From the NCBI GenBank assembly GCA_026122225.1, contig JANEZZ010001952.1:310001-374000 (forward strand): a DNA stretch of 64,000 bases, in the 5' to 3' direction. Positions 1 to 64,000 of the stretch are shown piece after piece. The notes beneath the pieces were generated by a model, which was given only the letters and a program-made list of their open reading frames with translations, made no database searches and was not told where the DNA came from. The position numbers were made by a program, and so were the translations under genes. The stretch comes from Heloderma charlesbogerti (Eukaryota > Chordata > Lepidosauria > Squamata > Helodermatidae). Each line of letters starts with the position of its first letter. Position 1 is the stretch's first letter.

Positions 1-495
1 GATTATGAAAGAGCCGAGGAGCCGCATGGCCTCGGAGATCGTTATCAAACACCAAGACCAAGACTTGAGTGCCAGGAGGGGTTCAAATTATGCATGCCAT
101 CACTGTGGTAATTAATTTATCAAATAGCATCTTATAAATCTGTGGATGGGGCACGTGTGGGCTGGTGGTTGGTGTTGAAACAGAAACGAAAGACATCAAA
201 AGACAGAAACTTCAAGCTCCTGAAATTGTTAATGGGATTCACAGAGGTTATTCAAATTATCCACAGGCTGCGAAAGCCAGAGCCTGTGTCTACAGCAGAA
301 ATGTATTCCCTGACTGCCTTCCCCTGCTTTTTGTTATGGAATAGCCTAGGAGCTGCATGGCCTCCGAGTTCATTATCACATGCCTGAGTGAGATCTGAGT
401 GCCATCCAGTTTCCCCTTCTGACCTAGGCATTACCTAGTACAAAGAAGTCTAGGTTTCAGACAGGCAATCCCAAAATCTTCATATGCCCTGGAGT
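1..495. other. unassigned DNA with an imperfect direct repeat
   Basis: No gene is recognised. Two stretches of about 60 bp resemble each other in direct orientation: about 13-78 and about 343-404. Both contain a GCATGGCCTC block, then a TTATCA block, then GAGTGCCA, with scattered mismatches. They could be two ends of a decayed repeat or an old tandem duplication. Confidence 0.4.
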
Positions 496-680
496 TAGGG
501 ATGTATGAAAGTCACTTACCTTTTCGACGGGTGACTTTGCGGTGGGGGGAAGGTGCTCCGTCCCTCTCCCCGAAATTCTCTCTGGCTGGCTCCACTCTGC
601 GGTGATTCCGCAGAGCTGCCGGCCGGGGCCACCCGCAGCCAGACATCCGGCCTCTGGGCAGCCTGCACAGGGACACAGCC
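496..680 (-). mobile_element. truncated foldback hAT, A-end fragment
   Basis: Starts TAGGGATGTATGAAAGTCAC then TTACC, the A-end terminus of the foldback family. It continues through the GGGGGGA/GGAATCCT-like GC-rich block and the CCGGACATCC-type stretch seen in other A ends. It then loses similarity near 680, before any palindrome array. No second end or target duplication is visible, so this is a truncated copy. The minus-strand donor-like AG|GTAAGTG is retained. Confidence 0.7.
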
Positions 681-1138
681 ATGAGCCAATTGCAGCCAAT
701 CCTCTGTCCTACCATGATTTTTCTCCCATAACCTCTTACTTCTGCAGCACTGTTCAGATGACTGATCCATGGATGCTAAAATCTGTTAGTTACTTGGATC
801 GGTCTCCAGAATGGATAACAAATCTGAGACACAACTGAAGTTTATATTAAAAAAAATGGGGGAAATAGCCATTACAGCCACAAATCACTTTAACATCTAG
901 CAGAGTCTAATGTAATTAAAGTTGCAATTCTATGCATGATCACCTGGGAGTAAGCCCCACTGAATACAATAGAACTGGATTCAGAGTAAACATGGACAGG
1001 ACTGAGTTGTACATCTGTGCAAATCTTGCATGCCATCTCAAGACTTTAACAGGGCAATTGAGCCTTTTGATTTGGAGTGTTTTGATGACGGAGCACAGTT
1101 ATCCTTCTCTTCCTGTTCTGGGGTAGGATGCATATTAT
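681..1138. other. unassigned; short palindromic MITE piece near 925-980
   Basis: No coding potential recognised. About 925-980 resembles one arm of a short palindromic repeat also seen near 2485-2560 and 51160-51245. Its motifs are TCTATGCATG..., GGGAGTAAGCCCCA and TGAA.C.A. Confidence 0.35.
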
Positions 1139-1305
1139 CTCACAGAGTCATAGAATCATAGGTTGGGAGGGGCCTACAAGACCATCGAGTCCAACCCCCT
1201 GCTCAAAGCAGGAAGCCTGATTCCCAGGCGGTCTCCCATCCAAGTACTAACCAGGGCTGACCCTGCTTAGCTTACAAGATCAGACGAGATCGGGTGCATT
1301 CACTG
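1139..1305 (-). mobile_element. chimeric SINE: 5S rRNA-like head, CR1-like tail
   Basis: Read on the minus strand, about 1305-1222 matches 5S rRNA. It has the GATCTCGTCTGATC region, AAGCTAAGCAGGGTCAGCCC, then GGTTAGTACTTGGATGGGAG and ACCGCCTGGGAA, which spans the internal Pol III control region. Directly downstream, about 1221-1139 reads as the 3' tail of a CR1 LINE (GTTGGACTCGATGGTCTTGT, then ...ATGATTCTATGA). A 5S head joined to a LINE tail is SINE3-like architecture, known in vertebrates. It is not a functional 5S gene: the 3' part is replaced and there are substitutions. Confidence 0.75.
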
Positions 1306-1485
1306 GCTTCTGTTTCCCTACTATTTATGCCAGGGCTGTTGTAAACCTCACCCCATGATACAGGCATGGCTGGGGACTAGGAGGGCTTTGTATCCTAAGG
1401 ATCCTAATCCTCCACTGATCCATCAGCACCACACCTCCAATCTGTCCCCTTTTTACTTCTCCATACAATCAGAGCTTTGACATCA
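1306..1485. other. unassigned
   Basis: No recognisable gene or repeat. Confidence 0.3.
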
Positions 1486-1581
1486 GTTCGGCAGAATTTC
1501 TCCCCGAACAACCTTTGGAGGACCGAATGCGTTGGCACTCGGCCCCCCGAAGTTTCGGGGAGAAATTCTCCCCTATCCTTA
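1486..1581 (-). mobile_element. solo B-end stem-loop of a foldback hAT
   Basis: A fragment of about 95 bp containing only the B-end inverted repeat. GAATTTCTCCCCGAA on the left pairs with TTCGGGGAGAAATTC on the right, around a GCGTTGG loop, and it finishes in a decayed terminus TATCCTTA (family: CATCCCTA). No donor-like site, palindrome array or target duplication is present. Confidence 0.6.
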
Positions 1582-1639
1582 CCCTCTACCATTTTACGTG
1601 CACGTTTCAATCATCTTAGCTATACATGCTAAACAAAAA

Positions 1640-1852
1640 TGGAATGTATGGAACAGCCCTGCAATGGCTCTTCAGATCTTGCAAAGGAGATGGAATGGTA
1701 AATGCTGCACAGTGATAGAGGCTGCCTCAGGAGATGATGGCTTTCTTTTCCAGGAGGCATCTGGCAGGGATGCTGAAGCTGCAAGAGCAGGAGATTGGAT
1801 TTAGATTACCTCCAAAATGTCTTGCAGCTATAGAATTCTATGGTTCTATGGA
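1640..1852 (+). mobile_element. CR1-like LINE 3' tail
   Basis: Degenerate copy of the CR1 3' region: GGCATCTGGCAGGGATGCTG, then GGAGATTGGATTTAGATTAC and CTCCAAAATG, ending in the CR1 terminal reiteration ATTCTATGGTTCTATGG. Only the non-coding tail is present. Confidence 0.6.
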
Positions 1853-1945
1853 TAATCACATTGGCTACAAGGACACTGAGCTCCTCCTGCCTTTTGCTCA
1901 GTTTTGGAGAGAGTAAGCAAAACAGAACATGAAATGTCATGTTAC

Positions 1946-2475
1946 TGTCAGGGTGGACACTGAGCCCATAGAATCCCAGAGTAGTTCTGATTCTGAGGAA
2001 GAGCAGTCGCTCCTGGGAGGGGAGCGCGCTCCTCTTTCCCAGGGCCAACAGCTGACAGAGATTCCTCCCACCAACATTCCTAGCTTAGATAGCAGTCCAG
2101 GGAGTAACAAAGAGCGGATAGCAAACTTGGTGGACGCATGATGCTGACGCAGAGTGCGGCGCCAGATGGAGGGCGCAGAAAGGAGGCTGAGTGCCCGGTT
2201 GGCGCGCAAACAACGGCTGCGCCCAGAGGATCCAAGGGAAAAGGGGAGGGATTCTCCCTAGTCCTTAAGTTCAGGGGTCTGCCAGTAATTCCCTTTCAAA
2301 CAGGGACCAACTGTTCCAACTTAGGGCATAGGTACTGTGCTGCTCAGATCTAGTTACAAACGGTATAGTTGTTAAGTTGTAAAAGAAGAATAAAGCTTTG
2401 AAAAGAATCCCCTTGTCTATGTTTGGACTTGGCTACTGGATTAGACTGAGAGAGGCCTCCAAGGAGCCCTTGACA
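1946..2475 (+). mobile_element. solo LTR, family L1 copy 1 (530 bp)
   Basis: Begins TGTCAGGGTGG and ends CCCTTGACA, so it has TG...CA ends with a short inverted repeat. It is flanked by near-identical 5-bp duplications (GTTAC at 1941-1945, GCTAC at 2476-2480). It contains AATAAAG near 2390, suited to LTR polyadenylation. It is the same length as, and closely similar to, the copy at 35891-36420. An acidic open frame (EPIESQSSSDSEEE...) runs from the LTR edge to about 2141. A 5-bp duplication fits Ty3/gypsy-type or similar LTR retrotransposons; no internal coding region accompanies it. Confidence 0.8.
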
Positions 2476-2484
2476 GCTACTAAG

Positions 2485-2560
2485 GACTCAGTCCTATGCG
2501 CACTTACTTGGGAGTAAGCCCCATTGAACTCAGCAGGATCTTCTTAGTATTGCACTGCAT
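2485..2560. repeat. short palindromic MITE arm
   Basis: AGTCCTATGCGCACTTACTT then GGGAGTAAGCCCCATTGAAC. This is the left arm of a common short foldback repeat; a fuller copy with both arms is near 51160-51245. The rest of 2476-2746 shows nothing recognisable. Confidence 0.45.
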
Positions 2561-4061
2561 GTCCTGACTGCTCGATGAACAGTTAATTTGTGGGCAGGTA
2601 GATCCTTGGTTGAATTAGGGATGCATAAGAAAGTCATTGCAGTTTGTTTTGTTTTTATCAGAGTTGCCCATTTCACACCTTTGGGACCCAACACAGATTC
2701 AGACACAATCTGCTTAGCTGCTGGATGTGCTGCTGCCATTTGGACCATTTACGCCTATGTTGTTGTTCAGTCGTTCAGTCGTGTCCGACTCTTTGTGACC
2801 CCATGGACCATTGCACGCCAGGCCTTCCTGTCCTGCACTCTCTCCCGGAGCGTGCTCAAGTTCATATTCATTGCATCGGTGATGCTATCTAGCCATCTCA
2901 TCCTCTGCCGTCCCCTTCTCCTTTTGCCTTCAGTCTTTCCCAGCATCAGGGTCTTTTCCAGAGAGTTTTCTCTTCGCATTAGGTGGCCAAAATATTGGAG
3001 CTTCAGCTTCAGTATCTGTCCTTCCAATGAGCAGTCAGGGTTGATTTCCTGTAGGACTGACTGATTGGACCTCCTTGCAGTCCAGGGCACTCGTAAGAGT
3101 CTTCTCCAGCACCACAGTTCGAAAGCATCAATTCTTCGGCACTCAGCCTTCCTTATAGTCCAGCTCTCACAGCCATACATTACTACTGGGAAAACCATAG
3201 CTTTGATTAGACGGACCTTTGTTGGCAAGGTGATGTCTCTGCTTCTTACTATGCTGTCTAGGTTTGCCATAGCTTTCCTCCCAAGGAGCAAGCGTCTTTT
3301 AATTTCATGGCTACAGTCACCATCCGCGGTGATCTTGGAGCCCAAGAAAGTAAAATCTGTCACTGCTTCCATTTCTTCCCCTTCTATATGCCAGGAAGTG
3401 ATAGGGCCAGATGACATGACCTTAGTTTTTTTAATGTTGAGTTTCAAACCAGCTTTTGCACTCTCCTCTTTCACCCTCAACAAGAGGCTCTTTAGATCCT
3501 CTTCGCTTTCTGCCATTAGGGTGGTATTGTCTGCATATCGGAGGTTGTTGATAATTCTCCCAGCAATCTTAATTCTGACCTGTGATTCATCCAACCCAGC
3601 TTTTCTCATGATGTACTCTGCATATAAGTTAAATAAGCAGGGTGACTATATGCAGCCTTGTCGTATTCCTTTCCCAATTTCGAACCACTCGGTTGTTCCA
3701 TGTCTGGTTCTTACTGTTGCTTCTTGACCCTCGTACAGGTTTCTCAGGAGACAGGTAAGGTGGTCTGGTACTCCCATCACTTTCAGAATTTGCCACAGTT
3801 TGTTGTGATCCACACAATCAAAGGCTTTAGCGTAGTCAATGAAGCAGAAATAGACGTTTTTCTGGAATTCTCTTGCTTTCTCCATGATGCAGCAAATGTT
3901 GGCGATTTGATCTCTAGTTCCTCTGCCTCTTCAAAACCCTGCTTGTACTTCCGGTAGTTCTCGGTTTACATACTGCTGAAGCCTAGCTTGTAGGATTTTG
4001 AGCATCACCTTGCTGGCATGTGAAATGAGCGCAATTGTACGGTATTTTGAACACTCTTTGG

Positions 4062-4966
4062 TAGGGATGGCGGAGAATTTCTCCCCGAAACTTCGGGGGG
4101 CCGAGCGCCAACGCGTTCGGCCCCCCAAACAAGTTTCGGTGAGAAATCCTCCGCCCCCCCGCCCCCCGCCCCCCGCCCCCCCCCGGGATGGGACTTACCT
4201 TCCCTGAATGTCCCTCCCGGAGGCGGGTCTGGCTGGCGGTTCGTCCGGTGTTCGAGCGGGGCGAGAGCGGCAGCCGGTCTTTCGACCGGCTGCCGCCCCC
4301 GCCATTGCAATCAAAGAAAAAAAAAAAAACACGTCCCCTGATAGGCTACGTGACGATTCACGTAGCCTATCATGGCTAGATTTGCCAAGTCAGCCGTGAT
4401 AGGCTACGTGAATCGTCACGTAGCCTATCCCGGGTGACTTAAAAAAAAAAAAAAAGTGTGTACGGATAATGGCGGCCCCCATAGGGAGCCGCCATTCCCA
4501 TTCCTTATTTGGTGGCTGTCGTCTACGTAAACGTTTACGTAGACGACAGCCACTAAATAAGGAACGCGAATGGTGGCTCCCTATGGGGGCCGCCATTATC
4601 CGTACACACTTTTTTTTTTTTTTTTTAAAGTCACCCGTGATAGGCTACGTGACGATTCACGTAGCCTATCACGGCTGACTTTGCAGATCTAGCCGTGATC
4701 GGCTACGTGAATCGTCACGTAGCCTATCAGGGGGCTTTTTTTTTTTTTTTTTACTTCCACGTTCACGGCCGGGTGAGGCGGGAAGCCTCCTCCCCGGCCT
4801 GAATTTCGGCCGGGCGAGGCGGGAAGCCTCCCCCCCGGCCTGAATTTCGGCCGGGCGAGGCGGGAAGCCTCCCCCCCGGCCTGAACTTCACGGGGGGACC
4901 AGCGAAGCGCTCCCCCCCACCGCGAACGGCATTCGACGACAGGTAAGCGACTTTCGTCCACCCCTA
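4062..4966 (+). mobile_element. foldback hAT (B left, A right) inside BovB
   Basis: Termini TAGGGATG and CACCCCTA; perfect 8-bp target duplication CTCTTTGG (4054-4061, 4967-4974). Left: B-end stem-loop (about 4070-4150, AGAATTTCTCC paired with GGTGAGAAAT), then an outward donor-like site on the minus strand (4198). Centre: a palindrome of about 390 bp (4339-4729) containing smaller palindromes, with centre near 4534 (ACGTAAACGTTTACGT). Right: GC-rich repeats (GGGAAGCCTCC three times, 4780-4880), then CAG|GTAAGC at 4943 and the A terminus. No transposase. hAT membership is inferred from the 8-bp duplication and TAGGG ends. Confidence 0.88.
4199..4305 (-). other. exon-like ATG open stretch ending at a donor-like site
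   Basis: Starting at the ATG at 4305 on the minus strand, 107 nt stay open (35 codons plus 2 nt) up to AG|GTAAGTCC. The predicted peptide starts MAGAAAGRKTGCRSRPARTP and ends GRDIQG. The same length, start and phase are found at 27228-27334 and 61740-61846, with a 6-nt longer version at 21529-21641. No downstream acceptor or second exon can be identified. It may be a captured first exon, a remnant of the autonomous parent's first exon, or chance openness of CpG-rich DNA. Confidence 0.4.
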
Positions 4967-7228
4967 CTCTTTGGCATTGCCCTTCTTTGGAATTGGAATG
5001 TAAACTGACCTTTTCCAGTCTTGCGGCCATTGTTGAGTGTTCCAAATTTGTTGGCATATTGAATGCAGCACTTTAACAGCATCATCTTTTAGGATTTTAA
5101 ATAGCTCAACTGGAAGACTGTCATCTCCGCTAGCTTTGTTGTTAGTAATGCTTCCTAAGGCCCACTTGACTTCACTCTCGAGGATGTCCAGCTCAAGTTC
5201 AGTGACCGCACTATCATGGCTATCAGGGACATTAAGATCTTTCCTGTATAGTTCTTCTGTGTATTCTTTCCACCTCTTCTTAATCTCATCTGCTTCTGTT
5301 AGGTCCCTGCCTTCTTTGTCCTTTATCATGCTCGTCTTTGCACAAAACGTTCCCTTGAGATCTCCAATTTTCTTGAAGAGATCTCTAGTCTTTCCCATTC
5401 TGTTGTTTTCCTCGATTTCTTTGCATTGTTCATTTAAGAAGGCCTTCTTGTCTCTCCTTGCTATTCTCTGGAACTCTGCATTCAGTTGGATATATCTTCC
5501 CCTTTCTCCCTTGCTTTTCGCTTCCCTTCTTTCCTCAGCTACTTGTAAAGCCTCATCAGACAGCTGCTTTGCTTTCTTGCATTTCTTTTTCTTTGGGATG
5601 GATTTCGTTGCTGCCTCCTGAACAACGTTATGGACCTCTGTCCATAGTTCCTCAGGCTCTCTGTCTGTCAGGTCTAATCCCTGAAATCTATTCCTCACCT
5701 CCACTGTATATTCATAAGGGATATGATTTAGGTCATACCTGAATGGTTTAGTGGTTTTCCCTACTTTCTTCAATTTAAGCTGAAATTTTGCAACAAGAAG
5801 CTTATGATCTGAGCCACAGTCAGCTCCAGGTCTTGTTTTGACTGACTGTATGGAGCTTCTCCATCTTTGGCTGCAAAGGACATAATCAATCTGATTTCGA
5901 TATTGACCATCTGGTGATGTCCATGTGTAGATTCGTCTCTTGTGCTGTTGGAAAAGAGTGTTTGCTATGATCAGCGTGTTCTCTTGGCAAAACTCTATTA
6001 GCTTTTGTCCTGCTTCATTTTGTACACCAAGGCCATGCCTGCCTGTTATCCCAGTGATTTCTTGACTTCCTACTTTAGCATTCCAATCCCCTATGATGAA
6101 AAGGACATCTTTTTTTGGTGTTAGTTCTAGTAGGTGTTGTAGGTCTTCATAGAACCGATCAACCTCAGCTTCTTCGGTATCAGTGGTTGGGGCATAGACT
6201 TGAATTACTGTGATGTTGAATGGTTTGCCTTGGATTCGTACTGAGATCATTCTATCATTTTTAAGATTGTATCCCAGTACTGCTTTTCCCACCCTTTTGT
6301 TGACCATGAGTGCTACTCCATTTCTTCTAAGGGATTCTTGCCCACAATAGTAGATATGATGGTCACCTGAATTAAATTCGCCCATGCCTGTCCATTGTAG
6401 TTCACTGATTCCCAAGATGTCGATGTTCAATCTTGCCATCTCATGTTTGACCACCTCCAGCTTACCTTGATTCATTGATCTGACATTCCAGGTTCCTAAA
6501 CAATATTGTTCTTTACAGCATCGGATTTTCTTTTCACCACCAGACACATCCACAGCTGAGTGTCCTTTCGGCTTTGGCCCAGCTGCTTCACTCTTTCTGG
6601 CACTACTTGGAAATACCCTCTGCTCTTCCCCAGTAGTATATTGGACACCTTCCGACCTGAGGGGCTCATCTTCTAGCGTCATCTCTTTTAGCCTTGTGAT
6701 ACGTTCCATGGGGTTTTCTTGGCAAGAATACTGGAGTGGGTTGCCATTTCCTTCTCCAGTGGACCACATTTTGTCAGAACTCTCTGCCATGACCTGTCTG
6801 TCTTGGGTGGCCCTGCACGGCATAGCTTATGGCTTCACTGAGTTACGCAAGCCCCTTCGCCACAACAAGGCAGTGATCCATGAAGGGGATTTACACATAT
6901 AATGTTGCCTAAATGACCCCTTTATGGCTACCATTTTTGCAACATTACATTTACAGAAAACCCTGAGCTAGGGATGTTAAAGAATTCCGCCATGGACTCC
7001 AGTGAGGCCGGATTCTTTAGAATCCTATCACAAAAAGAGCAGGGATGCAAATGGCATAGCGGGCACCATTTGTGTCCCTGCTCTTTGTCATGATAGGCTA
7101 CTTAAATATATATGCAGTCTATCATGCTAACACAGGGATGCAAATGGCGGCCGCTATGGCAGTCGCCATTTGCGGCCGCAGCCCGGCAGCGGATGAAGGT
7201 CCAGCTGTGGGTGGCCCTGGCCGGTGGC

Positions 7229-8259
7229 TAGGGATGTACAAAATTGGCCTTACCTGGCTCTGCCAGGTTCTGCTGGGGGGGGGAGGCACTCCATCCCTCC
7301 CCCTGGAATCCTGGCTGGCCGGCTGTGCTCCACGGGGATTCTGCGGAGCCGCTGGCTGGCTCTGCCAGCAGCCGGACATCCGGCCGCTGGCTAGTAGGGA
7401 TGTACGAAAATCACTTACCTTTCATGGATTATGTTGATGGTGGGGGGGAGGCGTTCCGTCCCTCCCCCCGGAATCCTGGATGGGGGGGAGGTGCTCTGTT
7501 CCTCCCTCCCGGAATCCTCCGCTGCCGACTGTGCTCCGTGGCAGCTCCGCGGAGCAGCCGGCCAGGCCCAGCCAGGCCAGAGCCGTCCAAAGCCGGATTT
7601 CCGGCCGCGGAGGGCTCTGGGAAAAAAAACACAAAAAACCGTGTACGCAAATGGCGGTGGCTACGGCCACCACCATTTGCGTTCCTTATTTTGACGTCTT
7701 AATCTACGTAAATATTTACATAGACTAAGATGGTGAAAATAAGGGGAACACAAATAGCGTAGCGGACGTTAATTGCGTTCCTCCTTATTTTGGCCATCTT
7801 AGTCTACATAAATATTTACATAGACTAAGATGGGCAAAAATAAGGAATGCAAATGGCGGCGGCCATAGCCGCCGGCACCGCCATTTGTGTATGCGCGTTT
7901 TTTTTTTTTTTTAAGTCAGACGTGATAGGCTACGTAAAGATTTATGTAGCCTATCATGTCGGGGTTTTTTTTAGTTTTTTTTAACCTAGCCATGATAGGC
8001 TACGTAAGTCTTTACATAGCCTATCACTTTTTTTTTTTAACTCTGGAAATGGCGGCGGCGGTGGCTGGTCGGAAGACTGGCCGCTGCCAGAGCCGGAGCC
8101 ACCGCCGCCCGGAAGATCCACCCCAGGTAAGTCTCGTCCCAGGGGGGATCCGCAGGGGGATGGGGGGGTGGCAGGCCATTCCACTACAGAGTTTGGGGGG
8201 CTGAATGCACTGGCGTTCGGCCTCACCGAGATCCGTCGCAGAATTCTCTGCCTTCCCTA
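7229..8259 (-). mobile_element. foldback hAT, inner element, with a duplicated A end
   Basis: Perfect 8-bp duplication CCGGTGGC (7221-7228, 8260-8267). Left terminus TAGGGATGTACAAAATTGGC; right terminus TTCCCTA after a B-end GAATTCTCTGCC. A second complete A terminus (TAGGGATGTACGAAAATCAC) lies inside at 7397 with no matching far end, so the A end is present twice in tandem. Palindromes: ATGGCGG.../...CCGCCAT types (7640-7680, 7850-7890) and TAGTCTACGTAAATATTTAC-type (7700-7830), then GATAGGCTACGT-type pairs (7922-8030). Confidence 0.88.
8049..8126 (+). other. exon-like ATG stretch, 26 codons, ends CCAG|GTAAGT
   Basis: ATG at 8049 opens exactly 26 codons (MAAAVAGRKTGRCQSRSHRR then PEDPPQ) before CCCCAG|GTAAGTCTCG at 8127, a phase-0 donor-like site pointing out of the B end. 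A shorter in-frame relative (MAAEDPPQ, 12354-12377) lies in the element at 11771-12507 with the same donor context and phase. Same caveats as the 107-nt versions; this is a second subtype. Confidence 0.35.
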
Positions 8260-8387
8260 CCGGTGGCTCTGCAGACTCACCATGGAGCAGACCCAGCCGG
8301 GGAGGATTCCGGGGGGAGGAATGGATCGCCTCATCCCCACCATGGATGGCCCCACCCAGAACAAGGTAAGGGATTCGTACATCCCTA

Positions 8388-8754
8388 CCCTGAGCTGCCA
8401 TTTTTTTTACAAAATGGCAGCATACTGAGGGGTTGGGCCACCGCCTGTGCTTGCAGACTGCACAGCAGCTCAGTGAATGGATCTGGTAAGTGCGTGGCAG
8501 CTTGGTGAACAGGGTCTGGAAGCTGAATGGGGGGGGGAGTCCACCAGACTCCACCCCCCTCTCAGATGGATTGTCCTAGACTTAATTCTACTTGGACCAA
8601 TGGCATCCCCGCTATGGATGCTTGAGGAATTGGATCTTTGTAAATTCTGATATGAATTGACCTGATCCACACATCCTGGACTAAAGTGGTGATGGGGACC
8701 TAGTTGTCCACCAGTATTCATACTTCCTGAATATTCCGATGCAGTTCTTGGCTC
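8388..8754. repeat. old inverted-repeat element remnant
   Basis: TGCCATTTTTTTTACAAAAT then GGCAGCATACTGAGG, followed by a GGGGGGGGGAGTCCACCAGAC block. It resembles 13750-13920 (same order: ACAAAATGG, cACTGAGG/CTAAGG, ...GAGTCTGCCAGACTTCACCC). Probably the interior of another hAT-like MITE family; ends were not resolved. Confidence 0.35.
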
Positions 8755-8990
8755 AAAAGCCAGTGTGGTGTAGTGCTTAGAGTTTTGGACTGGGACTTGG
8801 GAGATCTGGGTTCTAGTCCCATTCAGCCATGAAGCTCACTGGGTGACTTTGGGCCAGTCACTGGCTCTTAACCTAACCTACCTCACAGGGTTGCTGTGAG
8901 GATAAAATGGAGAGGAGGAGAACCATGTAAGCCTCCTTGGGTTTCTTGCAAGAGGAAAAAAAAAAGGTGGGATATAAATGTAATAAACAA
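8755..8990 (+). mobile_element. tRNA-derived SINE
   Basis: A-box-like GTGTGGTGTAGTGCTTAGAG and B-box-like GGGTTCTAGTCCC form the tRNA-related head. The body reads ATGAAGCTCACTGGGTGACT, CACAGGGTTGCTGTGAGGAT then AAAATGGAG. The tail reads AGGTGGGATATAAATGTAAT followed by (AAAC)n. This is a common squamate SINE type; copies recur at 30475, 61985 and elsewhere in this window. Confidence 0.8.
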
Positions 8991-9164
8991 ACAAACAAAC
9001 AGGTATCCAACTGAGTTTAAAGATGCACATTTTGAGAGAAAAGTACATTTAGTAATATATATTTAAATGTGACTTTTTCTGCAGATTCCATTTTTATTAT
9101 TACTACAGATTAATGCAGAAATGAGATGGAATGGACTTATGTGTGAACCCATACAAAAGTGGCA

Positions 9165-9596
9165 TGGACTAAGAAGATCTATATCCAGGGGCTCTCTGGT
9201 GCCCAGGGGCACTGCATTGGCTATCCGTCATCTAAAGGAACACAGATATATCTCCTCCTATATCTACTTGTTTGGATCCTAATGACATCTTTGAAGGCCT
9301 TTCTCTGTGTGCCCCCACCATATGGAATTAGGTGGGCAGCAACAAAAGAGAGGTCCTGCTCAGTTGTGGCACCCCATTTATGGAGTTCTTGCCCAAGAAT
9401 CTGGGCCTGGTGCCCGCATTGTTATCTTTTCGGCATGAGGCAAAGGACTTTCTTTTCTTCCAGGCAATTTTGATTTTAAGGTTGTTTTTTATATATTTGA
9501 TATATATTATTTATGTGGTTGCTTTTTTGTTCCGTGTTGTTGCTGTGTTTTTGCTGCTGTTGTTGTTGTTATTTAGGTATTTTGTTCTGTTCTTTT
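9165..9596 (+). mobile_element. L2-type LINE 3' end
   Basis: Frame-shifted remains of the L2 RT C-terminal tail: a stretch reading as 'GVALFMEFLP...LGLVPALLSFRHEAKDFLF', related to the LWNSLP...TLxxFRxxLKTxLF tail seen in L2-type elements. An AT-rich 3' UTR follows (GTTGTTGTTATTTAGG). No intact frame. Confidence 0.5.
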
Positions 9597-9599
9597 AGC

Positions 9600-9692
9600 T
9601 GAGAGCACAGGACAGGAAGGCCTGGCGTGCTATGGTCCATGGGGTCACGAAGAGTCGGACACGACTGAATGACTGAACAACAACAACAACAA
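9600..9692 (+). mobile_element. BovB 3'-terminal fragment (5'-truncated)
   Basis: GGACAGGAAGGCCTGGCGTG, then CATGGGGTCACGAAGAGTCG and GACACGACTGAATGACTGAA, then (CAA)n. These are the last roughly 90 bp of BovB in sense orientation on the plus strand. It abuts a foldback hAT end at 9693. Confidence 0.8.
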
Positions 9693-10315
9693 AAGGGGTG
9701 TACAAACCCCAGTCACTGTTCCGTTCCGGGGCATCCACAGTGGGGGGAAGGTGATCTGTCCCTCCCCCTGGAATCCTCCCTGGCCGGCTCTGCTCTGCGG
9801 CAACTCTGCAGAGCCGCTGGCTGGGCCTGTCCGCAGCTGGACTTCTGTCCACTGCCGGTCTGCGGCTACATAAATATTTACGTAGCCTATCACAGAAAAG
9901 AGCAGGGATGCAAATGGCGTCCACTACACCATTTACATCTCTGCTTTAGCTCTGATAGGCTATGTAAATATTTACGTAGCCTATCATGAAAAGAGTAGCT
10001 ATGCAAATGGCATAGCGGACGCCATTTGCGTCCCTGCTCTTTGCTGTGATAGGCTACGTAAATATTTACATAGCTTATCATGGCTAAAGCAGGGACGCAA
10101 ATGGCGTCTGCTACTCCGGATGCGATTTGCAGCCGCAGACTGGGGCTGCGGATGGCAACGGACGGACTGGACCAACAGGTGGCAGGTAGGGTCCGTCTGG
10201 GGAGAATTTTGCTGGGTGACAGAGGGGAGTGGTCCATTCCTCCACGGACTCCAGGGGTGGGATTCTAAAGAATCTGGCCTCATTGGAGTCTGTGGTGGAA
10301 TTCTCCGCCATCCCT
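9693..10315 (-). mobile_element. foldback hAT (A left, B right), no clear target duplication
   Basis: Left terminus is decayed (AAGGGGTGTACAAACCCCAGTC). Right terminus is GAATTCTCCGCCATCCCTA, with the GGATTCTAAAGAATC subtype block just inside. Interior: four GATAGGCTACGTAAATATTT-type palindromes separated by GCAAATGGCGTNNGCTACGC-type palindromes (9870-10110). Flanks AACAACAA and GCTGTATG do not match, perhaps because the BovB fragment landed at or recombined with this edge. GGCAG|GTAGGGTCC near 10185 is a weakened donor-like site. Confidence 0.75.
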
Positions 10316-10351
10316 AGCTGTATGTCATCTACCTAGAGAACTTCTATTTTC

Positions 10352-10917
10352 TAGGGGTGTCAGAGAATTTCTCGCCTAAACTTCGGGGGGCCGAGTGCTG
10401 ACGTATTCGGCCCCCCGAAGTAGTTTCGGGGAGAAATTTGCGTTGGGCTATTTGTGTTGCCCTTATTTTCGCCGTAGTCTACGTAAATCTTTACGTAGAC
10501 TACAGGGACCAAATAAGGAACGCGAATGGCGGTTCCCTATGGGGGCCGCCATTTGCGTACGTGCTTTTTTTTTATGTCACCCGTGATAGGCTACGTGATG
10601 ATTTACGTAGCCTATCATGGCTGACTTTGCAGATCTAGCCGTGATAGGCTACGTAAATCATTACGTAGCCTATCACGGGGCGTTTTTTTTTTTTTACTTT
10701 TCTGTTGAAGTTCGCAGCCGGGGAGATGGGGCGCTTCTCCCTGGACTGAATTTCGGCCGGGGGTGAGGCGGGAAGCCTCCCCCTTGGCCTGAATTTCCGC
10801 CTGGCAAGGCGGGAAGACACCCCCCGCTCGCATGTACTTCGGGGGGAGAAGCGAAGCGCCTCCCCCCCACCGCGAAAAAAGCTGCGGGACAAGGTAAGTC
10901 CCTTTCGTACATCCCTA
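10352..10917 (+). mobile_element. foldback hAT (B left, A right)
   Basis: Perfect 8-bp duplication CTATTTTC (10344-10351, 10918-10925). The left B-end stem-loop (GAGAATTTCTCGCC...TTTCGGGGAGAAATT) is directly followed by the palindrome array, so the donor-proximal part of the B end is deleted. The array has ATTTCGCCGTAGTCTACG type at about 10470-10505, GCGGTTCCC/GGGGGCCGCC at 10525-10555, and paired GATAGGCTACGT palindromes at 10583-10680. The right A end has AAG|GTAAGTCCC at 10894 and CATCCCTA. Confidence 0.88.
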
Positions 10918-11639
10918 CTATTTTCAGAAAAAATGGAAGGCTACTGATACAGAGTTACTTTCTTGCATTGACACACATGCATTCCTTAACTCACTTCTGC
11001 ATGAGATGCTGCTTTTGCATGCCAAGACTGTCCCTTTCACTGTTTAAACAACTCATCTCATAAACAGCCAGCCAGGGATGTCCTTGGTCCATCATTAAAA
11101 ATGTCCTTGACAGTACCATCAACACCAGACTCTGCAGTGCTGATCTGTAGCAACTATCTTCTACAGTAATCATTACATTGAAGGTACTTGTAGAGTTTGG
11201 GAGGATATTATTATTATTATTATTATTATTATTCTCCCAGAGTGGGTGGAGACCAATGCCTGAAGTGAGTGAGGACATGTAACTTCTTCTGTCTTCCTTG
11301 ATCCCAAGAGAAGTACATACTAGAAACTGCAGGCAGGCAAACAAATTGCACTGCTTAGTGGAACTGAATACCATCAAATGCATACTTGAGGGGGGAAAGT
11401 TTTGGTTATGTGTGTGAGACGATGCAAGGACAGAGCATCATTTTGTGCCAGATTTGGTTTGTAAACTGATGTGTAGTTCAGACAGCAATTGGTATGAAAT
11501 GCTGCTATAGCTTAGAGTAGTTCGCTATCATCCTGATGCATAATTCAGAAAATTCAGCCTAGGGATGGATGGACTCACCCTAGTCTGCCTTGTGTACTAC
11601 TCGCCCGACCCCTGCCAGCTGCTCTCCCCTGTTCACCAC
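10918..11639. other. unassigned; (ATT)n at about 11205-11234
   Basis: No gene recognised. A trinucleotide microsatellite lies at about 11205-11234. AGGGATGGATGGACTCACCC at 11562 resembles text near 13592 and may be part of an older MITE. Confidence 0.4.
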
Positions 11640-12545
11640 ATGAGCCACTGGACAGTCCGATGCCAGCACCAGACGGCTGATTAATGCAGCCCAACCTATC
11701 ACACAGAGTTGTTGTGAGAATAAAATGGAGAGTAGCAGGACCAGGCATATCACCTTGGGCTCCTTGAAGGTAGGGATGTACGAAATGTACTTACCTTTCC
11801 ACGGATTATGTTTATGGTGGGGGGGGAGGCGTTCCGTCCCTCCCCCCGGAATCCTCGATGGGGGGGAGGTGCTCCGTTCCTCCCCCCCGGAATCCTCGAT
11901 GGCCAGCTGTGCTCCATGGTGGCTCTGTGGAGCAGCTGGCCAGGCCCTGGCCAAAGCTGTCTGCAGCTGGATTTCTGGCCGCAGAGGGCTCTGAGTAAAA
12001 AACAACAACCGCGTACGCAAATGGCGGCGGCTACGGCCGCCGCCATTTGCATTCCTTATTTTTGGCCATCTTAGTCTAGGTAAATATTTACGGAGACTAT
12101 GACGGCGAAAATAAAGGGGAATGCAAATAGCGCCTGCTACACTATTTGTGTTCCCCTTATTTTTGCCGTCTTAGTCTACGTAAATATTTACGTAGACTAA
12201 GAAACCAAAAATAAGGAACGCAAATGGCGGCGGCCATAGCTGCTGCCATTTGTGTACGCGGTTGTTGTTGTTTTTTACCCAGCCATGATAGGCTACGTAA
12301 ATCTTTACGTAGCCTATCACGTCTTGGAAAAAAAAAACCCCACAAGTCTGCAAATGGCGGCGGAAGATCCGCCCCAGGTAAGTCTCGTCCTGGGGGGGAT
12401 CTGCGGGGGGGTGAGGGGGCAGGCCGTTCCGCCACAGATTTCGGGGGGCCGAATGCACTGGCATTCGGCCTCACTGAGATCCATGGTGGAATTTTCTGCC
12501 ATCCCTACTTGAAGGAAAGACAGGATACAAATGTAATGAATGAAT
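11640..12545 (+). mobile_element. tRNA-type SINE 3' half, split by a foldback hAT
   Basis: ACAGAGTTGTTGTGAGAATA then AAATGGAG to TCCTTGAAGG, resuming after 12507 as CTTGAAGGAAAGACAGGATA then CAAATGTAATGAATGAATAA. The SINE tail is continuous once the insert and one copy of CTTGAAGG are removed. Confidence 0.65.
11771..12507 (-). mobile_element. foldback hAT (A left, B right) inside a SINE
   Basis: Perfect 8-bp duplication CTTGAAGG (11763-11770, 12508-12515). The left A end has a minus-strand donor-like site (GGAAAG|GTAAGTA). GC-rich blocks GGAATCCTCGATGG occur twice. Palindromes: GCGGCGGCTACGGCCGCCGC (12022-12050), TAGTCTACGTAAATATTTAC-type (12070-12100, 12170-12205), a GCAAATAGCG type between them, GCGGCGGCCATAGC type (12224-12250), and one GATAGGCTACGT palindrome (12286-12322). 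The right B end has CCAG|GTAAGTCTCG at 12378, then GGGGGGCCGAATGCACTGGC and CATCCCTA. Confidence 0.88.
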
Positions 12546-12916
12546 AAATAAACCATGTATTATGTATAACATTTTTATCTTGCCCTCCTCCAAGAAGCGA
12601 AGGATGATGGACATAGTTCTCTTTCCCCCTATTATTCTTCCCATTTATTCTCACAACAAACTTTCTTGACACAACCCTTTTATTTTATTGTATTTATTGT
12701 ATTTTTTCCTATGCAACTATTAATTCATCCATTTTTGTTTGTTTGTTTAGTGATTTCACGTATAGACATGAAAACTTTACTCTTTAAATACAGCACAATA
12801 AGAAGAAAGGAGGGGAAAACCTAAAGGGGAGGGAATTAGGGAAGGGGGAAGGGTTTACTGTTTTTATTATATTGGAAATGGAGGGGGATCTAATAAACTG
12901 TTAATAACAAAAACAA
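12546..12916. other. unassigned, AT-rich; SINE-like shreds
   Basis: 12580-12680 weakly resembles the reverse of the tRNA SINE body (TGCCCTCCTCCAAGAAGCG ... TCTCACAACAAAC). No gene. Confidence 0.35.
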
Positions 12917-13165
12917 CCACCTTGTGAGGTAGGTTAGTATTTGGGCAAGTGGGGGATTTAGATCCCAGATCTCTCCAGTCTTAGTTCAACCCTCAGCTTT
13001 CCCCAACCTGGTGCCCTCCAGCTGTTTTGGATTTCAACTTCCATCAGCCCCATTCCTGACCAGTGAATGGTCAGGAATGCTGGGACATATAGTCCAAAAC
13101 AGCTGGAGGGCACCAGGTTGGGGAAGACTGCTCTAACCACTACATTACAGTGGCTCTCTGTGACC
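12917..13165 (-). mobile_element. tRNA-derived SINE fragment carrying a palindromic MITE
   Basis: Minus-strand reading gives AGCCACTGTAATGTAGTGGT then TAGAGCAG, a tRNA-like head, and later TACCTCACAAGGTGGTTG. The head and body are separated by the palindrome at 13005-13127. Confidence 0.55.
13005..13127. repeat. palindromic MITE ('GGTGCCCTCCAG' family)
   Basis: The arm CCAACCTGGTGCCCTCCAGC then TGTTTTGGAT is repeated in inverted orientation at the right (AAAACAGCTGGAGGGCACCA then GGTTGGGGAA), giving a near-complete hairpin of about 120 bp. Related, more decayed copies: 16365-16495, 31355-31445, 31733-31850 and a half copy near 49160-49215. Confidence 0.7.
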
Positions 13166-13279
13166 AGCACTGAGGCAGAAGGCCTATCAACAGATATCAC
13201 AGGGAACCACCTTAAACATATCAGACCATCTGTCTGTCCATCTATTTATTTAGAAACATCAATTTCCAGGGATCCCAGG

Positions 13280-14018
13280 TAGGGATGGGTGCAAATTTCA
13301 TTATGTTCTCAATTTGATGAAAACTCTGCACTTGCCAGACATCTACACGAAGCTGAACACAGTTTTCACTCTGAAATCCACACTTTTCTGAACATTGCAA
13401 GCATGTTTGTCAAATGTCAATTTAAAAGAAAAGTACTATAAAAATGTGTATATTGCAGGGGAAATGCTTACAAAATGTGCATATTAGAGGAAAAATATAC
13501 TCGGAATTGCTGTATACTATGGGGGATGTATACATTTTAAAAAAAGTGCACACAAAATGGAATGTTGAAGACTCCCCCAACTCCCACCCTGGGGATGGAT
13601 GGACTCACCTCTGTCCATGGTTGCAGGGCTCTTGCTGCACCTGTGCCCACCTCATTGCACAATCCCCTGGTCCAGTTATGTCTGGGATGTTGCGTAAAAG
13701 GCCCCTTTTCAGATGCCATTTACCCAACAGTACTTTTATGGAGAAACCTGAGCCACCATTTTTACACAAAATGGAGGCTTGCTAAGGGATAGGCAGCTGC
13801 TGGGCACGTGCGGACTGCGTGAGCATTGGGTGAGCGGGCCTGTTAAGTGGCAGCAGCTCAGCAAATGGGTTCTGGAGGGCCGGGGGTGGGGGAGTCTGCC
13901 AGACTTCACCCCCCTCTTGGACTCCCGTGACATCTCTACCCCACCCTCAGCTTGCAACAGAAATGGGGTGGAATGATCGTAACTGTGGAAGCGAACTTGG
14001 CAGCAACACACATCCCTA
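13280..14018. mobile_element. hAT-like MITE, family 4
   Basis: Termini TAGGGATGGGTGCAAATTTC and CACACATCCCTA; flanks ATCCCAGG (13272-13279) and ATCCCAAG (14019-14026) are a 7/8 target duplication. The interior lacks the palindrome array. It contains ACAAAATGG-containing text related to 8388-8530. Shares the first 8 bp with the foldback family but little else. Non-coding. Confidence 0.7.
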
Positions 14019-14296
14019 ATCCCAAGGCAGTGTACATAACTTCCTAAAAAGGACAAATACCATAGAACAAATTACAAAATATGAAGCATAGAAAATATTT
14101 ATGCAGCAAACAAATGAATGAATTGGTCCATTCTCTATAGGCGAGTGCATAGGGAGGAAGGAATTGTTGATCAGTTAGTATTCCCATATTCCTACAGAGC
14201 AGGGGCTTTGCAGGGCATCCATGATGAGATATGCTTATGATTTGGCAAGGAAGGAAACAGAAAACAAACAAACAAACAAACAAACCAGAGTGCTAA
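14019..14296. other. unassigned
   Basis: No gene recognised; an (AAAC)n run is at about 14264-14285. Confidence 0.35.
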
Positions 14297-14757
14297 CAAG
14301 AGAAGGTGGGATGACAAAGTCTGGTATTCTCAAATATCTGAAGGTGACTGGGTCTTAGTCAGAAATCTTCATCTGAGAGGGAAGCATAAATTAGCAGATA
14401 GATGGGAACTCCAAATACATGAGGTGATCAGGCAGCTGCAAGATAAGCTACCAGTTTACATGGTAAGACCAGAAGGGAGTGATGGACCAGAGAAGATGCT
14501 ACATCATGATCTCCTAGAACCATGCACCTTTATATCTGTTACTGAAGAGGGAGACTTCTCAGAAGGTATTGTTATTGAACATATCCCATATAGGGTTAGC
14601 TTGCCCACTTATAAGGAAAGGCACCTCTCTGGGTCAGAAGGAAGAGAGACATCCTCTCGGTTGAATCCTGAAGCTGCAGAAAGTACTTACCTAAAAGGAA
14701 CAATTGGATATGGTGCTGAAAACAAAGCAAGGGTGGAACCAATCTGTGTTTCCTGAC
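14297..14757 (+). pseudogene. Ty3/gypsy-type integrase C-terminal remnant
   Basis: One frame from about 14297 to the stop at 14755-14757 reads KRRWDDKVWYSQISEGDWVL, then KLADRWE, then LPVYMVRPEG and KMLHHDLLEPC. The pattern VADRWE...P(V/I)Y.V.P...G...LHR.LLLPC is typical of the integrase C-terminal (GPY-like) region of vertebrate Ty3/gypsy elements. Nothing recognisable of the catalytic core, RT or LTRs lies beside it, so it is an isolated fragment. The tail after LEPC is acidic and unassigned. Confidence 0.65.
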
Positions 14758-14844
14758 AATAGAGCTCTCTAGGATACCCAGCAGAAGTCTTTCAGATCAT
14801 CTGCTTCCTGAGCCTTTAAAACAAACAAACAAACAAACAAATTG
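14758..14844. other. unassigned, ends in (AAAC)n
   Basis: Short spacer with an (AAAC)n run at 14820-14841. Confidence 0.3.
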
Positions 14845-14932
14845 TGGATGTTTGAGACTGGACCTGGGACTTCCAGCATGCAAAGCATGTGCTCAACCAT
14901 TGAGCTATGTCCTTTCTTCTCATTTCTCCTAA
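14845..14932 (-). mobile_element. tRNA-Ala-like SINE head
   Basis: Minus strand: GACATAGCTCAATGGTTGAG then CACATGCTTTGCATGCTGGA and GTCCCAGGTCCAG. It has an A-box, a TGC anticodon-loop-like TTTGCAT, and a degraded B-box. It lacks a proper acceptor stem, so it is a SINE or pseudogene rather than a tRNA gene. A similar unit is at 46185-46245. Confidence 0.55.
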
Positions 14933-15840
14933 ATCAATCTCTCAAGATGAATGTGCATACCCTGAATGAATGTGTATACCTTGCACCCACAAACATGTTG
15001 CATTAATTTCAAGGGAATGGAAAAGAATTTTGATTGTGAGGATGGCAGATTTTCTCAGGGTGGCTCCACACATCTATGCTAAAAAGAAGAATATGCAATA
15101 TGATGTCGCTAACCAAACCCCTGGGATGGGCAAAATTTTCCCCATTGGTGTTTATATACTGCATGGAAGATTTTAGAAGCTTTGGAACTAAAGCATCTGT
15201 GGCAATCCATCCTTTCTGCTCCTAGCTTTCTACTTAATGATTTTTATTTCCCTGGATGTTTTACAATTCTATAAGTGTCCTGTGTTTGGAACAAAGATTA
15301 CAAATGGCTTCTCTCTCATTTAGCCCTTATGTAAATGGGTCCGGAGTGGAGATTAATAGGCTCAGAAATGTGGTTTCTGCTCCATGGCTGGTAAAGGAAA
15401 TTCAGTGGCACTAAATTAATCATGAAATGGACTCAAAGAAGGAAGATGGGGGTTCAAACTCATAAATTAGGTCAGCAGCAAAATTCAGAAGGGGATTTTC
15501 CAAAGCAGCATCTTGTCTGTTGTTGCCAACTTGTAATTTCAAGAATGCCCTGTCCCCAAGTGGGACCAGGAACTAGAACTGGTTCTTGACCTGGTAGTGA
15601 GTAAGGTATGGAAACACAGTCTAATCTGATGCATGGGAAAGGCATCAAAGAGGCTAGGGTGTAATTTGCAGGGTATTACTGCTGAAATTCTACATTCTCA
15701 GACAGATGGCTCTAAAGCTGGGTTTGCTCAGAAGATGTTGTGCAGGGAAAGCACCCTTGGCTGCTGCAGTCCAATGAGATGCAGATGACTAGAGTCACAT
15801 CCACTTCTTCATTATTTCATGCATTGCACTGAATTTAGGG
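14933..15840. other. unassigned
   Basis: About 900 bp with no recognisable repeat, RNA or coding signature. AT-rich, no long frames. Confidence 0.4.
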
Positions 15841-16200
15841 AGGTGCGAACCCACCCCCACTCGCTGGTCCCCAGACCGTGCTTGAGCCCCTCCTGCACTC
15901 AAGGGAGCAGCCTGCACTCATCCTGGCAGCCTTGAGCTCTGTGGTCACCATTTTTTGAAAGATAAAATGGCGATAGCAAATATGTGCATTCACAAAAATG
16001 AGCACTTTCGCACAAACACAAATATGCTCATTTTTGTGATTGCCATTTTATTTTTCAAAGAATGGCAACTGTAGAGCTGAATGAGGCTGCCAGGTTGAGT
16101 ACAGACTGCTCTCACCGCATTGATAGGGGGTGAACGGGGCCAGGAACTTGGCAAGTGGGGCTTGGGGGTGTGGGCAGGGGGGGTTCCACTGGATTCCTGG
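15841..16200. repeat. foldback MITE, family 5 (CATTTTTT hairpin)
   Basis: The centre, about 15950-16060, is an inverted repeat: CCATTTTTTGAAAGATAAAA then TGGCGATAGCAAATATG, pairing with CACAAATATGCTCATTTTTG then TGATTGCCATTTTATTTTTC. Flanking GC-rich text (AGACCGTGCTTGAGCCCCTC...; GGGGCTTGGGGGTGTGGGCA) resembles that around 41380-41480 and 45680-46120, which enclose similar hairpins. Ends and target duplication unresolved. Confidence 0.5.
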
Positions 16201-16364
16201 ACAAATTGGGGGCCTGCACCATCCGTAATTGTATTACACCCTTCCTCCAAAGGGGACAGCATGGTGTGCATAGTTTCCACCTCCTTCCTCTGTGAAAAGG
16301 CATCCCCATGGGGCAGACTAGGTCAAAGGATAGCAATTCAACACCTACATCCCATTCCAGTCTT

Positions 16365-16495
16365 CCCAAACCTGGTGACCTCCAGATATGTTGGACTGGA
16401 ACTCCTATCATTCCCAGGCTCAGTCGGCATGGTCAACAGCCATGGAGTTTCATCCCAACACCTCTGGAAGCCATCTGGGGGAGGCTGTTCTATCC
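16365..16495. repeat. palindromic MITE ('GGTG(C/A)CCTCCAG' family), decayed
   Basis: TCTTCCCAAACCTGGTGACC then TCCAGATATGTTGGAC, with a mismatched inverted arm AACACCTCTGGAAGCC then ATCTGGGGGAGG. Same family as 13005-13127. Confidence 0.5.
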
Positions 16496-16560
16496 ATTTC
16501 ATCAGAATGCTTCTTGTGCATCCCTTCCCAGGTTGCATTCAGGACACATTCTCTTATCAC

Positions 16561-17253
16561 TAGAGCTGTGTGCAGATGGTCTCTCAGAATTCTCCACCTA
16601 TCTGTGGGCAGAGAAACTGGGGGGACAATTTCACCAAATTTCTCCTAGGGGAGGAGAAATTCTCCAACAGTTTCTCACAGTTGCTCACTATTGGCAGGGG
16701 TTATAGAACAGCTTCTTCCTTTTTCCTAAGGGTTTTTTTTTGTTGTTGTTTACTGCAGTGCTTCTGTAGGTGGCAACAGCATCAGCTGTGGTGAGGCTTC
16801 CACTTTTCTAAGGCAGAATTTTGAATTTCTTTTGGTGGCTTTTTTGAGCTTACCTAATCCCTGCGAGGTGGCCGAGGGGGCTGTGTGTGTTCTCTCTCTC
16901 TATATTACACATCTTTCCATTGCTCTGCAGCCTCCCAGGCCACCTGTACTTCCCAAACTGAAAAAGGGCCATGGGAGGAATTGCCTCATGATGTCTCCCT
17001 CATGATGGCTTTAACTGAAGTGCAGGAAGCCGAGGCTGCCACAAAGATTACTGTACAATGACAGACAGGACACTCACGCACACTCCTCAGCCACTTCACA
17101 AGTACGGTAAGCACAAGAACCCCAAGCCCAACCCATGCGAATGTCTCCGGAATTTCTCCTTCTTTGAATTTCTTTTCAAAAGCAATTTCTTTTCTATCAA
17201 ATTGAATGAGAATGGTTGAAAAAAATGTGAGAGGAATTTTCAGCACAGCGCTA
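16561..17253 (+). mobile_element. hAT-like MITE, family 2
   Basis: Left terminus TAGAGCTGTGTGCAGATGG, right terminus CAGCACAGCGCTA; perfect 8-bp duplication CTTATCAC (16553-16560, 17254-17261). The ends carry short GAGAAATTCTCC and AATTCTCC motifs. The interior contains AAATTGAATGAGAATGGTTG and GAAAAGAAATTG-type text also found at 57544-58963 (reverse) and 59151-59891. No transposase frame. The 8-bp duplication and TAG...CTA ends fit hAT. Confidence 0.8.
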
Positions 17254-18041
17254 CTTATCACCCTTTGCCTAGTGACACTATTGCCAAGTCATATTCATGC
17301 CTGCAGCCCATTCCAAAGGGCTCCATTTGATCTTTTTGTCCCAAAGGGCAGAAACCATTTCTGCTCAAGACATGCCATGCAAACTCATGAGGTGCAGCAG
17401 ATTACAAACCCTAGCAACTGACTCACAGAGAGACTCAGCATGCATCCCAGACAGCTTCTTACTGTGTGAGCATTTAACAAAAGCAGCATCACAATGCCTT
17501 GTTAATGAACTAGCAAGACCCATGATGAATGCTCATGGAAAGGAGATCATATGGATGAGAGAACAGCCCCGTGCTCTCACTCGCCCTTGCTTTTCAATAC
17601 ATCCCAGCATGTAGGCAATCAAGCTCCACTATGAAAATGTTTTGAGCTGTGTCCTCAGCCACTTAGGACGATGTGCGGTATTGGATTTTGCAGGCTGGTT
17701 GGCATAGAGTCAAGTGTTTGCTGGGCTGCTTATCATCATCATTCAGAACTTACTGACCTCTGCAATCTTCAGTCTGATTAACCTTCTGAAGTTTCAGAAG
17801 CCTTTGGATTGCATCTGTCCCCACTAAGCTTATGTTTGTGGATGGGAAGGCTAATACGTTGGGAAAAATGCCTTTCATGGCTGAAGAATAAACAAAGGTT
17901 CAAAGAAAGGGTTCTATGTATCAAAAAACAAATCTCTTGGCACCTCTCCTGTTCTCTGTGTGTTCAATAATTCTAAGGCAGTGGTTTTCAAACAGCATTC
18001 AACCTTATCAGGGGTTCCTCAAGAGGAAGGTCACTAATGAC
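17254..18041. other. unassigned
   Basis: Nothing recognised in about 790 bp; no convincing coding potential. Confidence 0.4.
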
Positions 18042-18584
18042 TAGGGATTGTTGATTAATTTCAACTTTGTGAAAATCCTGATGCAAACTGACCTGGTCTG
18101 TACCTCCCAGGTAAATATGCACTTTGGAATTGTACTACTAGGCAAATATGCACTTTGGAATAAGGATGCCAGAGAAAACTGTTTGAAGGGTGGGGTGGAA
18201 TTCGACTGATCTTCCTAGATCTCAGCCCCTCCGACTCAATCTGAAGTAAATTGGGCCAGTTAACAGATTTTCTGGGAATTTTGTGCATTTTTCTTTTGAA
18301 GGTTCTACAATTCGCACAGATTACTGAGCAATTTGTGCAACTTGCAGCTGAATTTGCATAAAGTATAGCCAAATTTGTGTAATTTGCACAAATATGGCTG
18401 TAATTTGTGCGAATTGCTCAGAGATTTGTGCAACCTGTAGAACGTCCCCGCCCCCATGCACAAAACAGTTCCCAGAGTGTGGGGAACAGCCCACATCTCA
18501 GCTCACAGACATGAAGTAAGTCACATGCTGCGAAACTTGGCAGAGCCAAAAAAGAGCTGGATTTCCCAGTGACGGACATTCCTA
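18042..18584. repeat. possible old hAT-like MITE with TTGTGCAA-rich inverted repeats
   Basis: Begins TAGGGATTGTTGATTAATTT and could end GACATTCCTA. The interior (18300-18440) has mirrored GTTCTACAATTCGCACA and AGATTTGTGCAACCTGTAGA arms with repeated ATTTGTG/TTTGCA words. Flanks (CTAATGAC, CTTTGGAA) do not match, so the assignment is tentative. Confidence 0.35.
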
Positions 18585-19125
18585 CTTTGGAACTTAGTTT
18601 GGAACACTGCTCCAATGCAAGTTCTTGGCTAGGAAAGAAAAAGGTACATCAAAATATTGTGTTTTGATATAAAATGCCATTAGAAATGAATATTTAGAGA
18701 GAGAAGGTGTTTAAAAATACACATTAACATACATATTCCAATGCTAACTTCTGTGCAGATTAAAAACATACTAGGAGACTAGTCTGCACCAGTATTCCTT
18801 GGCAGATTAATCAGTACAGAACTGCAGAACAAATGTGACACTGCTCCCAATCCCCCTGAATTTGCAACCAGAAAATTAGCCTGTGAGATGAGCCAAGTCA
18901 GACCAATGGCTCATCCCCACAACCTTGACAGACAAGAACACTCCTGGGTCTTAGATACAGCTCTCCTGCCCCTGGAACCATTGTCTGTCTGTCTGTCTGT
19001 CCATCCGTCCATCCGTCTGTTTACTGGAGATGCCAGATATTGAATCTGATGATTTCAACATGGTGGAAGTATATGAACGTACTCGTGGTGTGGAGAAAAT
19101 GGAAGAGAGGCATTCTCTCTGTTTC
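18585..19125. other. unassigned; (CTGT)n/(CCAT) microsatellite at about 18984-19020
   Basis: No gene. Tetranucleotide repeat CTGTCTGTCTGTCTGTCC then ATCCGTCC at about 18984-19020. Confidence 0.4.
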
Positions 19126-19348
19126 AGGGGCAATCTACATTACAACTTTAAACTGGTTTCAAACCTGTTTTTAGTGATTACGGCTACCAAATACAGGAAT
19201 TCTGGGAATTGTAGCTCTAGGAAGAGGGGCCACTTGGGCAGGGGACAAGGGTCTCTAGCAAAGAATTCTCAGCACCCTCATGAAACTGCAGGATCCCTTT
19301 AGATAAACCAGGTTGAAACCAATTTAAAGTTGTAATGTAGATTGCCCC
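19126..19348. mobile_element. hAT-like MITE (GGGGCAATCTACATTAC ends)
   Basis: Terminal inverted repeats of about 40 bp: AGGGGCAATCTACATTACAA (left) and TTGTAATGTAGATTGCCCC (right), each followed inward by CTTTAAACTGGTTTCAA or its complement. Flanks TCTGTTTC and TCTGTCTC match at 7 of 8. Non-coding. Confidence 0.65.
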
Positions 19349-19480
19349 TCTGTCTCCATCACCATCTCTTCTTCTGTCTCTGTCTCCATCTCTTTCCCCT
19401 TCTCCATCTCCATCTCAGTCTCTGTCCTGGTCCTGGTTCCCATCCTTGCCTCTGCCTCCACCTCCATCTCTGTTCCATTG
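19349..19480. repeat. pyrimidine-rich degenerate CTCCAT/CTGTCT repeat
   Basis: About 130 bp of imperfect hexamer-like CCATCT, CTGTCT and CTCCAC units on a pyrimidine-only background. The reverse frame reads as an E/T/M-rich peptide and is not a gene. Confidence 0.6.
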
Positions 19481-19554
19481 TACTGGAGCCCACGGTTATC
19501 TGACAAAACATCTTTGCACGACACACCAATTAATAATTTATGGAATTGTCTACC

Positions 19555-20340
19555 TCAAGGTAGGGTCCCCAAAGGCATCTGGTGGCCCACACTTTGAAAC
19601 AAGATGCTGAACTAGATTGCTTGATCCAGCTAGGGGTGTACGAAAGTCACTTACCTTTTCGCAGGTGTGATTCACTGTAGGGGGGAAGCGCTCCGTCCCT
19701 CCCCCCAGAATCCTCCCTGGCTGGCTCTGCTCCTCAGTGGCTCTGTGGAGCCACCAGCCAGGGCCATCCACAGCCAGAGTTCCAGCTGTGGCCAGGCTGC
19801 TGTGGATGCAAATGGCGGCCGCTGTAGCGGCCGCCATTGCATCCTGCCAGGCTGCTGTGATAGGCCACGTAAGTATTTATGTAGCCTATCATGGCAAAGA
19901 GCAGGAACGCAAACGGCGGCTGCTACGCCGTTTGCGCCGCTGCTCTTTTCGTGATAGGCTATGTAAGTATTTACGTAGCCTATCATGGTAAAGGCAGCCA
20001 TGCAAATGGCACAGTGGCCACCATTTGCGTGGCTGCCTTTACCGTGATAGGCTATGTAAATACTTACGTAGCCTATCATGGCAGCCTGGCAGGATGCAAA
20101 TGGTGGCTGCTACGGCGGCCGCCATTTGCGTCTGCAGCAGCCCAGCCGAAAGACCAGCTGCCGCTGCTGGAGCTGCTGCTGCCCCAGGTACGTTTTGTTC
20201 CGTGGGGATTCCGTGGGGTGGGGGGGGAGGCCGTTCCACCATGGGTTTTGGGGGGTGCATTCGGCCTCACTGAAAATCCGTGGCAGAATTCTCCACCATC
20301 CCTAGATCCAGCAGGGTTCATCTTATGTTCTTACATGCAA
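19555..20340 (+). mobile_element. LINE 3' tail split by a foldback hAT
   Basis: AGATGCTGAACTAGATTGCT then TGATCCAGC, resuming after the insert as AGGGTTCATCTTATGTTCTT. This is the ...GGACCCTTGGTCTGATCCAGC...CTTATGTTCTTA tail also seen at about 31720 and 50090. Only the last roughly 100 bp of the LINE is visible. Confidence 0.6.
19631..20304 (-). mobile_element. foldback hAT (A left, B right) inside a LINE tail
   Basis: Perfect 8-bp duplication GATCCAGC (19623-19630, 20305-20312). Left A end TAGGGGTGTACGAAAGTCAC with donor-like AAAAG|GTAAGTG on minus. Palindrome array 19805-20130: ATGGCGGCCGCTGTAGCGGC type, GATAGGCCACGTAAGTATTT type, GCAAACGGCGGCTGCTACGC type, then the same again in inverted order around a GGCAGCCATGCAAATGGCAC centre. 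Right B end begins GCCCCAG|GTACGTTTTG near 20187 and ends CACCATCCCTA. Confidence 0.88.
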
Positions 20341-20789
20341 AGAATGCAACAGCTTTGCTATCCCCACATGTAAGCTTCCAGCTAAGGAGAGTCTCCCTCT
20401 GCACTCTTCTTCCCCCAGGAGAAAATAAGTTGTGTTCCAGGACTTTTACCTTAAGGGATCCCACCCCCCAGTCTGAAAGCTAAGGACCAGTTCACAAATG
20501 CATGGACACTGCTTGATTTCTCAACACTCAGTTATTGTACACTTGATGACCGGGAGAAGACTGTGTGATGAACTGGCTCCACTGAAAAGCAACATGGGTG
20601 AGACGATTTGCTAGTTCTGTCTGTGGCAGCAAATCAGTGTTGCCTATTCCCATAGTGGGGCTGTCACAGCAGGACTTAGTGGCAAATATCCAGGGTCCAC
20701 TCAACAGAATGAGCAGGAAGGCCCCCAAATCCCCTAGCTGCACCACTATTCAGACATGCATGACACCCTAAGAATGTAATGTGCTGAAT
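20341..20789. other. unassigned
   Basis: No recognisable gene or repeat. Confidence 0.35.
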
Positions 20790-21104
20790 CATCAGACCAA
20801 AAGTCTCTTTAAGAAGGATGCAGACAAGCTGGAGAGGGTTCAGAGGAGGGCAACGAAGATGATCAGGGGCCTGGAAACAAAGCCCTATGAAGAGAGACTG
20901 ACAGAACTGGGCAAGTTTAGCCTTGAGAAGACAAGACTGAGGGGTGACAGGATAACGCTCTTCAAGAACTCAAAAGTTAGTCACAGAGAGGAAGGCCAGG
21001 ATCTCTTCTCGATCATCCCAGAGTGTGGGACACAGAATAATGGGCTGAAGTTACAGGAAGCCAGATTCTGGCTGAACATCAGGAACAACGTCTTGACTAT
21101 TAGA

Positions 21105-21750
21105 TAGGGATGTACGAAAGTCACTTACCTTTTCGCAGGGGTGCTTCACGGTGGGGGGGAGGCGCTTCGCTTCTCCCCCCGAAGTTCAGGCAAGCGGGGG
21201 AGGCGTCCCGCCTTGCCCGGCTGAAATTCAGGCCGGGGAGAAGCGCCCCGTCTCCCCGGCCGCGAAACAAAAAGTAAAAAACCCCAACAACAACCGTGAT
21301 ACGATTAACGTAATGATTAACGTAGCCTATCACGGCTAGATTTCCAAAGTCAGCCATGATAGGCTACGTAAATCGTTATGTAGCCTATCACGGGTGACTT
21401 TGAAAAAAAAAAAAGCGCGTACGCAAATGGCGGCGCCCTATGGGTTTGGAAATCTAGCCGTGATAGGCTACATTAATTGTTACGTAGCCTATCATGGGGT
21501 TGTTGTTTTTTTTACACTTTACTTTGTAATGGCGGCGGCGGCGGCGGCAGCCGGTCGGAAGACCAGCTACCGCCCCCGCCCCCGACAAAAGGCCGACGAA
21601 CCGCCGCCGGGACCCGCTGCCAGGAGGGACATTCGCCAAAGGTAAGTACCATCCCGGGGGGGCGGAGAATTTCACCGCCGATTTCGGGGGGCCGAATGTG
21701 TTGGCACGCGGCCCCCCGAAGATTCGGGGAGAAATTCTCCTCCATCCCTA
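21105..21750 (-). mobile_element. foldback hAT (A left, B right) inside CR1
   Basis: Left flank CTATTAGA (21097-21104). Right flank is CT--TAGA with 2 nt missing, so this is an 8-bp duplication with a later deletion; the CR1 text (GACTNTTAGAGCA) supports this. A end with donor-like AAAAG|GTAAGTG on minus; GATAGGCTACGT-type palindromes at 21296-21335, 21357-21392 and 21460-21495. The ATGGCGGCG palindrome is only half present at 21427-21440, so the central array is collapsed. B-end stem-loop 21660-21740 ends CATCCCTA. Confidence 0.85.
21529..21641 (+). other. exon-like ATG stretch of 113 nt ending AAAG|GTAAGT
   Basis: ATG at 21529 then 37 open codons plus 2 nt to AAAG|GTAAGTACC. Peptide begins with M and seven alanines then GRKTSYRPRPRQ, and ends ARRDIRQ. 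Relative to the 107-nt versions it has 6 extra nt in the alanine run, so frame and phase 2 are kept. The best-preserved long copy of the B-end exon-like module. Confidence 0.42.
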
Positions 21751-21929
21751 CTTAGAGCAATGCAACCATGGAACCAATTCCCTAGGGAGGTGGTGGGCTG
21801 GAGGCATTCAAGACGAGGCTGGACAGCCATCTGTCAGGGATGCTCTGACTTGGATTCCTACATTGAGCAGGGGACTGGACTTGATGGCCTTGCAGGCCCC
21901 TTCCAACCCTACTATTCTATGATTCTATG

Positions 21930-23035
21930 TCCAGCATTCTTTTCCCACAGTGGCCAACTGGATGCCTACTGGGAGCTAGGGATGGCAGAGAATTCCGCCA
22001 CGGATTCCAGTGAGGCCGGATTCTGTAGAATCCGGCCTCCCGGAATCCATAGCAGAACGGCCTCCTGCCCCCCCCAGAATTCCCCAGGATGGCACTTACC
22101 TGGGGCAGATGTGGTGGATTCGGTGGCAGCAGGTGCGGCGCGTGCGGCGATGGGTGCTACAGGGCGGTGGCTGCAGCGGCGGCGGCTGGTCTCCTGACCA
22201 GCCGCAGCCGAGCACAGCATACACAAATGGCAGCGGCTACAGCGGCCACTATTTGCTTTCGCTATTTTTCGCCGTTCTGACCTACGTAAATATTTACGTA
22301 GGCAATTACGGCGAGAAAAAAAGGAACTGCAAATAGCGCCCACTACACTATTTGCAGTTCCCTTTTTTTTTCCCGCCGTAATTGCCTACATAAATATTTA
22401 CGTAGGCTAGTACGGCAAAAAATAGCGAACGCAAATGGCGGCTGCCGTAGCCGCCGCCATTTGCGTACGCTGGTTTTTTTGCGGGGGGGGGTTAGCCGTG
22501 ATAGGCTACATAAATTCTTACATAGCCTATCACGGTTGCCTGGCTGGATGCAAATGGCGGCCGCTATGGCAGCCGCCATTTGCGTCCGCACCAGCCCGTC
22601 CGCGGCTGGAAATCCAGCTGCGGACGGCCCTGGCCGGCTGCTCTGTGGCCTGGCCACGGAGCAGAGCTGGCCATCAAAGATTCCGGGGGGAAGACCGGAT
22701 TGACTCCCCCATCAAGGATTCTGGGGGGGAGGGACGGAGAGCCTCCACCCCGCAGTGGATGCCCCGACCAGAACAGGTAAGTGATTCGTACATCCCTACC
22801 GGGAGCTCACAAGCAGGAGGACATGAGCACCTTCCTGTTCATGTTCTCTAGCAACTGGTATTCAGAGGCAGAATTCTGGGATAGATGTTCAGGGCCCCAG
22901 TCATACTGCCTCCGATTCTGGAGGTAATATATACCCATCATGACTACTAGCCATTGATAGCCTCATCCTCCATGAATCTGTCTAATTCCATTTTAAATCT
23001 ATCCAGGTGGGTGGCCATCACTATCTGGCCATTGC
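21930..23035 (-). mobile_element. LINE 3' UTR (same family as 31446-31720), split by a foldback hAT
   Basis: On the minus strand: AATGGCTAGTAGTCATGATG then GGTATATATTACCTCC, AGAACATGAACAGGAAGG, and after the insert CAGTTGGCCACTGTGGG then AAAAGAATGCTGGACAT. Matches in order the plus-strand copy at 31446-31720 and the shorter one at 49865-50098. It is a LINE tail (CR1/L2-like); the exact clade is not determinable from the tail alone. Confidence 0.6.
21977..22798 (+). mobile_element. foldback hAT (B left, A right) inside a LINE tail
   Basis: Flanks CTGGGAGC (21969-21976) and CCGGGAGC (22799-22806), 7/8. The left B end has the GGATTCTGTAGAATCC subtype, with CCCCAG|GTAAGTGCCATCC pointing out on minus near 22098. 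Array 22220-22600: GGCAGCGGCTACAGCGGCCA type, GACCTACGTAAATATTTACG type (22280-22312), GCAAATAGCGCC...CTATTTGC (22330-22352), a second TACGTAAATA type (22383-22412), GCGGCTGCCGTAGCCGCC (22435-22462) and GATAGGCTACAT (22499-22535). Right A end: CAG|GTAAGTG at 22777. Confidence 0.87.
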
Positions 23036-23638
23036 TAGGGATGTGTGACAGTGGCAATTCCATACCATTTAAGCCTGACAGCATTTTGCCATATTTCTAT
23101 TCCAATAGGTGGGAGTGGACCTGTACAGATTGTTGTTGTTGTTGTTTTGTTTTCGTGCACATTAAATAGATTCAGTTTCCCCCCTTCCCCCGGGTCCTGT
23201 GATTTGTGCAAATAGGATTATGTGCGTGGGGTTTTTCTTAATATTATTTTTGGGTCTTTTTATTGTGCAAATAGGATATTTGTTGTTGCTGCTGCTGTTG
23301 TTGTGGTGGTGGTCTTTAAATCTGTGCAAATGGGATCATTTTAGTAATTTCTAGGTTTTTAAATTTGCACAAATGGGATCACATTTTGGGAGGTCTTTAA
23401 ATTTGCACAAATGGGGTCGTTATATATCAATGGCCTTTCACCGGTCCACCTGTATTGCCATTGTAATGTAGCATCACTCCAGGGCATTGTGTGGAATTTA
23501 AATGGCAGCCCCTGGTCCCAGTCATCTGACACTGATCAGATCACCAGGACATTTAGGGGGCAACATCAGTGGTGGTGGGCCCTGCCAGGACTCTTGCACT
23601 TCTCAGTTGCCTGAGGGTCTTGCTTGCTGATAGTGGAC
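23036..23638. repeat. TAGGGATG-started repeat with degenerate GTGCAAATRGGAT units
   Basis: TAGGGATGTGTGACAGTGGC at 23036 may be a hAT-like start, but no end was found. Between about 23195 and 23425 the words TTTGTGCAAATAGGAT and TTTGCACAAATGGGAT recur five times at irregular spacing. One more lies at about 26018. Confidence 0.4.
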
Positions 23639-24075
23639 TAGGGATGTGCAAATCAGCCAAGCCTGAGTTTGCTGAAGTTCTCCAAATCCCATCTTGAAGC
23701 TTGTTCTGATTCGAGTCCATATCAGATTGGGAGGATTTTTTTTTCTTTTCACCTGAAATTACATGCATATTTTCATGAGTATTATTTCAAATGTGCACAT
23801 CAATTGTGCACATCTTTGAAACATACACATTCTTCTCCCAATGATTAAAGCCTATTCGTGCACATTTTTCAAAAGTACACTTTTTTAATGTGCATTTTTC
23901 AAATGTGGTGTCAAATGCATTTTTTTGGGGGGGGGTCCACAGATCACGTTGCAAAGTTCAGAAATGTACAAACTTCGACTGCAGATTGATTCGAAATCCG
24001 TGTTCAATCCAGAAGGTGCAAACTGGGTAAATCCTGATCAAAAATAAACTGAAAAGAATTTCTCACACATCCCTA
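23639..24075. mobile_element. hAT-like MITE, family 4 relative
   Basis: TAGGGATGTGCAAATCAGCC at left, CTCACACATCCCTA at right; flanks TAGTGGAC and CACTGGAC (6/8). Contains GTGCACAT-rich text. A truncated relative lies at 49322-49480 (same ATTCG/CTTGAGTCCATATCAGATTG block). Non-coding. Confidence 0.6.
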
Positions 24076-24197
24076 CACTGGACCTGGCCGTGAACTCACG
24101 AGAGCTCTATTTTTATCTTCAAACCATGTTCAATGAATGTATGGAGAGGGGGAGGGAACATGGTAACACCTTCTGAAAGGGCTGCTTGACCTCCACA

Positions 24198-24601
24198 TAG
24201 GGATGCTGGAGAAATTCAAGATGGATAAAAATGAGCTCGGATTCCTAAGAATCCGACCTGCGGAATCTGCTGCGGAGTGATCCCCTGAGGTCTCACAGAG
24301 TCCGTGGACTTTCAGGTGATTTTTTTACTTTCCCAAAATTTACGCTTATACATCCGTACAATAATACATACGTTTCTGCCGAGGAAGCATTGAATGGAAT
24401 GGGAGACAATTCACTAAATGTTACATACTGAGGTAAATTATGGAAATACTTAGGTAAATATTTATGTAATTATTTGCGCATTTTTCCACATGACAGAAAA
24501 AAAATATTTGCATCTATCTGTGGGCAGACAATGGAACAAAAGGTGCCTGACAATCTGCAAAATACAGACGGGGCAGATTCTACACTGTCCATACATCCCT
24601 A
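24198..24601. mobile_element. hAT-like MITE, family 3, copy 1
   Basis: TAGGGATGCTGGAGAAATTC to ACTGTCCATACATCCCTA; perfect 8-bp duplication CCTCCACA (24190-24197, 24602-24609). 404 bp. The reverse-oriented copies at 41874-42262 and 59956-60370 match throughout (GGATTTCTAAGGATCTGACC type block, AAAAATATTTGCATC, TAAGTATTTACATAA). Non-autonomous. Confidence 0.82.
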
Positions 24602-24699
24602 CCTCCACATGCCCCATTGAATGTGCCAGAAGACGTTAGTGTGCATGTACAGTGTTCTTGATTGTGTGTACAGTTTAATGTGCACTGAGATGGATTCAT

Positions 24700-25202
24700 A
24701 CAATCTGCTAAATGTGTGGTGGTCGGGGGGGGGGCACTGGGTATGATCCTGCTCCCCCCTCACTGTATTTTGTGGAAGTGGTTTGAAAGCAAGAATAGGG
24801 GTATGAAGGTTTGAGGCCTACAGAGGCAAGGAAAAGAAAAAGGTCAGGCCTAGAGGTCTGGGGCTTTTTGATGGGAGGGGTATCCCTGAGAGGAATAGTG
24901 TCATTTCCCCAGTTAAGTTTCATTTCTTCAGGTTTGAAACAGTACTTTCAGTTTTGAGGGAGGAGGCTATATAAAGAGAGCAAGAGAGTCAGAACAGAGA
25001 CTGAAGAGGGAAGTCTAAGTACAGCTAGGGTAAAGGAACTGGCTTTTTGCAACTTTTATTTTCTCTTAATGGCATTTGTATCACTCAGCTCTATTGTGTA
25101 AATACCTTTAGTTGTGATTGTTTGTTTTCATTTCCCAGTAAACTGTTGTGGTTGAACCCCAAATGTCTGGTGTGTCAATCACCCCACGTCCTAAACCCGA
25201 CA
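24700..25202 (+). mobile_element. possible solo LTR
   Basis: A TATA-like CTATATAAAGAGAGC at 24968, AGTAAACTGTTGTGG near 25138 as a poly(A)-signal-like stretch, and an end CCTAAACCCGACA suggest an LTR. The left edge is uncertain (TGTGGTGGTCGG near 24715) and no target duplication was found. Confidence 0.3.
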
Positions 25203-25299
25203 TTATTGTAAAGGGGAAAGTAAAAGAAGGAAGGTGGGACTCTTAAGGAGGAAGGAGATCCTTAAGGAATTGTTCAGGGGGTCCAGGTCATGAGGGGAA
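25203..25299. other. unassigned
   Basis: Purine-rich spacer; could be internal sequence of the possible LTR element to its left. Confidence 0.2.
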
Positions 25300-25430
25300 T
25301 CTTGACAAGGTGTTAGGTGACTTTTGGCAAGCCACAAAGCCTCAGCCTCATACCTACAACACAGGGATAATAATATGAAGTGTTTTGAATGCCACCAAAT
25401 GCTATGTGCATGCTATGTCTTAAATTATTA
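25300..25430 (+). mobile_element. MIR/CORE-like SINE remnant
   Basis: TTAGGTGACTTTTGGCAAGC then CACAAAGCCTCAG and ACAGGGATAATAATATGAAG, then TGAATGCCACCAAATGCTAT, follow MIR body order (GTGACCTTGGGCAAGTCAC, CCTCAGTTTCC, GGGATAATAATA). No tRNA head retained. Confidence 0.5.
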
Positions 25431-26586
25431 ACTTATTTTTTTATGAGATTAAATAGATTTACTGCTAAAAAACATAGTTCTAAGGAGGAGCATAGGGGAG
25501 CAGGAGTTGGTGTGGAAATGCAAGTGCGTAATGTGGAAATATTCATGGGCAACTGCACACAAAAGTAATTTTCTGATCGAGTGCATGCTACGATGCACCA
25601 GTCCCTTGTAAATTACAGAATGACACAAAGAGAGAAAGAGATAGAAGCACCAAAGCAGATTGCCGGGGCGGGGGGGGGGGTGCAATTCGGTATTATAAAA
25701 AGCCTCACGCTTGTGCTGATTCCAGGGTGGCTTTCAGGCGGTCAGGCGAAGAAACTTTCTGCTTTCCCTTTTTAATCCTCAGAATTGAAGTAGATGCTTG
25801 TAGCATCCTGGGAACATCTGACTAGGGACATATGAGAATTCTGTTTTGGAGGTGAAATCTTGATAGATTTTTCTGGCTCAGACCTGGTGAATTTTGTTCC
25901 TCACGCCCCGCCCCCACTTCCCCCACTGGTGTTGACTTGATCTGTACCTGTTTTGTTTTTGTTTTTTTTATTGGTGGGAGTGTGTACAAATTCAATTTAT
26001 TGGGACAGGGGATCCTGAAATTTGTGCAAATGGGGTCATACTTTTTTTTATTCTTTATTTTTAATTGGCAATCTTGTGCAAGTGCACACAATTGCAAGTC
26101 CACCTGTCCACTATGCAGTACATAGGGGCGTATTCCTCTAAAATGTTCCTTTTAAAATGTTTTAACTGTTTTAATAAGATGTTTTATTCTTTTATCTTGC
26201 TGGTAACTGCTCTGAAATTTTTGATGTGGAGTGGTATATAAATAGTGTATGTAAAATAAATAAATAAATAATCTCCCTCTTCTCAATGTCAATATCCTTG
26301 TCAGTTTCATCCTCTCTACACACTGCCTCCTTTAGACCAGCAGAACAATATTCCATACTTTTCAAAGAACTTGTCAATTTCATCATCTACTGTGATGCTT
26401 CCTGAGTGAAGGGTGTGTGTTTGTGTGTGTGGAAATTGACAGTCTTTTGTATTTCAGTAGGTTCTTTTATATGTTCACAGATGATTAACACATGAGTGTT
26501 TACATGGGGGTGGGGGAGCTAACACAAACTTTTGGTGGACTACTAAATTTTGTGAACCTGTTTGGTAGGCTGGTGTAGCACAAAAG
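25431..26586. other. unassigned, AT-rich
   Basis: No gene. Contains poly-G at about 25670-25680, one GTGCAAATGGGGTCATA unit at about 26022, a LINE/SINE-like tail ATGTGGAGTGGTATATAAAT with (AAAT)n at about 26225-26270 and a (GT)n at about 26412-26430. Confidence 0.4.
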
Positions 26587-27467
26587 TAGGGGTGGACGAA
26601 AGTCACTTACCTGTCCTCGAAGCTTGTTTGAGGTGGGGGGGAGGCGAAGTTCAGGCCGGGGGGGGAGGCTTCCCGCCTCACCCGGCCGAAATTCAGGCCG
26701 GGGGGGAGGCTTCCCGCCTTGCCCGGCCGAAATTCAGGCCGGGGAGGAGGCGCCTCACCTCGCCCGGCCGCGAACTCCAAGTTTTTTTTAAAAAAAACAA
26801 ACGCCCCCGTGATAGGCCACGTGACGATTAACGTAGCCTATCACGGCTAGATCTGCAAAGTCAGCCATGATAGGCTACGTTAATCGTCACGTAGCCTATC
26901 ACGGGTGACTTAAAAAAAAAAAAAGCGCGTACGCTAATGGCGGCCCCCATAGGGAGCCTCCATTCGCGTTCCTTATTTGGTCTCTGTAGTCTACGTAAAT
27001 CTTTACGTGGACTACAGCGACCAAATAAGGAACGGGAATGGCGGCTCCCTATGGGGGCCGCCATTAGCCGTACGTGCTTTTTTTTTTTTAAAGCCACCTG
27101 TGATAGGCTACGTGACGATTTACGTAGCCTATCACGGCTGAGTTTGCAAATCTAGCCATGATAGGCTACGTTAATTGTCACGTAGCCTATCACGGGGGCG
27201 TTTTTGTTTTTCTTTTCTTTTCTTGGAATGGCAGTGGCTGCAGCCGGTCGAAAGACCGGCTGCCGCTCCCGCCCCGCACGAACACCCACCGAACCGCTGG
27301 CCGGACCCGCCGCCGGGAGGGACATTCGGCAAAGGTAAGTCCTGTCCCGGGGGGGATGCGGGGGGTGGGGGGGTGCGGAGAATTTCTCCCATAAACTTGT
27401 TCGGGGGGCCGAACACGTTGGCGCTCGGCCCCCCGAAGTTTCGGGGAGAAATTCTCCACCATCCCTA
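26587..27467 (-). mobile_element. foldback hAT (A left, B right), well preserved
   Basis: Perfect 8-bp duplication CACAAAAG (26579-26586, 27468-27475). A end with GGACAG|GTAAGTG on minus; three GGGAGGCTTCCCGCCT-like repeats. Central palindrome of about 390 bp: GATAGGCTACGT pairs at 26809-26905 and 27100-27198 flank ATGGCGGCCCCCATAGGGAG blocks, with the CTACGTAAATCTTTACGTGG centre near 27004. B end: exon-like stretch, AAAG|GTAAGTCCTGT at 27335, stem-loop 27378-27455 with CCATAAACTTGTTCGGGG, CATCCCTA. Same architecture as 4062-4966 in reverse. Confidence 0.9.
27228..27334 (+). other. exon-like ATG stretch of 107 nt ending AAAG|GTAAGT
   Basis: ATG at 27228, 35 open codons plus 2 nt. The peptide starts MAVAAAGRKTGCRSRPARTP and ends GRDIRQ. 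Same length and phase as 4199-4305. Between those two copies I count roughly as many amino-acid-changing as silent differences, so coding constraint is not demonstrated. Confidence 0.42.
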
Positions 27468-28472
27468 CACAAAAGTCACATCTCTAACAAGCTCTAACTA
27501 CCAAATGATAGTTAAAAAAATGATGAGGTACTGTGGCTGAAGCACAGGCCTGTGCAAGATCAGGAAGAATTATTTATTAGCCTGTTGAAACCAATAGGAC
27601 ATTTTGCATTAACTTCAATAGGTTCTGACTCAGAGCCCAGGAATGTGGCAGATGAAAAGACTGTTATTCCAAAAGAAGGAGATTTCAATTCTCTCTCTCT
27701 CTCTCTCTCTCTCCCCCACACACACGCACTACATATTACAAGGTGTTTTGCTTTTCTGATTCTCTCATCAGGTTTTTGTATCTAATCATGTTTTGCATTT
27801 TTCTTGGGGTGAAGCAAGCTCTGAAGTCCTGTCTCCAGTTTAGAGAAATAATAATGCCTGAGATGCACTGCAGCCTTTGTAGCTTGTATGCCAAGGGGGA
27901 GGAGGAGATAAGTGGGAAGAAAAACAAATAATTTTCCTGGGATCTTGTTCTCAGTACCTTGAGGGAGGTTGCTGGCATAATTTTAAGTCCACTGTGTTGT
28001 CAAAGCAAAGAATATCTGTGAGGAAAGGAATACAGTTAGAAACCAAATATGAGGAAGGTGGAAAAATGGGGGAGGGGTGCTTAGGAGTTTGACTTCAAAT
28101 TAGGAGTTCTGTTTTTTCTTGACCAGTTTCCTAGTGGCCTTGACAAAGATTTTGCTGAGCACTGGAGATGGCTAAAAACAAAACAAAACAACAAACCAAC
28201 ACAATGCTTATGGGGAGAAAAAGGTCCTCAAGGACTTTTAGCTTCCCTCAAAATCCCCGAGATTCTCAGGCTAGCTGGAACCTACAAATATTTTAGCCTC
28301 CCTCTAAATGAGGAGTAAAAATGGCAAATAAATTTGTTTAATTTGCATTTCAAGGGAACTTAACAAATTCACACTATGCAAACCAAAACGTGACTGGAAC
28401 ACAGTAATAGATTGATACCTGCTTTTCCTAAGTTTGTGATCAAAGATGGTACATTAAAAATGCAAACAAAAT
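27468..28472. other. unassigned; (CT)n at about 27690-27713
   Basis: No gene or element recognised in about 1 kb apart from a (CT)n microsatellite followed by (CA)n. Confidence 0.4.
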
Positions 28473-30163
28473 TAGGGATGTCAGAGAATTCCGCGATGGA
28501 TCTTGGCGAGGCTGAATGCCAGTGCATTCGGCACCTCAAAACCTAGGGATGTCAGAGAATTTCACCACGAATCTCGGGGAGGCCGAATGCCAGCGCATTT
28601 GGCCCCCCAAAATTGGTGGCGAAACAGACTGCCCCCCCCGCACCCCCCAGGATGGGACTTCCTTGTGCGAATCCTCCTGGAGGCGGCGGCTGCGGCGGTG
28701 GTTTGGCGGCGGCGGCTGGTCTTCCGACTGGCTGCCGCCACCGCCATTTCCAGTAAAAAAAAAAAAAAGTGATAGGCTACGTAAAGATTTACATAGCCTA
28801 TCACGGCTAGATTTTAAAAAAATACCGTGATAGGCTACGTAAATGTTTATGTAGCCTATCACGGCTGAGTAAAAAAAACACAAAAAACTGCACGTACGCA
28901 AATGGCGGCGCCCATGGGTGCCGCCATTTGCGTTCCTTATTTTGGCACGTCTAGTCTATGTAAACATTTACGTAGACTACGGCGAAAATAAGGGGAACAC
29001 AAATAGCGTAGATGCTACGCTATTTGTGTTCCCCTTATTTTCGCCGTAGTCTACGTAAATGTTTACATAGACTAGATGTGCCAAAATAAGGAACAGAAAT
29101 GGCGGCACCCATGGGCGCCGCCATTTGCGTACGCAAGGTTTTGGTTTTTTTACTCAGCCGTGATAGGCTGCGTAAACATTTAAGTAGCCTATCACGGCTG
29201 ACTGCAGGGATGCAAATGGCGGTGGCTACGGCCGCCGCCATTTGCGGCCCGGCCGGCCAGGATTCGGGGGTGGAGGGACGGAGCACCTCCCCCCCGGCCA
29301 GGATTCGGGAGCGAGGGATGGAGCGCCTCCCCCCCGGCCAGAATTTCGGGGGGGAGGGATGGAGCGCCTCCTCCCCACCGCGAATCAAATTTCGTTCAAG
29401 GTAAGTGACTTTCTTACATCCATATCGAAACCCATCGTGGAACGAAGTCCCCGCCACCCACCCCACAAAAGGCACACGGGACGAAGTCCCTGCTGCCCCC
29501 ACCCCACGAAAGGTGCATGAAATGCAACACCTACCTACTCCCATCTGCGCTGCTGTGTGAATGGTGGGTGTCCTACAGCCACCATTCGCATCTTCCTCTT
29601 CAGCCGTGATGGGCTACGTAAATACTTAATACATAAATGCCATTTGCATCCCTGCGGAGGCCGTGATAGGCTACGTAAGTATTTATGTAGCCTATCACGG
29701 AGGGGGGGGGGAAACCCGAGCGTATGCAAATGGTGGTAGCTGCCGCCATTTGCGTACACTGGGGTTGTTTTCCACCTGCCGTGATAGGCTACATAAGTAT
29801 TTACGTAGCCTATCACGGCGGGGGGGGGGAAACCCGAGCGTACACAAATGGCAGCGGCTACCACCATTTGTGTATGCTCAGGTTCCCCCCCCCGCCGTGA
29901 TAGGCTATGTAAATTTTTACGTAGCCTATCACGGCGAAAGAAAGGGATGCAAATGACAGCGGCTACGACAGCCGCCATTTGCATCCCTGCAGGGCTGCCC
30001 AGCGGATAGGTGTCCGGCTGTGGGCGGCCAGAGCTGGCTGGCAGCTCCACGGCTTGTCCGCGGAGTGGAGCCAGCCGGCCAGGATTCCGGGGGGAGGGAC
30101 AGAGCACCTCCCCCCCCAGCGGAACCCAGTGGAGCCAGGTAAGCGGGGTTTCGTACACCCCTA
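28473..30163 (+). mobile_element. foldback hAT, outer element of a nest
   Basis: Left B end TAGGGATGTCAGAGAATTCC followed after 71 bp by the insertion of a second element (28544-29424). The B end then resumes as CGTGGAACGAAGTCCCCGCC, closely like 44930-45020. Array 29560-29985: GATAGGCTACGTAAGTATTT palindromes at 29666-29700, 29781-29818 and 29897-29934, separated by ATGGTGGTAGCTGCCGCCAT-type units with CCCGAGCGTA and its complement in mirror order. Right A end: GCCAG|GTAAGCGGGG at 30139, then ACCCCTA. Flanks AACAAAAT and AAAATGTG do not match. Confidence 0.78.
28544..29424 (+). mobile_element. foldback hAT, inner element
   Basis: Flanks TCAAAACC (28536-28543) and TCGAAACC (29425-29432), 7/8, lying within the outer element's B end. 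Left TAGGGATGTCAGAGAATTTC; right TTCAAG|GTAAGTGACTTTCT then ACATCCATA (decayed CATCCCTA). The array is symmetrical about 29008: GATAGGCTACGTAAAGATTT (28768-28802), GATAGGCTACGTAAATGTTT (28830-28864), ATGGCGGCGCCCATGGGTGC (28902-28928), CTATGTAAACATTTACGTAG (28955-28976), GCAAATAGCGTAGATGCTACG centre (29000-29025), then mirror units to 29192. Confidence 0.87.
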
Positions 30164-30474
30164 AAAATGTGTATAGTTCAGAAAAGTGTGCACAATAAAT
30201 GCTTATATTGTATAGAAGTGTGCATGAATGCTGTATTTGGGTGGGGTGGGGGGCATTGTCACCTGAAAAAAACAAATATGCATGATTTGAAAAATGCATA
30301 CAGAAATGCTTAGAATATACATACATTTTGAGGAATGCAGATGAAAATACATACACATTTTCCCGTAGACTTGCAAAAATTGACATGGAAGCCAGGCGAA
30401 ACAAACTTAACTTGGGAAAAAATTACAAAATGAAGCAATCTAACTTAACAGATTTGTCCATCCCTAATGGGTAG
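30164..30474. repeat. AT-rich hAT-like MITE remnant
   Basis: Ends GATTTGTCCATCCCTA at 30466, the family-4 type terminus (TAGGGATGGACAAATC on the other strand, also found at 47785). TGTGCA/TGCATG-rich interior. The left end was not found, possibly lost at the junction with the foldback to its left. Confidence 0.45.
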
Positions 30475-30720
30475 TGAGACCCAGTATTGCAAAGTGGTTC
30501 ACAAGCTGGACTAGGATGGGGGACACCCAGGTTCATATCCCTATTCAACCATGAGGCTCAATCGGTGTCTTCCATTCAGTTATCCTCCCTCACCCTGCCC
30601 TCTTTCAGTCTAACCTAACTCACAAGGTTGTTCTGAGCATATGACAGGTGGGGATAGCTATGTACTGGAGCCTAAAATAAAAGAAAAAGTATGATATAAA
30701 TGCAGTAAATAAATAAATGA
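30475..30720 (+). mobile_element. tRNA-derived SINE
   Basis: Same family as 8755-8990, more decayed: AAAGTGGTTCACAAGCTGGA, CAGGTTCATATCCCT, ACCATGAGGCTCAATCGGTG, ACTCACAAGGTTGTTCTGAG, AAAGTATGATATAAATGCAG then TAAATAAATAAATG. Confidence 0.65.
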
Positions 30721-31354
30721 CCAAGCAAGAAAATACACATCTTTTAGCTTTCCTCAACATTGCTGAAGTATTTTGGCCGACTGGGAACCTCCAATTCCAT
30801 CTTAATTATCACCTTAGGTGAATTTCTGTGGTAATTCTATTAGGGATGTGACAGAACATCACTACCCACCCTCATACATCTCTCTGGTCTTGCTTCCTTC
30901 CCAAATTTTTGGATGTTTTGCCTGATCTCTAGGGACAGATCTCCGAGTTCACTTCAGAACATTACTTGGCAGCAGCTCTTCAAACTGGATGCCTCGTTCC
31001 CATGGACTTATAAGATAGGAAAAGGGTAACTGATTGGTTCTCCATCCCTTTTCTTTTTATCCCAGAGAAATCTGAGGCTTTCCCATCTCTGCTCAAATAA
31101 TGCACATGAAGGAAGAGAGATTAGGACAGAAAGTAATTTAGGCAGTATTTCCTAACATCCTCAGATAAAGGCGAAGCTCAAGGATTTCTGATCTTTGTAG
31201 GCTCCTGGTTATTACATGTTCTACTTGACTTTTAGCTGAGCCGTTAAAGCAACAACTAACATCAGAATGGAGCTGGTAAGCAGTTCCTTGCTGGGTATCA
31301 GCTGGATCCCACATGCAATTTTATTTACTTTTTAGACAATCATAAGGTCTTTGT
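30721..31354. other. unassigned
   Basis: No recognisable gene or repeat. Confidence 0.35.
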
Positions 31355-31445
31355 CAATATGGTGCCCTTCAGATGTTTTGGACGTCAACTCCCATCAGCC
31401 CCAGCTAGTGTGGCTGATGGTCAGGAATACTGGGAGTACAAGATG
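31355..31445. repeat. palindromic MITE ('GGTGCCCTTCAG' family)
   Basis: ATATGGTGCCCTTCAGATGT then TTTGGACGTCAACTCCCATC and AGCCCCAGCTAGTG: left arm and loop of the family at 13005. A related right-hand arm with CTCCTGAAGGCACTCGGTTG then AGGAAGGCC lies at 31733-31850. Confidence 0.55.
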
Positions 31446-31720
31446 TAGTGATGGCCACCAATTTGGATGGCTTTAAATGGAGGTTAAGGCGAACTCCTGA
31501 AAGAGAAGGCTATGAATGGCTACTAGTCCTGATGGCTATATGCTACCTCCAGTATCAGAGGCAGCATGCCTATGTACACCAGTTACTGGGGGACGTGGGT
31601 GGGAGGGTGCTTGTGAATTTCCCACGGGCAGCTGGATGTCCACTCTGTGTGCACAGCATGCTGGATTAGATGGACCCTTGGTTTGTTCCAGCATGGCTCT
31701 TATGATCTTATGTTTTTATG
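31446..31720 (+). mobile_element. LINE 3' UTR tail
   Basis: GATGGCCACCAATTTGGATG then GCTTTAAATGGAGGTTAAGG, AGGCTATGAATGGCTACTAG, TGATGGCTATATGCTACCTC, CAGTTACTGGGGGACGTGGG, GCATGCTGGATTAGATGGAC then CCTTGGTTTG, ending TTATGATCTTATG. Best copy in the window of a CR1/L2-like LINE tail, also at 19555, 21930 and 49865. Confidence 0.65.
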
Positions 31721-31732
31721 AGTTGTCATCCA

Positions 31733-31850
31733 AAATAAGTGGAGGGCAACAAGTTAGGGAAAGGCTCTTCTAACCATTGGTTATGCTAGCTGGATATGAT
31801 GGGAATTGTAGTCCACCATCTCCTGAAGGCACTCGGTTGAGGAAGGCCAT
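31733..31850. repeat. palindromic MITE, decayed
   Basis: AAAATAAGTGGAGGGCAACA then AGTTAGGGAAAGG at left; GATGGGAATTGTAGTCCACC then ATCTCCTGAAGGCAC at right. Same family as 13005-13127. Confidence 0.45.
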
Positions 31851-32213
31851 CTTAGCTAGTTAGTCTCCTTTTGAAACCTACCTGTCTTTCCGTTTCCTTC
31901 AAGAACCACTTTTCCTTCCCACCTGCAACATCAAGTAAAAGGCATGGGTTTTAAGCTTTCTTATTGAGAGGATAAAATATAAAGAAGCCCATTTAACTAA
32001 GCCATAGAAAAGTCTTTGAAGACGTCCAACAGCAGCTGAATACCAGCACATCTATGTTTTTGTTAGGATAGGTATTTTGTAATCCAAATAATACTTAATC
32101 TGGCTTGCTGGGAAAAGACTGGTCCCTGGGTGCCTAGAAATATAGGGATTTTTCCAATGTTGCATGGAACCGTGGACTGAAATACTTTGAAAAATGCAAT
32201 ATTGGCTATTAGG
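31851..32213. other. unassigned
   Basis: Nothing recognised. Confidence 0.35.
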
Positions 32214-32559
32214 GATGGGCGAGAAATTGCGAGCGGAGATGGGTTAAAGAAGACGCAGACAACAAGCTAGGGTTGAAAATTGGGCCACATTTATTGAAAT
32301 ACCTGCAAAGGGGTAACTAGGATGGGCATCTAACTGTGTCAGCGGCTAGCTGGCACTTCTCGGGCGAAAGCAGACCCAGGCTGAGGGGTGGCGTCGATCT
32401 CGCCGCCCCTCCAGAGTGCCCCTTCTGGGGGAGGTAGACCTTCCGGTGTCACCCCCAACCCGGTGCCGCAGAACACCTGGGTGAGTGAGGAGGGTTGGTC
32501 TCCCAGGCAACCCTTATCCCCCCGCCGAGCTGCGCAACCCGTTCAGGGGGCCTCAGGCA

Positions 32560-33243
32560 TCACCTGTCACCATAAGGTGCCTCTGCATGCACACCATCCC
32601 TAATCTCTTTCAGGTTCTGCCGCAGGCCCCTTTGCAGATCAGACAAAAATACGTCGTTCCCTACATCCGACAGGTGGACACTGTCCCACCTGTAAAGCTC
32701 CCTCCTTGTCCACAGAATTCCCTGGTGGGTGATGCACCCATCGCCATGTACTGACAGCCCACGCACCAGTTCTCTGTTAACCTTCTGCCGGGCCCGTTCC
32801 ATGGCAGCGTGACTCTGTGCCCTCCACGTGATTCTCGGGAGCATCGAGGACCACAATATGGTCACCCCTGGCCAACGATAGTGGATCATCTGCAAATTGA
32901 CCAACGCCGGCTCGACCAAGCCTTTTCCAGGCTTGCAGCCCAGGTCGTTCCCTCCCAGGTAGAGCAACAGGACCTGTGGGGGGAAACTGACCAAACCTTG
33001 ATGAACCAGGGTGGGAAGGAGCGAATCCCATCGCATACCCCGCCAGCCAAGCCACTGTATCGCCACCTGCTGGGGAAACTGCAACTGGGATCCGAAGGCC
33101 GACGTAGAAGCTCTGCGAGCAGCCCAAAACACCATACTGTGCCCACAAATTAGCACCCGTACTGGCATAGGTCGAATCCCATCTAAAGAACAAAACATTG
33201 GGGGAAGGCGAAGAAAAGCGTCATGAAGTATCGGGCAACTCAC
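32560..33243 (-). pseudogene. SGNH/GDSL-type hydrolase frame of the Ngaro-like element
   Basis: Open for about 227 codons. Block I: VLICGHSMVFWA near the N-terminus (GHS in place of GDS). Block III: LLLYLGGNDLG. Block V: DSVHLSDVGNDVF, giving the Asp/His dyad (DxVH). A MLPRITWR block sits between. SGNH-fold hydrolase-like domains are known 3' of the recombinase in some vertebrate tyrosine-recombinase and other retrotransposons; their job there is unknown. The frame appears complete, but its start overlaps the recombinase end and the whole element is broken. Confidence 0.72.
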
Positions 33244-34290
33244 GAATGTAGGACCGGAAGGTCCTGGAGCGCCATCTCCCTACAGCCCTCATGTGCTTAG
33301 ATGAAAAACCTACGGCAGCTGCCGTAGAGGCTGCCCCAATGCGGAAGGAGTGGGTCCCAAAATGATAATGACCCAAACCCAGTATGGATAAGGCCGACTT
33401 AGTCACTGCCCAAAATTGGAACTTTGTCAGTGGCACACCGTCATTATGGCAGAATAGGGACCCTCACTCGCCCCGTGGTGTCCCAGAAAAACCTGCAAGG
33501 CCCTGACAGGGCATAACTCCTCGGCTTGGGCCCGGCTGAGGGCCACCAATGCTCCCTTGCCAGACTGATCGGTTTTTGACTGTCGAATATGGAGGAGAAT
33601 CAGGTTGGGATGAATCTGCACATCAGAGTACCTTAAGGCCCTCCCAGTTGAGTCAGATTTGGAAGCCCAGACCAGTTCCGAAATCCTAAGGGCCCCAAAG
33701 AAGGCTGTTAAAGCTGCAGCATGAAAGAGGGAGGCTTCATATGGAGAAGAGCAGATGGAAGGCCACAATCCCCGGAGCCCTAGGAGGATGACTGGAGACA
33801 GAGGATGCCTGGAATCTGGCAGGGCAGGTGACATCCGAGCCCAACCTTGAACTGCCCACCTCACTCGGAAATCTGAGGTGGAGTCCTCAACCCCTCGCAC
33901 TTTGGCCCAGAAGGCCAAAGTGGCAAGCCTCCCTGTAATGGTCCTAGGGGATAGCCCTTTGTTATGCAGATGTACGCAGAATTGTAACAAGTGGTCCACA
34001 GGTAAGGGCCATGAGTCTTGCAACTGAAGTCCGCTCCTGAAGGCACGAAACTCCCTACCTGCTCTCTCATAGGCGGCTCTAGTGCTGGGGCCTATAGAGT
34101 TCAAGATAGCACGTTCGACTTGAGAATGCCAGTATCCCATAATCCAGCTGGCATGGGGTCTGGTAGCGGACGTGCCCACGGAGCTAAAACACGGAACCTG
34201 TCGATCTGGTTTCGTGACAAAGCATCGGCAATTGGGTTCCCCAGACCTGGCACGTGGCGGGAGCGGAACCAGATGTTGTAGTGTAGGCAT
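33221..34290 (-). pseudogene. tyrosine recombinase of the Ngaro-like element, one frameshift
   Basis: The probable start is the Met within 'IMGYWHSQVERAIL' (about 34137). N-terminal SAM-like part: GPSTRAAYERAGREFRAF and LSPRTITGRLATLAFW. Catalytic part: first Arg in FGALRISELVW; after a frame change near 33430, the HSFRIGAASTAA box (His-x-x-Arg), KHMRAVGRW (third helix His/Trp) and nucleophile Tyr in FRSYIREL. All R..H..R..Y residues are visible across two frames that overlap by 10 nt. Such recombinases integrate circular cDNA without target duplication. Confidence 0.83.
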
Positions 34291-35589
34291 TGGAAGGTAA
34301 ATGCTCTAACTAAAACCATGGCCCTCTGGTTTCTGGAGGACAATGTATTAATGGCCTGCACAACAGCCATGTTGTCGCACCAAAAGAGGGCAACGGAATT
34401 GGCCATCAGGTCCGCCCGAATGTGCAGAGCCACGTAAATGGGGAAGAATTCCAGGAAGGTAAGGTCCTGACAAATACCGGCGGCAGCCTAGCTTTCTGGC
34501 CATTGGCCAAGGCACCACCACTCCTGCCATATTAGACCAAAGCCGAAGGTGCCAGCAGCATCTGAATGAATCTACAGGTCGGCTCGGAGAAGCAACTCGT
34601 GCCTCCAGAAAGAAATGCTGTTAAATTCCCTCAGGAATTTAAGCCATACCTGCAGGTCCATTCCCATGGTGGAGGTGACTCTGGTGCGATGGTGCAGGAA
34701 TTGAAGACCTCGCATTGCCCAGCAGAGCTGTCGCAGGAAGGTGTGGCCGGGGGCCACCACCCTACAAGCAAAGTTCAAATGCCCCCCTACATCTTTGAGT
34801 CCTCTGAGGAAGACTTTATGAAGGTGCAGGATGGTCTGGAGCTTATCCCTCAGGACCAGCAGTTTATCGTGAGGGAGGCGAGAACACTGTGTGAGGGTAC
34901 TGAATTCGATCCCTAAGAATGTCAAAGTAACAGATGGGCCCTCTGTCTTCTCATGTGCCAATGGGACACCTAAGTCTGTGGAAAGGGATACGAATGCACT
35001 GATTAAGTCAGAGCATTGACTGCTGCCCGGTTCCAGTAAACAGGAAGTCATCTAAATAATGAACCACATTTCCACAGCCTGTCCTATCCTTTACGGCCCA
35101 TTCCAGGAAGGTACTGAATGTTTCAAACATGGGGCAAGTGATGGAGCATCCCATTGGGAGGGCGCGGTAGATGTAAAATTTGTCCTGGAAGCAGAATCCC
35201 AACAAATCAAAGTCCCCGGGATTGATAGGCAAAATGAGAAAGGCAGATTTGATATCACACTTGCCCATCAATGCCCTGCGACCAAGGTCTCATATCATGG
35301 CCATTGCCGTATCAAAGGAGGTGTAACGCGCAGAACATAGATAATCCGGGATCTCATCGTTGACAGACCAGCCCTTGGGGAAGGAGAGGTCGTGGATTAA
35401 TCTGAACTCTCCAGGAGATTTCTTGGGGACAATTCCCAAAGGGGAAATCTGTAGATTGGGTATTGGGGGTGTGGAAAAGGGGCCGATGACTTGTCCTGCA
35501 AGAACTTCCTTGTTGATTTGATCTTGAACCAAACACTGCATGATAAGGGCAGACCGGTGATTACCAGTCAAACATGGCCTACGTGGACC
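34101..35589 (-). pseudogene. reverse transcriptase and RNase H of the Ngaro-like element
   Basis: RT pieces in several frames: ISPLGIVPKKSPGEFRLIHD (35571-35290), KCDIKSAFLILPINPGDFDL, then LPMGCSITCPMFE and the catalytic VVHYLDDFLF (35271-35008), then LTFLGIEF and CRVVAPGHTFLRQLC (35051-34572). RNase H pieces follow: LFWCDNMAVVQAIN and SRHVPGLGNPIADALSRNQ (34433-34101). The YLDD box is intact but frameshifts separate the parts. The N-terminal segment lies beyond the insertion (37068-36960). Confidence 0.83.
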
Positions 35590-36959
35590 TAGGGATGTAC
35601 GAAAGTTCCGCCATGGATCTCGGGGAGGCTGAATGCCAGTGCATTCGGCCCACCGAAATCGGTGGTGGAACGGCCCGCCCCCTCACTCCCCCCAGGACGG
35701 GACTTACCTTGGGCGGATCTTTCTGGTGGCGGCGGCTCCAGCGGCGGCTCCGGCGGCGGTTCGGTGGCAGTTTGGCTGCCGCCGCTGCCATTATCAGGTA
35801 AAAAACCCCCCCAAAACAAAAAAAGTGATAGGCTACATAACGATTTACGTAGCCTATCACAGCTAGATTTTAAAAAAACACCATGATGGGTGTCAGGATG
35901 GACACTGAGCCCATAGAATCCCAGAGTAGTTCTGATTCTGAGGAAGAGCAGTCGCTCCTGGGAGGGGAGCGCGCTCCTCTTTCCCAGGGCCAACAGCTGA
36001 CGGAGATTCCTCCCACCAACATTCCTAGCTTAGATAGCAGTCCAGGGAGTAACAGAGAGTGGATAGCAGACTTGGTGGATGCGTGACGCAGACGCAGAGA
36101 GCGGCACCAGATGGAGGGCGCAGAAAGGAGGCGTAGTGCCCGGTTGGCGCGCAAACAACGGCTGTGCCCAGAGGATCCAAGGGAAAAGGGGAGGGACTCT
36201 CCCTAGTCCTTAAGTTCAGGGGTCTGCCAGTAATTCCCTTTCAAACAGGGACCAACTGTTCCAACTTAGGGCATAGGTACTGTGCTGCTCAGATCTAGTT
36301 GCAAACAGTATAGTTGTTAAGTTGTAAAAGAAGAATAAGGCTTTGAAAGGAATCCCTTTGTCTGTGTCTGGACTTGGCTACTGGATTAGACTGAGAGAGG
36401 CCTCCAAGGAGCCCTTGACAATAGGCTACGTAAATGTTTACATAGCCTATCACGGCTGACTTTAAAAACAAAACAAAAAACGCGTGTACGCAAATGGCGG
36501 TGGCCATGGCTGCCACCATTTGCATTCCTTATTTTGGCACATCTTAGTCTACATAAACATTTATGTAGACTAAGACGGCGAAAATAAGGGGAATGCAAAT
36601 AGCGTAGCTATGGCCGCCGCCATTTGCATACGCACTTTTTTTTTTTTTAAATCAGCCGTGATAGGCTACGTAAACATTTACGTAGCCTATCACGGCTGAC
36701 TGCAGGGACGCAAATGGCGGCAGCTGTGGCCGCCATTTGCATCTCTGCTACCCAGCGGCCAGATGTCCGGCTGCTGGCGAAGCCGGCCGGCAGCTCCGCA
36801 GAATCACTGAGGAGCATAGCCGGCCGGCCAGGATGCCGGGGGGGGGGGAGGAATGGAGCGCCTCCTCCCCTGGTGAGGATTCCAGGGGGAGGGATGGAAC
36901 GCCTCCCCCCCCGCCATCAGCATAATCCCTGAAAGGTAAGTGATTTTCGTACATCCCTA
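35590..36959 (+). mobile_element. foldback hAT inside Ngaro, with hybrid left terminus
   Basis: Flanks CGTGGACC (35582-35589) and CGGGGACC (36960-36967), 7/8. The left end reads TAGGGATGTACGAAAG (A-end text) directly joined to TTCCGCCATGGATCTCGGGG (B-end text), so the terminus is a recombinant. Then minus-strand AAG|GTAAGTCCCG near 35706 and an exon-like MAAAAAKLPPNRRRSRR frame (opens near 35791). First palindrome 35825-35860; the second is split by the LTR at 35891-36420. The array resumes to 36740 with TAGTCTACATAAACATTTAT (36545-36572). Right A end: AAAG|GTAAGTG at 36936. Confidence 0.87.
35891..36420 (+). mobile_element. solo LTR, family L1 copy 2 (530 bp)
   Basis: TGTCAGGATGGACACTGAGC ... 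GGAGCCCTTGACA, identical in length and nearly so in sequence to 1946-2475. Inserted into a foldback palindrome: ATGGG before and ATAGG after form a 5-bp duplication with one substitution, and removing it restores CATGATAGGCTACGTAAATG. A polyadenylation-like AATAAGG (copy 1: AATAAAG) lies near 36340. Youngest layer of the three-level nest. Confidence 0.88.
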
Positions 36960-38643
36960 CGGGGACCCTTGAAGGGGATCCTAAAACCCAGTGTGAAGCT
37001 GCGTTCCAAGTATATCGCGTCCGTCAGGTTCGGGTAACGCCCTAAAAGTTGAAGGAGTGGAAGGATCTTAATTGGGCTGGGGCCCTTTGGGAGGGAGATA
37101 ATGCCCACTGCCCTGTTTTCTACTGCCATGGCCTTCCTTTGGGGGACCCCTCCAATCTCTGGCCCTTGGGCAAGTGGCACAGGAGTGCTGACCTCCGCAA
37201 AGGGCACATTCGTGACGGAAGCGGCATGGGTTTCTGGAGCAGGAACCTTTGGAGCTGAACTCCCAGCACAGCCAGCGGTGTTGAAACCCTGGACCTGCAA
37301 AAGGCCTGCAGACCATTGCAGGCGGCAGCTTGGCGAGGATGTGGCTGCTGTCGGCTCTGTCGCCGAAGCCTGGCCTGGAAGGGGTCATAAATTGGAGCCA
37401 AAGGTCCTGGTCCTTCAGATCCCAGCGCATGGAAGGGTCGATGGTGACCCTCCGACGGAAGGCCTCATCATAGGCCAGCCACACGCTCCCTTCTTACTCA
37501 GTGTAAGCCCTGTATATTATGTCGAGATACTTGGTGAGGACCCAAGCCCTCTCGGGGAATTTCTGTTGGAGGATGCCAGTGTAAGTTAAGAAACCTGGCA
37601 GCCAGTTTGCCCATGTGTGTGGCACCTTACGACCCTTACTCTGATCAGGTTCCCTGTCGTGGTTCTTATCCTTGTCATTGGCCTCGGGCTCCCGAAAGAG
37701 CAAGGAGAAGACATCAATAAATTCACCCCACAAAATCTTTTTCCTGGTGGTGACAGTTAAGTGGAAGCCAATAGGGGAAGAAGTAGCACCCGTGGGCATG
37801 GTTCCTCCCCCAAGGTTAGCACATGGATCAGCCAAGGGCATCTGTGGTGCTGGTAAGGGGGGTGGCAGGGGAGATTGGGGGTCCAGACGCTGGCACAAGC
37901 AAAGTTAAGTGGCTGAGACTGGAGTGGCGGTGTGGGTGTAAGGAAGGCGCCTCCCGCAACTGCCAGTAAGGGGGATGAGTTGCTAAGCCCTACTGAAATA
38001 GGGGGGTTGGCTACTTGGGTGGTTGAACTGAGAGTTGAGACAGAGGTGATGGGCTGAGGAGTACCGGCTGAGGGGGCAGGAGTGACTGAAGGCAGTGGGA
38101 GAGGGGGGAATGGGCAACCCTGAGAGGTAAACCAAGGCATCCAACCCCAGGGGTTGACATGCCCCATGCCCGGCCAGGCGAATTGAGGTGCCCAGGCGGT
38201 CTCACCTGAACCCAGTGTGGCCATGCTCTAGTCCCCGACCAGAAAAGCAGATGTTGTTGTTTGTGCCCTGGGGGAAGAGGGGGCCGTGGCAGGGGTGAGC
38301 TCCTCCGGGGGCGGTGTGTTATCAAGAAGAGCTGGCGAAGAGGAGGTGGAAGCTTCAATGGTGTCCAGACGAGCTGAAATAGAAAGTAGTAGCGAGCGTT
38401 GGGTCTGCTGTCGCGTTCGTTTGGGTTGGACCACCATGGTTTTATTTGGCCTGGCCGGGAGAGGGGGAGGGATCCCTGAGGAATGCTCAGCAGCTTCCAG
38501 GTGAGCAAGGATTGATGCCTGTACTGGGCCTCCTTACTCCTCAGACTCGGAATCGGGCCTTGGGAGTGGCCTCTTGGGGAGAGGAGGGGAGGGGAGGGGG
38601 GCCCTACCCTTCCCTTTCCACCCTGGCCCTTCTTGGGAGGCAT
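36960..38643 (-). pseudogene. gag-like region and RT start of the Ngaro-like element
   Basis: Broken into several frames. From 38437: basic start KRTRQQTQRSLLLSISARLD. From about 37870: KKILWGEFIDVFSLLF, TWANWLPGFLTYTGILQQKF. Then MWLAYDEAFRRR and RWDLKDQDLWLQFM (37484 on), as in DIRS/Ngaro gag proteins, and a zinc-knuckle-like CWEFSSKGSCSRNPCRFRHE then CALCGGQHSCATC (about 37280-37190). At 37060-36970 the RT N-terminal text TDAIYLERSFTLGFRIPFKG runs into the foldback insertion. Confidence 0.72.
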
Positions 38644-39540
38644 GATGTAGCAGAAAGTGAGTTAAGTTGGCACAGCAGTCGAAAAATAAAGCAAGGGCCG
38701 GGATCACTGGTCCCAGTCCAACGCTCAAACCACTACCAGATAAATGAAAGTGGCAGGGGTCAGAAACCACTGCCGGAGGCTCCTGTGAAGGCTATTCCAC
38801 TGGGTACCCGGGGCAATGAAGGCAGCGCCTCCAGCACCAAGCCCGTGGGCCAGAGGTTCGAGGCCGAGGGTGAAATGAGGGTGCCAGCTGGAAACGCCAC
38901 CGCCCCACAGCAGCAAGCGCCGCTGTTAAAAAACCAAAAGCCAAACTGGGGATCTGAAGTACAGACTCTGGCTCTCCAGCCAGGCGCCACCCCCCCACTA
39001 GGCTATCCCAGGGACAAGGAGCAGAGAGGGAGTTGCGCGCGTGCCGCCGCAAGCACCGGCGCCCCGAGCGCCTGCGGCAATGGGAGCTGCGCCTGAGTGT
39101 GCACGCCTGTGCCGCGACTGCCCATGACCCCGGAGCAGCGGCAGGCAGAGGCGAAGGGGAGCCACAAGGCCGGCAAGCAAGGAGGTGAGGGGGGGACGGT
39201 TGCGCCGACGCCACAGGCGCTGGTGCCCTTGAAGGGCGGGAAGTGCCAGCAGGAACAGGCACCGCACCCGAACGAGCACACGGCCGCCATAAGTGCCGGT
39301 GCCCCCATGGGCGCGGCAAGCGCCGACTGAGCAGGAGCCGCGCCTGAGCGCGCGCGCCCCTGCTGCGAGCGCCGGCGACCACGGGGCCACAGCAGCGCCG
39401 GCAGGGAGAGGAGACGCGCCCGCAGGGATGGCAAAATCGATCAGCGCGTTGGTGTCAGGCGGTTGGGAGCGACGGAGCAGGTCTTTCCTGAGGAGGCAGG
39501 AGTCGTCGCTTCCAGGTCAGTCTCTCTAGCTGCGTTGAGC

Positions 39541-39869
39541 CAGAGAGCTGAGATTCAGAGGGGGGCTGAGTTTAAGGTGACTCAGTCTGTCCCTCCTAGC
39601 ATGGTGGTGCCACCGGGGTGCACCAATGAGAGGCCCCTACGTCGTCTCACCCCACCCGCCCGCAATGCCCCCCCTTTCAGCTGGACAAGCTGGCGCCGGG
39701 GTTAGGGCATTTTGTTGAGTTTGCATTTTAGCATGAGAAAGAAAAGGAGGAAAGGACAGTGGTAAATGGAAATCAAGTACAGTGAGCTCAGTATTTGCAG
39801 GTGTACCCCTTCCTGTTTCAGGACCTGTTTGTTGTTTATTCGGTCCTAACAAGAGCATCAAATCAGTAT
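39541..39869. other. unassigned flank
   Basis: Possibly the 5' end of the Ngaro-like element up to about 39710; no boundary seen. Confidence 0.3.
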
Positions 39870-40010
39870 TTGGTTGTTGTTTGTTGTTTATTCGGTCAGT
39901 CGCTTCCGACTCTTCAGGACTTCATGGATCAGCCCACGGCAGAGCTTCCTGTCTGCCGTCGCCACCCCCAGCTCCCCCAAGGTTGAGTCCTTCACCTCAG
40001 TATTTGGTAC
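39870..40010 (-). mobile_element. RTE-type LINE 3' fragment, distinct from BovB
   Basis: TTGTTTATTCGGTCAGTCGC then TTCCGACTCTTCAGGACTTC and ATGGATCAGCCCACGGCAGA then GCTTCCTGTC. It follows the BovB 3' end in layout (ATTC.GTCAGTCG.TTCCGACTCTTC.TGAC..CATGGA) but is clearly a different RTE family. Confidence 0.55.
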
Positions 40011-40159
40011 CACCCCTCAAAAAAACCCTCAACCCCCCAACAACTCTGGCACAGTCTTGCATCTGACTTTCAGTAGAGGGCAGAATGGAGTTTTCCCTGA
40101 GATAGGGCTCTGAAAAAAAATGTAGAGGTTATGTAATAGAGATAAGCAACCAGTTGGAG

Positions 40160-40700
40160 AATATCATAGAATCATAGAATTATACAATAGTAGGGTTGAG
40201 CTATACTTCTATTAATGCAGCCCAAAATAACATTTGCCTTTTTTGCAGCCACATCACATTCTTGGCTCATATTAAGCTTGTGATCTACAACAATTCCAAG
40301 ATCCTTCTTGTCTGTAGTATTGTTGAGCCAAGTGTCCCCCATCTCGTAACTGTGCATTTGGTTTCTTTTTCCTAGGTGCAGAACTTGGCATTTATCCCTA
40401 TTAAATTTCATTCTGTCATTTTCTGACCAGCGCTCCAGCCTATCAAGATCACTTTGAATTCTGTTTCTGTCTTCCAGGGTATCAGCTGTCCCGCCCAATT
40501 TTGTGTCATCTGCAAATCTGATCAGCATTCCCTGCACCTCCTCCTCCAAGTCATTAATAAAAATGTTGAAGAGCACTGGGCCCAGGACTCAGCCCTGCGG
40601 TACCCCGCTCGTTACCTCTCCCCAGATTGAGAAGATGCCATTGATGGCAGCCTGGAGGATCGTTCTGGCCCCCAGGAGGTTTGCACCACTCCTCTAGCAT
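40160..40700 (-). pseudogene. CR1 LINE reverse transcriptase fragment
   Basis: Minus-strand frame 40576-40172 reads VLFNIFINDLEEE-type text, then MLIRFADDTKLGG (catalytic FADD), LDRLERWSENDRMKFNRDKC then QVLHLG, DLGIVVDHKLNMSQECDVAA then KKANVILGCI. These are conserved CR1 RT palm and thumb motifs. Directly after GCINRSI the sequence jumps to the CR1 3' terminus (CCTACTATTGTATAATTCTA then TGATTCTATGAT), so several hundred bp between are missing. A frame change near 40590 separates the upstream VPQGS-like text. Confidence 0.85.
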
Positions 40701-41329
40701 AACCCCAAAGTCTAAGATGTTGTCATTATTATGCCAGGGAGGAACCCTAGCTTTGTTTGCGTTGCATACCGGAGGTTCCAGACTTAAACCCCAGGAACTC
40801 TGTTCGTTAGTTGTTTAAAATAGAATATACTTTAGCAAAGACCTCAGAGGAAGGATGGATGACTCTGTCAATGTTGGTTTATCTCACTTTCTCATTTTTC
40901 CAATTATACGTTTAATTTGTCTTGAACTTTTGAGAATTCTTTTTAAAAGTTTTTTTTATGTAATTTTGCCTGATATACACATTCTCTGTAAGTAATATCA
41001 TGCATTTATGAATGTTACCTTCATGAATATAACATTTTTTGTGTGCACCTTCCCATAATATACACACATTTGCACACATTTCGTGATAGGAGAACCTCAA
41101 TTCAGAATTAGGAGAAGAGCAAATGTCAAAGGGTAACTGAGTTTTGGTTCATATATTGCTTCAAAACTGCAAAATTGGGTACGTTTGCATCAAAATGTAA
41201 AACAAAAGTATTTATCTCCCACTCTTACCTTGGAGAACTACTGGGCAGTACTGGACAACATGGACCTAATGGTCTGACCCAGTGCAATTCAACTCCCTAT
41301 GTTCTGTAATGCATCAGTGTTGGACAAAA
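40701..41329. other. unassigned; short LINE-tail shred at 41250-41310
   Basis: TACTGGACAACATGGACCTA then ATGGTCTGACCCAGTGCAAT and CCCTATGTTCTG is a LINE-tail type motif. Otherwise nothing recognised. Confidence 0.35.
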
Positions 41330-41780
41330 GTCTTGGCTATGGATAAGGATGGAAAGGTGCCCCCCTGTTCTCTGGGGGCCCGCCCAGCTCATGCCCCTGC
41401 TCAGGCACCCCTGGACCTACCCTTGAGCCCCAAGCCCGCTTGCCAAGTCACCCACATTTTACCCAGGCCCCATCCTTCTCCTCCGTGATCACCATGTTTT
41501 GAAAAAACAACAACATCGCAATTGCAAAACAAAACATAGACTTATAGGAGAATGGTGCCACAAATTGCCCATATATGCAAGGTTCACAGTGCCATTTTGT
41601 GTATAAGTCCATGCAAGCAGTGTTGTGATCACCATGCTATTTCAAAGCATGGCAATTGCGGTGGAGGAGGACGGGGCCCAGGGAAGTGTGGGTGGCTCAG
41701 TGAGTGCGGGGGTGTGCTCGGTGGGAGCAGCTCAGGGCCATGGGCGTGGGCAATCTGCTGGACTCCTGGACCGAGATGGA
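41330..41780. repeat. foldback MITE, family 5
   Basis: Hairpin about 41480-41665: CGTGATCACCATGTTTTGAA pairs with TTCAAAGCATGG and GTGATCACCATGC-type text; CCATATATGCAAGGTTCACA lies at the loop. Same outer GC-rich text as at 15841 and 45680. Ends unresolved. Confidence 0.45.
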
Positions 41781-41836
41781 TGCCAGAGAGCTTCGGCTAT
41801 TGGGCGGTATAGAAATAAATAAATAAATAAATAAAT
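41781..41836 (+). mobile_element. SINE 3' tail with (AAAT)n
   Basis: GAGCTTCGGCTATTGGGCGG then TATAGAAATAAATAAATAAA. The reverse of this tail occurs at 57195-57240. Confidence 0.5.
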
Positions 41837-41873
41837 ATGCCCGCCCCATCACTAGAAGAGGGTGGATTTTGGC

Positions 41874-42262
41874 TAGGGATGTACAGACTGTGTAAAATCC
41901 TCTCTGTCTGTGTTTTGCGGATTGTCAGGTGCCTTTCGTTCCATCATCCATCCACAGACGGATGCGGATATTTTTTTTTCGTCATGCAGAAAAATACAGA
42001 AATAATTACATAAGTATTTACATAATTTGCCCCAGTACGTAACATTTAGTGTATTGTCCCCTGTTCCATTCTACGTTTCCTTAGCAGAAACTGATGTATT
42101 TTTCTACAGATTTATATGCGTAATTTTAGGAAAGTAAAAAAATCATCTGAAAGTCCACAGACTGCAGGGCCTGCAAGGGTTGCTCCACAGCAGATTCCTC
42201 AGGTCAGATCCTTAGAAATCCGAGCTCATTTTAATCCATCTTGAATTTCTCCAGCATCCCTA
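41874..42262. mobile_element. hAT-like MITE, family 3, copy 2
   Basis: TAGGGATGTACAGACTGTGT to TCTCCAGCATCCCTA; perfect 8-bp duplication ATTTTGGC (41866-41873, 42263-42270). 389 bp, reverse orientation relative to 24198-24601. Its first 12 bp match the A end of the foldback family. Confidence 0.83.
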
Positions 42263-42705
42263 ATTTTGGCAACATTCTAAAGAAATGGCAAATGCTGGAA
42301 ACACTTTGAGGATGGGCGTATTGATTTTAGAAACGTTGGAAGTAAGGGAGGGACAGCGTTTGCAGCACTGATGCAGAAATATGAATTATGTTTTTCATAA
42401 AGCAAGATAATTAAATTTTCCTGGCCCCAGAACATATTTCAGAAGACCATACTTGGCTGGTGAGCAACTTGTAAACCAAAAAAATAATAATTTAAAAAGT
42501 AGAAGAAATCATTCATTCTCCATTCTCCTTCTGAAAGAGATGCATTTAGCAAACAGAAAGTTCTCTCTCAGAGAAGTCAGTGGAGGTGGGGTATTCCAGC
42601 ACTGTGGCTGGCACTTGATAAAATTAGGTGTGTGGGGGAAAAACCAGATGCAGTGATGGAACCCAGCTCCATTCAAGTTAACAGGAGTTTTGCCATTGAC
42701 TTCCA
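42263..42705. other. unassigned
   Basis: No gene recognised. Confidence 0.35.
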
Positions 42706-43376
42706 AATGGGCGGTGGGCTGCATCTTTTCTCCACTGGGAGGTGGGCTGCATCTTTTCTCCACTGGGAGGTGGGCTGCATCTTTTCTCCACTGGGAGGTG
42801 GGCTGCATCTTTTCTCCACTGGGAGGTGGGCTGCATCTTTTCTCCAATGGGCGGTGGGCTGCATCTTTTCTCCACTGGGAGGTGGGCTGCATCTTTTCTC
42901 CACTGGGAGGTGGGCTGCATCTTTTCTCCAATGGGAGGTGGGCTGCATCTTTTCTCCACTGGGAGGTGGGCTGCATCTTTTCTCCAATGGGAGGTGGGCT
43001 GCATCTTTTCTCCACTAGGAGGTGGGTTGCATCTTTTCTCCAATGGGTGGTGGGCTGCATCTTTTCTCCACTGGGAGGTGGGCTGCATCTTTTCTCCACT
43101 GGGAGGTGGGTTGCATCTTTTCTCCACTGGGAGGTGGGTTGCATCTTTTCTCCACTGGGAGGTGGGCTGCATCTTTTCTCCACTGGGAGGTGGGCTGCAT
43201 CTTTTCTCCACTGGGAGGTGGGCTGCATCTTTTCTCCACTGGGAGGTGGGTTGCATCTTTTCTCCACTGGGAGGTGGGCTGCATCTTTTCTCCACTGGGA
43301 GGTGGGCTGCATCTTTTCTCCACTGGGAGGTGGGCTGCATCTTTTCTCCACTGGGAGGTGGGCTGCATCTTTTATA
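42706..43376. repeat. minisatellite, 28-bp unit, about 24 copies
   Basis: Unit GGTGGGCTGCATCTTTTCTC then CACTGGGA. GCATCTTTT recurs every 28 bp from 42720 to 43364 without a length change. Variants are limited to a few sites (GGGCTGC/GGGTTGC, CCACTGGGAGG/CCAATGGGAGG/CCAATGGGCGG/CCACTAGGAGG). Because 28 is not a multiple of 3 and the unit lacks stops, every frame on both strands stays open for hundreds of codons; none is a gene. Confidence 0.95.
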
Positions 43377-43794
43377 GGCTGACAACTGGATGTCCCCAAA
43401 CTCAAGGGGCACCTTCCTTATTCAGCATGGTTGATGTGACAGTGTTGAAGGAAAACAATGAGAGGTGGGGATTAGAATTCTCTTGCTGTCCAGGCTGTGT
43501 CAGTACAGTGAGTGATGTCTCTCCTCGCTATTGCAAGAGTTCTAGGGACCCTAGCTGAGGGTTAGAGTATATGTTTCTTTCAGGGCCAGCCCTGCCATTA
43601 GGCAGAGTGAGGTGACTGCCTCAGGTGGAAGATGCCAGAGGGCAGCAAGACTTGTTGGCTGTCAGAATTGTGTGTGGCATTCGGCCCTGGCTTTCCCTGC
43701 ACCCCCTTTCCCTGCACCCCCTAATCTGCCCTCAGGTGCAGTTAAAGATGCTGCCTCATTGCCACTGTTGAAGTAAGATTCTAATGTTAGTACA
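43377..43794. other. unassigned
   Basis: No gene recognised. Confidence 0.35.
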
Positions 43795-44260
43795 GTTCAC
43801 TTTTGCACATGGAATGGGGAGACGGTACCATCTTGTACCTTGCCTAAGCAGCATAACCTTTTCAGCTGGCCTGCATGTTTTCTGCCTAGAAAGTCCCTCA
43901 CTTCTTCAGTTAAGAACATTGGAAGTGAACTTATAGAGGGCCTTCTCTGCAATGGCCCCACACCTTTGGAACAAGTTGCCATTGGAGATCTGCCTTGCTG
44001 CATCATTGCAGGCTTTGAAGAAGGCCTTGGAAATGTATTATTTTACTGTGGCCTTCTCTTAATAGGATTGCTGTTGTTGTTGGTTTTATTGCTGGCCTTT
44101 ATTATTCCTTTGATCAAAATGTTATTGTGTTTATGCATTTATCACTTTTAATATTTTAAGTGTTTTTATGTATTTTATTGCTGTGAGACACCTTGGGAGG
44201 GCTTCTGCCTTGGAAGGCCATCAAGAATTTTTTTTTTAAAATACATAAAATAAATAAATA
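43795..44260 (+). mobile_element. L2-type LINE 3' end
   Basis: GAGGGCCTTCTCTGCAATGG then CCCCACACCTTTGGAACAAG, translating to RAFSAMAPHLWNKLPLEICL then AASLQALKKAL, the L2 RT C-terminal tail. A T-rich 3' UTR follows and then AAATACATAAAATAAATAAA. A 5'-truncated relic. Confidence 0.7.
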
Positions 44261-44388
44261 CTGAGTCTGACCATTAGTCCATCTAGCCCAGTATTTTTTA
44301 TACTGACTGGCCACTGCTCCCCAGAGTTTCAGGCAGGAGTAGGGATGGGGCTAGCACCCGTTTTGGTCCAGGAGTCAGGCAGAGTGCC
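44261..44388. other. unassigned
   Basis: GAGTCTGACCATTAGTCCAT then CTAGCCCAGTA resembles the reverse of a LINE-tail motif; otherwise nothing. Confidence 0.3.
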
Positions 44389-45674
44389 TGTCAAGAATGC
44401 CCCTGTTGCCTTCTGAATCCTCCAATAGACAGAATCAACACTCAGATAAAAGGGCTGCTTTCCAAGGCTTTAATTCCATTCAGCCTAATGAAGCTTACAG
44501 ATGCTAATTGCCTGAGACTCAGGGAAATACAAAGGAACAGCCTAGTAGGGGTTTCTAAGAGTTAGGACATCAGTAGGTCCCCGTTTGGGGAAAAGCACGG
44601 CAACTCTCTGAACTTAAGGAGTAGGAGGGGGAAGTCTCCCCCTCTCCCATGGGGCCTCGGGGCGCAGCTGTTGACGTTGAGCCAATCGGGCTGAGCACCT
44701 AAGCTCAGCTCCCGCAACCTCTCGCTTGTGCCTGCACCTGCGCCTCACGTCTAAAAGCTCAAGTTGTCCCTCCCTTTCCATGAAGGGTCACTGTCACTCT
44801 CAGGCATGTGAGCGGGGGTGGGGGGCTCCCCCTCCAGCTGCGTCTCTGAAATCTGAGAGAGTTCCTCTCTAGGGATGTCAGAGAATTCCGCAACGGATCT
44901 CGGTGAGGCCGAATGCCAGTGCATTCGGCCCCCCCAAATCCATTGCGGAACAAAGCCCCCGCCCCCCAACCCATGAAAGGTGCACGGGACCAAGTCCCCG
45001 CCACTCCCACCCCACAAAAGGCACATGAAATGGAGCACTTACCTGCTCCCGTCCATGCTGCTTTGCGAATGGCGGCCGTCCTGTGGCCGCCATTCACTTC
45101 CTCCTCTCAATAGCTGTGGTAGGCTACGTAAATACTTACATAGCCTATCAGAGCTAATGCAGGGACGCCATTTGCTTCCCTGCAGAGGCCTTGATAGTAT
45201 GTAGCCTTTCATGGTGGGTGGGTTACCCAGCGTACGCAAATGGCGGCGGCTACCGCCATTTGCGTATGCTGGGGTTTTTCCCCTGCTGTGATAGGCTACG
45301 TAAATATTTACACAGCCTATCATGGCTCAATACAGGGACGAAAATGGTGGTGGCTACGACAGCCGCCATTTGCATCCCTGCAGGGCTGCCCAACGGCCAG
45401 ATGTCTGGCTGTGGGCGGCCGGAGCCGGCCGGCAGCTCTGCGGCTTGGCGATGGAGCGGAGCCGGCCGGGCAGGATTCCGGGGGGAGGGACGGAGCACCT
45501 CCACCCCATCAAGGATTCCAGGGGGAGGGACGGAGCGCCTCCCCCCACCACGGATGCCCCTGTGCGGAGCCAGGTAAGGGATTTGTACATCCCTATTCCT
45601 CTCCCACGGATTGTATCTCCTCCTCAGAAACAGAGCTGCTTTGGGACTCTATGGGCTCAGATCCAACCCTGACA
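44389..45674 (-). mobile_element. solo LTR, family L1 copy 3, split by a foldback hAT
   Basis: Plus-strand edges TGTCAAGAATGCC and CCAACCCTGACA. Reversed, it starts TGTCAGGGTTGGATCTGAGC then CCATAGAGTCCCA, clearly the start of the L1 LTR family. Flanks GTGCC (44384-44388) and CTGCC (45675-45679), 4/5. Removing the foldback (44868-45595 plus one TTCCTCTC) leaves about 550 bp. The LTR-edge acidic frame is kept (GSEPIESQSSS ... EEELSQISETQLEGEPP ... SDSDPSWKGRDNLSF). More diverged than copies 1 and 2. Confidence 0.8.
44868..45595 (+). mobile_element. foldback hAT (B left, A right) inside an LTR
   Basis: Perfect 8-bp duplication TTCCTCTC (44860-44867, 45596-45603). B end TAGGGATGTCAGAGAATTCC with GCATTCGGCCCCCCCAAATC stem, then GGGAGCAG|GTAAGTGCTCC on minus near 45040. 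Array: GAATGGCGGCCGTCCTGTGG, GTAGGCTACGTAAATACTTA (45118-45152), a partly deleted palindrome near 45190, GCGTACGCAAATGGCGGCGG with its mirror (45230-45268), GATAGGCTACGTAAATATTT (45290-45323), and GGTGGTGGCTACGACAGCCG. A end: GCCAG|GTAAGGG at 45574. Confidence 0.89.
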
Positions 45675-45679
45675 CTGCC

Positions 45680-46139
45680 TGTGCCCCCCCTGAACTATTC
45701 CCGCTGAGCTTGTGGCCCTGTTCAACCACCGCCATGCTAACCGAGCCACCCACACTCACCCAGGCCCTGTCCTCCTGCGCCTCAATCAGCATGTTGTGAT
45801 AAAGGATGGAAATCACAAAAATGCGCACATAGACTTATTCACAAAATAGTGCCATGAGTCGCCCATATATGCAAGATTACAGGCATAAATCCCCACGTAT
45901 GCCTGTAATCGTGCATATATATGTGATTCGTGGCACCATTTTGTGAATAGCTTTATGTGGGCATATTTGCAATTGCCATTCCCCTTCCCCCCAACATGGG
46001 GATTGTGATGCAGGAGGATGGGGCCTGGGTGAGTGCAGCCAGTTCAGTGTGCAGGCATGGGCCTTGAGCATGGGTCCAGGAGTGCAAGAGCAGGGGCAGG
46101 GGCTGGGGGGGGGCACCTGGAGAACTCAGATGGGGGGGT
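45680..46139. repeat. foldback MITE, family 5, clearest copy
   Basis: Hairpin 45826-45960: TTCACAAAATAGTGCCATGA then GTCGCCCATATATGCAAGAT and TACAGGCATA pair with TATGCCTGTAATCGTGCATA, TATATGTGATTCGTGGCACC and ATTTTGTGAATA. Outer GC-rich arms CACCCAGGCCCTGTCCTCCT and AGGAGGATGGGGCCTGGGTG also pair (about 45755-45778 with 46010-46033). Ends and duplication not resolved. Confidence 0.6.
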
Positions 46140-46250
46140 GTCCATCTCTAGGCAGGAGTTTCTCCTGCCCTACCTGGAGATGCTGGGGATCAAACCTGGG
46201 ACCTTCGGCATGCAAAACAGGTGCTCTACCACTGATCTACATCCCTTCCC
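46140..46250 (-). mobile_element. tRNA-Ala-like SINE head
   Basis: Minus strand: GGGATGTAGATCAGTGGTAG then AGCACCTGTTTTGCATGCCG and AAGGTCCCAGGTTTGATCCC, then AGCATCTCCAGGTAGGGCAG. Clear A- and B-boxes and a TTTGCAT anticodon loop like tRNA-Ala(TGC). The acceptor stem is not paired and SINE body text follows, so it is retroposon-derived. Confidence 0.65.
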
Positions 46251-47239
46251 TAGATAAAAGATCAAGTAGGACATGATGGGAAAGATGCCTGCCTATGACT
46301 CCAGGGAACTACCTCAGGATCAGGATGTAAATGGGATAAACAGGAGACCTTTTACAAATCTATACAACACATGCAAATTTGCATGCAGAGATTATAACTT
46401 TGCTTGGAAACAAAGCAATAGCAAAAAGCCTTACCAGCTAAGTCTCTTGCATCCATTAAAGGCAGCCCTGCGCACCTTCTCCCCTTAGCTGGAATTCCTT
46501 TCTGTTAGCATGTGTTCCATGAACTCCCCTCACTGCGTTGTCCTTGGAAGGACAATGAGAAAGATACTCCCCCTGGTCTACTGAGGAAACTCTGAATCCA
46601 CCAGACATCATAAACACTCAGTGCTTTGTGTTGTTGTATCAGCCTTGTTGGCATTTTATTGTTCACAGCTTCTAGTGGCTGAGTTAATAAAGAGTGATAA
46701 TAGAAGTAAGGGAAAAAAGACCTCTATTTACCTCTTTGCAACTGTTCTCCAATGCTGGGCATACAAGAGGAGCACACTCAGCAAGGCAGAATAACAAAAC
46801 ATCAAACAGGAAGCATCAAATGAAAAAGGGCCTTCATTCAAGCCAACCAGTTCTCTTCCTCTCTCATCGACAGTTCCTTCAGCTTTGCATTTTCTTTACA
46901 CTCTGATCCTATTGACGTGAAACTCACTGTGAAATGAGGCCATTGTATCTTGGGTATCTAATTAGATCAGGCCTCCATTGCCAAAGAATGTCTTCAAGGA
47001 TCTGAGGTAGATCAACATGTTCAAAAGGAAATTGCATCACTATTATGCCAAAGAAGATGTGGCAGAAGATCCATAGATGCCAGACTGCTGGTGAGAAGAT
47101 ACTGGGATAAAGGCAGGGCTTAAACAGTTGTATTGAACAAGCTTGGGTGGTCTGGCATTTAATCAGTTCAGTATCCTGATTATTGTAGCTGTCTTTAAAT
47201 AAATAAATAACTAAATAAATAAATAAAGGTTTTATACCA
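46251..47239. other. unassigned; (AAAT)n at about 47200-47226
   Basis: About 1 kb with no recognisable gene; an AAATAAATAAATAA microsatellite near the right edge. Confidence 0.4.
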
Positions 47240-47600
47240 TATTTATTTATTTGCTTATTTACAGTATTTATATACAACTCCACATCCAAACAGATTCTAG
47301 AGCAGAGATCAACAAAATATAAAAATAATAAAACACCATCTTAACAGTTTTTTAAAAACAAAAACACAGGGTTAGGGTTAGGGTTAGTAAATAAAAATCA
47401 AACATGGCTGCCCAGTCAAGGAAGGCTTCTTGAAATAACGCTGTCTTCAGCAGGCGCCAAAAACAACACAATGTCGATGCCTGCCTGACGTGCAAAGGCA
47501 GAGAGTTCCACAGAAAGGGAGCCACCATACTGAAGGCTGTGCTCCGAGTGGAGTCCAACCGGGCCATAGGTCCATTCAGAACCACAGGAGCATCCCATCT
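47240..47600 (-). mobile_element. L2-type LINE 3' end with a telomere-like insert
   Basis: Minus strand reads MARLDSTRSTAFSMVAPFLW then NSLPLHVRQASTL and LLKTALF, the L2 C-terminal tail, then a 3' UTR with GAATCTGTTTGGATGTGGAG and TATAAATACTGTAAATAAG. TTAGGG-type repeats at 47369-47387 lie within the tail. Confidence 0.7.
47369..47387. repeat. short interstitial telomere-like repeat
   Basis: GGGTTAGGGTTAGGGTTAG: three consecutive TTAGGG-type units. Too short to be a telomere; may be a chance expansion in the LINE tail or a break-repair scar. Confidence 0.6.
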
Positions 47601-47838
47601 GATGACCTTATGGTTGCAAAGATGTGTTCGAAAGTTAAATTAGCAACATAGGTGTCTTAAGGGTTGAGGTGCTGAATTAAAACTATCCTCTTTGAAAGTG
47701 CTCAACTGCTCAGCGAGGAAAGCAGTGCAAATCTTACAAGAATGGGAAGTCACACCAATGGAGGATTTTCTACCAATGCAAGTTAGGGATGGACAAATCT
47801 GTCAATTTCACCTTCTCCTGCATTCATATTTTTAAAAT

Positions 47839-47883
<45 letters not shown>

Positions 47884-48190
47884 ATTTTTTACTCCAGAAC
47901 ACAGCAGGCAAGGCAAGTGAGGGCAATGAAAATATCAGATATTTTCACCAGGAGTGTAGAACAAACAAACAAATAAACAAACACTGAAAAGGGGATCATT
48001 GTTCAGCACTGACAAAACATTTATATACACATGTGTGCATACTATACACACACACACACACACACATTTCAGTAGTTTGGATTCAGGCCGGGTGTAAATC
48101 GAACTCTCTTGGATTTTCAAATGTGACAGGGAAAAGTTCAAACACGTTTTGCTGAGCTTCTCTGATCCGGCCCCATAAAGTGCAGGGATA
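47601..48190. repeat. unassigned; possible hAT-like start and microsatellites
   Basis: TAGGGATGGACAAATCTGTC at 47785 resembles the family-4 terminus but no end was found. (CT)n at about 47843-47882 and (CA)n at about 48041-48066. Confidence 0.4.
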
Positions 48191-49321
48191 TATATCTCTT
48201 TGACATTTTGTTGTTCAAAGGATTCCAGTCACCTTTATGACAAAGAGCGGTTGGAGAGTTGCAGAGAATTTAGTGCTGCAGTTAAAGGGATGCTTTACAG
48301 GCTTGTGATACTATCCATGTTCCCCCAGCTGGTGAGTTTAGATAAGGCTCTTAAACAACCCCTTCTCCCTTGGATGCTTGATAGAATTGGCTCCTGTTTA
48401 CTTGGTGGAGAGATCTATTGCTGGAAAGTGGAAAGTGAGTTTTAAAGGAGGTTGGGGCTAATTATGAAATTCATTGGCGGACCAGCTAAGCAGTAATGTT
48501 ATGTGTGAGACCAATAAACAGACAGCAACTGAACTATACTCTAGAATGGAGGTTGTGAGGACCCTGAAAGCCAGGATATCTTAAGGTGGAACTACACCTT
48601 ATGATTGATATGGGGTGCTGTTGCCAAGATCTTCCTTTCCCCATTAACCCTAGGAATACTTAACCATGTTGTGATGTCATCCCATTATACCTTCCCTAGG
48701 GAATGGGAGAATGGGTGCATGTGATGTCATCCCACTGTGCCTTCCCTAGGGAATGGAAGAATACAGAATGGGAGAACAAGCAAAGCCTGAACTTGTTGAG
48801 GTTCTCTATGTTTCACTTTGATGCTCATTTCACCTCATTCTCATTCCCGAATATGAGTGTCTGTTTTTCTGAACAGGAAATGTGTGCATTTTTAACAGGA
48901 TTTTTTTTTAAAAAAAGTATGCACCCAAATGTGCACATCTCCACTCCCTCGATTAAAGCATGAAAATGCATCCTTAAAAGAAAAGTGTGCACATTTAAAT
49001 GTGCACATTTCCCCAAAGGAATGCATTTTGTGAATGGGATTGCAAACTTGAGAAAGTGTGAGTTAGCCTTCCCCCCACCCCATCACCAGTGATGTGCAGC
49101 AGAAGCAAGGCAATGCACAGCACCACGATGCCATGGCATGGGTAAGTATCCTATACATCAACCCTCCCCAACTTGGTGCCCTCCAGAAGTGTTGAACTAC
49201 AACTATCATCATCCCCAGCCAACATTATCAAACTTTAAAGGGGAGAGAATGTAACCCATGTAAGTGATAGGCCTCCCTGTAATCCAATGCCCCAGAATTT
49301 GCCTTCCCATGAGTTGCTGGT
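48191..49321. other. unassigned; TGTGCACATTT-rich inverted repeat near 48840-49015
   Basis: 48840-49015 has mirrored text (GTGCACATTTAAATGTGCAC at its right side; ATGTGCACATCT at its centre), suggesting a decayed hAT-like MITE. 49160-49215 is half of the GGTGCCCTCCAG MITE. GATGTCATCCCA(T/C)T(A/G)T with CTTCCCTAGGGAATGG repeats in tandem (48672-48708, 48723-48757). No gene. Confidence 0.4.
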
Positions 49322-49480
49322 AGGGATGTGGGAATCAGCAACACTCAAGTTCACCAAAGTTCTTTGAATTCCATCTGCAAGCTCATTCCTACTTGAGTCC
49401 ATATCAGATTGCAAGCTTTTTCTTTTTGAATGAAAATCTGTGTACAGACTTTAACTTCAGATTGAGTCTGAGTCTGAGTT
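49322..49480. mobile_element. truncated hAT-like MITE, family 4
   Basis: TAGGGATGTGGGAATCAGCA ... AGTCCATATCAGATTG, matching 23639-23735; the other end is missing. Confidence 0.5.
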
Positions 49481-49619
49481 TGGTGCTGGCAAAGATTCTA
49501 AGGGAGTTGGAGGAGGATGGGAGAGTTCCAAGACACTTAAGGCAGAGAGTCCAAAAAGTAAAGAGGATTACTCTTTGAGCATTAACATTGTACATGTTTG
49601 TTAATTATTCATTTTGTTT

Positions 49620-49760
49620 CCATTTTATTGATTTATTGGTTTATTACATTTATATCCCACCTTTCTTCCATGGTGAAACTCAAGGTAGTTACAGATGGTA
49701 TCTCTTCCAAGTACTGACCAGACCCAGACCTGCTTAACTTCAGCAAGGTGGCTGCCTCAT
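49620..49760 (-). mobile_element. 5S-headed SINE with tRNA-SINE-like tail
   Basis: Minus strand: CTGAAGTTAAGCAGGTCTGG then GTCTGGTCAGTACTTGGAAG and AGATACCATC is diverged 5S rRNA internal-promoter text. It is followed by CTCAAG/ATGGAAGAAAGGTGGGATAT then AAATGTAATAAACC, the tail found on the tRNA-type SINEs. Compare 1139-1305, where a 5S head precedes a CR1-like tail. Confidence 0.6.
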
Positions 49761-49864
49761 GTGCCTTCAGACCGTAATATAATTACTCCTGTTATCAACA
49801 TCTGTTCCTGCCTGCTTCTTTTATGCTTTCGTATATTTGATAACGCCTGGGCTGCTGAAGCTAA

Positions 49865-50098
49865 GGGAGGAGAAGAACCCAGGCAGCTGTCCACATAAGA
49901 ATGGGGCAACTGGTGAGGGCTCCTGACCAGTATCAACCCCTATATGCCTGTTGCTAGGAAACACAAACAGGAGGGTGCTATTGTGCTCATGTCCTGCTGT
50001 GGGCTTCCCAGAAGCATCGGGTTGGCCAGTCTGGGAAAACAAATATTGGAAGAGATCAGCTTTTGGGCTGATCAGCACAGCTCTTCTTATGTTCTTAA
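49865..50098 (+). mobile_element. LINE 3' UTR tail
   Basis: ACCCCTATATGCCTGTTGCT then AGGAAACACAAACAGGAGGG, TTGTGCTCATGTCCTGCTGT then GGGCTTCCCAGAAGCATC, AGCACAGCTCTTCTTATGTT then CTTAA. Same family as 31446-31720. Confidence 0.65.
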
Positions 50099-51159
50099 CT
50101 TTACTTTGTGCTTTCTGTGGAATGAGTAATTTCCTAGACTTTGCCCCAAGTGAAAAGGAGGGGGAGGGAATCTAGTGTGCACATGAGATTATAAACTATA
50201 ATTACAGGCTTATGGGGTCTCTAGGAATGCATGAAACTAATGAGAAACTAATAACAAGATAAATCTGCTTTAGCATTCGGTGTTCATTCGGAGAACAGCC
50301 TACAATTATTCTCCCACATTGCCATCAGCAGTATCCAGATGATTAATCTTTCATTTCTGGTGAATACACAGGACAGTTTGCGGAGGTTGATGACCCTTGT
50401 GGGGCAGCCATGAAAAATAAATGCACCAAGATTCAGAAAAAGGGTCATATATAACCTCAGTGGGAGCTAAATACATCCTGGAGATGTCTCTAGGACTAGG
50501 TTTAAACCAAGGACTGTGCCTTAGATTTTCAGGTTAAAACTTAGGTATCTCAGTGGGGTAGGAATTTCTCCTAAAGAAAACATGCACTGTCCTAATATCC
50601 AACTTTTAAAAATCCTCTTTCCCCTGTCTGCTTCAACTTTCTCCATCCTGAATGAGTCGCATGGGTGATTCCACCCAATCATGACCTTTTTCTGCATGAG
50701 GCTGTTAATCCACTGTTTTTACTTCCAATTTCCTTGCAGAATGGAGATCCAAGTTCTACACAGAGATCTTTTCCTTTCTTGCTTTTCCACTACATAACCT
50801 CTAGGTGGTGCTGTGCTATGGTGGAATAACACAATTAAACAAGTAGGAAAAATGTTTTATTTTGCTTTCACAAGTACTACTCCATTCTCCCCACCCTAAC
50901 CCCTCCCCCCTCCAGAAATGCAATTAGAAAACAGAAGCAAAACTGGAGGGCCATGTCATCATATAAAGAACTCATAAATTACTCTGAGCAAGGAATGACA
51001 CATGCATAATAAATGCCTTGTGTAGAAGAGCTCCATGGGATGGGAATGTGATGATCTATAGAGGCAACTGTGCTGTCCTACACAGTAGAAGACACTACAT
51101 AGCCAAACAGATTTGGCTGCACAATAACATCACTGAGGGCAAGTATTGCTCATGTCAAC
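50099..51159. other. unassigned
   Basis: About 1 kb without recognisable gene or repeat. Confidence 0.4.
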
Positions 51160-51245
51160 AATAGGGCAAGCCCATGCATATCTCCTCAGAAGTAAGTCCC
51201 ATTAAGTGGGACTTAGAATAACTTACTTGGAAATGTGTATAGCAG
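51160..51245. repeat. short palindromic MITE, fuller copy
   Basis: AGCCCATGCATATCTCCTCA then GAAGTAAGTCCCATTAAGTG pairs with GACTTAGAATAACTTACTTG then GAAATGTGTATAGC. This is the ATCCTATGCA...GAAGTAAG.CCCATTGA type short foldback whose single arms occur near 925 and 2485. Confidence 0.5.
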
Positions 51246-51420
51246 GAGAGGGGAATGTTTTTCAGGCTGAGGTCAGAATTGGCTCCCAGCAAGTGCATCA
51301 GGTGTCACGTACCAGCTGTACATGGGGGACACAGGCCAATATAGGTGGGGTCACAGCCATTGCTGCCATGTGGCCCCTGATATGTTTGCTCCATCCCATT
51401 CACCCACACAGACATATGTA
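51246..51420. other. unassigned flank of the Tc1 element
   Basis: No recognisable repeat; ends at the TA target dinucleotide 51419-51420. Confidence 0.35.
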
Positions 51421-53084
51421 CAGTCAGGGCCAGAAATATTGGAACAAGAGAACTGTTTTGGCAGTTGGCCTCTGTATACCACCACATTGAAGTTGAAAGG
51501 AAAGGAAACACACCCAGATGGGAGCGAAGTCAGGACTTTCAGCTGTAATTCAAGGGGTTTGGCAAAAGTGGGGCACTAACCATTCAGGAAGGACAGCCAG
51601 TGTCATGCACACACCCCCATCGTTGGTGGCTCATAAGTAATGGAATGAATAGCTGACAAGCAGCTGCATGGCCAGGTATGGCCTGTTTCCTGGGCACCCC
51701 ATGACCAATCAAGCAGATAAAAGGCCTGGAGGTGGTTCTGAGTGTTACATCTGCATTTGGTAGCTGTTCACTGGATCCCCCAACGTGAGGTCCAAAGAGG
51801 TGTCCATGCGAGTGAGGGAGGCCATCATTAGGCTGAGGAAACAAAATAAACCCATCAGAGAGATAGCAAAAACATTGGGAGTGGCCAACACAACACTTTG
51901 GAACATCCTGAAAAAGAAGGAATCAACTGGCAAGCTCAGCAACAGCAAAAGACCTGGAAGACTACAGAACACAACTAAAGGGGATGACCAGTGACCACAG
52001 AATTCTGCTCATGGTGAAGAGGAACCCTTTCACAACATCTAGCCAGGTCAAGAACACTCTTGAGGAGGTAGGCATGTCATTGTCAACATCTACAGTCAAG
52101 AGACGGCTTTATGAATGTAAATACAGAGGCTTCACAACAAGGTGCAAACCACTGGTAACACTGAAGAACAGAAAGGCCAGATTAGCCTTTGCCAGCAAAC
52201 ACCTAAAAAAGCCTCCCCGGTTCTGGAATAAGATTCTTTGGACTGATGAGTCCAAGATTAACTTGTACCAGAATGATGGGAAGAGAAAAGTATGGATAAA
52301 GAAAGGAACAGCTCATGATGCAAAGCATACCACATCATCTGTCAAACATGGTGGAGGCAGTGTTATGGCATGGGTATGTATGGCTGCCAATGGAACCAGG
52401 TCACTGGTGTTTACTGATGACCTGACTGCTGATAGATGCAGCAGGATGAATTCTGAAGCATATAGTGCTATACTTCCTGCTCAGATTCAGCCGAATGCTG
52501 CCAAACTGATAGGACGCCGCTTCATATTGCAGATGGATAATGACCCAAAACATACGGCAAAAGCTCCCCAAGAGTTTCTCAAATCAAAGAGGTGGGATGT
52601 TGTTCAATGGCCAAGTCAGTCACCTGATCTCAACCCAATAGAACATGCTTCTCACTTACTGAAGGCAAGACTGAAGGCAGAAAGACCCACAAACACACAG
52701 CAGCTGAAGGCAGCTGCAGTAAAGGCCTGGCAAAGCATTTCAAGGGAGGAAACTCAGCATGTGGTCATGTCCATGGGTTCCAGACTTCAGGCAGTCATTG
52801 ACTGCAAAGGATTTTCATCCAGGTATTAAAGGTGATCCTTAAGTTTGAAATTATGTTGGTTTGTTCCATTACTTATGAGCCACCAACGATGGGTGTGTGT
52901 ATATGCCACTGGCTGTCCTTCCTGAATGGTTAGTGCCCCACTTTTTCCAAACCCCTTGAATTACAGCTGAAAGTTCTGACTTCACTCCCATCAGGGTGTG
53001 TTTCCTTTCAACTTCAATACGGTGGTGTACAGAGGCCAACTGTCAAAACATTTATCCTTGTTCCAGTATTTCTGGCCCTGAGTG
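51421..53084 (+). mobile_element. Tc1/mariner transposon, full-length, 1664 bp
   Basis: Ends CAGTCAGGGCCAGAAATATT and, inverted, CACTCAGGGCCAGAAATACT; flanked by TA on both sides (51419-51420, 53085-53086), the usual Tc1 target duplication. Terminal inverted repeats extend about 220 bp (51421 to about 51645 and about 52860 to 53084) and keep long identical blocks such as CAGCTGTAATTCAAGGGGTT and TTGGTGGCTCATAAGTAATG. Encodes a DD34E-type transposase broken by one frameshift. Confidence 0.93.
51785..52829 (+). pseudogene. Tc1-type DD34E transposase, one frameshift
   Basis: First part (51785-51994): HTH/paired-like DNA-binding domain, MRVREAIIRLRKQNKPIREI then AKTLGVANTTLWNILKK, followed by the GRP-type linker KRPGRLQNTTKGDD. 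A frame change near 51985 leads to the second part (51984-52829): second HTH (NPFTTSSQVKNTLEEVGMSL), then the catalytic core with FWNKILWTDESKINL (first Asp), ILQMDNDPKHTAK (second Asp) and SPDLNPIEH (Glu). Total about 340 residues, the usual Tc1 length. The three acidic residues remain. The product would cut and paste the element at TA sites; this copy is inactive as read. Confidence 0.9.
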
Positions 53085-53441
53085 TATACACTTACCTAGG
53101 GATACTCCTAGATCCATCACTGTCACTGGAGGCCCAAGTAGCCACGGTGGATCGGAGTGCCTTTTATGGAGTATCTTCAGCTGGGTCACCAACTAGGGCC
53201 TCACCTGGACAGGGACAGCTTGGCCACAGTGGTCCGAGCACTAGTAATGTCAAGACTGGATTACTGCAAGCTATGCGATCTAGGTGGGGCTGCCCTTAAG
53301 GCTTCTTCGGAAGCTGGAGCTAGTGCAGAATGCAACAGCTTGGCAGTGGTTGGGAGCTGCCCCTTTTCAGTGTGCAACTCCTTTGCAGAGGGAACTGCAC
53401 TGGCTGCCTATTTGCTACCAGACCAGGTTTAAGGTTTTAAT

Positions 53442-56400
53442 TTTTGTTGTTGTTCAGTCGTTCAGTCGTGTCCGACTCTTCGTGACCCCATGGACCATAG
53501 CACGCCAGGCCTTCCTGTCCTGTGTTCTCTCCCGGAGCGTGCTCAAGTTCATATTCATTGCATCCGTGATGCTATCTAGCCATCTCATCCTCTGCCGTCC
53601 CCTTCTCCTTTTGCCTTCAGTCTTTCCCAGCATCAGGGTCTTTTCCAGGGAGTTTCCTCTTCGCATTAGGTGGCCAAAATATTGGAGCTTCAGCTTCATT
53701 ATCTGTCCTTCCAATGAGCACTCAGGGTTGATTTCCTTTAGGATGGACTGATTTGACCTCCTTGCAGTCCAGGGGACTCGTAAGAGTCTTCTCCAGCACC
53801 ACAGTTTGAAAGCATCAATTCTTCGGCGCTCAGCCTTCCTTATAGTCCAGCTCTCACAGCCATACATTACTACTGGGAAAACCATAGCTTTGATTAGACG
53901 GACCTTTGTCGGCAAGGTGATGTCTCTGCTTCTTACTATGCTGTCTAGGTTTGCCATAGCTTTCCTCCCCAGGAGCAAGCGTCTTTTAATTTCATGGCTA
54001 CAGTCACCGTCTGCGGTGATCTTGGAGCCCAAGAAAGTAAAATCTGTCACTGCTTCCATTTCTTCCCCTTCTATATGCCAGGAAGTGATAGGGCCAGATG
54101 CCATGATCTTAGTTTTTTTAATGTTGAGTTTCAAACCAGCTTTTGCACTCTCCTCTTTCACCCTCAACAAGAGGCTCTTGAGATCCTCTTCGCTTTCTGC
54201 CATTAGGGTGGTATCGTCTGCATATCGGAGGTTGTTGATAATTCTCCCGGCAATCTTAATTCCAACCTCTGATTCATCCAACCCGGCATTTCTCATGATG
54301 TACTCTGCATATAAGTTAAATAAGCAGGGTGACAATATGCAGCCTTGTCGTACTCCTTTCCCAATTTTGAACCACTCGGTTGTTCCATGTGTGGTTCTTA
54401 CTGTTGCTTCTTGACCCTCGTACAGGTTTCTCAGGAGACAGGTAAGGTGGTCTGGTACTCCCATCTCTTTAAGAATTTGCCACAGTTTGTTGTGATCCAC
54501 ACAATCAAAGGCTTTAGCGTAGTCAATGAAGCAGAAATAGACGTTTTTCTGGAATTCTCTTGCTTTCTCCATGATGCAGCGAATGTTGGCGATTTGATCT
54601 CTAGTTCCTCTGCCTCTTCGAAACCCAGCTTGTACTTCCGGTAGTTCTCGGTTCGCATACTGCTGAAGCCTAGCTTGTAGGATTTTGAGCATCACCTTGC
54701 TGGCATGTGAAATGAGCGCAATTGTGCGGTAGTTTGAACACTGTTTGGCGTTGCCCTTCTTTGGAATTGGAATGTAAACTGACCTTTTCCAGTCTTGTGG
54801 CCATTGTTGAGTGTTCCAGATTTGTTGGCATATTGAATGCAGCACTTTAACAGCATCATCTTTTAGGATTTTAAATAGCTCGGCTGGAATACTGTCATCT
54901 CCGCTAGCTTTGTTGTTACTAATGCTTCCTAAGGCCCACTTGACTTCACTCTCTAGGATGTCCGGCTCAAGTTCAGTGACCGTACTATCATGGCTATCAG
55001 GGACATTCAGATCTTTCCTGTATAGTTCTTCTGTGTATTCTTGCCACCTCTTCTTAATCTCATCTGCTTCTGTTAGGTCCCTGCCTTCTTTGTCCTTTAT
55101 CATGCCCGTCTTGGCACAAAACGTTCCCTTGAGATCTCCAATTTTCTTGAAGAGATCTCTAGTCTTTCCCATTCTGTTGTTTTCCTCGATTTCTTTGCAT
55201 TGTTCATTTAAGAAGGCCTTCTTGTCTCTCCTTGCTATTCTCTGGAACTCTGCATTCAGTTGGGTATATCTTCCCCTTTCTCCCTTGCTTTTCGCTTCCC
55301 TTCTTTCCTCAGCTACTTGTAAAGCCTCATCTGACAGCCACTTGGCTTTCTTACATTTCTTTTTCTTTGGGACGGTTTTCGTTGCTGCCTCCTGAACAAT
55401 GTTACAGACCTCCGTCCATAGTTCCTCAGACACTCTGTCTATCAGGTTTAATCCCTGAAATCTATTCCTCACCTCCACTGTATATTCATCAGGGATATGA
55501 TTTAGGTCATACCTGAACGGTTTAGTGGTTTTCCCGACGTTCTTCAATTTAAGCCGAAATTTTGCAAGAAGCAGCTCATGATCTGAGCCACAGTCAGCTC
55601 CAGGTCTTGTTTTGACTGACTGTATGGAGCTTCTCCATCTTTGGCTGCAAAGGACATAATCAATCTGATTTCGATATTGACCATCTGGTGACGTCCATGT
55701 GTAGAGTCGCCTCTTGTGCTGTTGGAAAAGAGTGTTTGCTATGATCAGCGTGTTCTCTTGGCAAAACTCTATTAGCTTTTGTCCTGCTTCATTTTGTACA
55801 CCAAGGCCATGCCTGCCTGTTATCCCGGTGATTTCTTGACTTCCTGCTTTAGCATTCCAATCCCCTATGATAAAGAGGACATCTTTTTTTGGTGTTGGTT
55901 CTAGAAGGTGTTGTAGGTCTTCATAGAACCGGTCAACCTCAGCTTCTTCGGCCTCAGTGGTTGGGGCATAGACTTGAATTACTGTGATGTTGAATGGTTT
56001 GCCTTGGATTCGTACTGAGATCATTCTATCATTTTTAAGATTGTACCCCAGTACTGCTTTTCCCACCCTTTTGTTGACTATGAGTGCTACTCCATTTCTT
56101 CTAAGGGATTCTTGCCCACAATAGTAGATATGATGGTCACCTGAATTAAATTCGCCCATGCCTGTCCATTGTAGTTCACTGATTCCCAAGATGTCGATGT
56201 TCAATCTTGCCATCTCATGTTTGACCACCTCCAGCTTACCTTGATTCATTGATCTGACATTCCAGGTTCCTAAACAATATTGTTCTTTACAGCATCGGAT
56301 TTTCTTTTCACCGCCAGACACATCCACAGCTGAGTGTCCTTTCGGGTTTGGCCCAGCCGCTTCACTCTTTCTGGCGCTACTTGGAAATACCCTCTGCTCT

Positions 56401-56662
56401 TCCCCAGTAGCATATTGGACACCTTCCGACCTGAGGGGCTCATCTTCCGGCGTCATCTCTTTTAGCCTTGTGATACGTTCCATGGGGTTTTCTTGGCAAG
56501 AATACTGGAGTGGGTTGCCATTTCCTTCTCCAGTGGACCACATTTTGTCAGAACACTCTGCCATGACCTGTCCGTCTTGGGTGGCCCTGCACGGCATAGC
56601 TTATGGCTTCACTGAGTTACGCAAGCCCCTTCGCCACAACAAGGCAGTGATCCATGAAGGGG
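53442..56662 (-). mobile_element. full-length RTE/BovB LINE, copy 2, apparently intact
   Basis: 3221 bp, flanked by a perfect 11-bp duplication AAGGTTTTAAT (53431-53441, 56663-56673), so it is a complete, recent insertion. The 5' UTR is about 65 bp; the single frame spans nearly the whole element. The 3' UTR is only about a dozen nucleotides with short ACAAC units, as in RTE LINEs. It lies in the same orientation as copy 1, 50 kb away, with few differences visible by eye. BovB is known for patchy, horizontally transferred distribution in squamates, ruminants and others. Confidence 0.95.
53454..56597 (-). CDS. BovB endonuclease-reverse transcriptase, uninterrupted
   Basis: 1047 residues with no stop or frameshift. 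It probably starts at the Met at 56597, whose surroundings also exist in copy 1. Residues about 105-350: APE-type endonuclease with GTWNVRS (110-116), catalytic Glu in SELQW (141), YAPTT (210), GDWNA (245-249), IDYVL (312-316) and GSDHELL (337-343). Residues about 600-880: reverse transcriptase with YIPIPKKGN, RTIALIS, AGFRRGRGTRDQ, FIDYAKAFD (690-698), GVRQGC and catalytic RYADD (791-795). C-terminal part has MVFPVVMYGCESWT, FKLWCWRRLLR and a basic GKRRRGRQRMRWLD. It would nick DNA and prime reverse transcription at the target. All key residues are present. Confidence 0.95.
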   Translation of the reverse strand: MPCRATQDGQVMAECSDKMWSTGEGNGNPLQYSCQENPMERITRLKEMTPEDEPLRSEGVQYATGEEQRVFPSSARKSEAAGPNPKGHSAVDVSGGEKKIRCCKEQYCLGTWNVRSMNQGKLEVVKHEMARLNIDILGISELQWTGMGEFNSGDHHIYYCGQESLRRNGVALIVNKRVGKAVLGYNLKNDRMISVRIQGKPFNITVIQVYAPTTEAEEAEVDRFYEDLQHLLEPTPKKDVLFIIGDWNAKAGSQEITGITGRHGLGVQNEAGQKLIEFCQENTLIIANTLFQQHKRRLYTWTSPDGQYRNQIDYVLCSQRWRSSIQSVKTRPGADCGSDHELLLAKFRLKLKNVGKTTKPFRYDLNHIPDEYTVEVRNRFQGLNLIDRVSEELWTEVCNIVQEAATKTVPKKKKCKKAKWLSDEALQVAEERREAKSKGERGRYTQLNAEFQRIARRDKKAFLNEQCKEIEENNRMGKTRDLFKKIGDLKGTFCAKTGMIKDKEGRDLTEADEIKKRWQEYTEELYRKDLNVPDSHDSTVTELEPDILESEVKWALGSISNNKASGDDSIPAELFKILKDDAVKVLHSICQQIWNTQQWPQDWKRSVYIPIPKKGNAKQCSNYRTIALISHASKVMLKILQARLQQYANRELPEVQAGFRRGRGTRDQIANIRCIMEKAREFQKNVYFCFIDYAKAFDCVDHNKLWQILKEMGVPDHLTCLLRNLYEGQEATVRTTHGTTEWFKIGKGVRQGCILSPCLFNLYAEYIMRNAGLDESEVGIKIAGRIINNLRYADDTTLMAESEEDLKSLLLRVKEESAKAGLKLNIKKTKIMASGPITSWHIEGEEMEAVTDFTFLGSKITADGDCSHEIKRRLLLGRKAMANLDSIVRSRDITLPTKVRLIKAMVFPVVMYGCESWTIRKAERRRIDAFKLWCWRRLLRVPWTARRSNQSILKEINPECSLEGQIMKLKLQYFGHLMRRGNSLEKTLMLGKTEGKRRRGRQRMRWLDSITDAMNMNLSTLRERTQDRKAWRAMVHGVTKSRTRLND

Positions 56663-57116
56663 AAGGTTTTAATACTAGAATACAAAGCCCTAAACAACTT
56701 GGGACTACGATACCTGAGAGAGTGCCTTCTTCCTTACCAACCTGCCAGTCACTGAGGTCATCAGAGGGGTTGCTCCTGGTGGTTCCATGTGGACGTATGG
56801 CCACACTGGAGTCCACCAGGAGAACAGCCTTCAGCGTGGTGCCCCCCTTGTTATGGAACTATCTGCCTTTGGAGGTCAGGCACAGCGTCAGGCAGGCACC
56901 AACATTGTTTCCAGCACCTCCTGAAAACATCTTTATTTTAGGAAGGCTTCCTTGATTGACTGGCCACAGTTTTATCAGCATTCTGTTTCTTGTGGAACAT
57001 AGTAATTATTTTAACATGGCATTTTATTCTTTTATCCCATTTTGTATTTTTATTGTTCACTGCTCTGGAATCTGTTTGGATGTGGAGTGGTATAAAAGTG
57101 TTGTAAATAAAATAAA

Positions 57117-57543
57117 CCAGTAAATAAATAAACACATGAAGACACACTTACATACATGGACATATGCACACAGAGAAACATGCTCACATATTGACTTATT
57201 GATTTATTGTATTTCTATACCACCCAATAGCTGAAGCTAGTCACTCACACACACACTCCTTGAGGCTGAATCTGGAACTAGTTTCACTGCCACTCACCTT
57301 CCCCAATGTGGGAAGGCAAGCAGTGGGCAAGGCGCTCTCATCTGGCATTTTGAGGAGTGGCTTGGAGGAGTGAGTCCAGAGCCTGCTTTGCCCACCATTC
57401 ACCAACCCTGGTTGGGGAAGGCGAGTGGCATGTGATGACCTCCTCAGAAACGTAGTTTGTGGAAGTGGAGTTCCCATGATGAATGGCCTCACAGCCAGAT
57501 TATGCCTGTGGGCTTGAGGTTCCCAGTGCCTGGTTTATAGGAT
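57117..57543. other. unassigned; SINE tail (reverse) at about 57195-57242
   Basis: TTGATTTATTGTATTTCTAT then ACCACCCAATAGCTGAAGCT is the reverse of the SINE tail at 41781-41836. The rest is unassigned; the text around 57250-57430 contains an imperfect inverted repeat (CTTCCCCAATGTGGGAAGG; CAACCCTGGTTGGGGAAGG). Confidence 0.4.
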
Positions 57544-57701
57544 TAGCACTGTGCTGAAAATGTCTCCCACATTTTTTTCAACGGTTCTCATTCAATTTGA
57601 TAGAAAAGAAATGGCTTTTGAAAAGAAACTCAAAGGAGAAGAAATTTCAGAGAAATTCTCATGGGTTGGGTTTGGGGTCTTGCCCTTACTTTACTTACGA
57701 G

Positions 57702-58442
57702 TAGGGATGTCAGAGAATTTCTCCACAAACCTCAGGGAGGCCGAATGCCAGCGCATTCGCCCCCCCGAAATTGGTGGAGAAACGGTCTGCCCCCCCCGCC
57801 CCCCCCCGGGACGGGACTTACCTTGTTTGAATGTCCCTGGCGGCAGTGGAGGCGGTTCGGCAGCAGTTCGGCGGCGGCAGCGGCCGGTCTTCCGACCGGC
57901 TGCCGCCACTGCCATTTCCAAGTAAAACAAACAAACAAACAAACAAACAAACAAACGTGATAGGCTACGTAAAGATTTACGTAGCCTATCACAGCTAGAT
58001 TTTAAAAAAACACCGTGATAGGCTACGTAAATGTTTACGTAGCCTATCACGGCTGACTTTGGAAAAACAAAAAAAAGTGCGTACGCCCATGGGCGCTGCC
58101 ATTTGTGTTCCTTATTTTGGCACGTGTTTTTTTTTTTCCGATTCCCAGTGGCTTTTTTTTTTTTTTAAAGTCAGCTGTGATAGGCTACGTAAACATTTAC
58201 GTAGCCTACCACGGCTGACTGCAGGGATGCAAACGGCGGCGGCTATGGCCGCCGCCATTTGCATCCCGGCAGGAGAGGTTTCGCAGCTGGAGGGATGGGG
58301 CACCTCCCCCCCGGCCAAAATTTCGGGGGGGAGGGATGGGGCGCCTCCCCCCCGGCCAGAATTTCAGGGGGAGGGATGGAGCGCCTCCCCCTCACTGCGA
58401 AGCAAGCTTCGGGATCAGGTAAGGGACTTTTGTCCATCCCTA
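57702..58442 (+). mobile_element. foldback hAT (B left, A right) inside a family-2 hAT
   Basis: Perfect 8-bp duplication CTTACGAG (57694-57701, 58443-58450). B end TAGGGATGTCAGAGAATTTC with the GCCGAATGCCAGCGCATTCG stem, CAAG|GTAAGTCCCG on minus near 57821. Palindromes GATAGGCTACGTAAAGATTT (57958-57992) and GATAGGCTACGTAAATGTTT (58017-58050). The middle is truncated (GCGTACGCCCATGGGCGC then CTTATTTTGGCACGTG, no mirror). One more GATAGGCTACGTAAACATTT (58178-58212), then ACGGCGGCGGCTATGGCCGC. A end: CAG|GTAAGGG at 58419 preceded by three GGGAGGGATGG(G/A)GCGCCTCC repeats. Confidence 0.88.
57822..57915 (-). other. exon-like ATG stretch of 94 nt ending CAAG|GTAAGT
   Basis: ATG at 57915 (minus) then 31 open codons plus 1 nt to ACAAG|GTAAGTCCCG. 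Peptide starts MAVAAAGRKTGRCRRRTAAE and ends PPGTFKQ. Start and donor context match the 107-nt versions but the length differs by 13 nt, so the frame at the end changes (GTF instead of RDI). This argues against strict coding conservation. Confidence 0.35.
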
Positions 58443-58963
58443 CTTACGAGGTGGCCATGGAGTGTGCATGATTATCCTTCTTTCATTGTACAGTCATCTC
58501 TGTGGCAACCTGTAACCTCCCCAGTTTCCTGCACTTCTGTTAAAGCCATCATGAGGAAGACATCATGAGGCAATTCCTCCTATGGGGCATTTTCAGTTCA
58601 GGACGTGCAGAGGGCCTGAGAGGCTGCAGAGCAATGGAAAGATGTATAATAGAGAGAGAAGACACACACAGCCCCCTTGGCCACCTTGTAGTGATTTGGT
58701 AAGCTTAAAAATACCACCAAAAGAAACTCAAAATTCTGCCTCAGAAAAGTGGAAGCCTTGAAAGGAGCAGTGCAATAAACCAAAAACCCTTAGAAAAAAA
58801 GAAACTGTGCGACAACCCCTGCCAATAGTGAGCCCTATTTGTGAGAAACTGTTGGAGAATTTCTCCTCCCCTAGGATAAATTTGGTGAAATTGCTCCCCC
58901 CCCCAATTTCTCTGCCCACAAATAGGCTGGAGAATTTTGAAAGGCCATTTGCACACAGCTCTA

Positions 58964-59150
58964 TTAATAGGATTGCAGCCTAAGTGAACTGTTCTTGTAA
59001 GGAGTGCAAATAAATAAATAACTCCCGAAAAGAGGAGGCATGTTCCTTGCAAACATCTTTGTAATGGAAAGAAACATTGTGAGTAGATTTAAACCTAAGG
59101 GCCAGAGCAAAAGTCCACAATTCATTTACTCCACAATCAATTGTACTATT
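58964..59150. other. unassigned
   Basis: Nothing recognised. Confidence 0.3.
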
Positions 59151-59891
59151 TAGAGCTGTGCACAAATGGCCTCTTGAAATTCTCCACCTTACTTGTGGGC
59201 AGAGAAATGTGGGAGATAATTTCACTGAATTTCTCCAGGGGGAGGAGAAATTCTCCATAGTGTCTCCCAGCTAGGGCTCTCCATTGGCAGGGCTCATAGC
59301 TCAGCTTCTTTCATTTGTTCCTAAGTGATGTGTGGGTTTTCAAGCTGTAGCAGCATCAGCTGTCTTGGCAGGCTGGCCCCCAGTTTTCCTCCACCACAAT
59401 GCAGGTGGGGGCAGTGTTGTGTCCAGCTCCAAGGATGAGGTGGAGTTAGTGCTCTGCCAAAATCTGCCCTCCAATTTCCTGAAAGTTTTCTCCCCCATGA
59501 AAGAGGCTTAGGCTTCTCTTGTTCTGCCTCATTCAAGATGTTTTATAATTTATTGTTGTGGTGTTTTTGAGCTTACCTGATCACAGCTAGCCTCCCAGGC
59601 TGCCTGCACATCTTGATCTCATGGCACATTAAGCTTGGTTTTACTTGAAATGTAAGAAGCTGAGGAGCCTACAGGTGGCCAGAGAGATGATTGCATGATA
59701 AAAGACAGGACACACATGCTCACTGCTCAGCCACCTCCTAAATACGGTAAGCCCAAGAAGCCCAAATCCAACCCATGAGAAATTCCCCCAAAGCTCTTCA
59801 CCATTGAATTTCTTTTTGGAAGCAATTTCTCTTCTATCAAATTGAATGAGAATGGTCGAAAAAATGTGGGAGAAATTTTGGCACGGCACTA
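59151..59891 (+). mobile_element. hAT-like MITE, family 2, copy 3
   Basis: TAGAGCTGTGCACAAATGGC to TTTGGCACGGCACTA; flanks GTACTATT and GTATTATT (7/8). 741 bp. Same order of blocks as 16561-17253: GGGCAGAGAAA, TTTCTCCAGGGGGAGGAGAA, CAGCATCAGCTGT, GTTTTTGAGCTTACCTGAT, ATCAAATTGAATGAGAATGG. Confidence 0.8.
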
Positions 59892-59955
59892 GTATTATTA
59901 AATTAATGAGAGAAAGGGTAGATGTAGACAGCAAACTCAGTCCAAGACCTAGAGT

Positions 59956-60370
59956 TAAGGATGTATGGACTGTGTAAAATCTCCTCCATCTGTGTTTCGT
60001 GGATTGTCAGGCGCCTTTTGTTCTGTCATCCGCCCACAGATGGATGCGAATTTTTTTTTTCATCATGCGGAAAAATACGGAAATAATTCTGTAAATATTT
60101 ATGTAAGTATTTGCATAAGTATTTACATAATTTACCTCAGTAGGTAACATTTAGTGTATTGTCCCCCATTCCATTCAACATTTCCTCAGCAGAAACTTAC
60201 GTATTTTTCTACGGATTTATATGTGTAAATTTCAGGAAAGTAAAAAAATCATCTGAAAGTCCATGGACTCTGCACGGCCTGAGAGGGTTGCTCCACAGAG
60301 GATTCTGCAGGTCGGATTCTTAGAAATCCGAGCTTATTTTAAACCATCTCGAATTTCTCTGGCATCCCTA
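59956..60370. mobile_element. hAT-like MITE, family 3, copy 3
   Basis: TAAGGATGTATGGACTGTGT to TCTCTGGCATCCCTA, with flanks CCTAGAGT and CCTAGGGA (6/8). Same orientation as 41874-42262. A further TAGGGATGTGAGAAC follows immediately at 60373 without a findable end. Confidence 0.7.
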
Positions 60371-61412
60371 CCTAGGGATGTGAGAACCCCCCGCTGCTCT
60401 CCTCTCCTCCCCTTTGTTGAAGCATGCAAGTGATCGGTGGTTACCATCAATTGTCCCATGAACTGTTTGCGGCTTCGCTGGTTTTTTTTTTTGACTCAGG
60501 AACTCTTTTGCACAAGTTCGCACACAAAGCCTCAAATTCGCGCACTTTTAAATCTCTGAAATGTGCACATTCAGCTACATCTGTGCAACATTTGTATACA
60601 GTATTGAGATCCTGCCCTGCTGCTGACAGAGACACCCCATCCTCCAAGCAAAAAGAATAAGCTGATGATGTGTGTTGGGCAGGCCCCCGTGTTTCTCAAT
60701 TGAGCAATGATCTTTCCATGTAGTGCATGAATCCAACCATTTTTCATTCTGTAAGCCATTCGCATGATGACTCACTCATTGATTCTGCCTGCTGCTACTC
60801 TCCTCTCCTTTGTTTTGCTAATGCTGGGCACTTGAGTCTTTTGTTGGCTGAGAACATGCACAATTATATGCTGGGGTCTGGTCACTTCAGTGCTGCTATC
60901 ACAGATTAGCAGACATGGGATTTTTTTTTCACATGAGCTCCTGTCCTGTCTGCAGAAGAGGGCTTATTGCTTTGTTCTTTTGTTTTGAGGATGCTGCTCT
61001 TACAAATTGTAGCTTCCTCTCCGCCCCTACTTTTCCTTCTCTCTCTCTCTCTTTCTGTGCATGTGTGTGTAGGCTTTAGGCTACGTTTGCTAATTCCCCC
61101 AGAAGGCAACTTATTTGCGTCTTTGTAAACCTCAGAAAATATGCCAATGTGATGTGGCAACCTCTCTCCAACAGTCTTTGAGGAGGAGGATGGGGCTTCA
61201 CTGGGACAGGCACTGGACTGGGCTATATGGGGCAAACCCCTGATAAATCAGAGATATTTGGAAGGAGCTCAGAGAAGAAAAAGCAGCAGTAGCTCCATCC
61301 ATCATCAGAATGAGTTTCCTGGAAAGAAGGCTGCTAGCTAGGACAAGGCTTTCTGAAATTAAAAGCTGACCTATGGAAGATATGATGTTGATGCAGAGAG
61401 AGAGATGATGAC
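60371..61412. other. unassigned; (CT)n at about 61020-61053
   Basis: About 1 kb, no recognisable gene. 60500-60560 has TTTGCACAAGTTCGCACACA-type text like other family-4 interiors. Confidence 0.35.
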
Positions 61413-61979
61413 TAGGGGTGCATGAAAGTCACTTACCTGGTCTCGCAGCTTTTCGCGGTGGGGGGGGAGGCGCTTCGCTGCTCCCCCCGCGAAGTTCAGG
61501 CCGGGGGGGGAGGCTTCCTGCCTCGCCCGGCCGAAATTCAGGCCGGGGAGGAGGCGCCTCGCCTCGCCCGGCCGCGAAATAAAAAGTTTTTTTTAAAAAA
61601 AAACAACGCCCCCGTGATAGGCTATGTGACGATTAACGTAGCCTATCACAGCTAGATCTGCAAAGTCAGCCATGATAGGCTACGTAAATCATCACGTAGA
61701 CTATCACGGGGGTGTGTGTTTTTTTTTAGTTTTATTGGAATGGCGGCGGCGGCAGCCGGTCGAAAGATCGGCTGCTGCCCCCGCCCCTGACGAAGACCCG
61801 ACGAACCGCCGCCGGGACCCGCCGCCAGGAGGGACATTCGGGAAAGGTAAGTCCCGTCCTGGGGGGGGTGTGGGGTGCGGGGGGGTGCGGAGAATTTCTC
61901 CCCAAAACTTGTTCGGGGGGCCGAACACATTGGCGCTCGGCCCCCCGAAGTTTCGGGAAGAAATTCTCCGCCACCCCTA
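61413..61979 (-). mobile_element. foldback hAT (A left, B right)
   Basis: Flanks ATGATGAC (61405-61412) and ATGATAAC (61980-61987), 7/8. A end TAGGGGTGCATGAAAGTCAC with GACCAG|GTAAGTG on minus. Only two GATAGGCTA(T/C)GT palindromes are left (61614-61648, 61672-61707); the central array is deleted. Exon-like stretch 61740-61846, AAAG|GTAAGTCCCG at 61847, and a long B stem-loop (about 61888-61970) ending CACCCCTA. Confidence 0.88.
61740..61846 (+). other. exon-like stretch of 107 nt with an internal stop
   Basis: Same length, ATG position and donor as 4199-4305 and 27228-27334. Codon 17 is TGA where a related copy has CGA, a typical CpG decay change. Peptide otherwise MAAAAAGRKIGCCPRP, stop, then RRPDEPPPGPAARRDIRE. 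Confidence 0.4.
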
Positions 61980-61984
61980 ATGAT

Positions 61985-62195
61985 AACCATGTTGGACTAG
62001 GAGTCAGGAGAGCTGGGTTCTAGAACTTCTAGTCCCCACTCAGCCATGGAAGCTCACTGGGTGACTTTGAGCCAGTCACAGACCTCACAGGGTTGTTGTT
62101 GTGAGGATAAAATGGAGAGGAGGAGGATTATGTATGCTGCCTTGCATTCTTTAAGGAGGGAAAAAGGCAGCATATAATTGTAATAAATAACAAAA
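61985..62195 (+). mobile_element. tRNA-derived SINE
   Basis: ACCATGTTGGACTAGGAGTC then AGGAGAGCTGGGTTCTAG (head with B-box), CAGCCATGGAAGCTCACTGG then GTGACTTTGAGCCAGTCAC, TCACAGGGTTGTTGTTGTGA then GGATAAAATGG, GGCAGCATATAATTGTAATA then AATAAC. The 5' end touches the foldback's target duplication. Confidence 0.75.
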
Positions 62196-62812
62196 GAAGA
62201 AGGATTTGAAAGAGCCAAAGTCCCCGTGCAAGAGTGAAGCTTCTGTGGAAGCAGGTGGAGGGTGGCTTTGACCACTTCTCTCAATCAGCATACTTTGTTT
62301 TTGGTTCATTAGGTAGAATGTGGGAAGACCCACTCAGCTCTCCCTTGTTTTAAGAATGCATTTCCATGGTAAAGGACAGGCTGGGGCAGGTGACTCATTA
62401 CCTCATTCATTCTCTTTAGCTGACTGCCTGGGGGCTGGGGATATAATTGAATGTCTACTGACTATGGTCAGTCAGACATTCATTCACATGCTTGGCTGTG
62501 GAAAGGGCAGGGGGGAAGGAGACTTATTTAGGTATGCTGCAGTGTCTGAATGGAAGATGTGCCTTTCCCTCTTCTATTCCTACCAAGCAATATCTCTGCC
62601 TGAGGTACACAACTGTACACAACTGCAGTCCCTTTTGGTTTCCCCATTCTGCAATTAGCATATATGCAGGCTGCGTTATGGCTATGGTATTGCTTGTCAT
62701 CTCATGTGTTCAAGTAGCATGCCCCCCCCACATGCACACTCTCCATTGTGTAGTGTATTCCTCATGCAAACACAGAGGAATTGCCCCTTGTAAAAATACA
62801 GCTAGTTGGAAG
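62196..62812. other. unassigned
   Basis: Nothing recognised in about 600 bp. Confidence 0.35.
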
Positions 62813-63688
62813 TAGGGATATCAGAGAATTTCTCCACGAATCTCCGGGAGGCCAAATGCCAATGCATTCGGCCCCCCAAAATTGGTGGAGAAACGGTCTG
62901 CCACCCCCCCGGGATGGGACTTACCTTGGTCAAATGTCCCTGGCAGCAGCAGCTCCCAGCGGCGGTTCAGCGGCAGTTCGACGCCGCGGCCATTTCCAAG
63001 TGTAAAACAACAACAACAACAACAAACGTGATAGGCTATGTAAAGATTTACGTAGCCTATCACGGCTAGATTGTAAAAAACATCGTGATAGGCTACATAA
63101 ATGTTTGCGTAGCCTATCACAGCTGACTTTGGGGGAAAAAAAAGCGCGTACGCAAATGGTGGCGCCTATGGGCACTGCCATTTGTGTTCCTTATTTGGGT
63201 AAACATTTACGTAGACTACGGCGAAAATAAGGGCAACGCAAATAGCATTGCCCTTATTTTCGCCGTAGTCTGTGTAAATGTCTATGTAGACTACACGTGC
63301 CCAAATAAGGAAGGCAAATGGCGGCGCCCATGGGTGCTGCCATCTGCGTATGTGCTTCCCCCCCCCCAAAGTCAGCCGTGATAGGCTACGTAAACATTTA
63401 CATAGCCTATCACGGCTGACTGCACGGATGCAAACGGCAGCGGCTATGGCCGCCGCCATTTGCGTCCCAGCAGGAGAAGAGGTTTCGCGGCCGGAGGGAT
63501 GGGGTGCCTTCCCCCCGGCCAGAATTTCGGCCGGAGGGACTGGGCGCCTCCCCGCCAGCCAGAATTTCGGTAGGGAGGGATGGGGCGCCTCCCCCCCTGC
63601 CAAGAATTTTGGGGGGGAGTAACGGAGTGCCTCCCCCCCACCGCGAAGCAAGCTGAGGGACCAGGTAAGGGACTTTCGTCCATCCCTA
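62813..63688 (+). mobile_element. foldback hAT (B left, A right), well preserved
   Basis: Perfect 8-bp duplication GTTGGAAG (62805-62812, 63689-63696). B end TAGGGATATCAGAGAATTTC with the ...CAATGCATTCGGCC stem and ACCAAG|GTAAGTCCCATCC on minus near 62923. Array: GATAGGCTATGTAAAGATTT (63029-63063), GATAGGCTACATAAATGTTT (63085-63119), ATGGTGGCGCCTATGGGCAC, GTAAACATTTACGTAGACTA (63199-63220), GCAAATAGCATTGC centre (about 63245), mirror TAGTCTGTGTAAATGTCTAT, ATGGCGGCGCCCATGGGTGC, GATAGGCTACGTAAACATTT (63379-63413), ACGGCAGCGGCTATGGCCGC. A end: CAG|GTAAGGGACTTTC at 63665. Confidence 0.9.
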
Positions 63689-64000
63689 GTTGGAAGTGCT
63701 GCCTCTCAGAGCATGTTGACTTGAGAGAGAAAATGCCATGTGAAGAGTTACATGCTGCCTCTCAGCCCAGGATCAAAGCTTCTAGCTGCAGTAGGATAGT
63801 GTTCTCAGCTCTCTCTATTGTACTACCAACCAAATACAGGAGTGTCTTATCATAACAGTGGGTGGCCTCTGTTTTGTGGGAACACTGGAAACGTCTTCCC
63901 ATTCCTTAATTAACAGCACTCATTTCCCCTTCTCCTACTTACCTTGAACAGTCCCAGTACATTCTATGCGTGATTGCTTGCCCAATAGTTATTGATGCAA
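63689..64000. other. unassigned
   Basis: No gene or repeat recognised up to the window edge. Confidence 0.35.

Follow-up and report, generated by a model that had tools for sequence, protein, structure and literature searches.

Short Mosaic Elements

The window, i.e., the whole 64,000-nucleotide stretch of DNA analyzed here (Heloderma charlesbogerti, assembly GCA_026122225.1, contig JANEZZ010001952.1, positions 310,001–374,000 of the forward strand), contains a family of short transposon-like elements with mosaic interiors (Table 1). Sixteen of these, with the element at 28473 left out, occupy 12,435 of the 64,000 bases (19.4%), in line with the one-fifth given in the original prediction, and each holds two to four TGATAGG-type palindromes as well as other palindromes.

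Table 1. Mosaic elements, simple cousins, and outward splice-site words in the window
Feature	Positions	Strand	Flanks or duplication
Mosaic element, B-end left, A-end right	4062–4966		exact 8-bp duplication CTCTTTGG
Mosaic element, split by 7229–8259	6969–8387		exact duplication CCCTGAGC
Mosaic element, nested within 6969–8387	7229–8259		exact duplication CCGGTGGC
Mosaic element, left tip degraded	9693–10316		AACAACAA / GCTGTATG, no duplication found
Mosaic element, without B-side donor word	10352–10917		exact duplication CTATTTTC
Mosaic element	11771–12507		exact duplication CTTGAAGG
Mosaic element, B-side word AGGTACG	19631–20304		exact duplication GATCCAGC
Mosaic element	21105–21750		CTATTAGA / CTTAGA (2-nt gap)
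Mosaic element	21977–22798		duplication, 1 mismatch
Mosaic element, reference copy	26587–27467		exact duplication CACAAAAG
A-end outward 5′ splice-site word AGGTAAG, reference copy	26606–26612	-	
B-end outward 5′ splice-site word AGGTAAG, reference copy	27333–27339	+	
Mosaic-type element, split by 28544–29424	28473–30163		no duplication found
Mosaic element, nested within 28473–30163	28544–29424		duplication, 1 mismatch
Mosaic element	35590–36959		duplication, 1 mismatch
Mosaic element	44870–45595		exact duplication TTCCTCTC
Mosaic element	57702–58442		exact duplication CTTACGAG
Mosaic element	61413–61979		duplication, 1 mismatch
Mosaic element	62813–63688		exact duplication GTTGGAAG
Simple cousin, related tips, no mosaic, one palindrome core	24198–24601		exact duplication CCTCCACA
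Simple cousin, opposite orientation, one palindrome core	41874–42262		exact duplication ATTTTGGC

Seventeen starts with common ends had been listed, ten with perfect and five with near-perfect 8-bp target duplications. A scan for TAGGGRTG/CAYCCCTA-type tips, allowing one mismatch and matching the flanks over 8 bp, recovers 14 of the 17, with flanks that agree at eight of eight positions (ten elements) or seven of eight (four). The ten perfect duplications are thereby upheld and the near-perfect ones reduced to four, while 21105–21750 has a gap in its flank that likely reflects a 2-nt loss; the start given as 44868 is corrected to 44870. An 8-bp duplication was found neither for 9693–10316 nor for the split element 28473–30163.

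Across the window, the scan returns 20 tip-plus-flank pairs, compared with 0 or 1 in 12 control trials in which one flank was slid by multiples of 9 bases. Exact flanks occur in 14 pairs at a length of 8, in one at 5, and in none at 4, 6, 7, or 9–12. Four of the exact 8-bp pairs (18161, 24198, 41874, and 44340) are not mosaic elements. The window pairs 13280–14018, 13590–13938, 18161–18584, and 44340–46150 have fitting tips and flanks and were treated as unrelated or chance: 13280–14018 has no mosaic on inspection of its sequence, for 13590 and 18161 the inspection covered the terminal 34 bases on either side, and 44340–46150 merely encloses the mosaic element at 44870.

Two Dissimilar Ends and Outward Splice-Site Words

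Tips of the TAGGGRTG type are present at both ends, and a short TAGGG-type terminal inverted repeat is the hAT form. The two ends of one element, designated A and B, are different sequences with little in common beyond the first 8 bases, and the short elements are therefore asymmetric. This rules out a classic foldback element; long terminal inverted repeats of the foldback or Galileo type, which make up most of the element, are not found, since the ends share the tip only. The "foldback" label attached to the family is thus misleading, the internal inverted repeats being many short palindromes that form the right-end array in an autonomous element (see below). Neither the difference between the ends nor the outward splice-donor words, CpG pattern, or second gene appeared in the original prediction.

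In most short elements, a 5′ splice-site word faces outward at each of the two ends. Among unanchored A-ends, 25 of 30 have an exact outward AGGTAAG, as do 37 of 48 B-ends, with five control words found 0–1 times at the same ends; a further 18 A-ends, which were used to select loci and are exact by construction (18/18), were counted separately. The donor count leaves out eight of 56 element rows, namely three unrelated window pairs, the two cousins, the overlapping chimeric pairs L013_223 and L015_560, and the duplicate L056_492. At −3, C or A stands at 25/25 A-ends and 34/37 B-ends, and genome-wide this base is C in 12,032 cases, A in 20,460, and G or T in 352; T occupies +6 in 17/25 and 36/37, respectively. 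Both preferences fit the 5′ splice-site consensus. The word lies at an offset of 17–23 from the A-end tip and 89 to 168 from the B-end tip. The 20 closest listed full-length partners are 78–92% alike, and 13 of 48 copies are without a full-length partner. Exact AGGTAAG was not found within 200 bp of the tip in two old autonomous right ends, the L040 end, or either cousin (at both tips of 24198–24601), nor does it occur facing outward in the first 1,700 bases of the autonomous left end.

A 9.4-kb Autonomous Partner

The same genome holds a 9.4-kb hAT element whose ends are related to those of the short elements and whose right end bears their palindrome array. The suggested search for an autonomous hAT transposase thus yields a partner with related ends and 8-bp duplications. 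Of seven young autonomous copies inspected, five are flanked by exact 8-bp duplications: C235 (9,387 bp, CACAACAC, right tip CACCCCAA), C3039 (ACTGAAAT), C2110 (TGCAAATG), C838 (AAAAAAAG), and C216 (ATCCTTCC). C2501 has imperfect flanks, and the left end of C1725 was sought and not found. The mosaic together with the A-end constitutes the right end of C235, C1725, C216, C2110, and C2501, and the A-end tip is present in C838 and C3039, the right ends of which were examined at the tip only. BLAST finds no match to the autonomous left end in the window or in loci L001–L030; therefore, the B-end is unexplained by the autonomous partner beyond the first two dozen bases. A candidate right end, CATCCCTA near position 2080 of the transposase loci, was rejected as internal because the same sequence follows it in 24 of 30 loci.

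Both terminal regions of the autonomous element are undepleted in CpG, whereas its interior is depleted. The observed/expected ratio in C235 is 1.07 for the left 400 bp and 1.09–1.15 for the right 587 bp, as opposed to 0.00–0.64 across 21 interior bins, and the contrast is repeated at the ends of other copies.

Two genes lie in convergent orientation in the autonomous element, one for a BED/hAT transposase and the other, on the opposite strand, for a predicted Myb/SANT-like protein. In a Pfam scan, the transposase matches PF05699 (hAT C-terminal dimerisation, E 1.3e-16) and zf-BED (6.8e-5), with a weak DUF659 as the only other match. The words TSDTW, ATDNA, and ASERLF at 333, 405, and 803 of the 879-aa frame are candidate motif contexts for the catalytic D, D, and E of hAT transposases. 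The five best protein relatives of the transposase are lizard models, 36–42% identical. With this PF05699 transposase inside the duplication-bounded 9,387-bp element, related ends, and exact duplications in young copies, the assignment to hAT holds.

The second protein matches Myb_DNA-bind_4 (PF13837) with an E-value of 2.4e-9, a score that passes the cut-off of that family, and protein searches returned no relative at E 0.001. Transposase and second gene lie within 8 kb of each other in at least 74 pairs, counted among 150 × 150 listed places out of 871 and 716 candidates; none is on the same strand, and the two genes are 2.5–5.6 kb apart. Between young and old lineages, dN/dS is 0.41–0.50 for the transposase (six rows) and 0.37–0.52 for the first exon of the second gene (nine rows), the latter comparison having only ~75–78 synonymous sites. 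Within-lineage values are 0.64–0.76 for the transposase and 0.34–0.53 for the second gene; higher within-lineage values are expected of decaying copies, yet they weaken the dN/dS estimate.

Palindrome Architecture and Origin

Of 245 distinct palindromes, 238 have 15-base arms set 4 bases apart. A single core, TACGTAAATATTTACGTA, is present with two to three mismatches of 18 in the two simple cousins and in two old autonomous copies, and in each of these four mosaic-free relatives 0 of 200 shuffles matched as well. The old-type right end of L040 has no palindrome core (190/200 shuffles as good). Because the two older copies and the two simple cousins carry one core, the array looks like an expansion of a single ancestral site. 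Variants common to both arms number 201 versus 64 expected; part of this arm-to-arm covariation comes from the mixing of two kinds of palindrome. Where the C of the central CpG has changed, the change is in no case shared by both arms (0 versus 5.9 expected).

Proposed Function and Alternatives

On the basis of shared ends, 8-bp duplications, and palindrome arrays, the short elements are probably non-autonomous riders of the two-gene 9.4-kb hAT, and their palindromes probably serve as multiplied docking sites for its proteins. The transposase of the 9.4-kb element would move the short elements, and either the second protein or the BED finger of the transposase would bind the half-sites as a dimer. 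More docking sites could then afford better end recognition and, in turn, more copies. The outward 5′ splice sites would let RNA begun inside an end splice into the adjoining DNA. With a series that runs from one palindrome to an array, the idea that non-autonomous elements gain an advantage from additional docking sites becomes open to testing.

The mosaic may instead be mainly a portable promoter, a reading for which we see a lesser, though real, chance. Each end would combine a CpG-rich promoter, unmethylated in the germline, with a first exon and a 5′ splice site facing outward; an insertion would then drive spliced RNA into the DNA beside it, and the palindromes would bind host transcription factors. 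The exact donor words retained among copies of such divergence, the C or A at −3, and the CpG-island-like ends would fit, as would CArG boxes (0.64 per kb inside elements versus 0.12 outside). However, the copies are not independent, and a few source lineages could set these counts; moreover, the donor word is missing from the autonomous left end, the two old right ends, L040, and both cousins over the distances given above.

AGGTAAG could also be a contact word for the transposase or an accessory protein rather than a splice site, in keeping with its fixed orientation toward each end and its short A-end distance. This appears unlikely, as two old autonomous right ends and both cousins lack the word near tips whose 8 bp are identical or almost so, the alternation of C and A at −3, like the T at +6, follows the pattern of a 5′ splice site, and the B-end distance varies.

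Less credible still are palindromes that arose as a mutational by-product, i.e., hairpin-prone DNA expanded and homogenized by template switching and devoid of function. Unit number does differ even where the second gene of an autonomous copy is 97% alike to its C235 counterpart, and template switching would likewise give the excess of arm-shared variants, but the single core kept in four mosaic-free relatives, the rigid spacing, and the CpG retained at the ends argue against it. Capture of a CpG-island promoter and first exon from the host, followed by spread, would suit the CpG-rich content and the alignment of C235 with the old copy C2113 (78.5%), which stops 416 bp from the young right end where the mosaic of the young copy begins, yet it is highly improbable given that the palindrome core is already present in mosaic-free relatives.

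Combining docking sites with outward splicing leads to a broader and more tentative proposal, in which a hAT lineage may have acquired a helper gene in the style of Harbinger, its ends later evolving into palindrome docking arrays that double as portable unmethylated promoter–exon cassettes with an outward 5′ splice site, giving more than 32,000 exact splice-ready A-ends in one genome. Should these splice sites be used, spliced RNAs could originate at tens of thousands of insertions within a single vertebrate genome, from which new promoters and first exons could readily be drawn.

Relation to Known Transposon Systems

The PF05699 domain, BED finger, 8-bp duplication, and TAGGG-type tips are those of the hAT superfamily (BED-type, ZBED-like), which is usually described with one protein. 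The 9.4-kb element differs in its convergent Myb/SANT-like second gene, one-end palindrome array, and outward splice-site words. Searches of the open-licence literature gave no matching title on a hAT with a Myb-type or second gene, on foldback or palindromic hATs in reptiles, or on outward splice donors, a result that does not show the family to be undescribed.

Subterminal arrays of short sites bound by an element protein are a feature of En/Spm (CACTA) and Ac/Ds, and the many short sites near the ends, predicted here to dock protein, are similar. En/Spm differs in its tips and superfamily, and Ac is a single-protein system without palindromes. PIF/Harbinger transposons have a Harbinger-type transposase and a 3-bp duplication. 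The pairing of a transposase with a Myb/SANT-like protein (PF13837, convergent pairs) resembles their two-gene organization, whereas Pfam places the transposase in hAT and the duplication measures 8 bp. PMC9179366 reports that the Harbinger Myb-like protein interacts with the transposase and binds the terminal inverted repeats. A hAT with a convergent Myb/SANT-like partner gene would bring this two-protein logic into the hAT superfamily.

Galileo (P superfamily) and Foldback-like elements also have internally repetitive ends, and those of Galileo contain multiple THAP-domain binding sites according to PMC3688188. The Galileo ends are long inverted repeats, in contrast to the differing ends and short palindromic repeats of the elements described here.

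Mosaic elements and target duplications

In the window, tips of the TAGGGRTG type were paired with their inverse (one mismatch allowed) where the 8-bp flanks differed by at most one mismatch. Twenty tip pairs pass this rule, among them 14 of the seventeen palindrome-filled mosaic elements of the original prediction and two simple cousins with related tips and no mosaic; with one flank slid, 0 or 1 pair passes in 12 trials, so the family is real. The flanks of the 14 are exact in ten, as predicted, and carry one mismatch in four; the flank of element 21105 has a 2-nt gap. Of the other starts, 9693 has no duplication in its flanks and 28473 is the start of an element split by the insertion of 28544. 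Without 28473, the 16 elements make up 12,435 bases (19.4%) of the window, close to the fifth originally estimated. Two nested insertions, 7229 inside 6969 and 28544 inside 28473, indicate repeated rounds of activity.

Every mosaic element has two dissimilar ends: the A-end typically starts with TAGGGRTGTACGAAAGTCACTTACCT, and the B-end with TAGGGATGTCAGAGAATTTCTCC followed by a G+C-rich inverted repeat. Between the ends are indeed palindromes; they come in two kinds that have the core CTACGTAAATATTTACGTAG in common, and 14 of 16 elements also contain inverted pairs of CAAATGGCGGC. Across a set of 245 distinct palindromes, drawn from the window plus further loci, the gap between the 15-base arms is four in 238, and arm mismatches average 1.87 versus 3.19 for re-dealt arms (lowest of 500: 2.91), a signal that is partly mixture because the search pools both kinds. 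In the central CpG, no change of the C is common to both arms in this set.

The autonomous partner

The 2.30-Gb assembly that contains the window was searched for the hAT dimerisation domain, and 150 of 871 candidate places were scored; several contain open frames of 879-908 aa. An autonomous hAT transposase flanked by related ends, as sought, lies on contig C235 in a 9,387-bp element with left boundary TAGGGATGTCAGAGAAATTC, an A-end as right boundary (tip CACCCCAA), and CACAACAC on both flanks. The same arrangement recurs on C3039, C838, C2110, and C216, with duplications ACTGAAAT, AAAAAAAG, TGCAAATG, and ATCCTTCC, respectively. The C2501 copy has imperfect flanks, and a search for the left end of the C1725 copy did not find it. 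Palindrome mosaic fills the last few hundred bases at the right end of C235, C1725, C216, C2110, and C2501, with differing unit number. The C2110 copy (loci L070/L077) sits within another mosaic element, its duplicated word being part of a palindrome arm.

The transposase frame contains PF05699 and a BED finger, while a second gene on the opposite strand encodes a predicted Myb/SANT-like domain (PF13837). At least 74 pairs of the two genes lie less than 8 kb apart among the 150 × 150 matches listed, all convergent and none same-strand; each list ends at 150 places, so a place without a partner is hardly informative. In comparisons of C235 with the old copies C2113 and C859, the first exon of the second gene has dN/dS values of 0.44 and 0.39; those of the transposase are 0.42 and 0.50, from alignments that cover 601 and 636 columns of the old transposases. 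All young-old comparisons tabulated span 0.37-0.52 and 0.41-0.50, respectively, and those inside lineages 0.34-0.53 for the second gene and 0.64-0.76 for the transposase.

The five best protein relatives of the transposase are lizard models with 36-42% identity; by their Pfam numbers, SCAN domains are present in three and KRAB domains in two. In lizard models P0001, P0003, and P0004, SCAN or KRAB domains are fused to related BED/hAT transposases, as expected of host-transposase fusions.

Proposed expansion from one site to an array

The old autonomous copies C2113 and C859 have termini CATCCCTA or TATCCCTA and lack the mosaic. Each of them, and each window cousin, holds one palindrome core that differs at 2-3 of 18 positions, a match seen in 0 of 200 shuffles in every case; the same search of L040, another old-type end, found no core. 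The alignment of C235 with C2113 (78.5%) extends to a point 416 bp short of the right end of the young copy, which is mosaic from there on. Because mosaic-free relatives hold a single core and the alignment stops where the mosaic begins, we read the right end as having been replaced and one ancestral site as having been multiplied.

Proposed mechanism and the role of the ends

On our reading, the family is a two-protein hAT with a transposase and a Myb/SANT-like helper. In this model the tips would be cut by the transposase and the palindromes occupied by the helper; having more docking sites would give a short element a competitive advantage. Harbinger is reported to have a Myb-like helper that interacts with the transposase and binds TIRs (PMC9179366), a precedent for the role proposed for the second gene; Galileo is reported to have repeated binding sites within repetitive ends (PMC3688188), as proposed for the palindromes.

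The ends are also CpG-rich. The left-hand 400 bp of C235 have a CpG o/e of 1.07 and the right-hand 587 bp one of 1.09-1.15. The 21 intervening bins have 0.00-0.64, together with a raised TpG/CpA of 1.12-1.64 (0.67-0.81 at the ends). Other copies show the same contrast. Right ends of loci L069-L071 reach 1.00-1.11 in the first 400 bp, and values fall to 0.27-0.31 across the second gene and farther on. Left ends of other copies give 1.04-1.09 in three with 400 bp and 1.62 in L077 over only 239 bp; short elements give 0.57-1.14 versus 0.29 in the remaining window. Escape of the ends from germline methylation, or selection on CpG there, is the likely cause.

An exact outward-facing AGGTAAG lies near 25 of 30 A-ends (only those not used for locus selection) and 37 of 48 B-ends, counts that are not independent because the copies descend from source elements; five control words give 0 or 1. 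The copies differ widely: a full-length partner exists for 35 of the 48 copies, and the best twenty listed are 78-92% alike. Given the exact core, the -3 base is C 13 and A 12 at A-ends and A 18, C 16, and G 3 at B-ends; the +6 base is T 17, G 7, and C 1, and T 36 and C 1, respectively. Genome-wide, a 27-base A-end pattern occurs 12,032 times with C at -3, 20,460 with A, and 352 with G or T; reversed, each variant occurs 0 times. By the 5′ splice site consensus, this base spectrum is that of a 5′ splice site, and the words are candidate sites; these counts, too, come from copies that share source elements and are not independent. The last 200 bp of C2113 and C859 contain no such word.

A promoter-exon role of the ends, the leading rival or companion to the two-protein reading, fits both the outward words and the CpG-rich ends, which docking leaves unexplained.

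Other features of the window

ARAGORN finds no tRNA gene in the window, and the Rfam matches are possibly SINE heads. Among the RTE/BovB-like frames, one of 1,048 aa is uninterrupted.

Further features of the window
Feature	Position	Strand	Basis
Simple cousins	24198-24601 and 41874-42262		Related tips, no mosaic
Long frames resembling an RTE/BovB-type retroelement protein	53454-56600 and 4964-6826	-	Open frames
Resembles a tyrosine-recombinase (DIRS-like) retroelement	32560-35051	-	Frames
Resembles a Tc1-type transposase	51912-52829	+	305-aa open frame
5S rRNA-like and tRNA-like	1205-1323 and 46175-46246	-	Rfam matches
Repetitive, GEKMQPTSQWRKDAAHLPVEKRCSPPPS-like units	42503-43558		Long open frames on both strands
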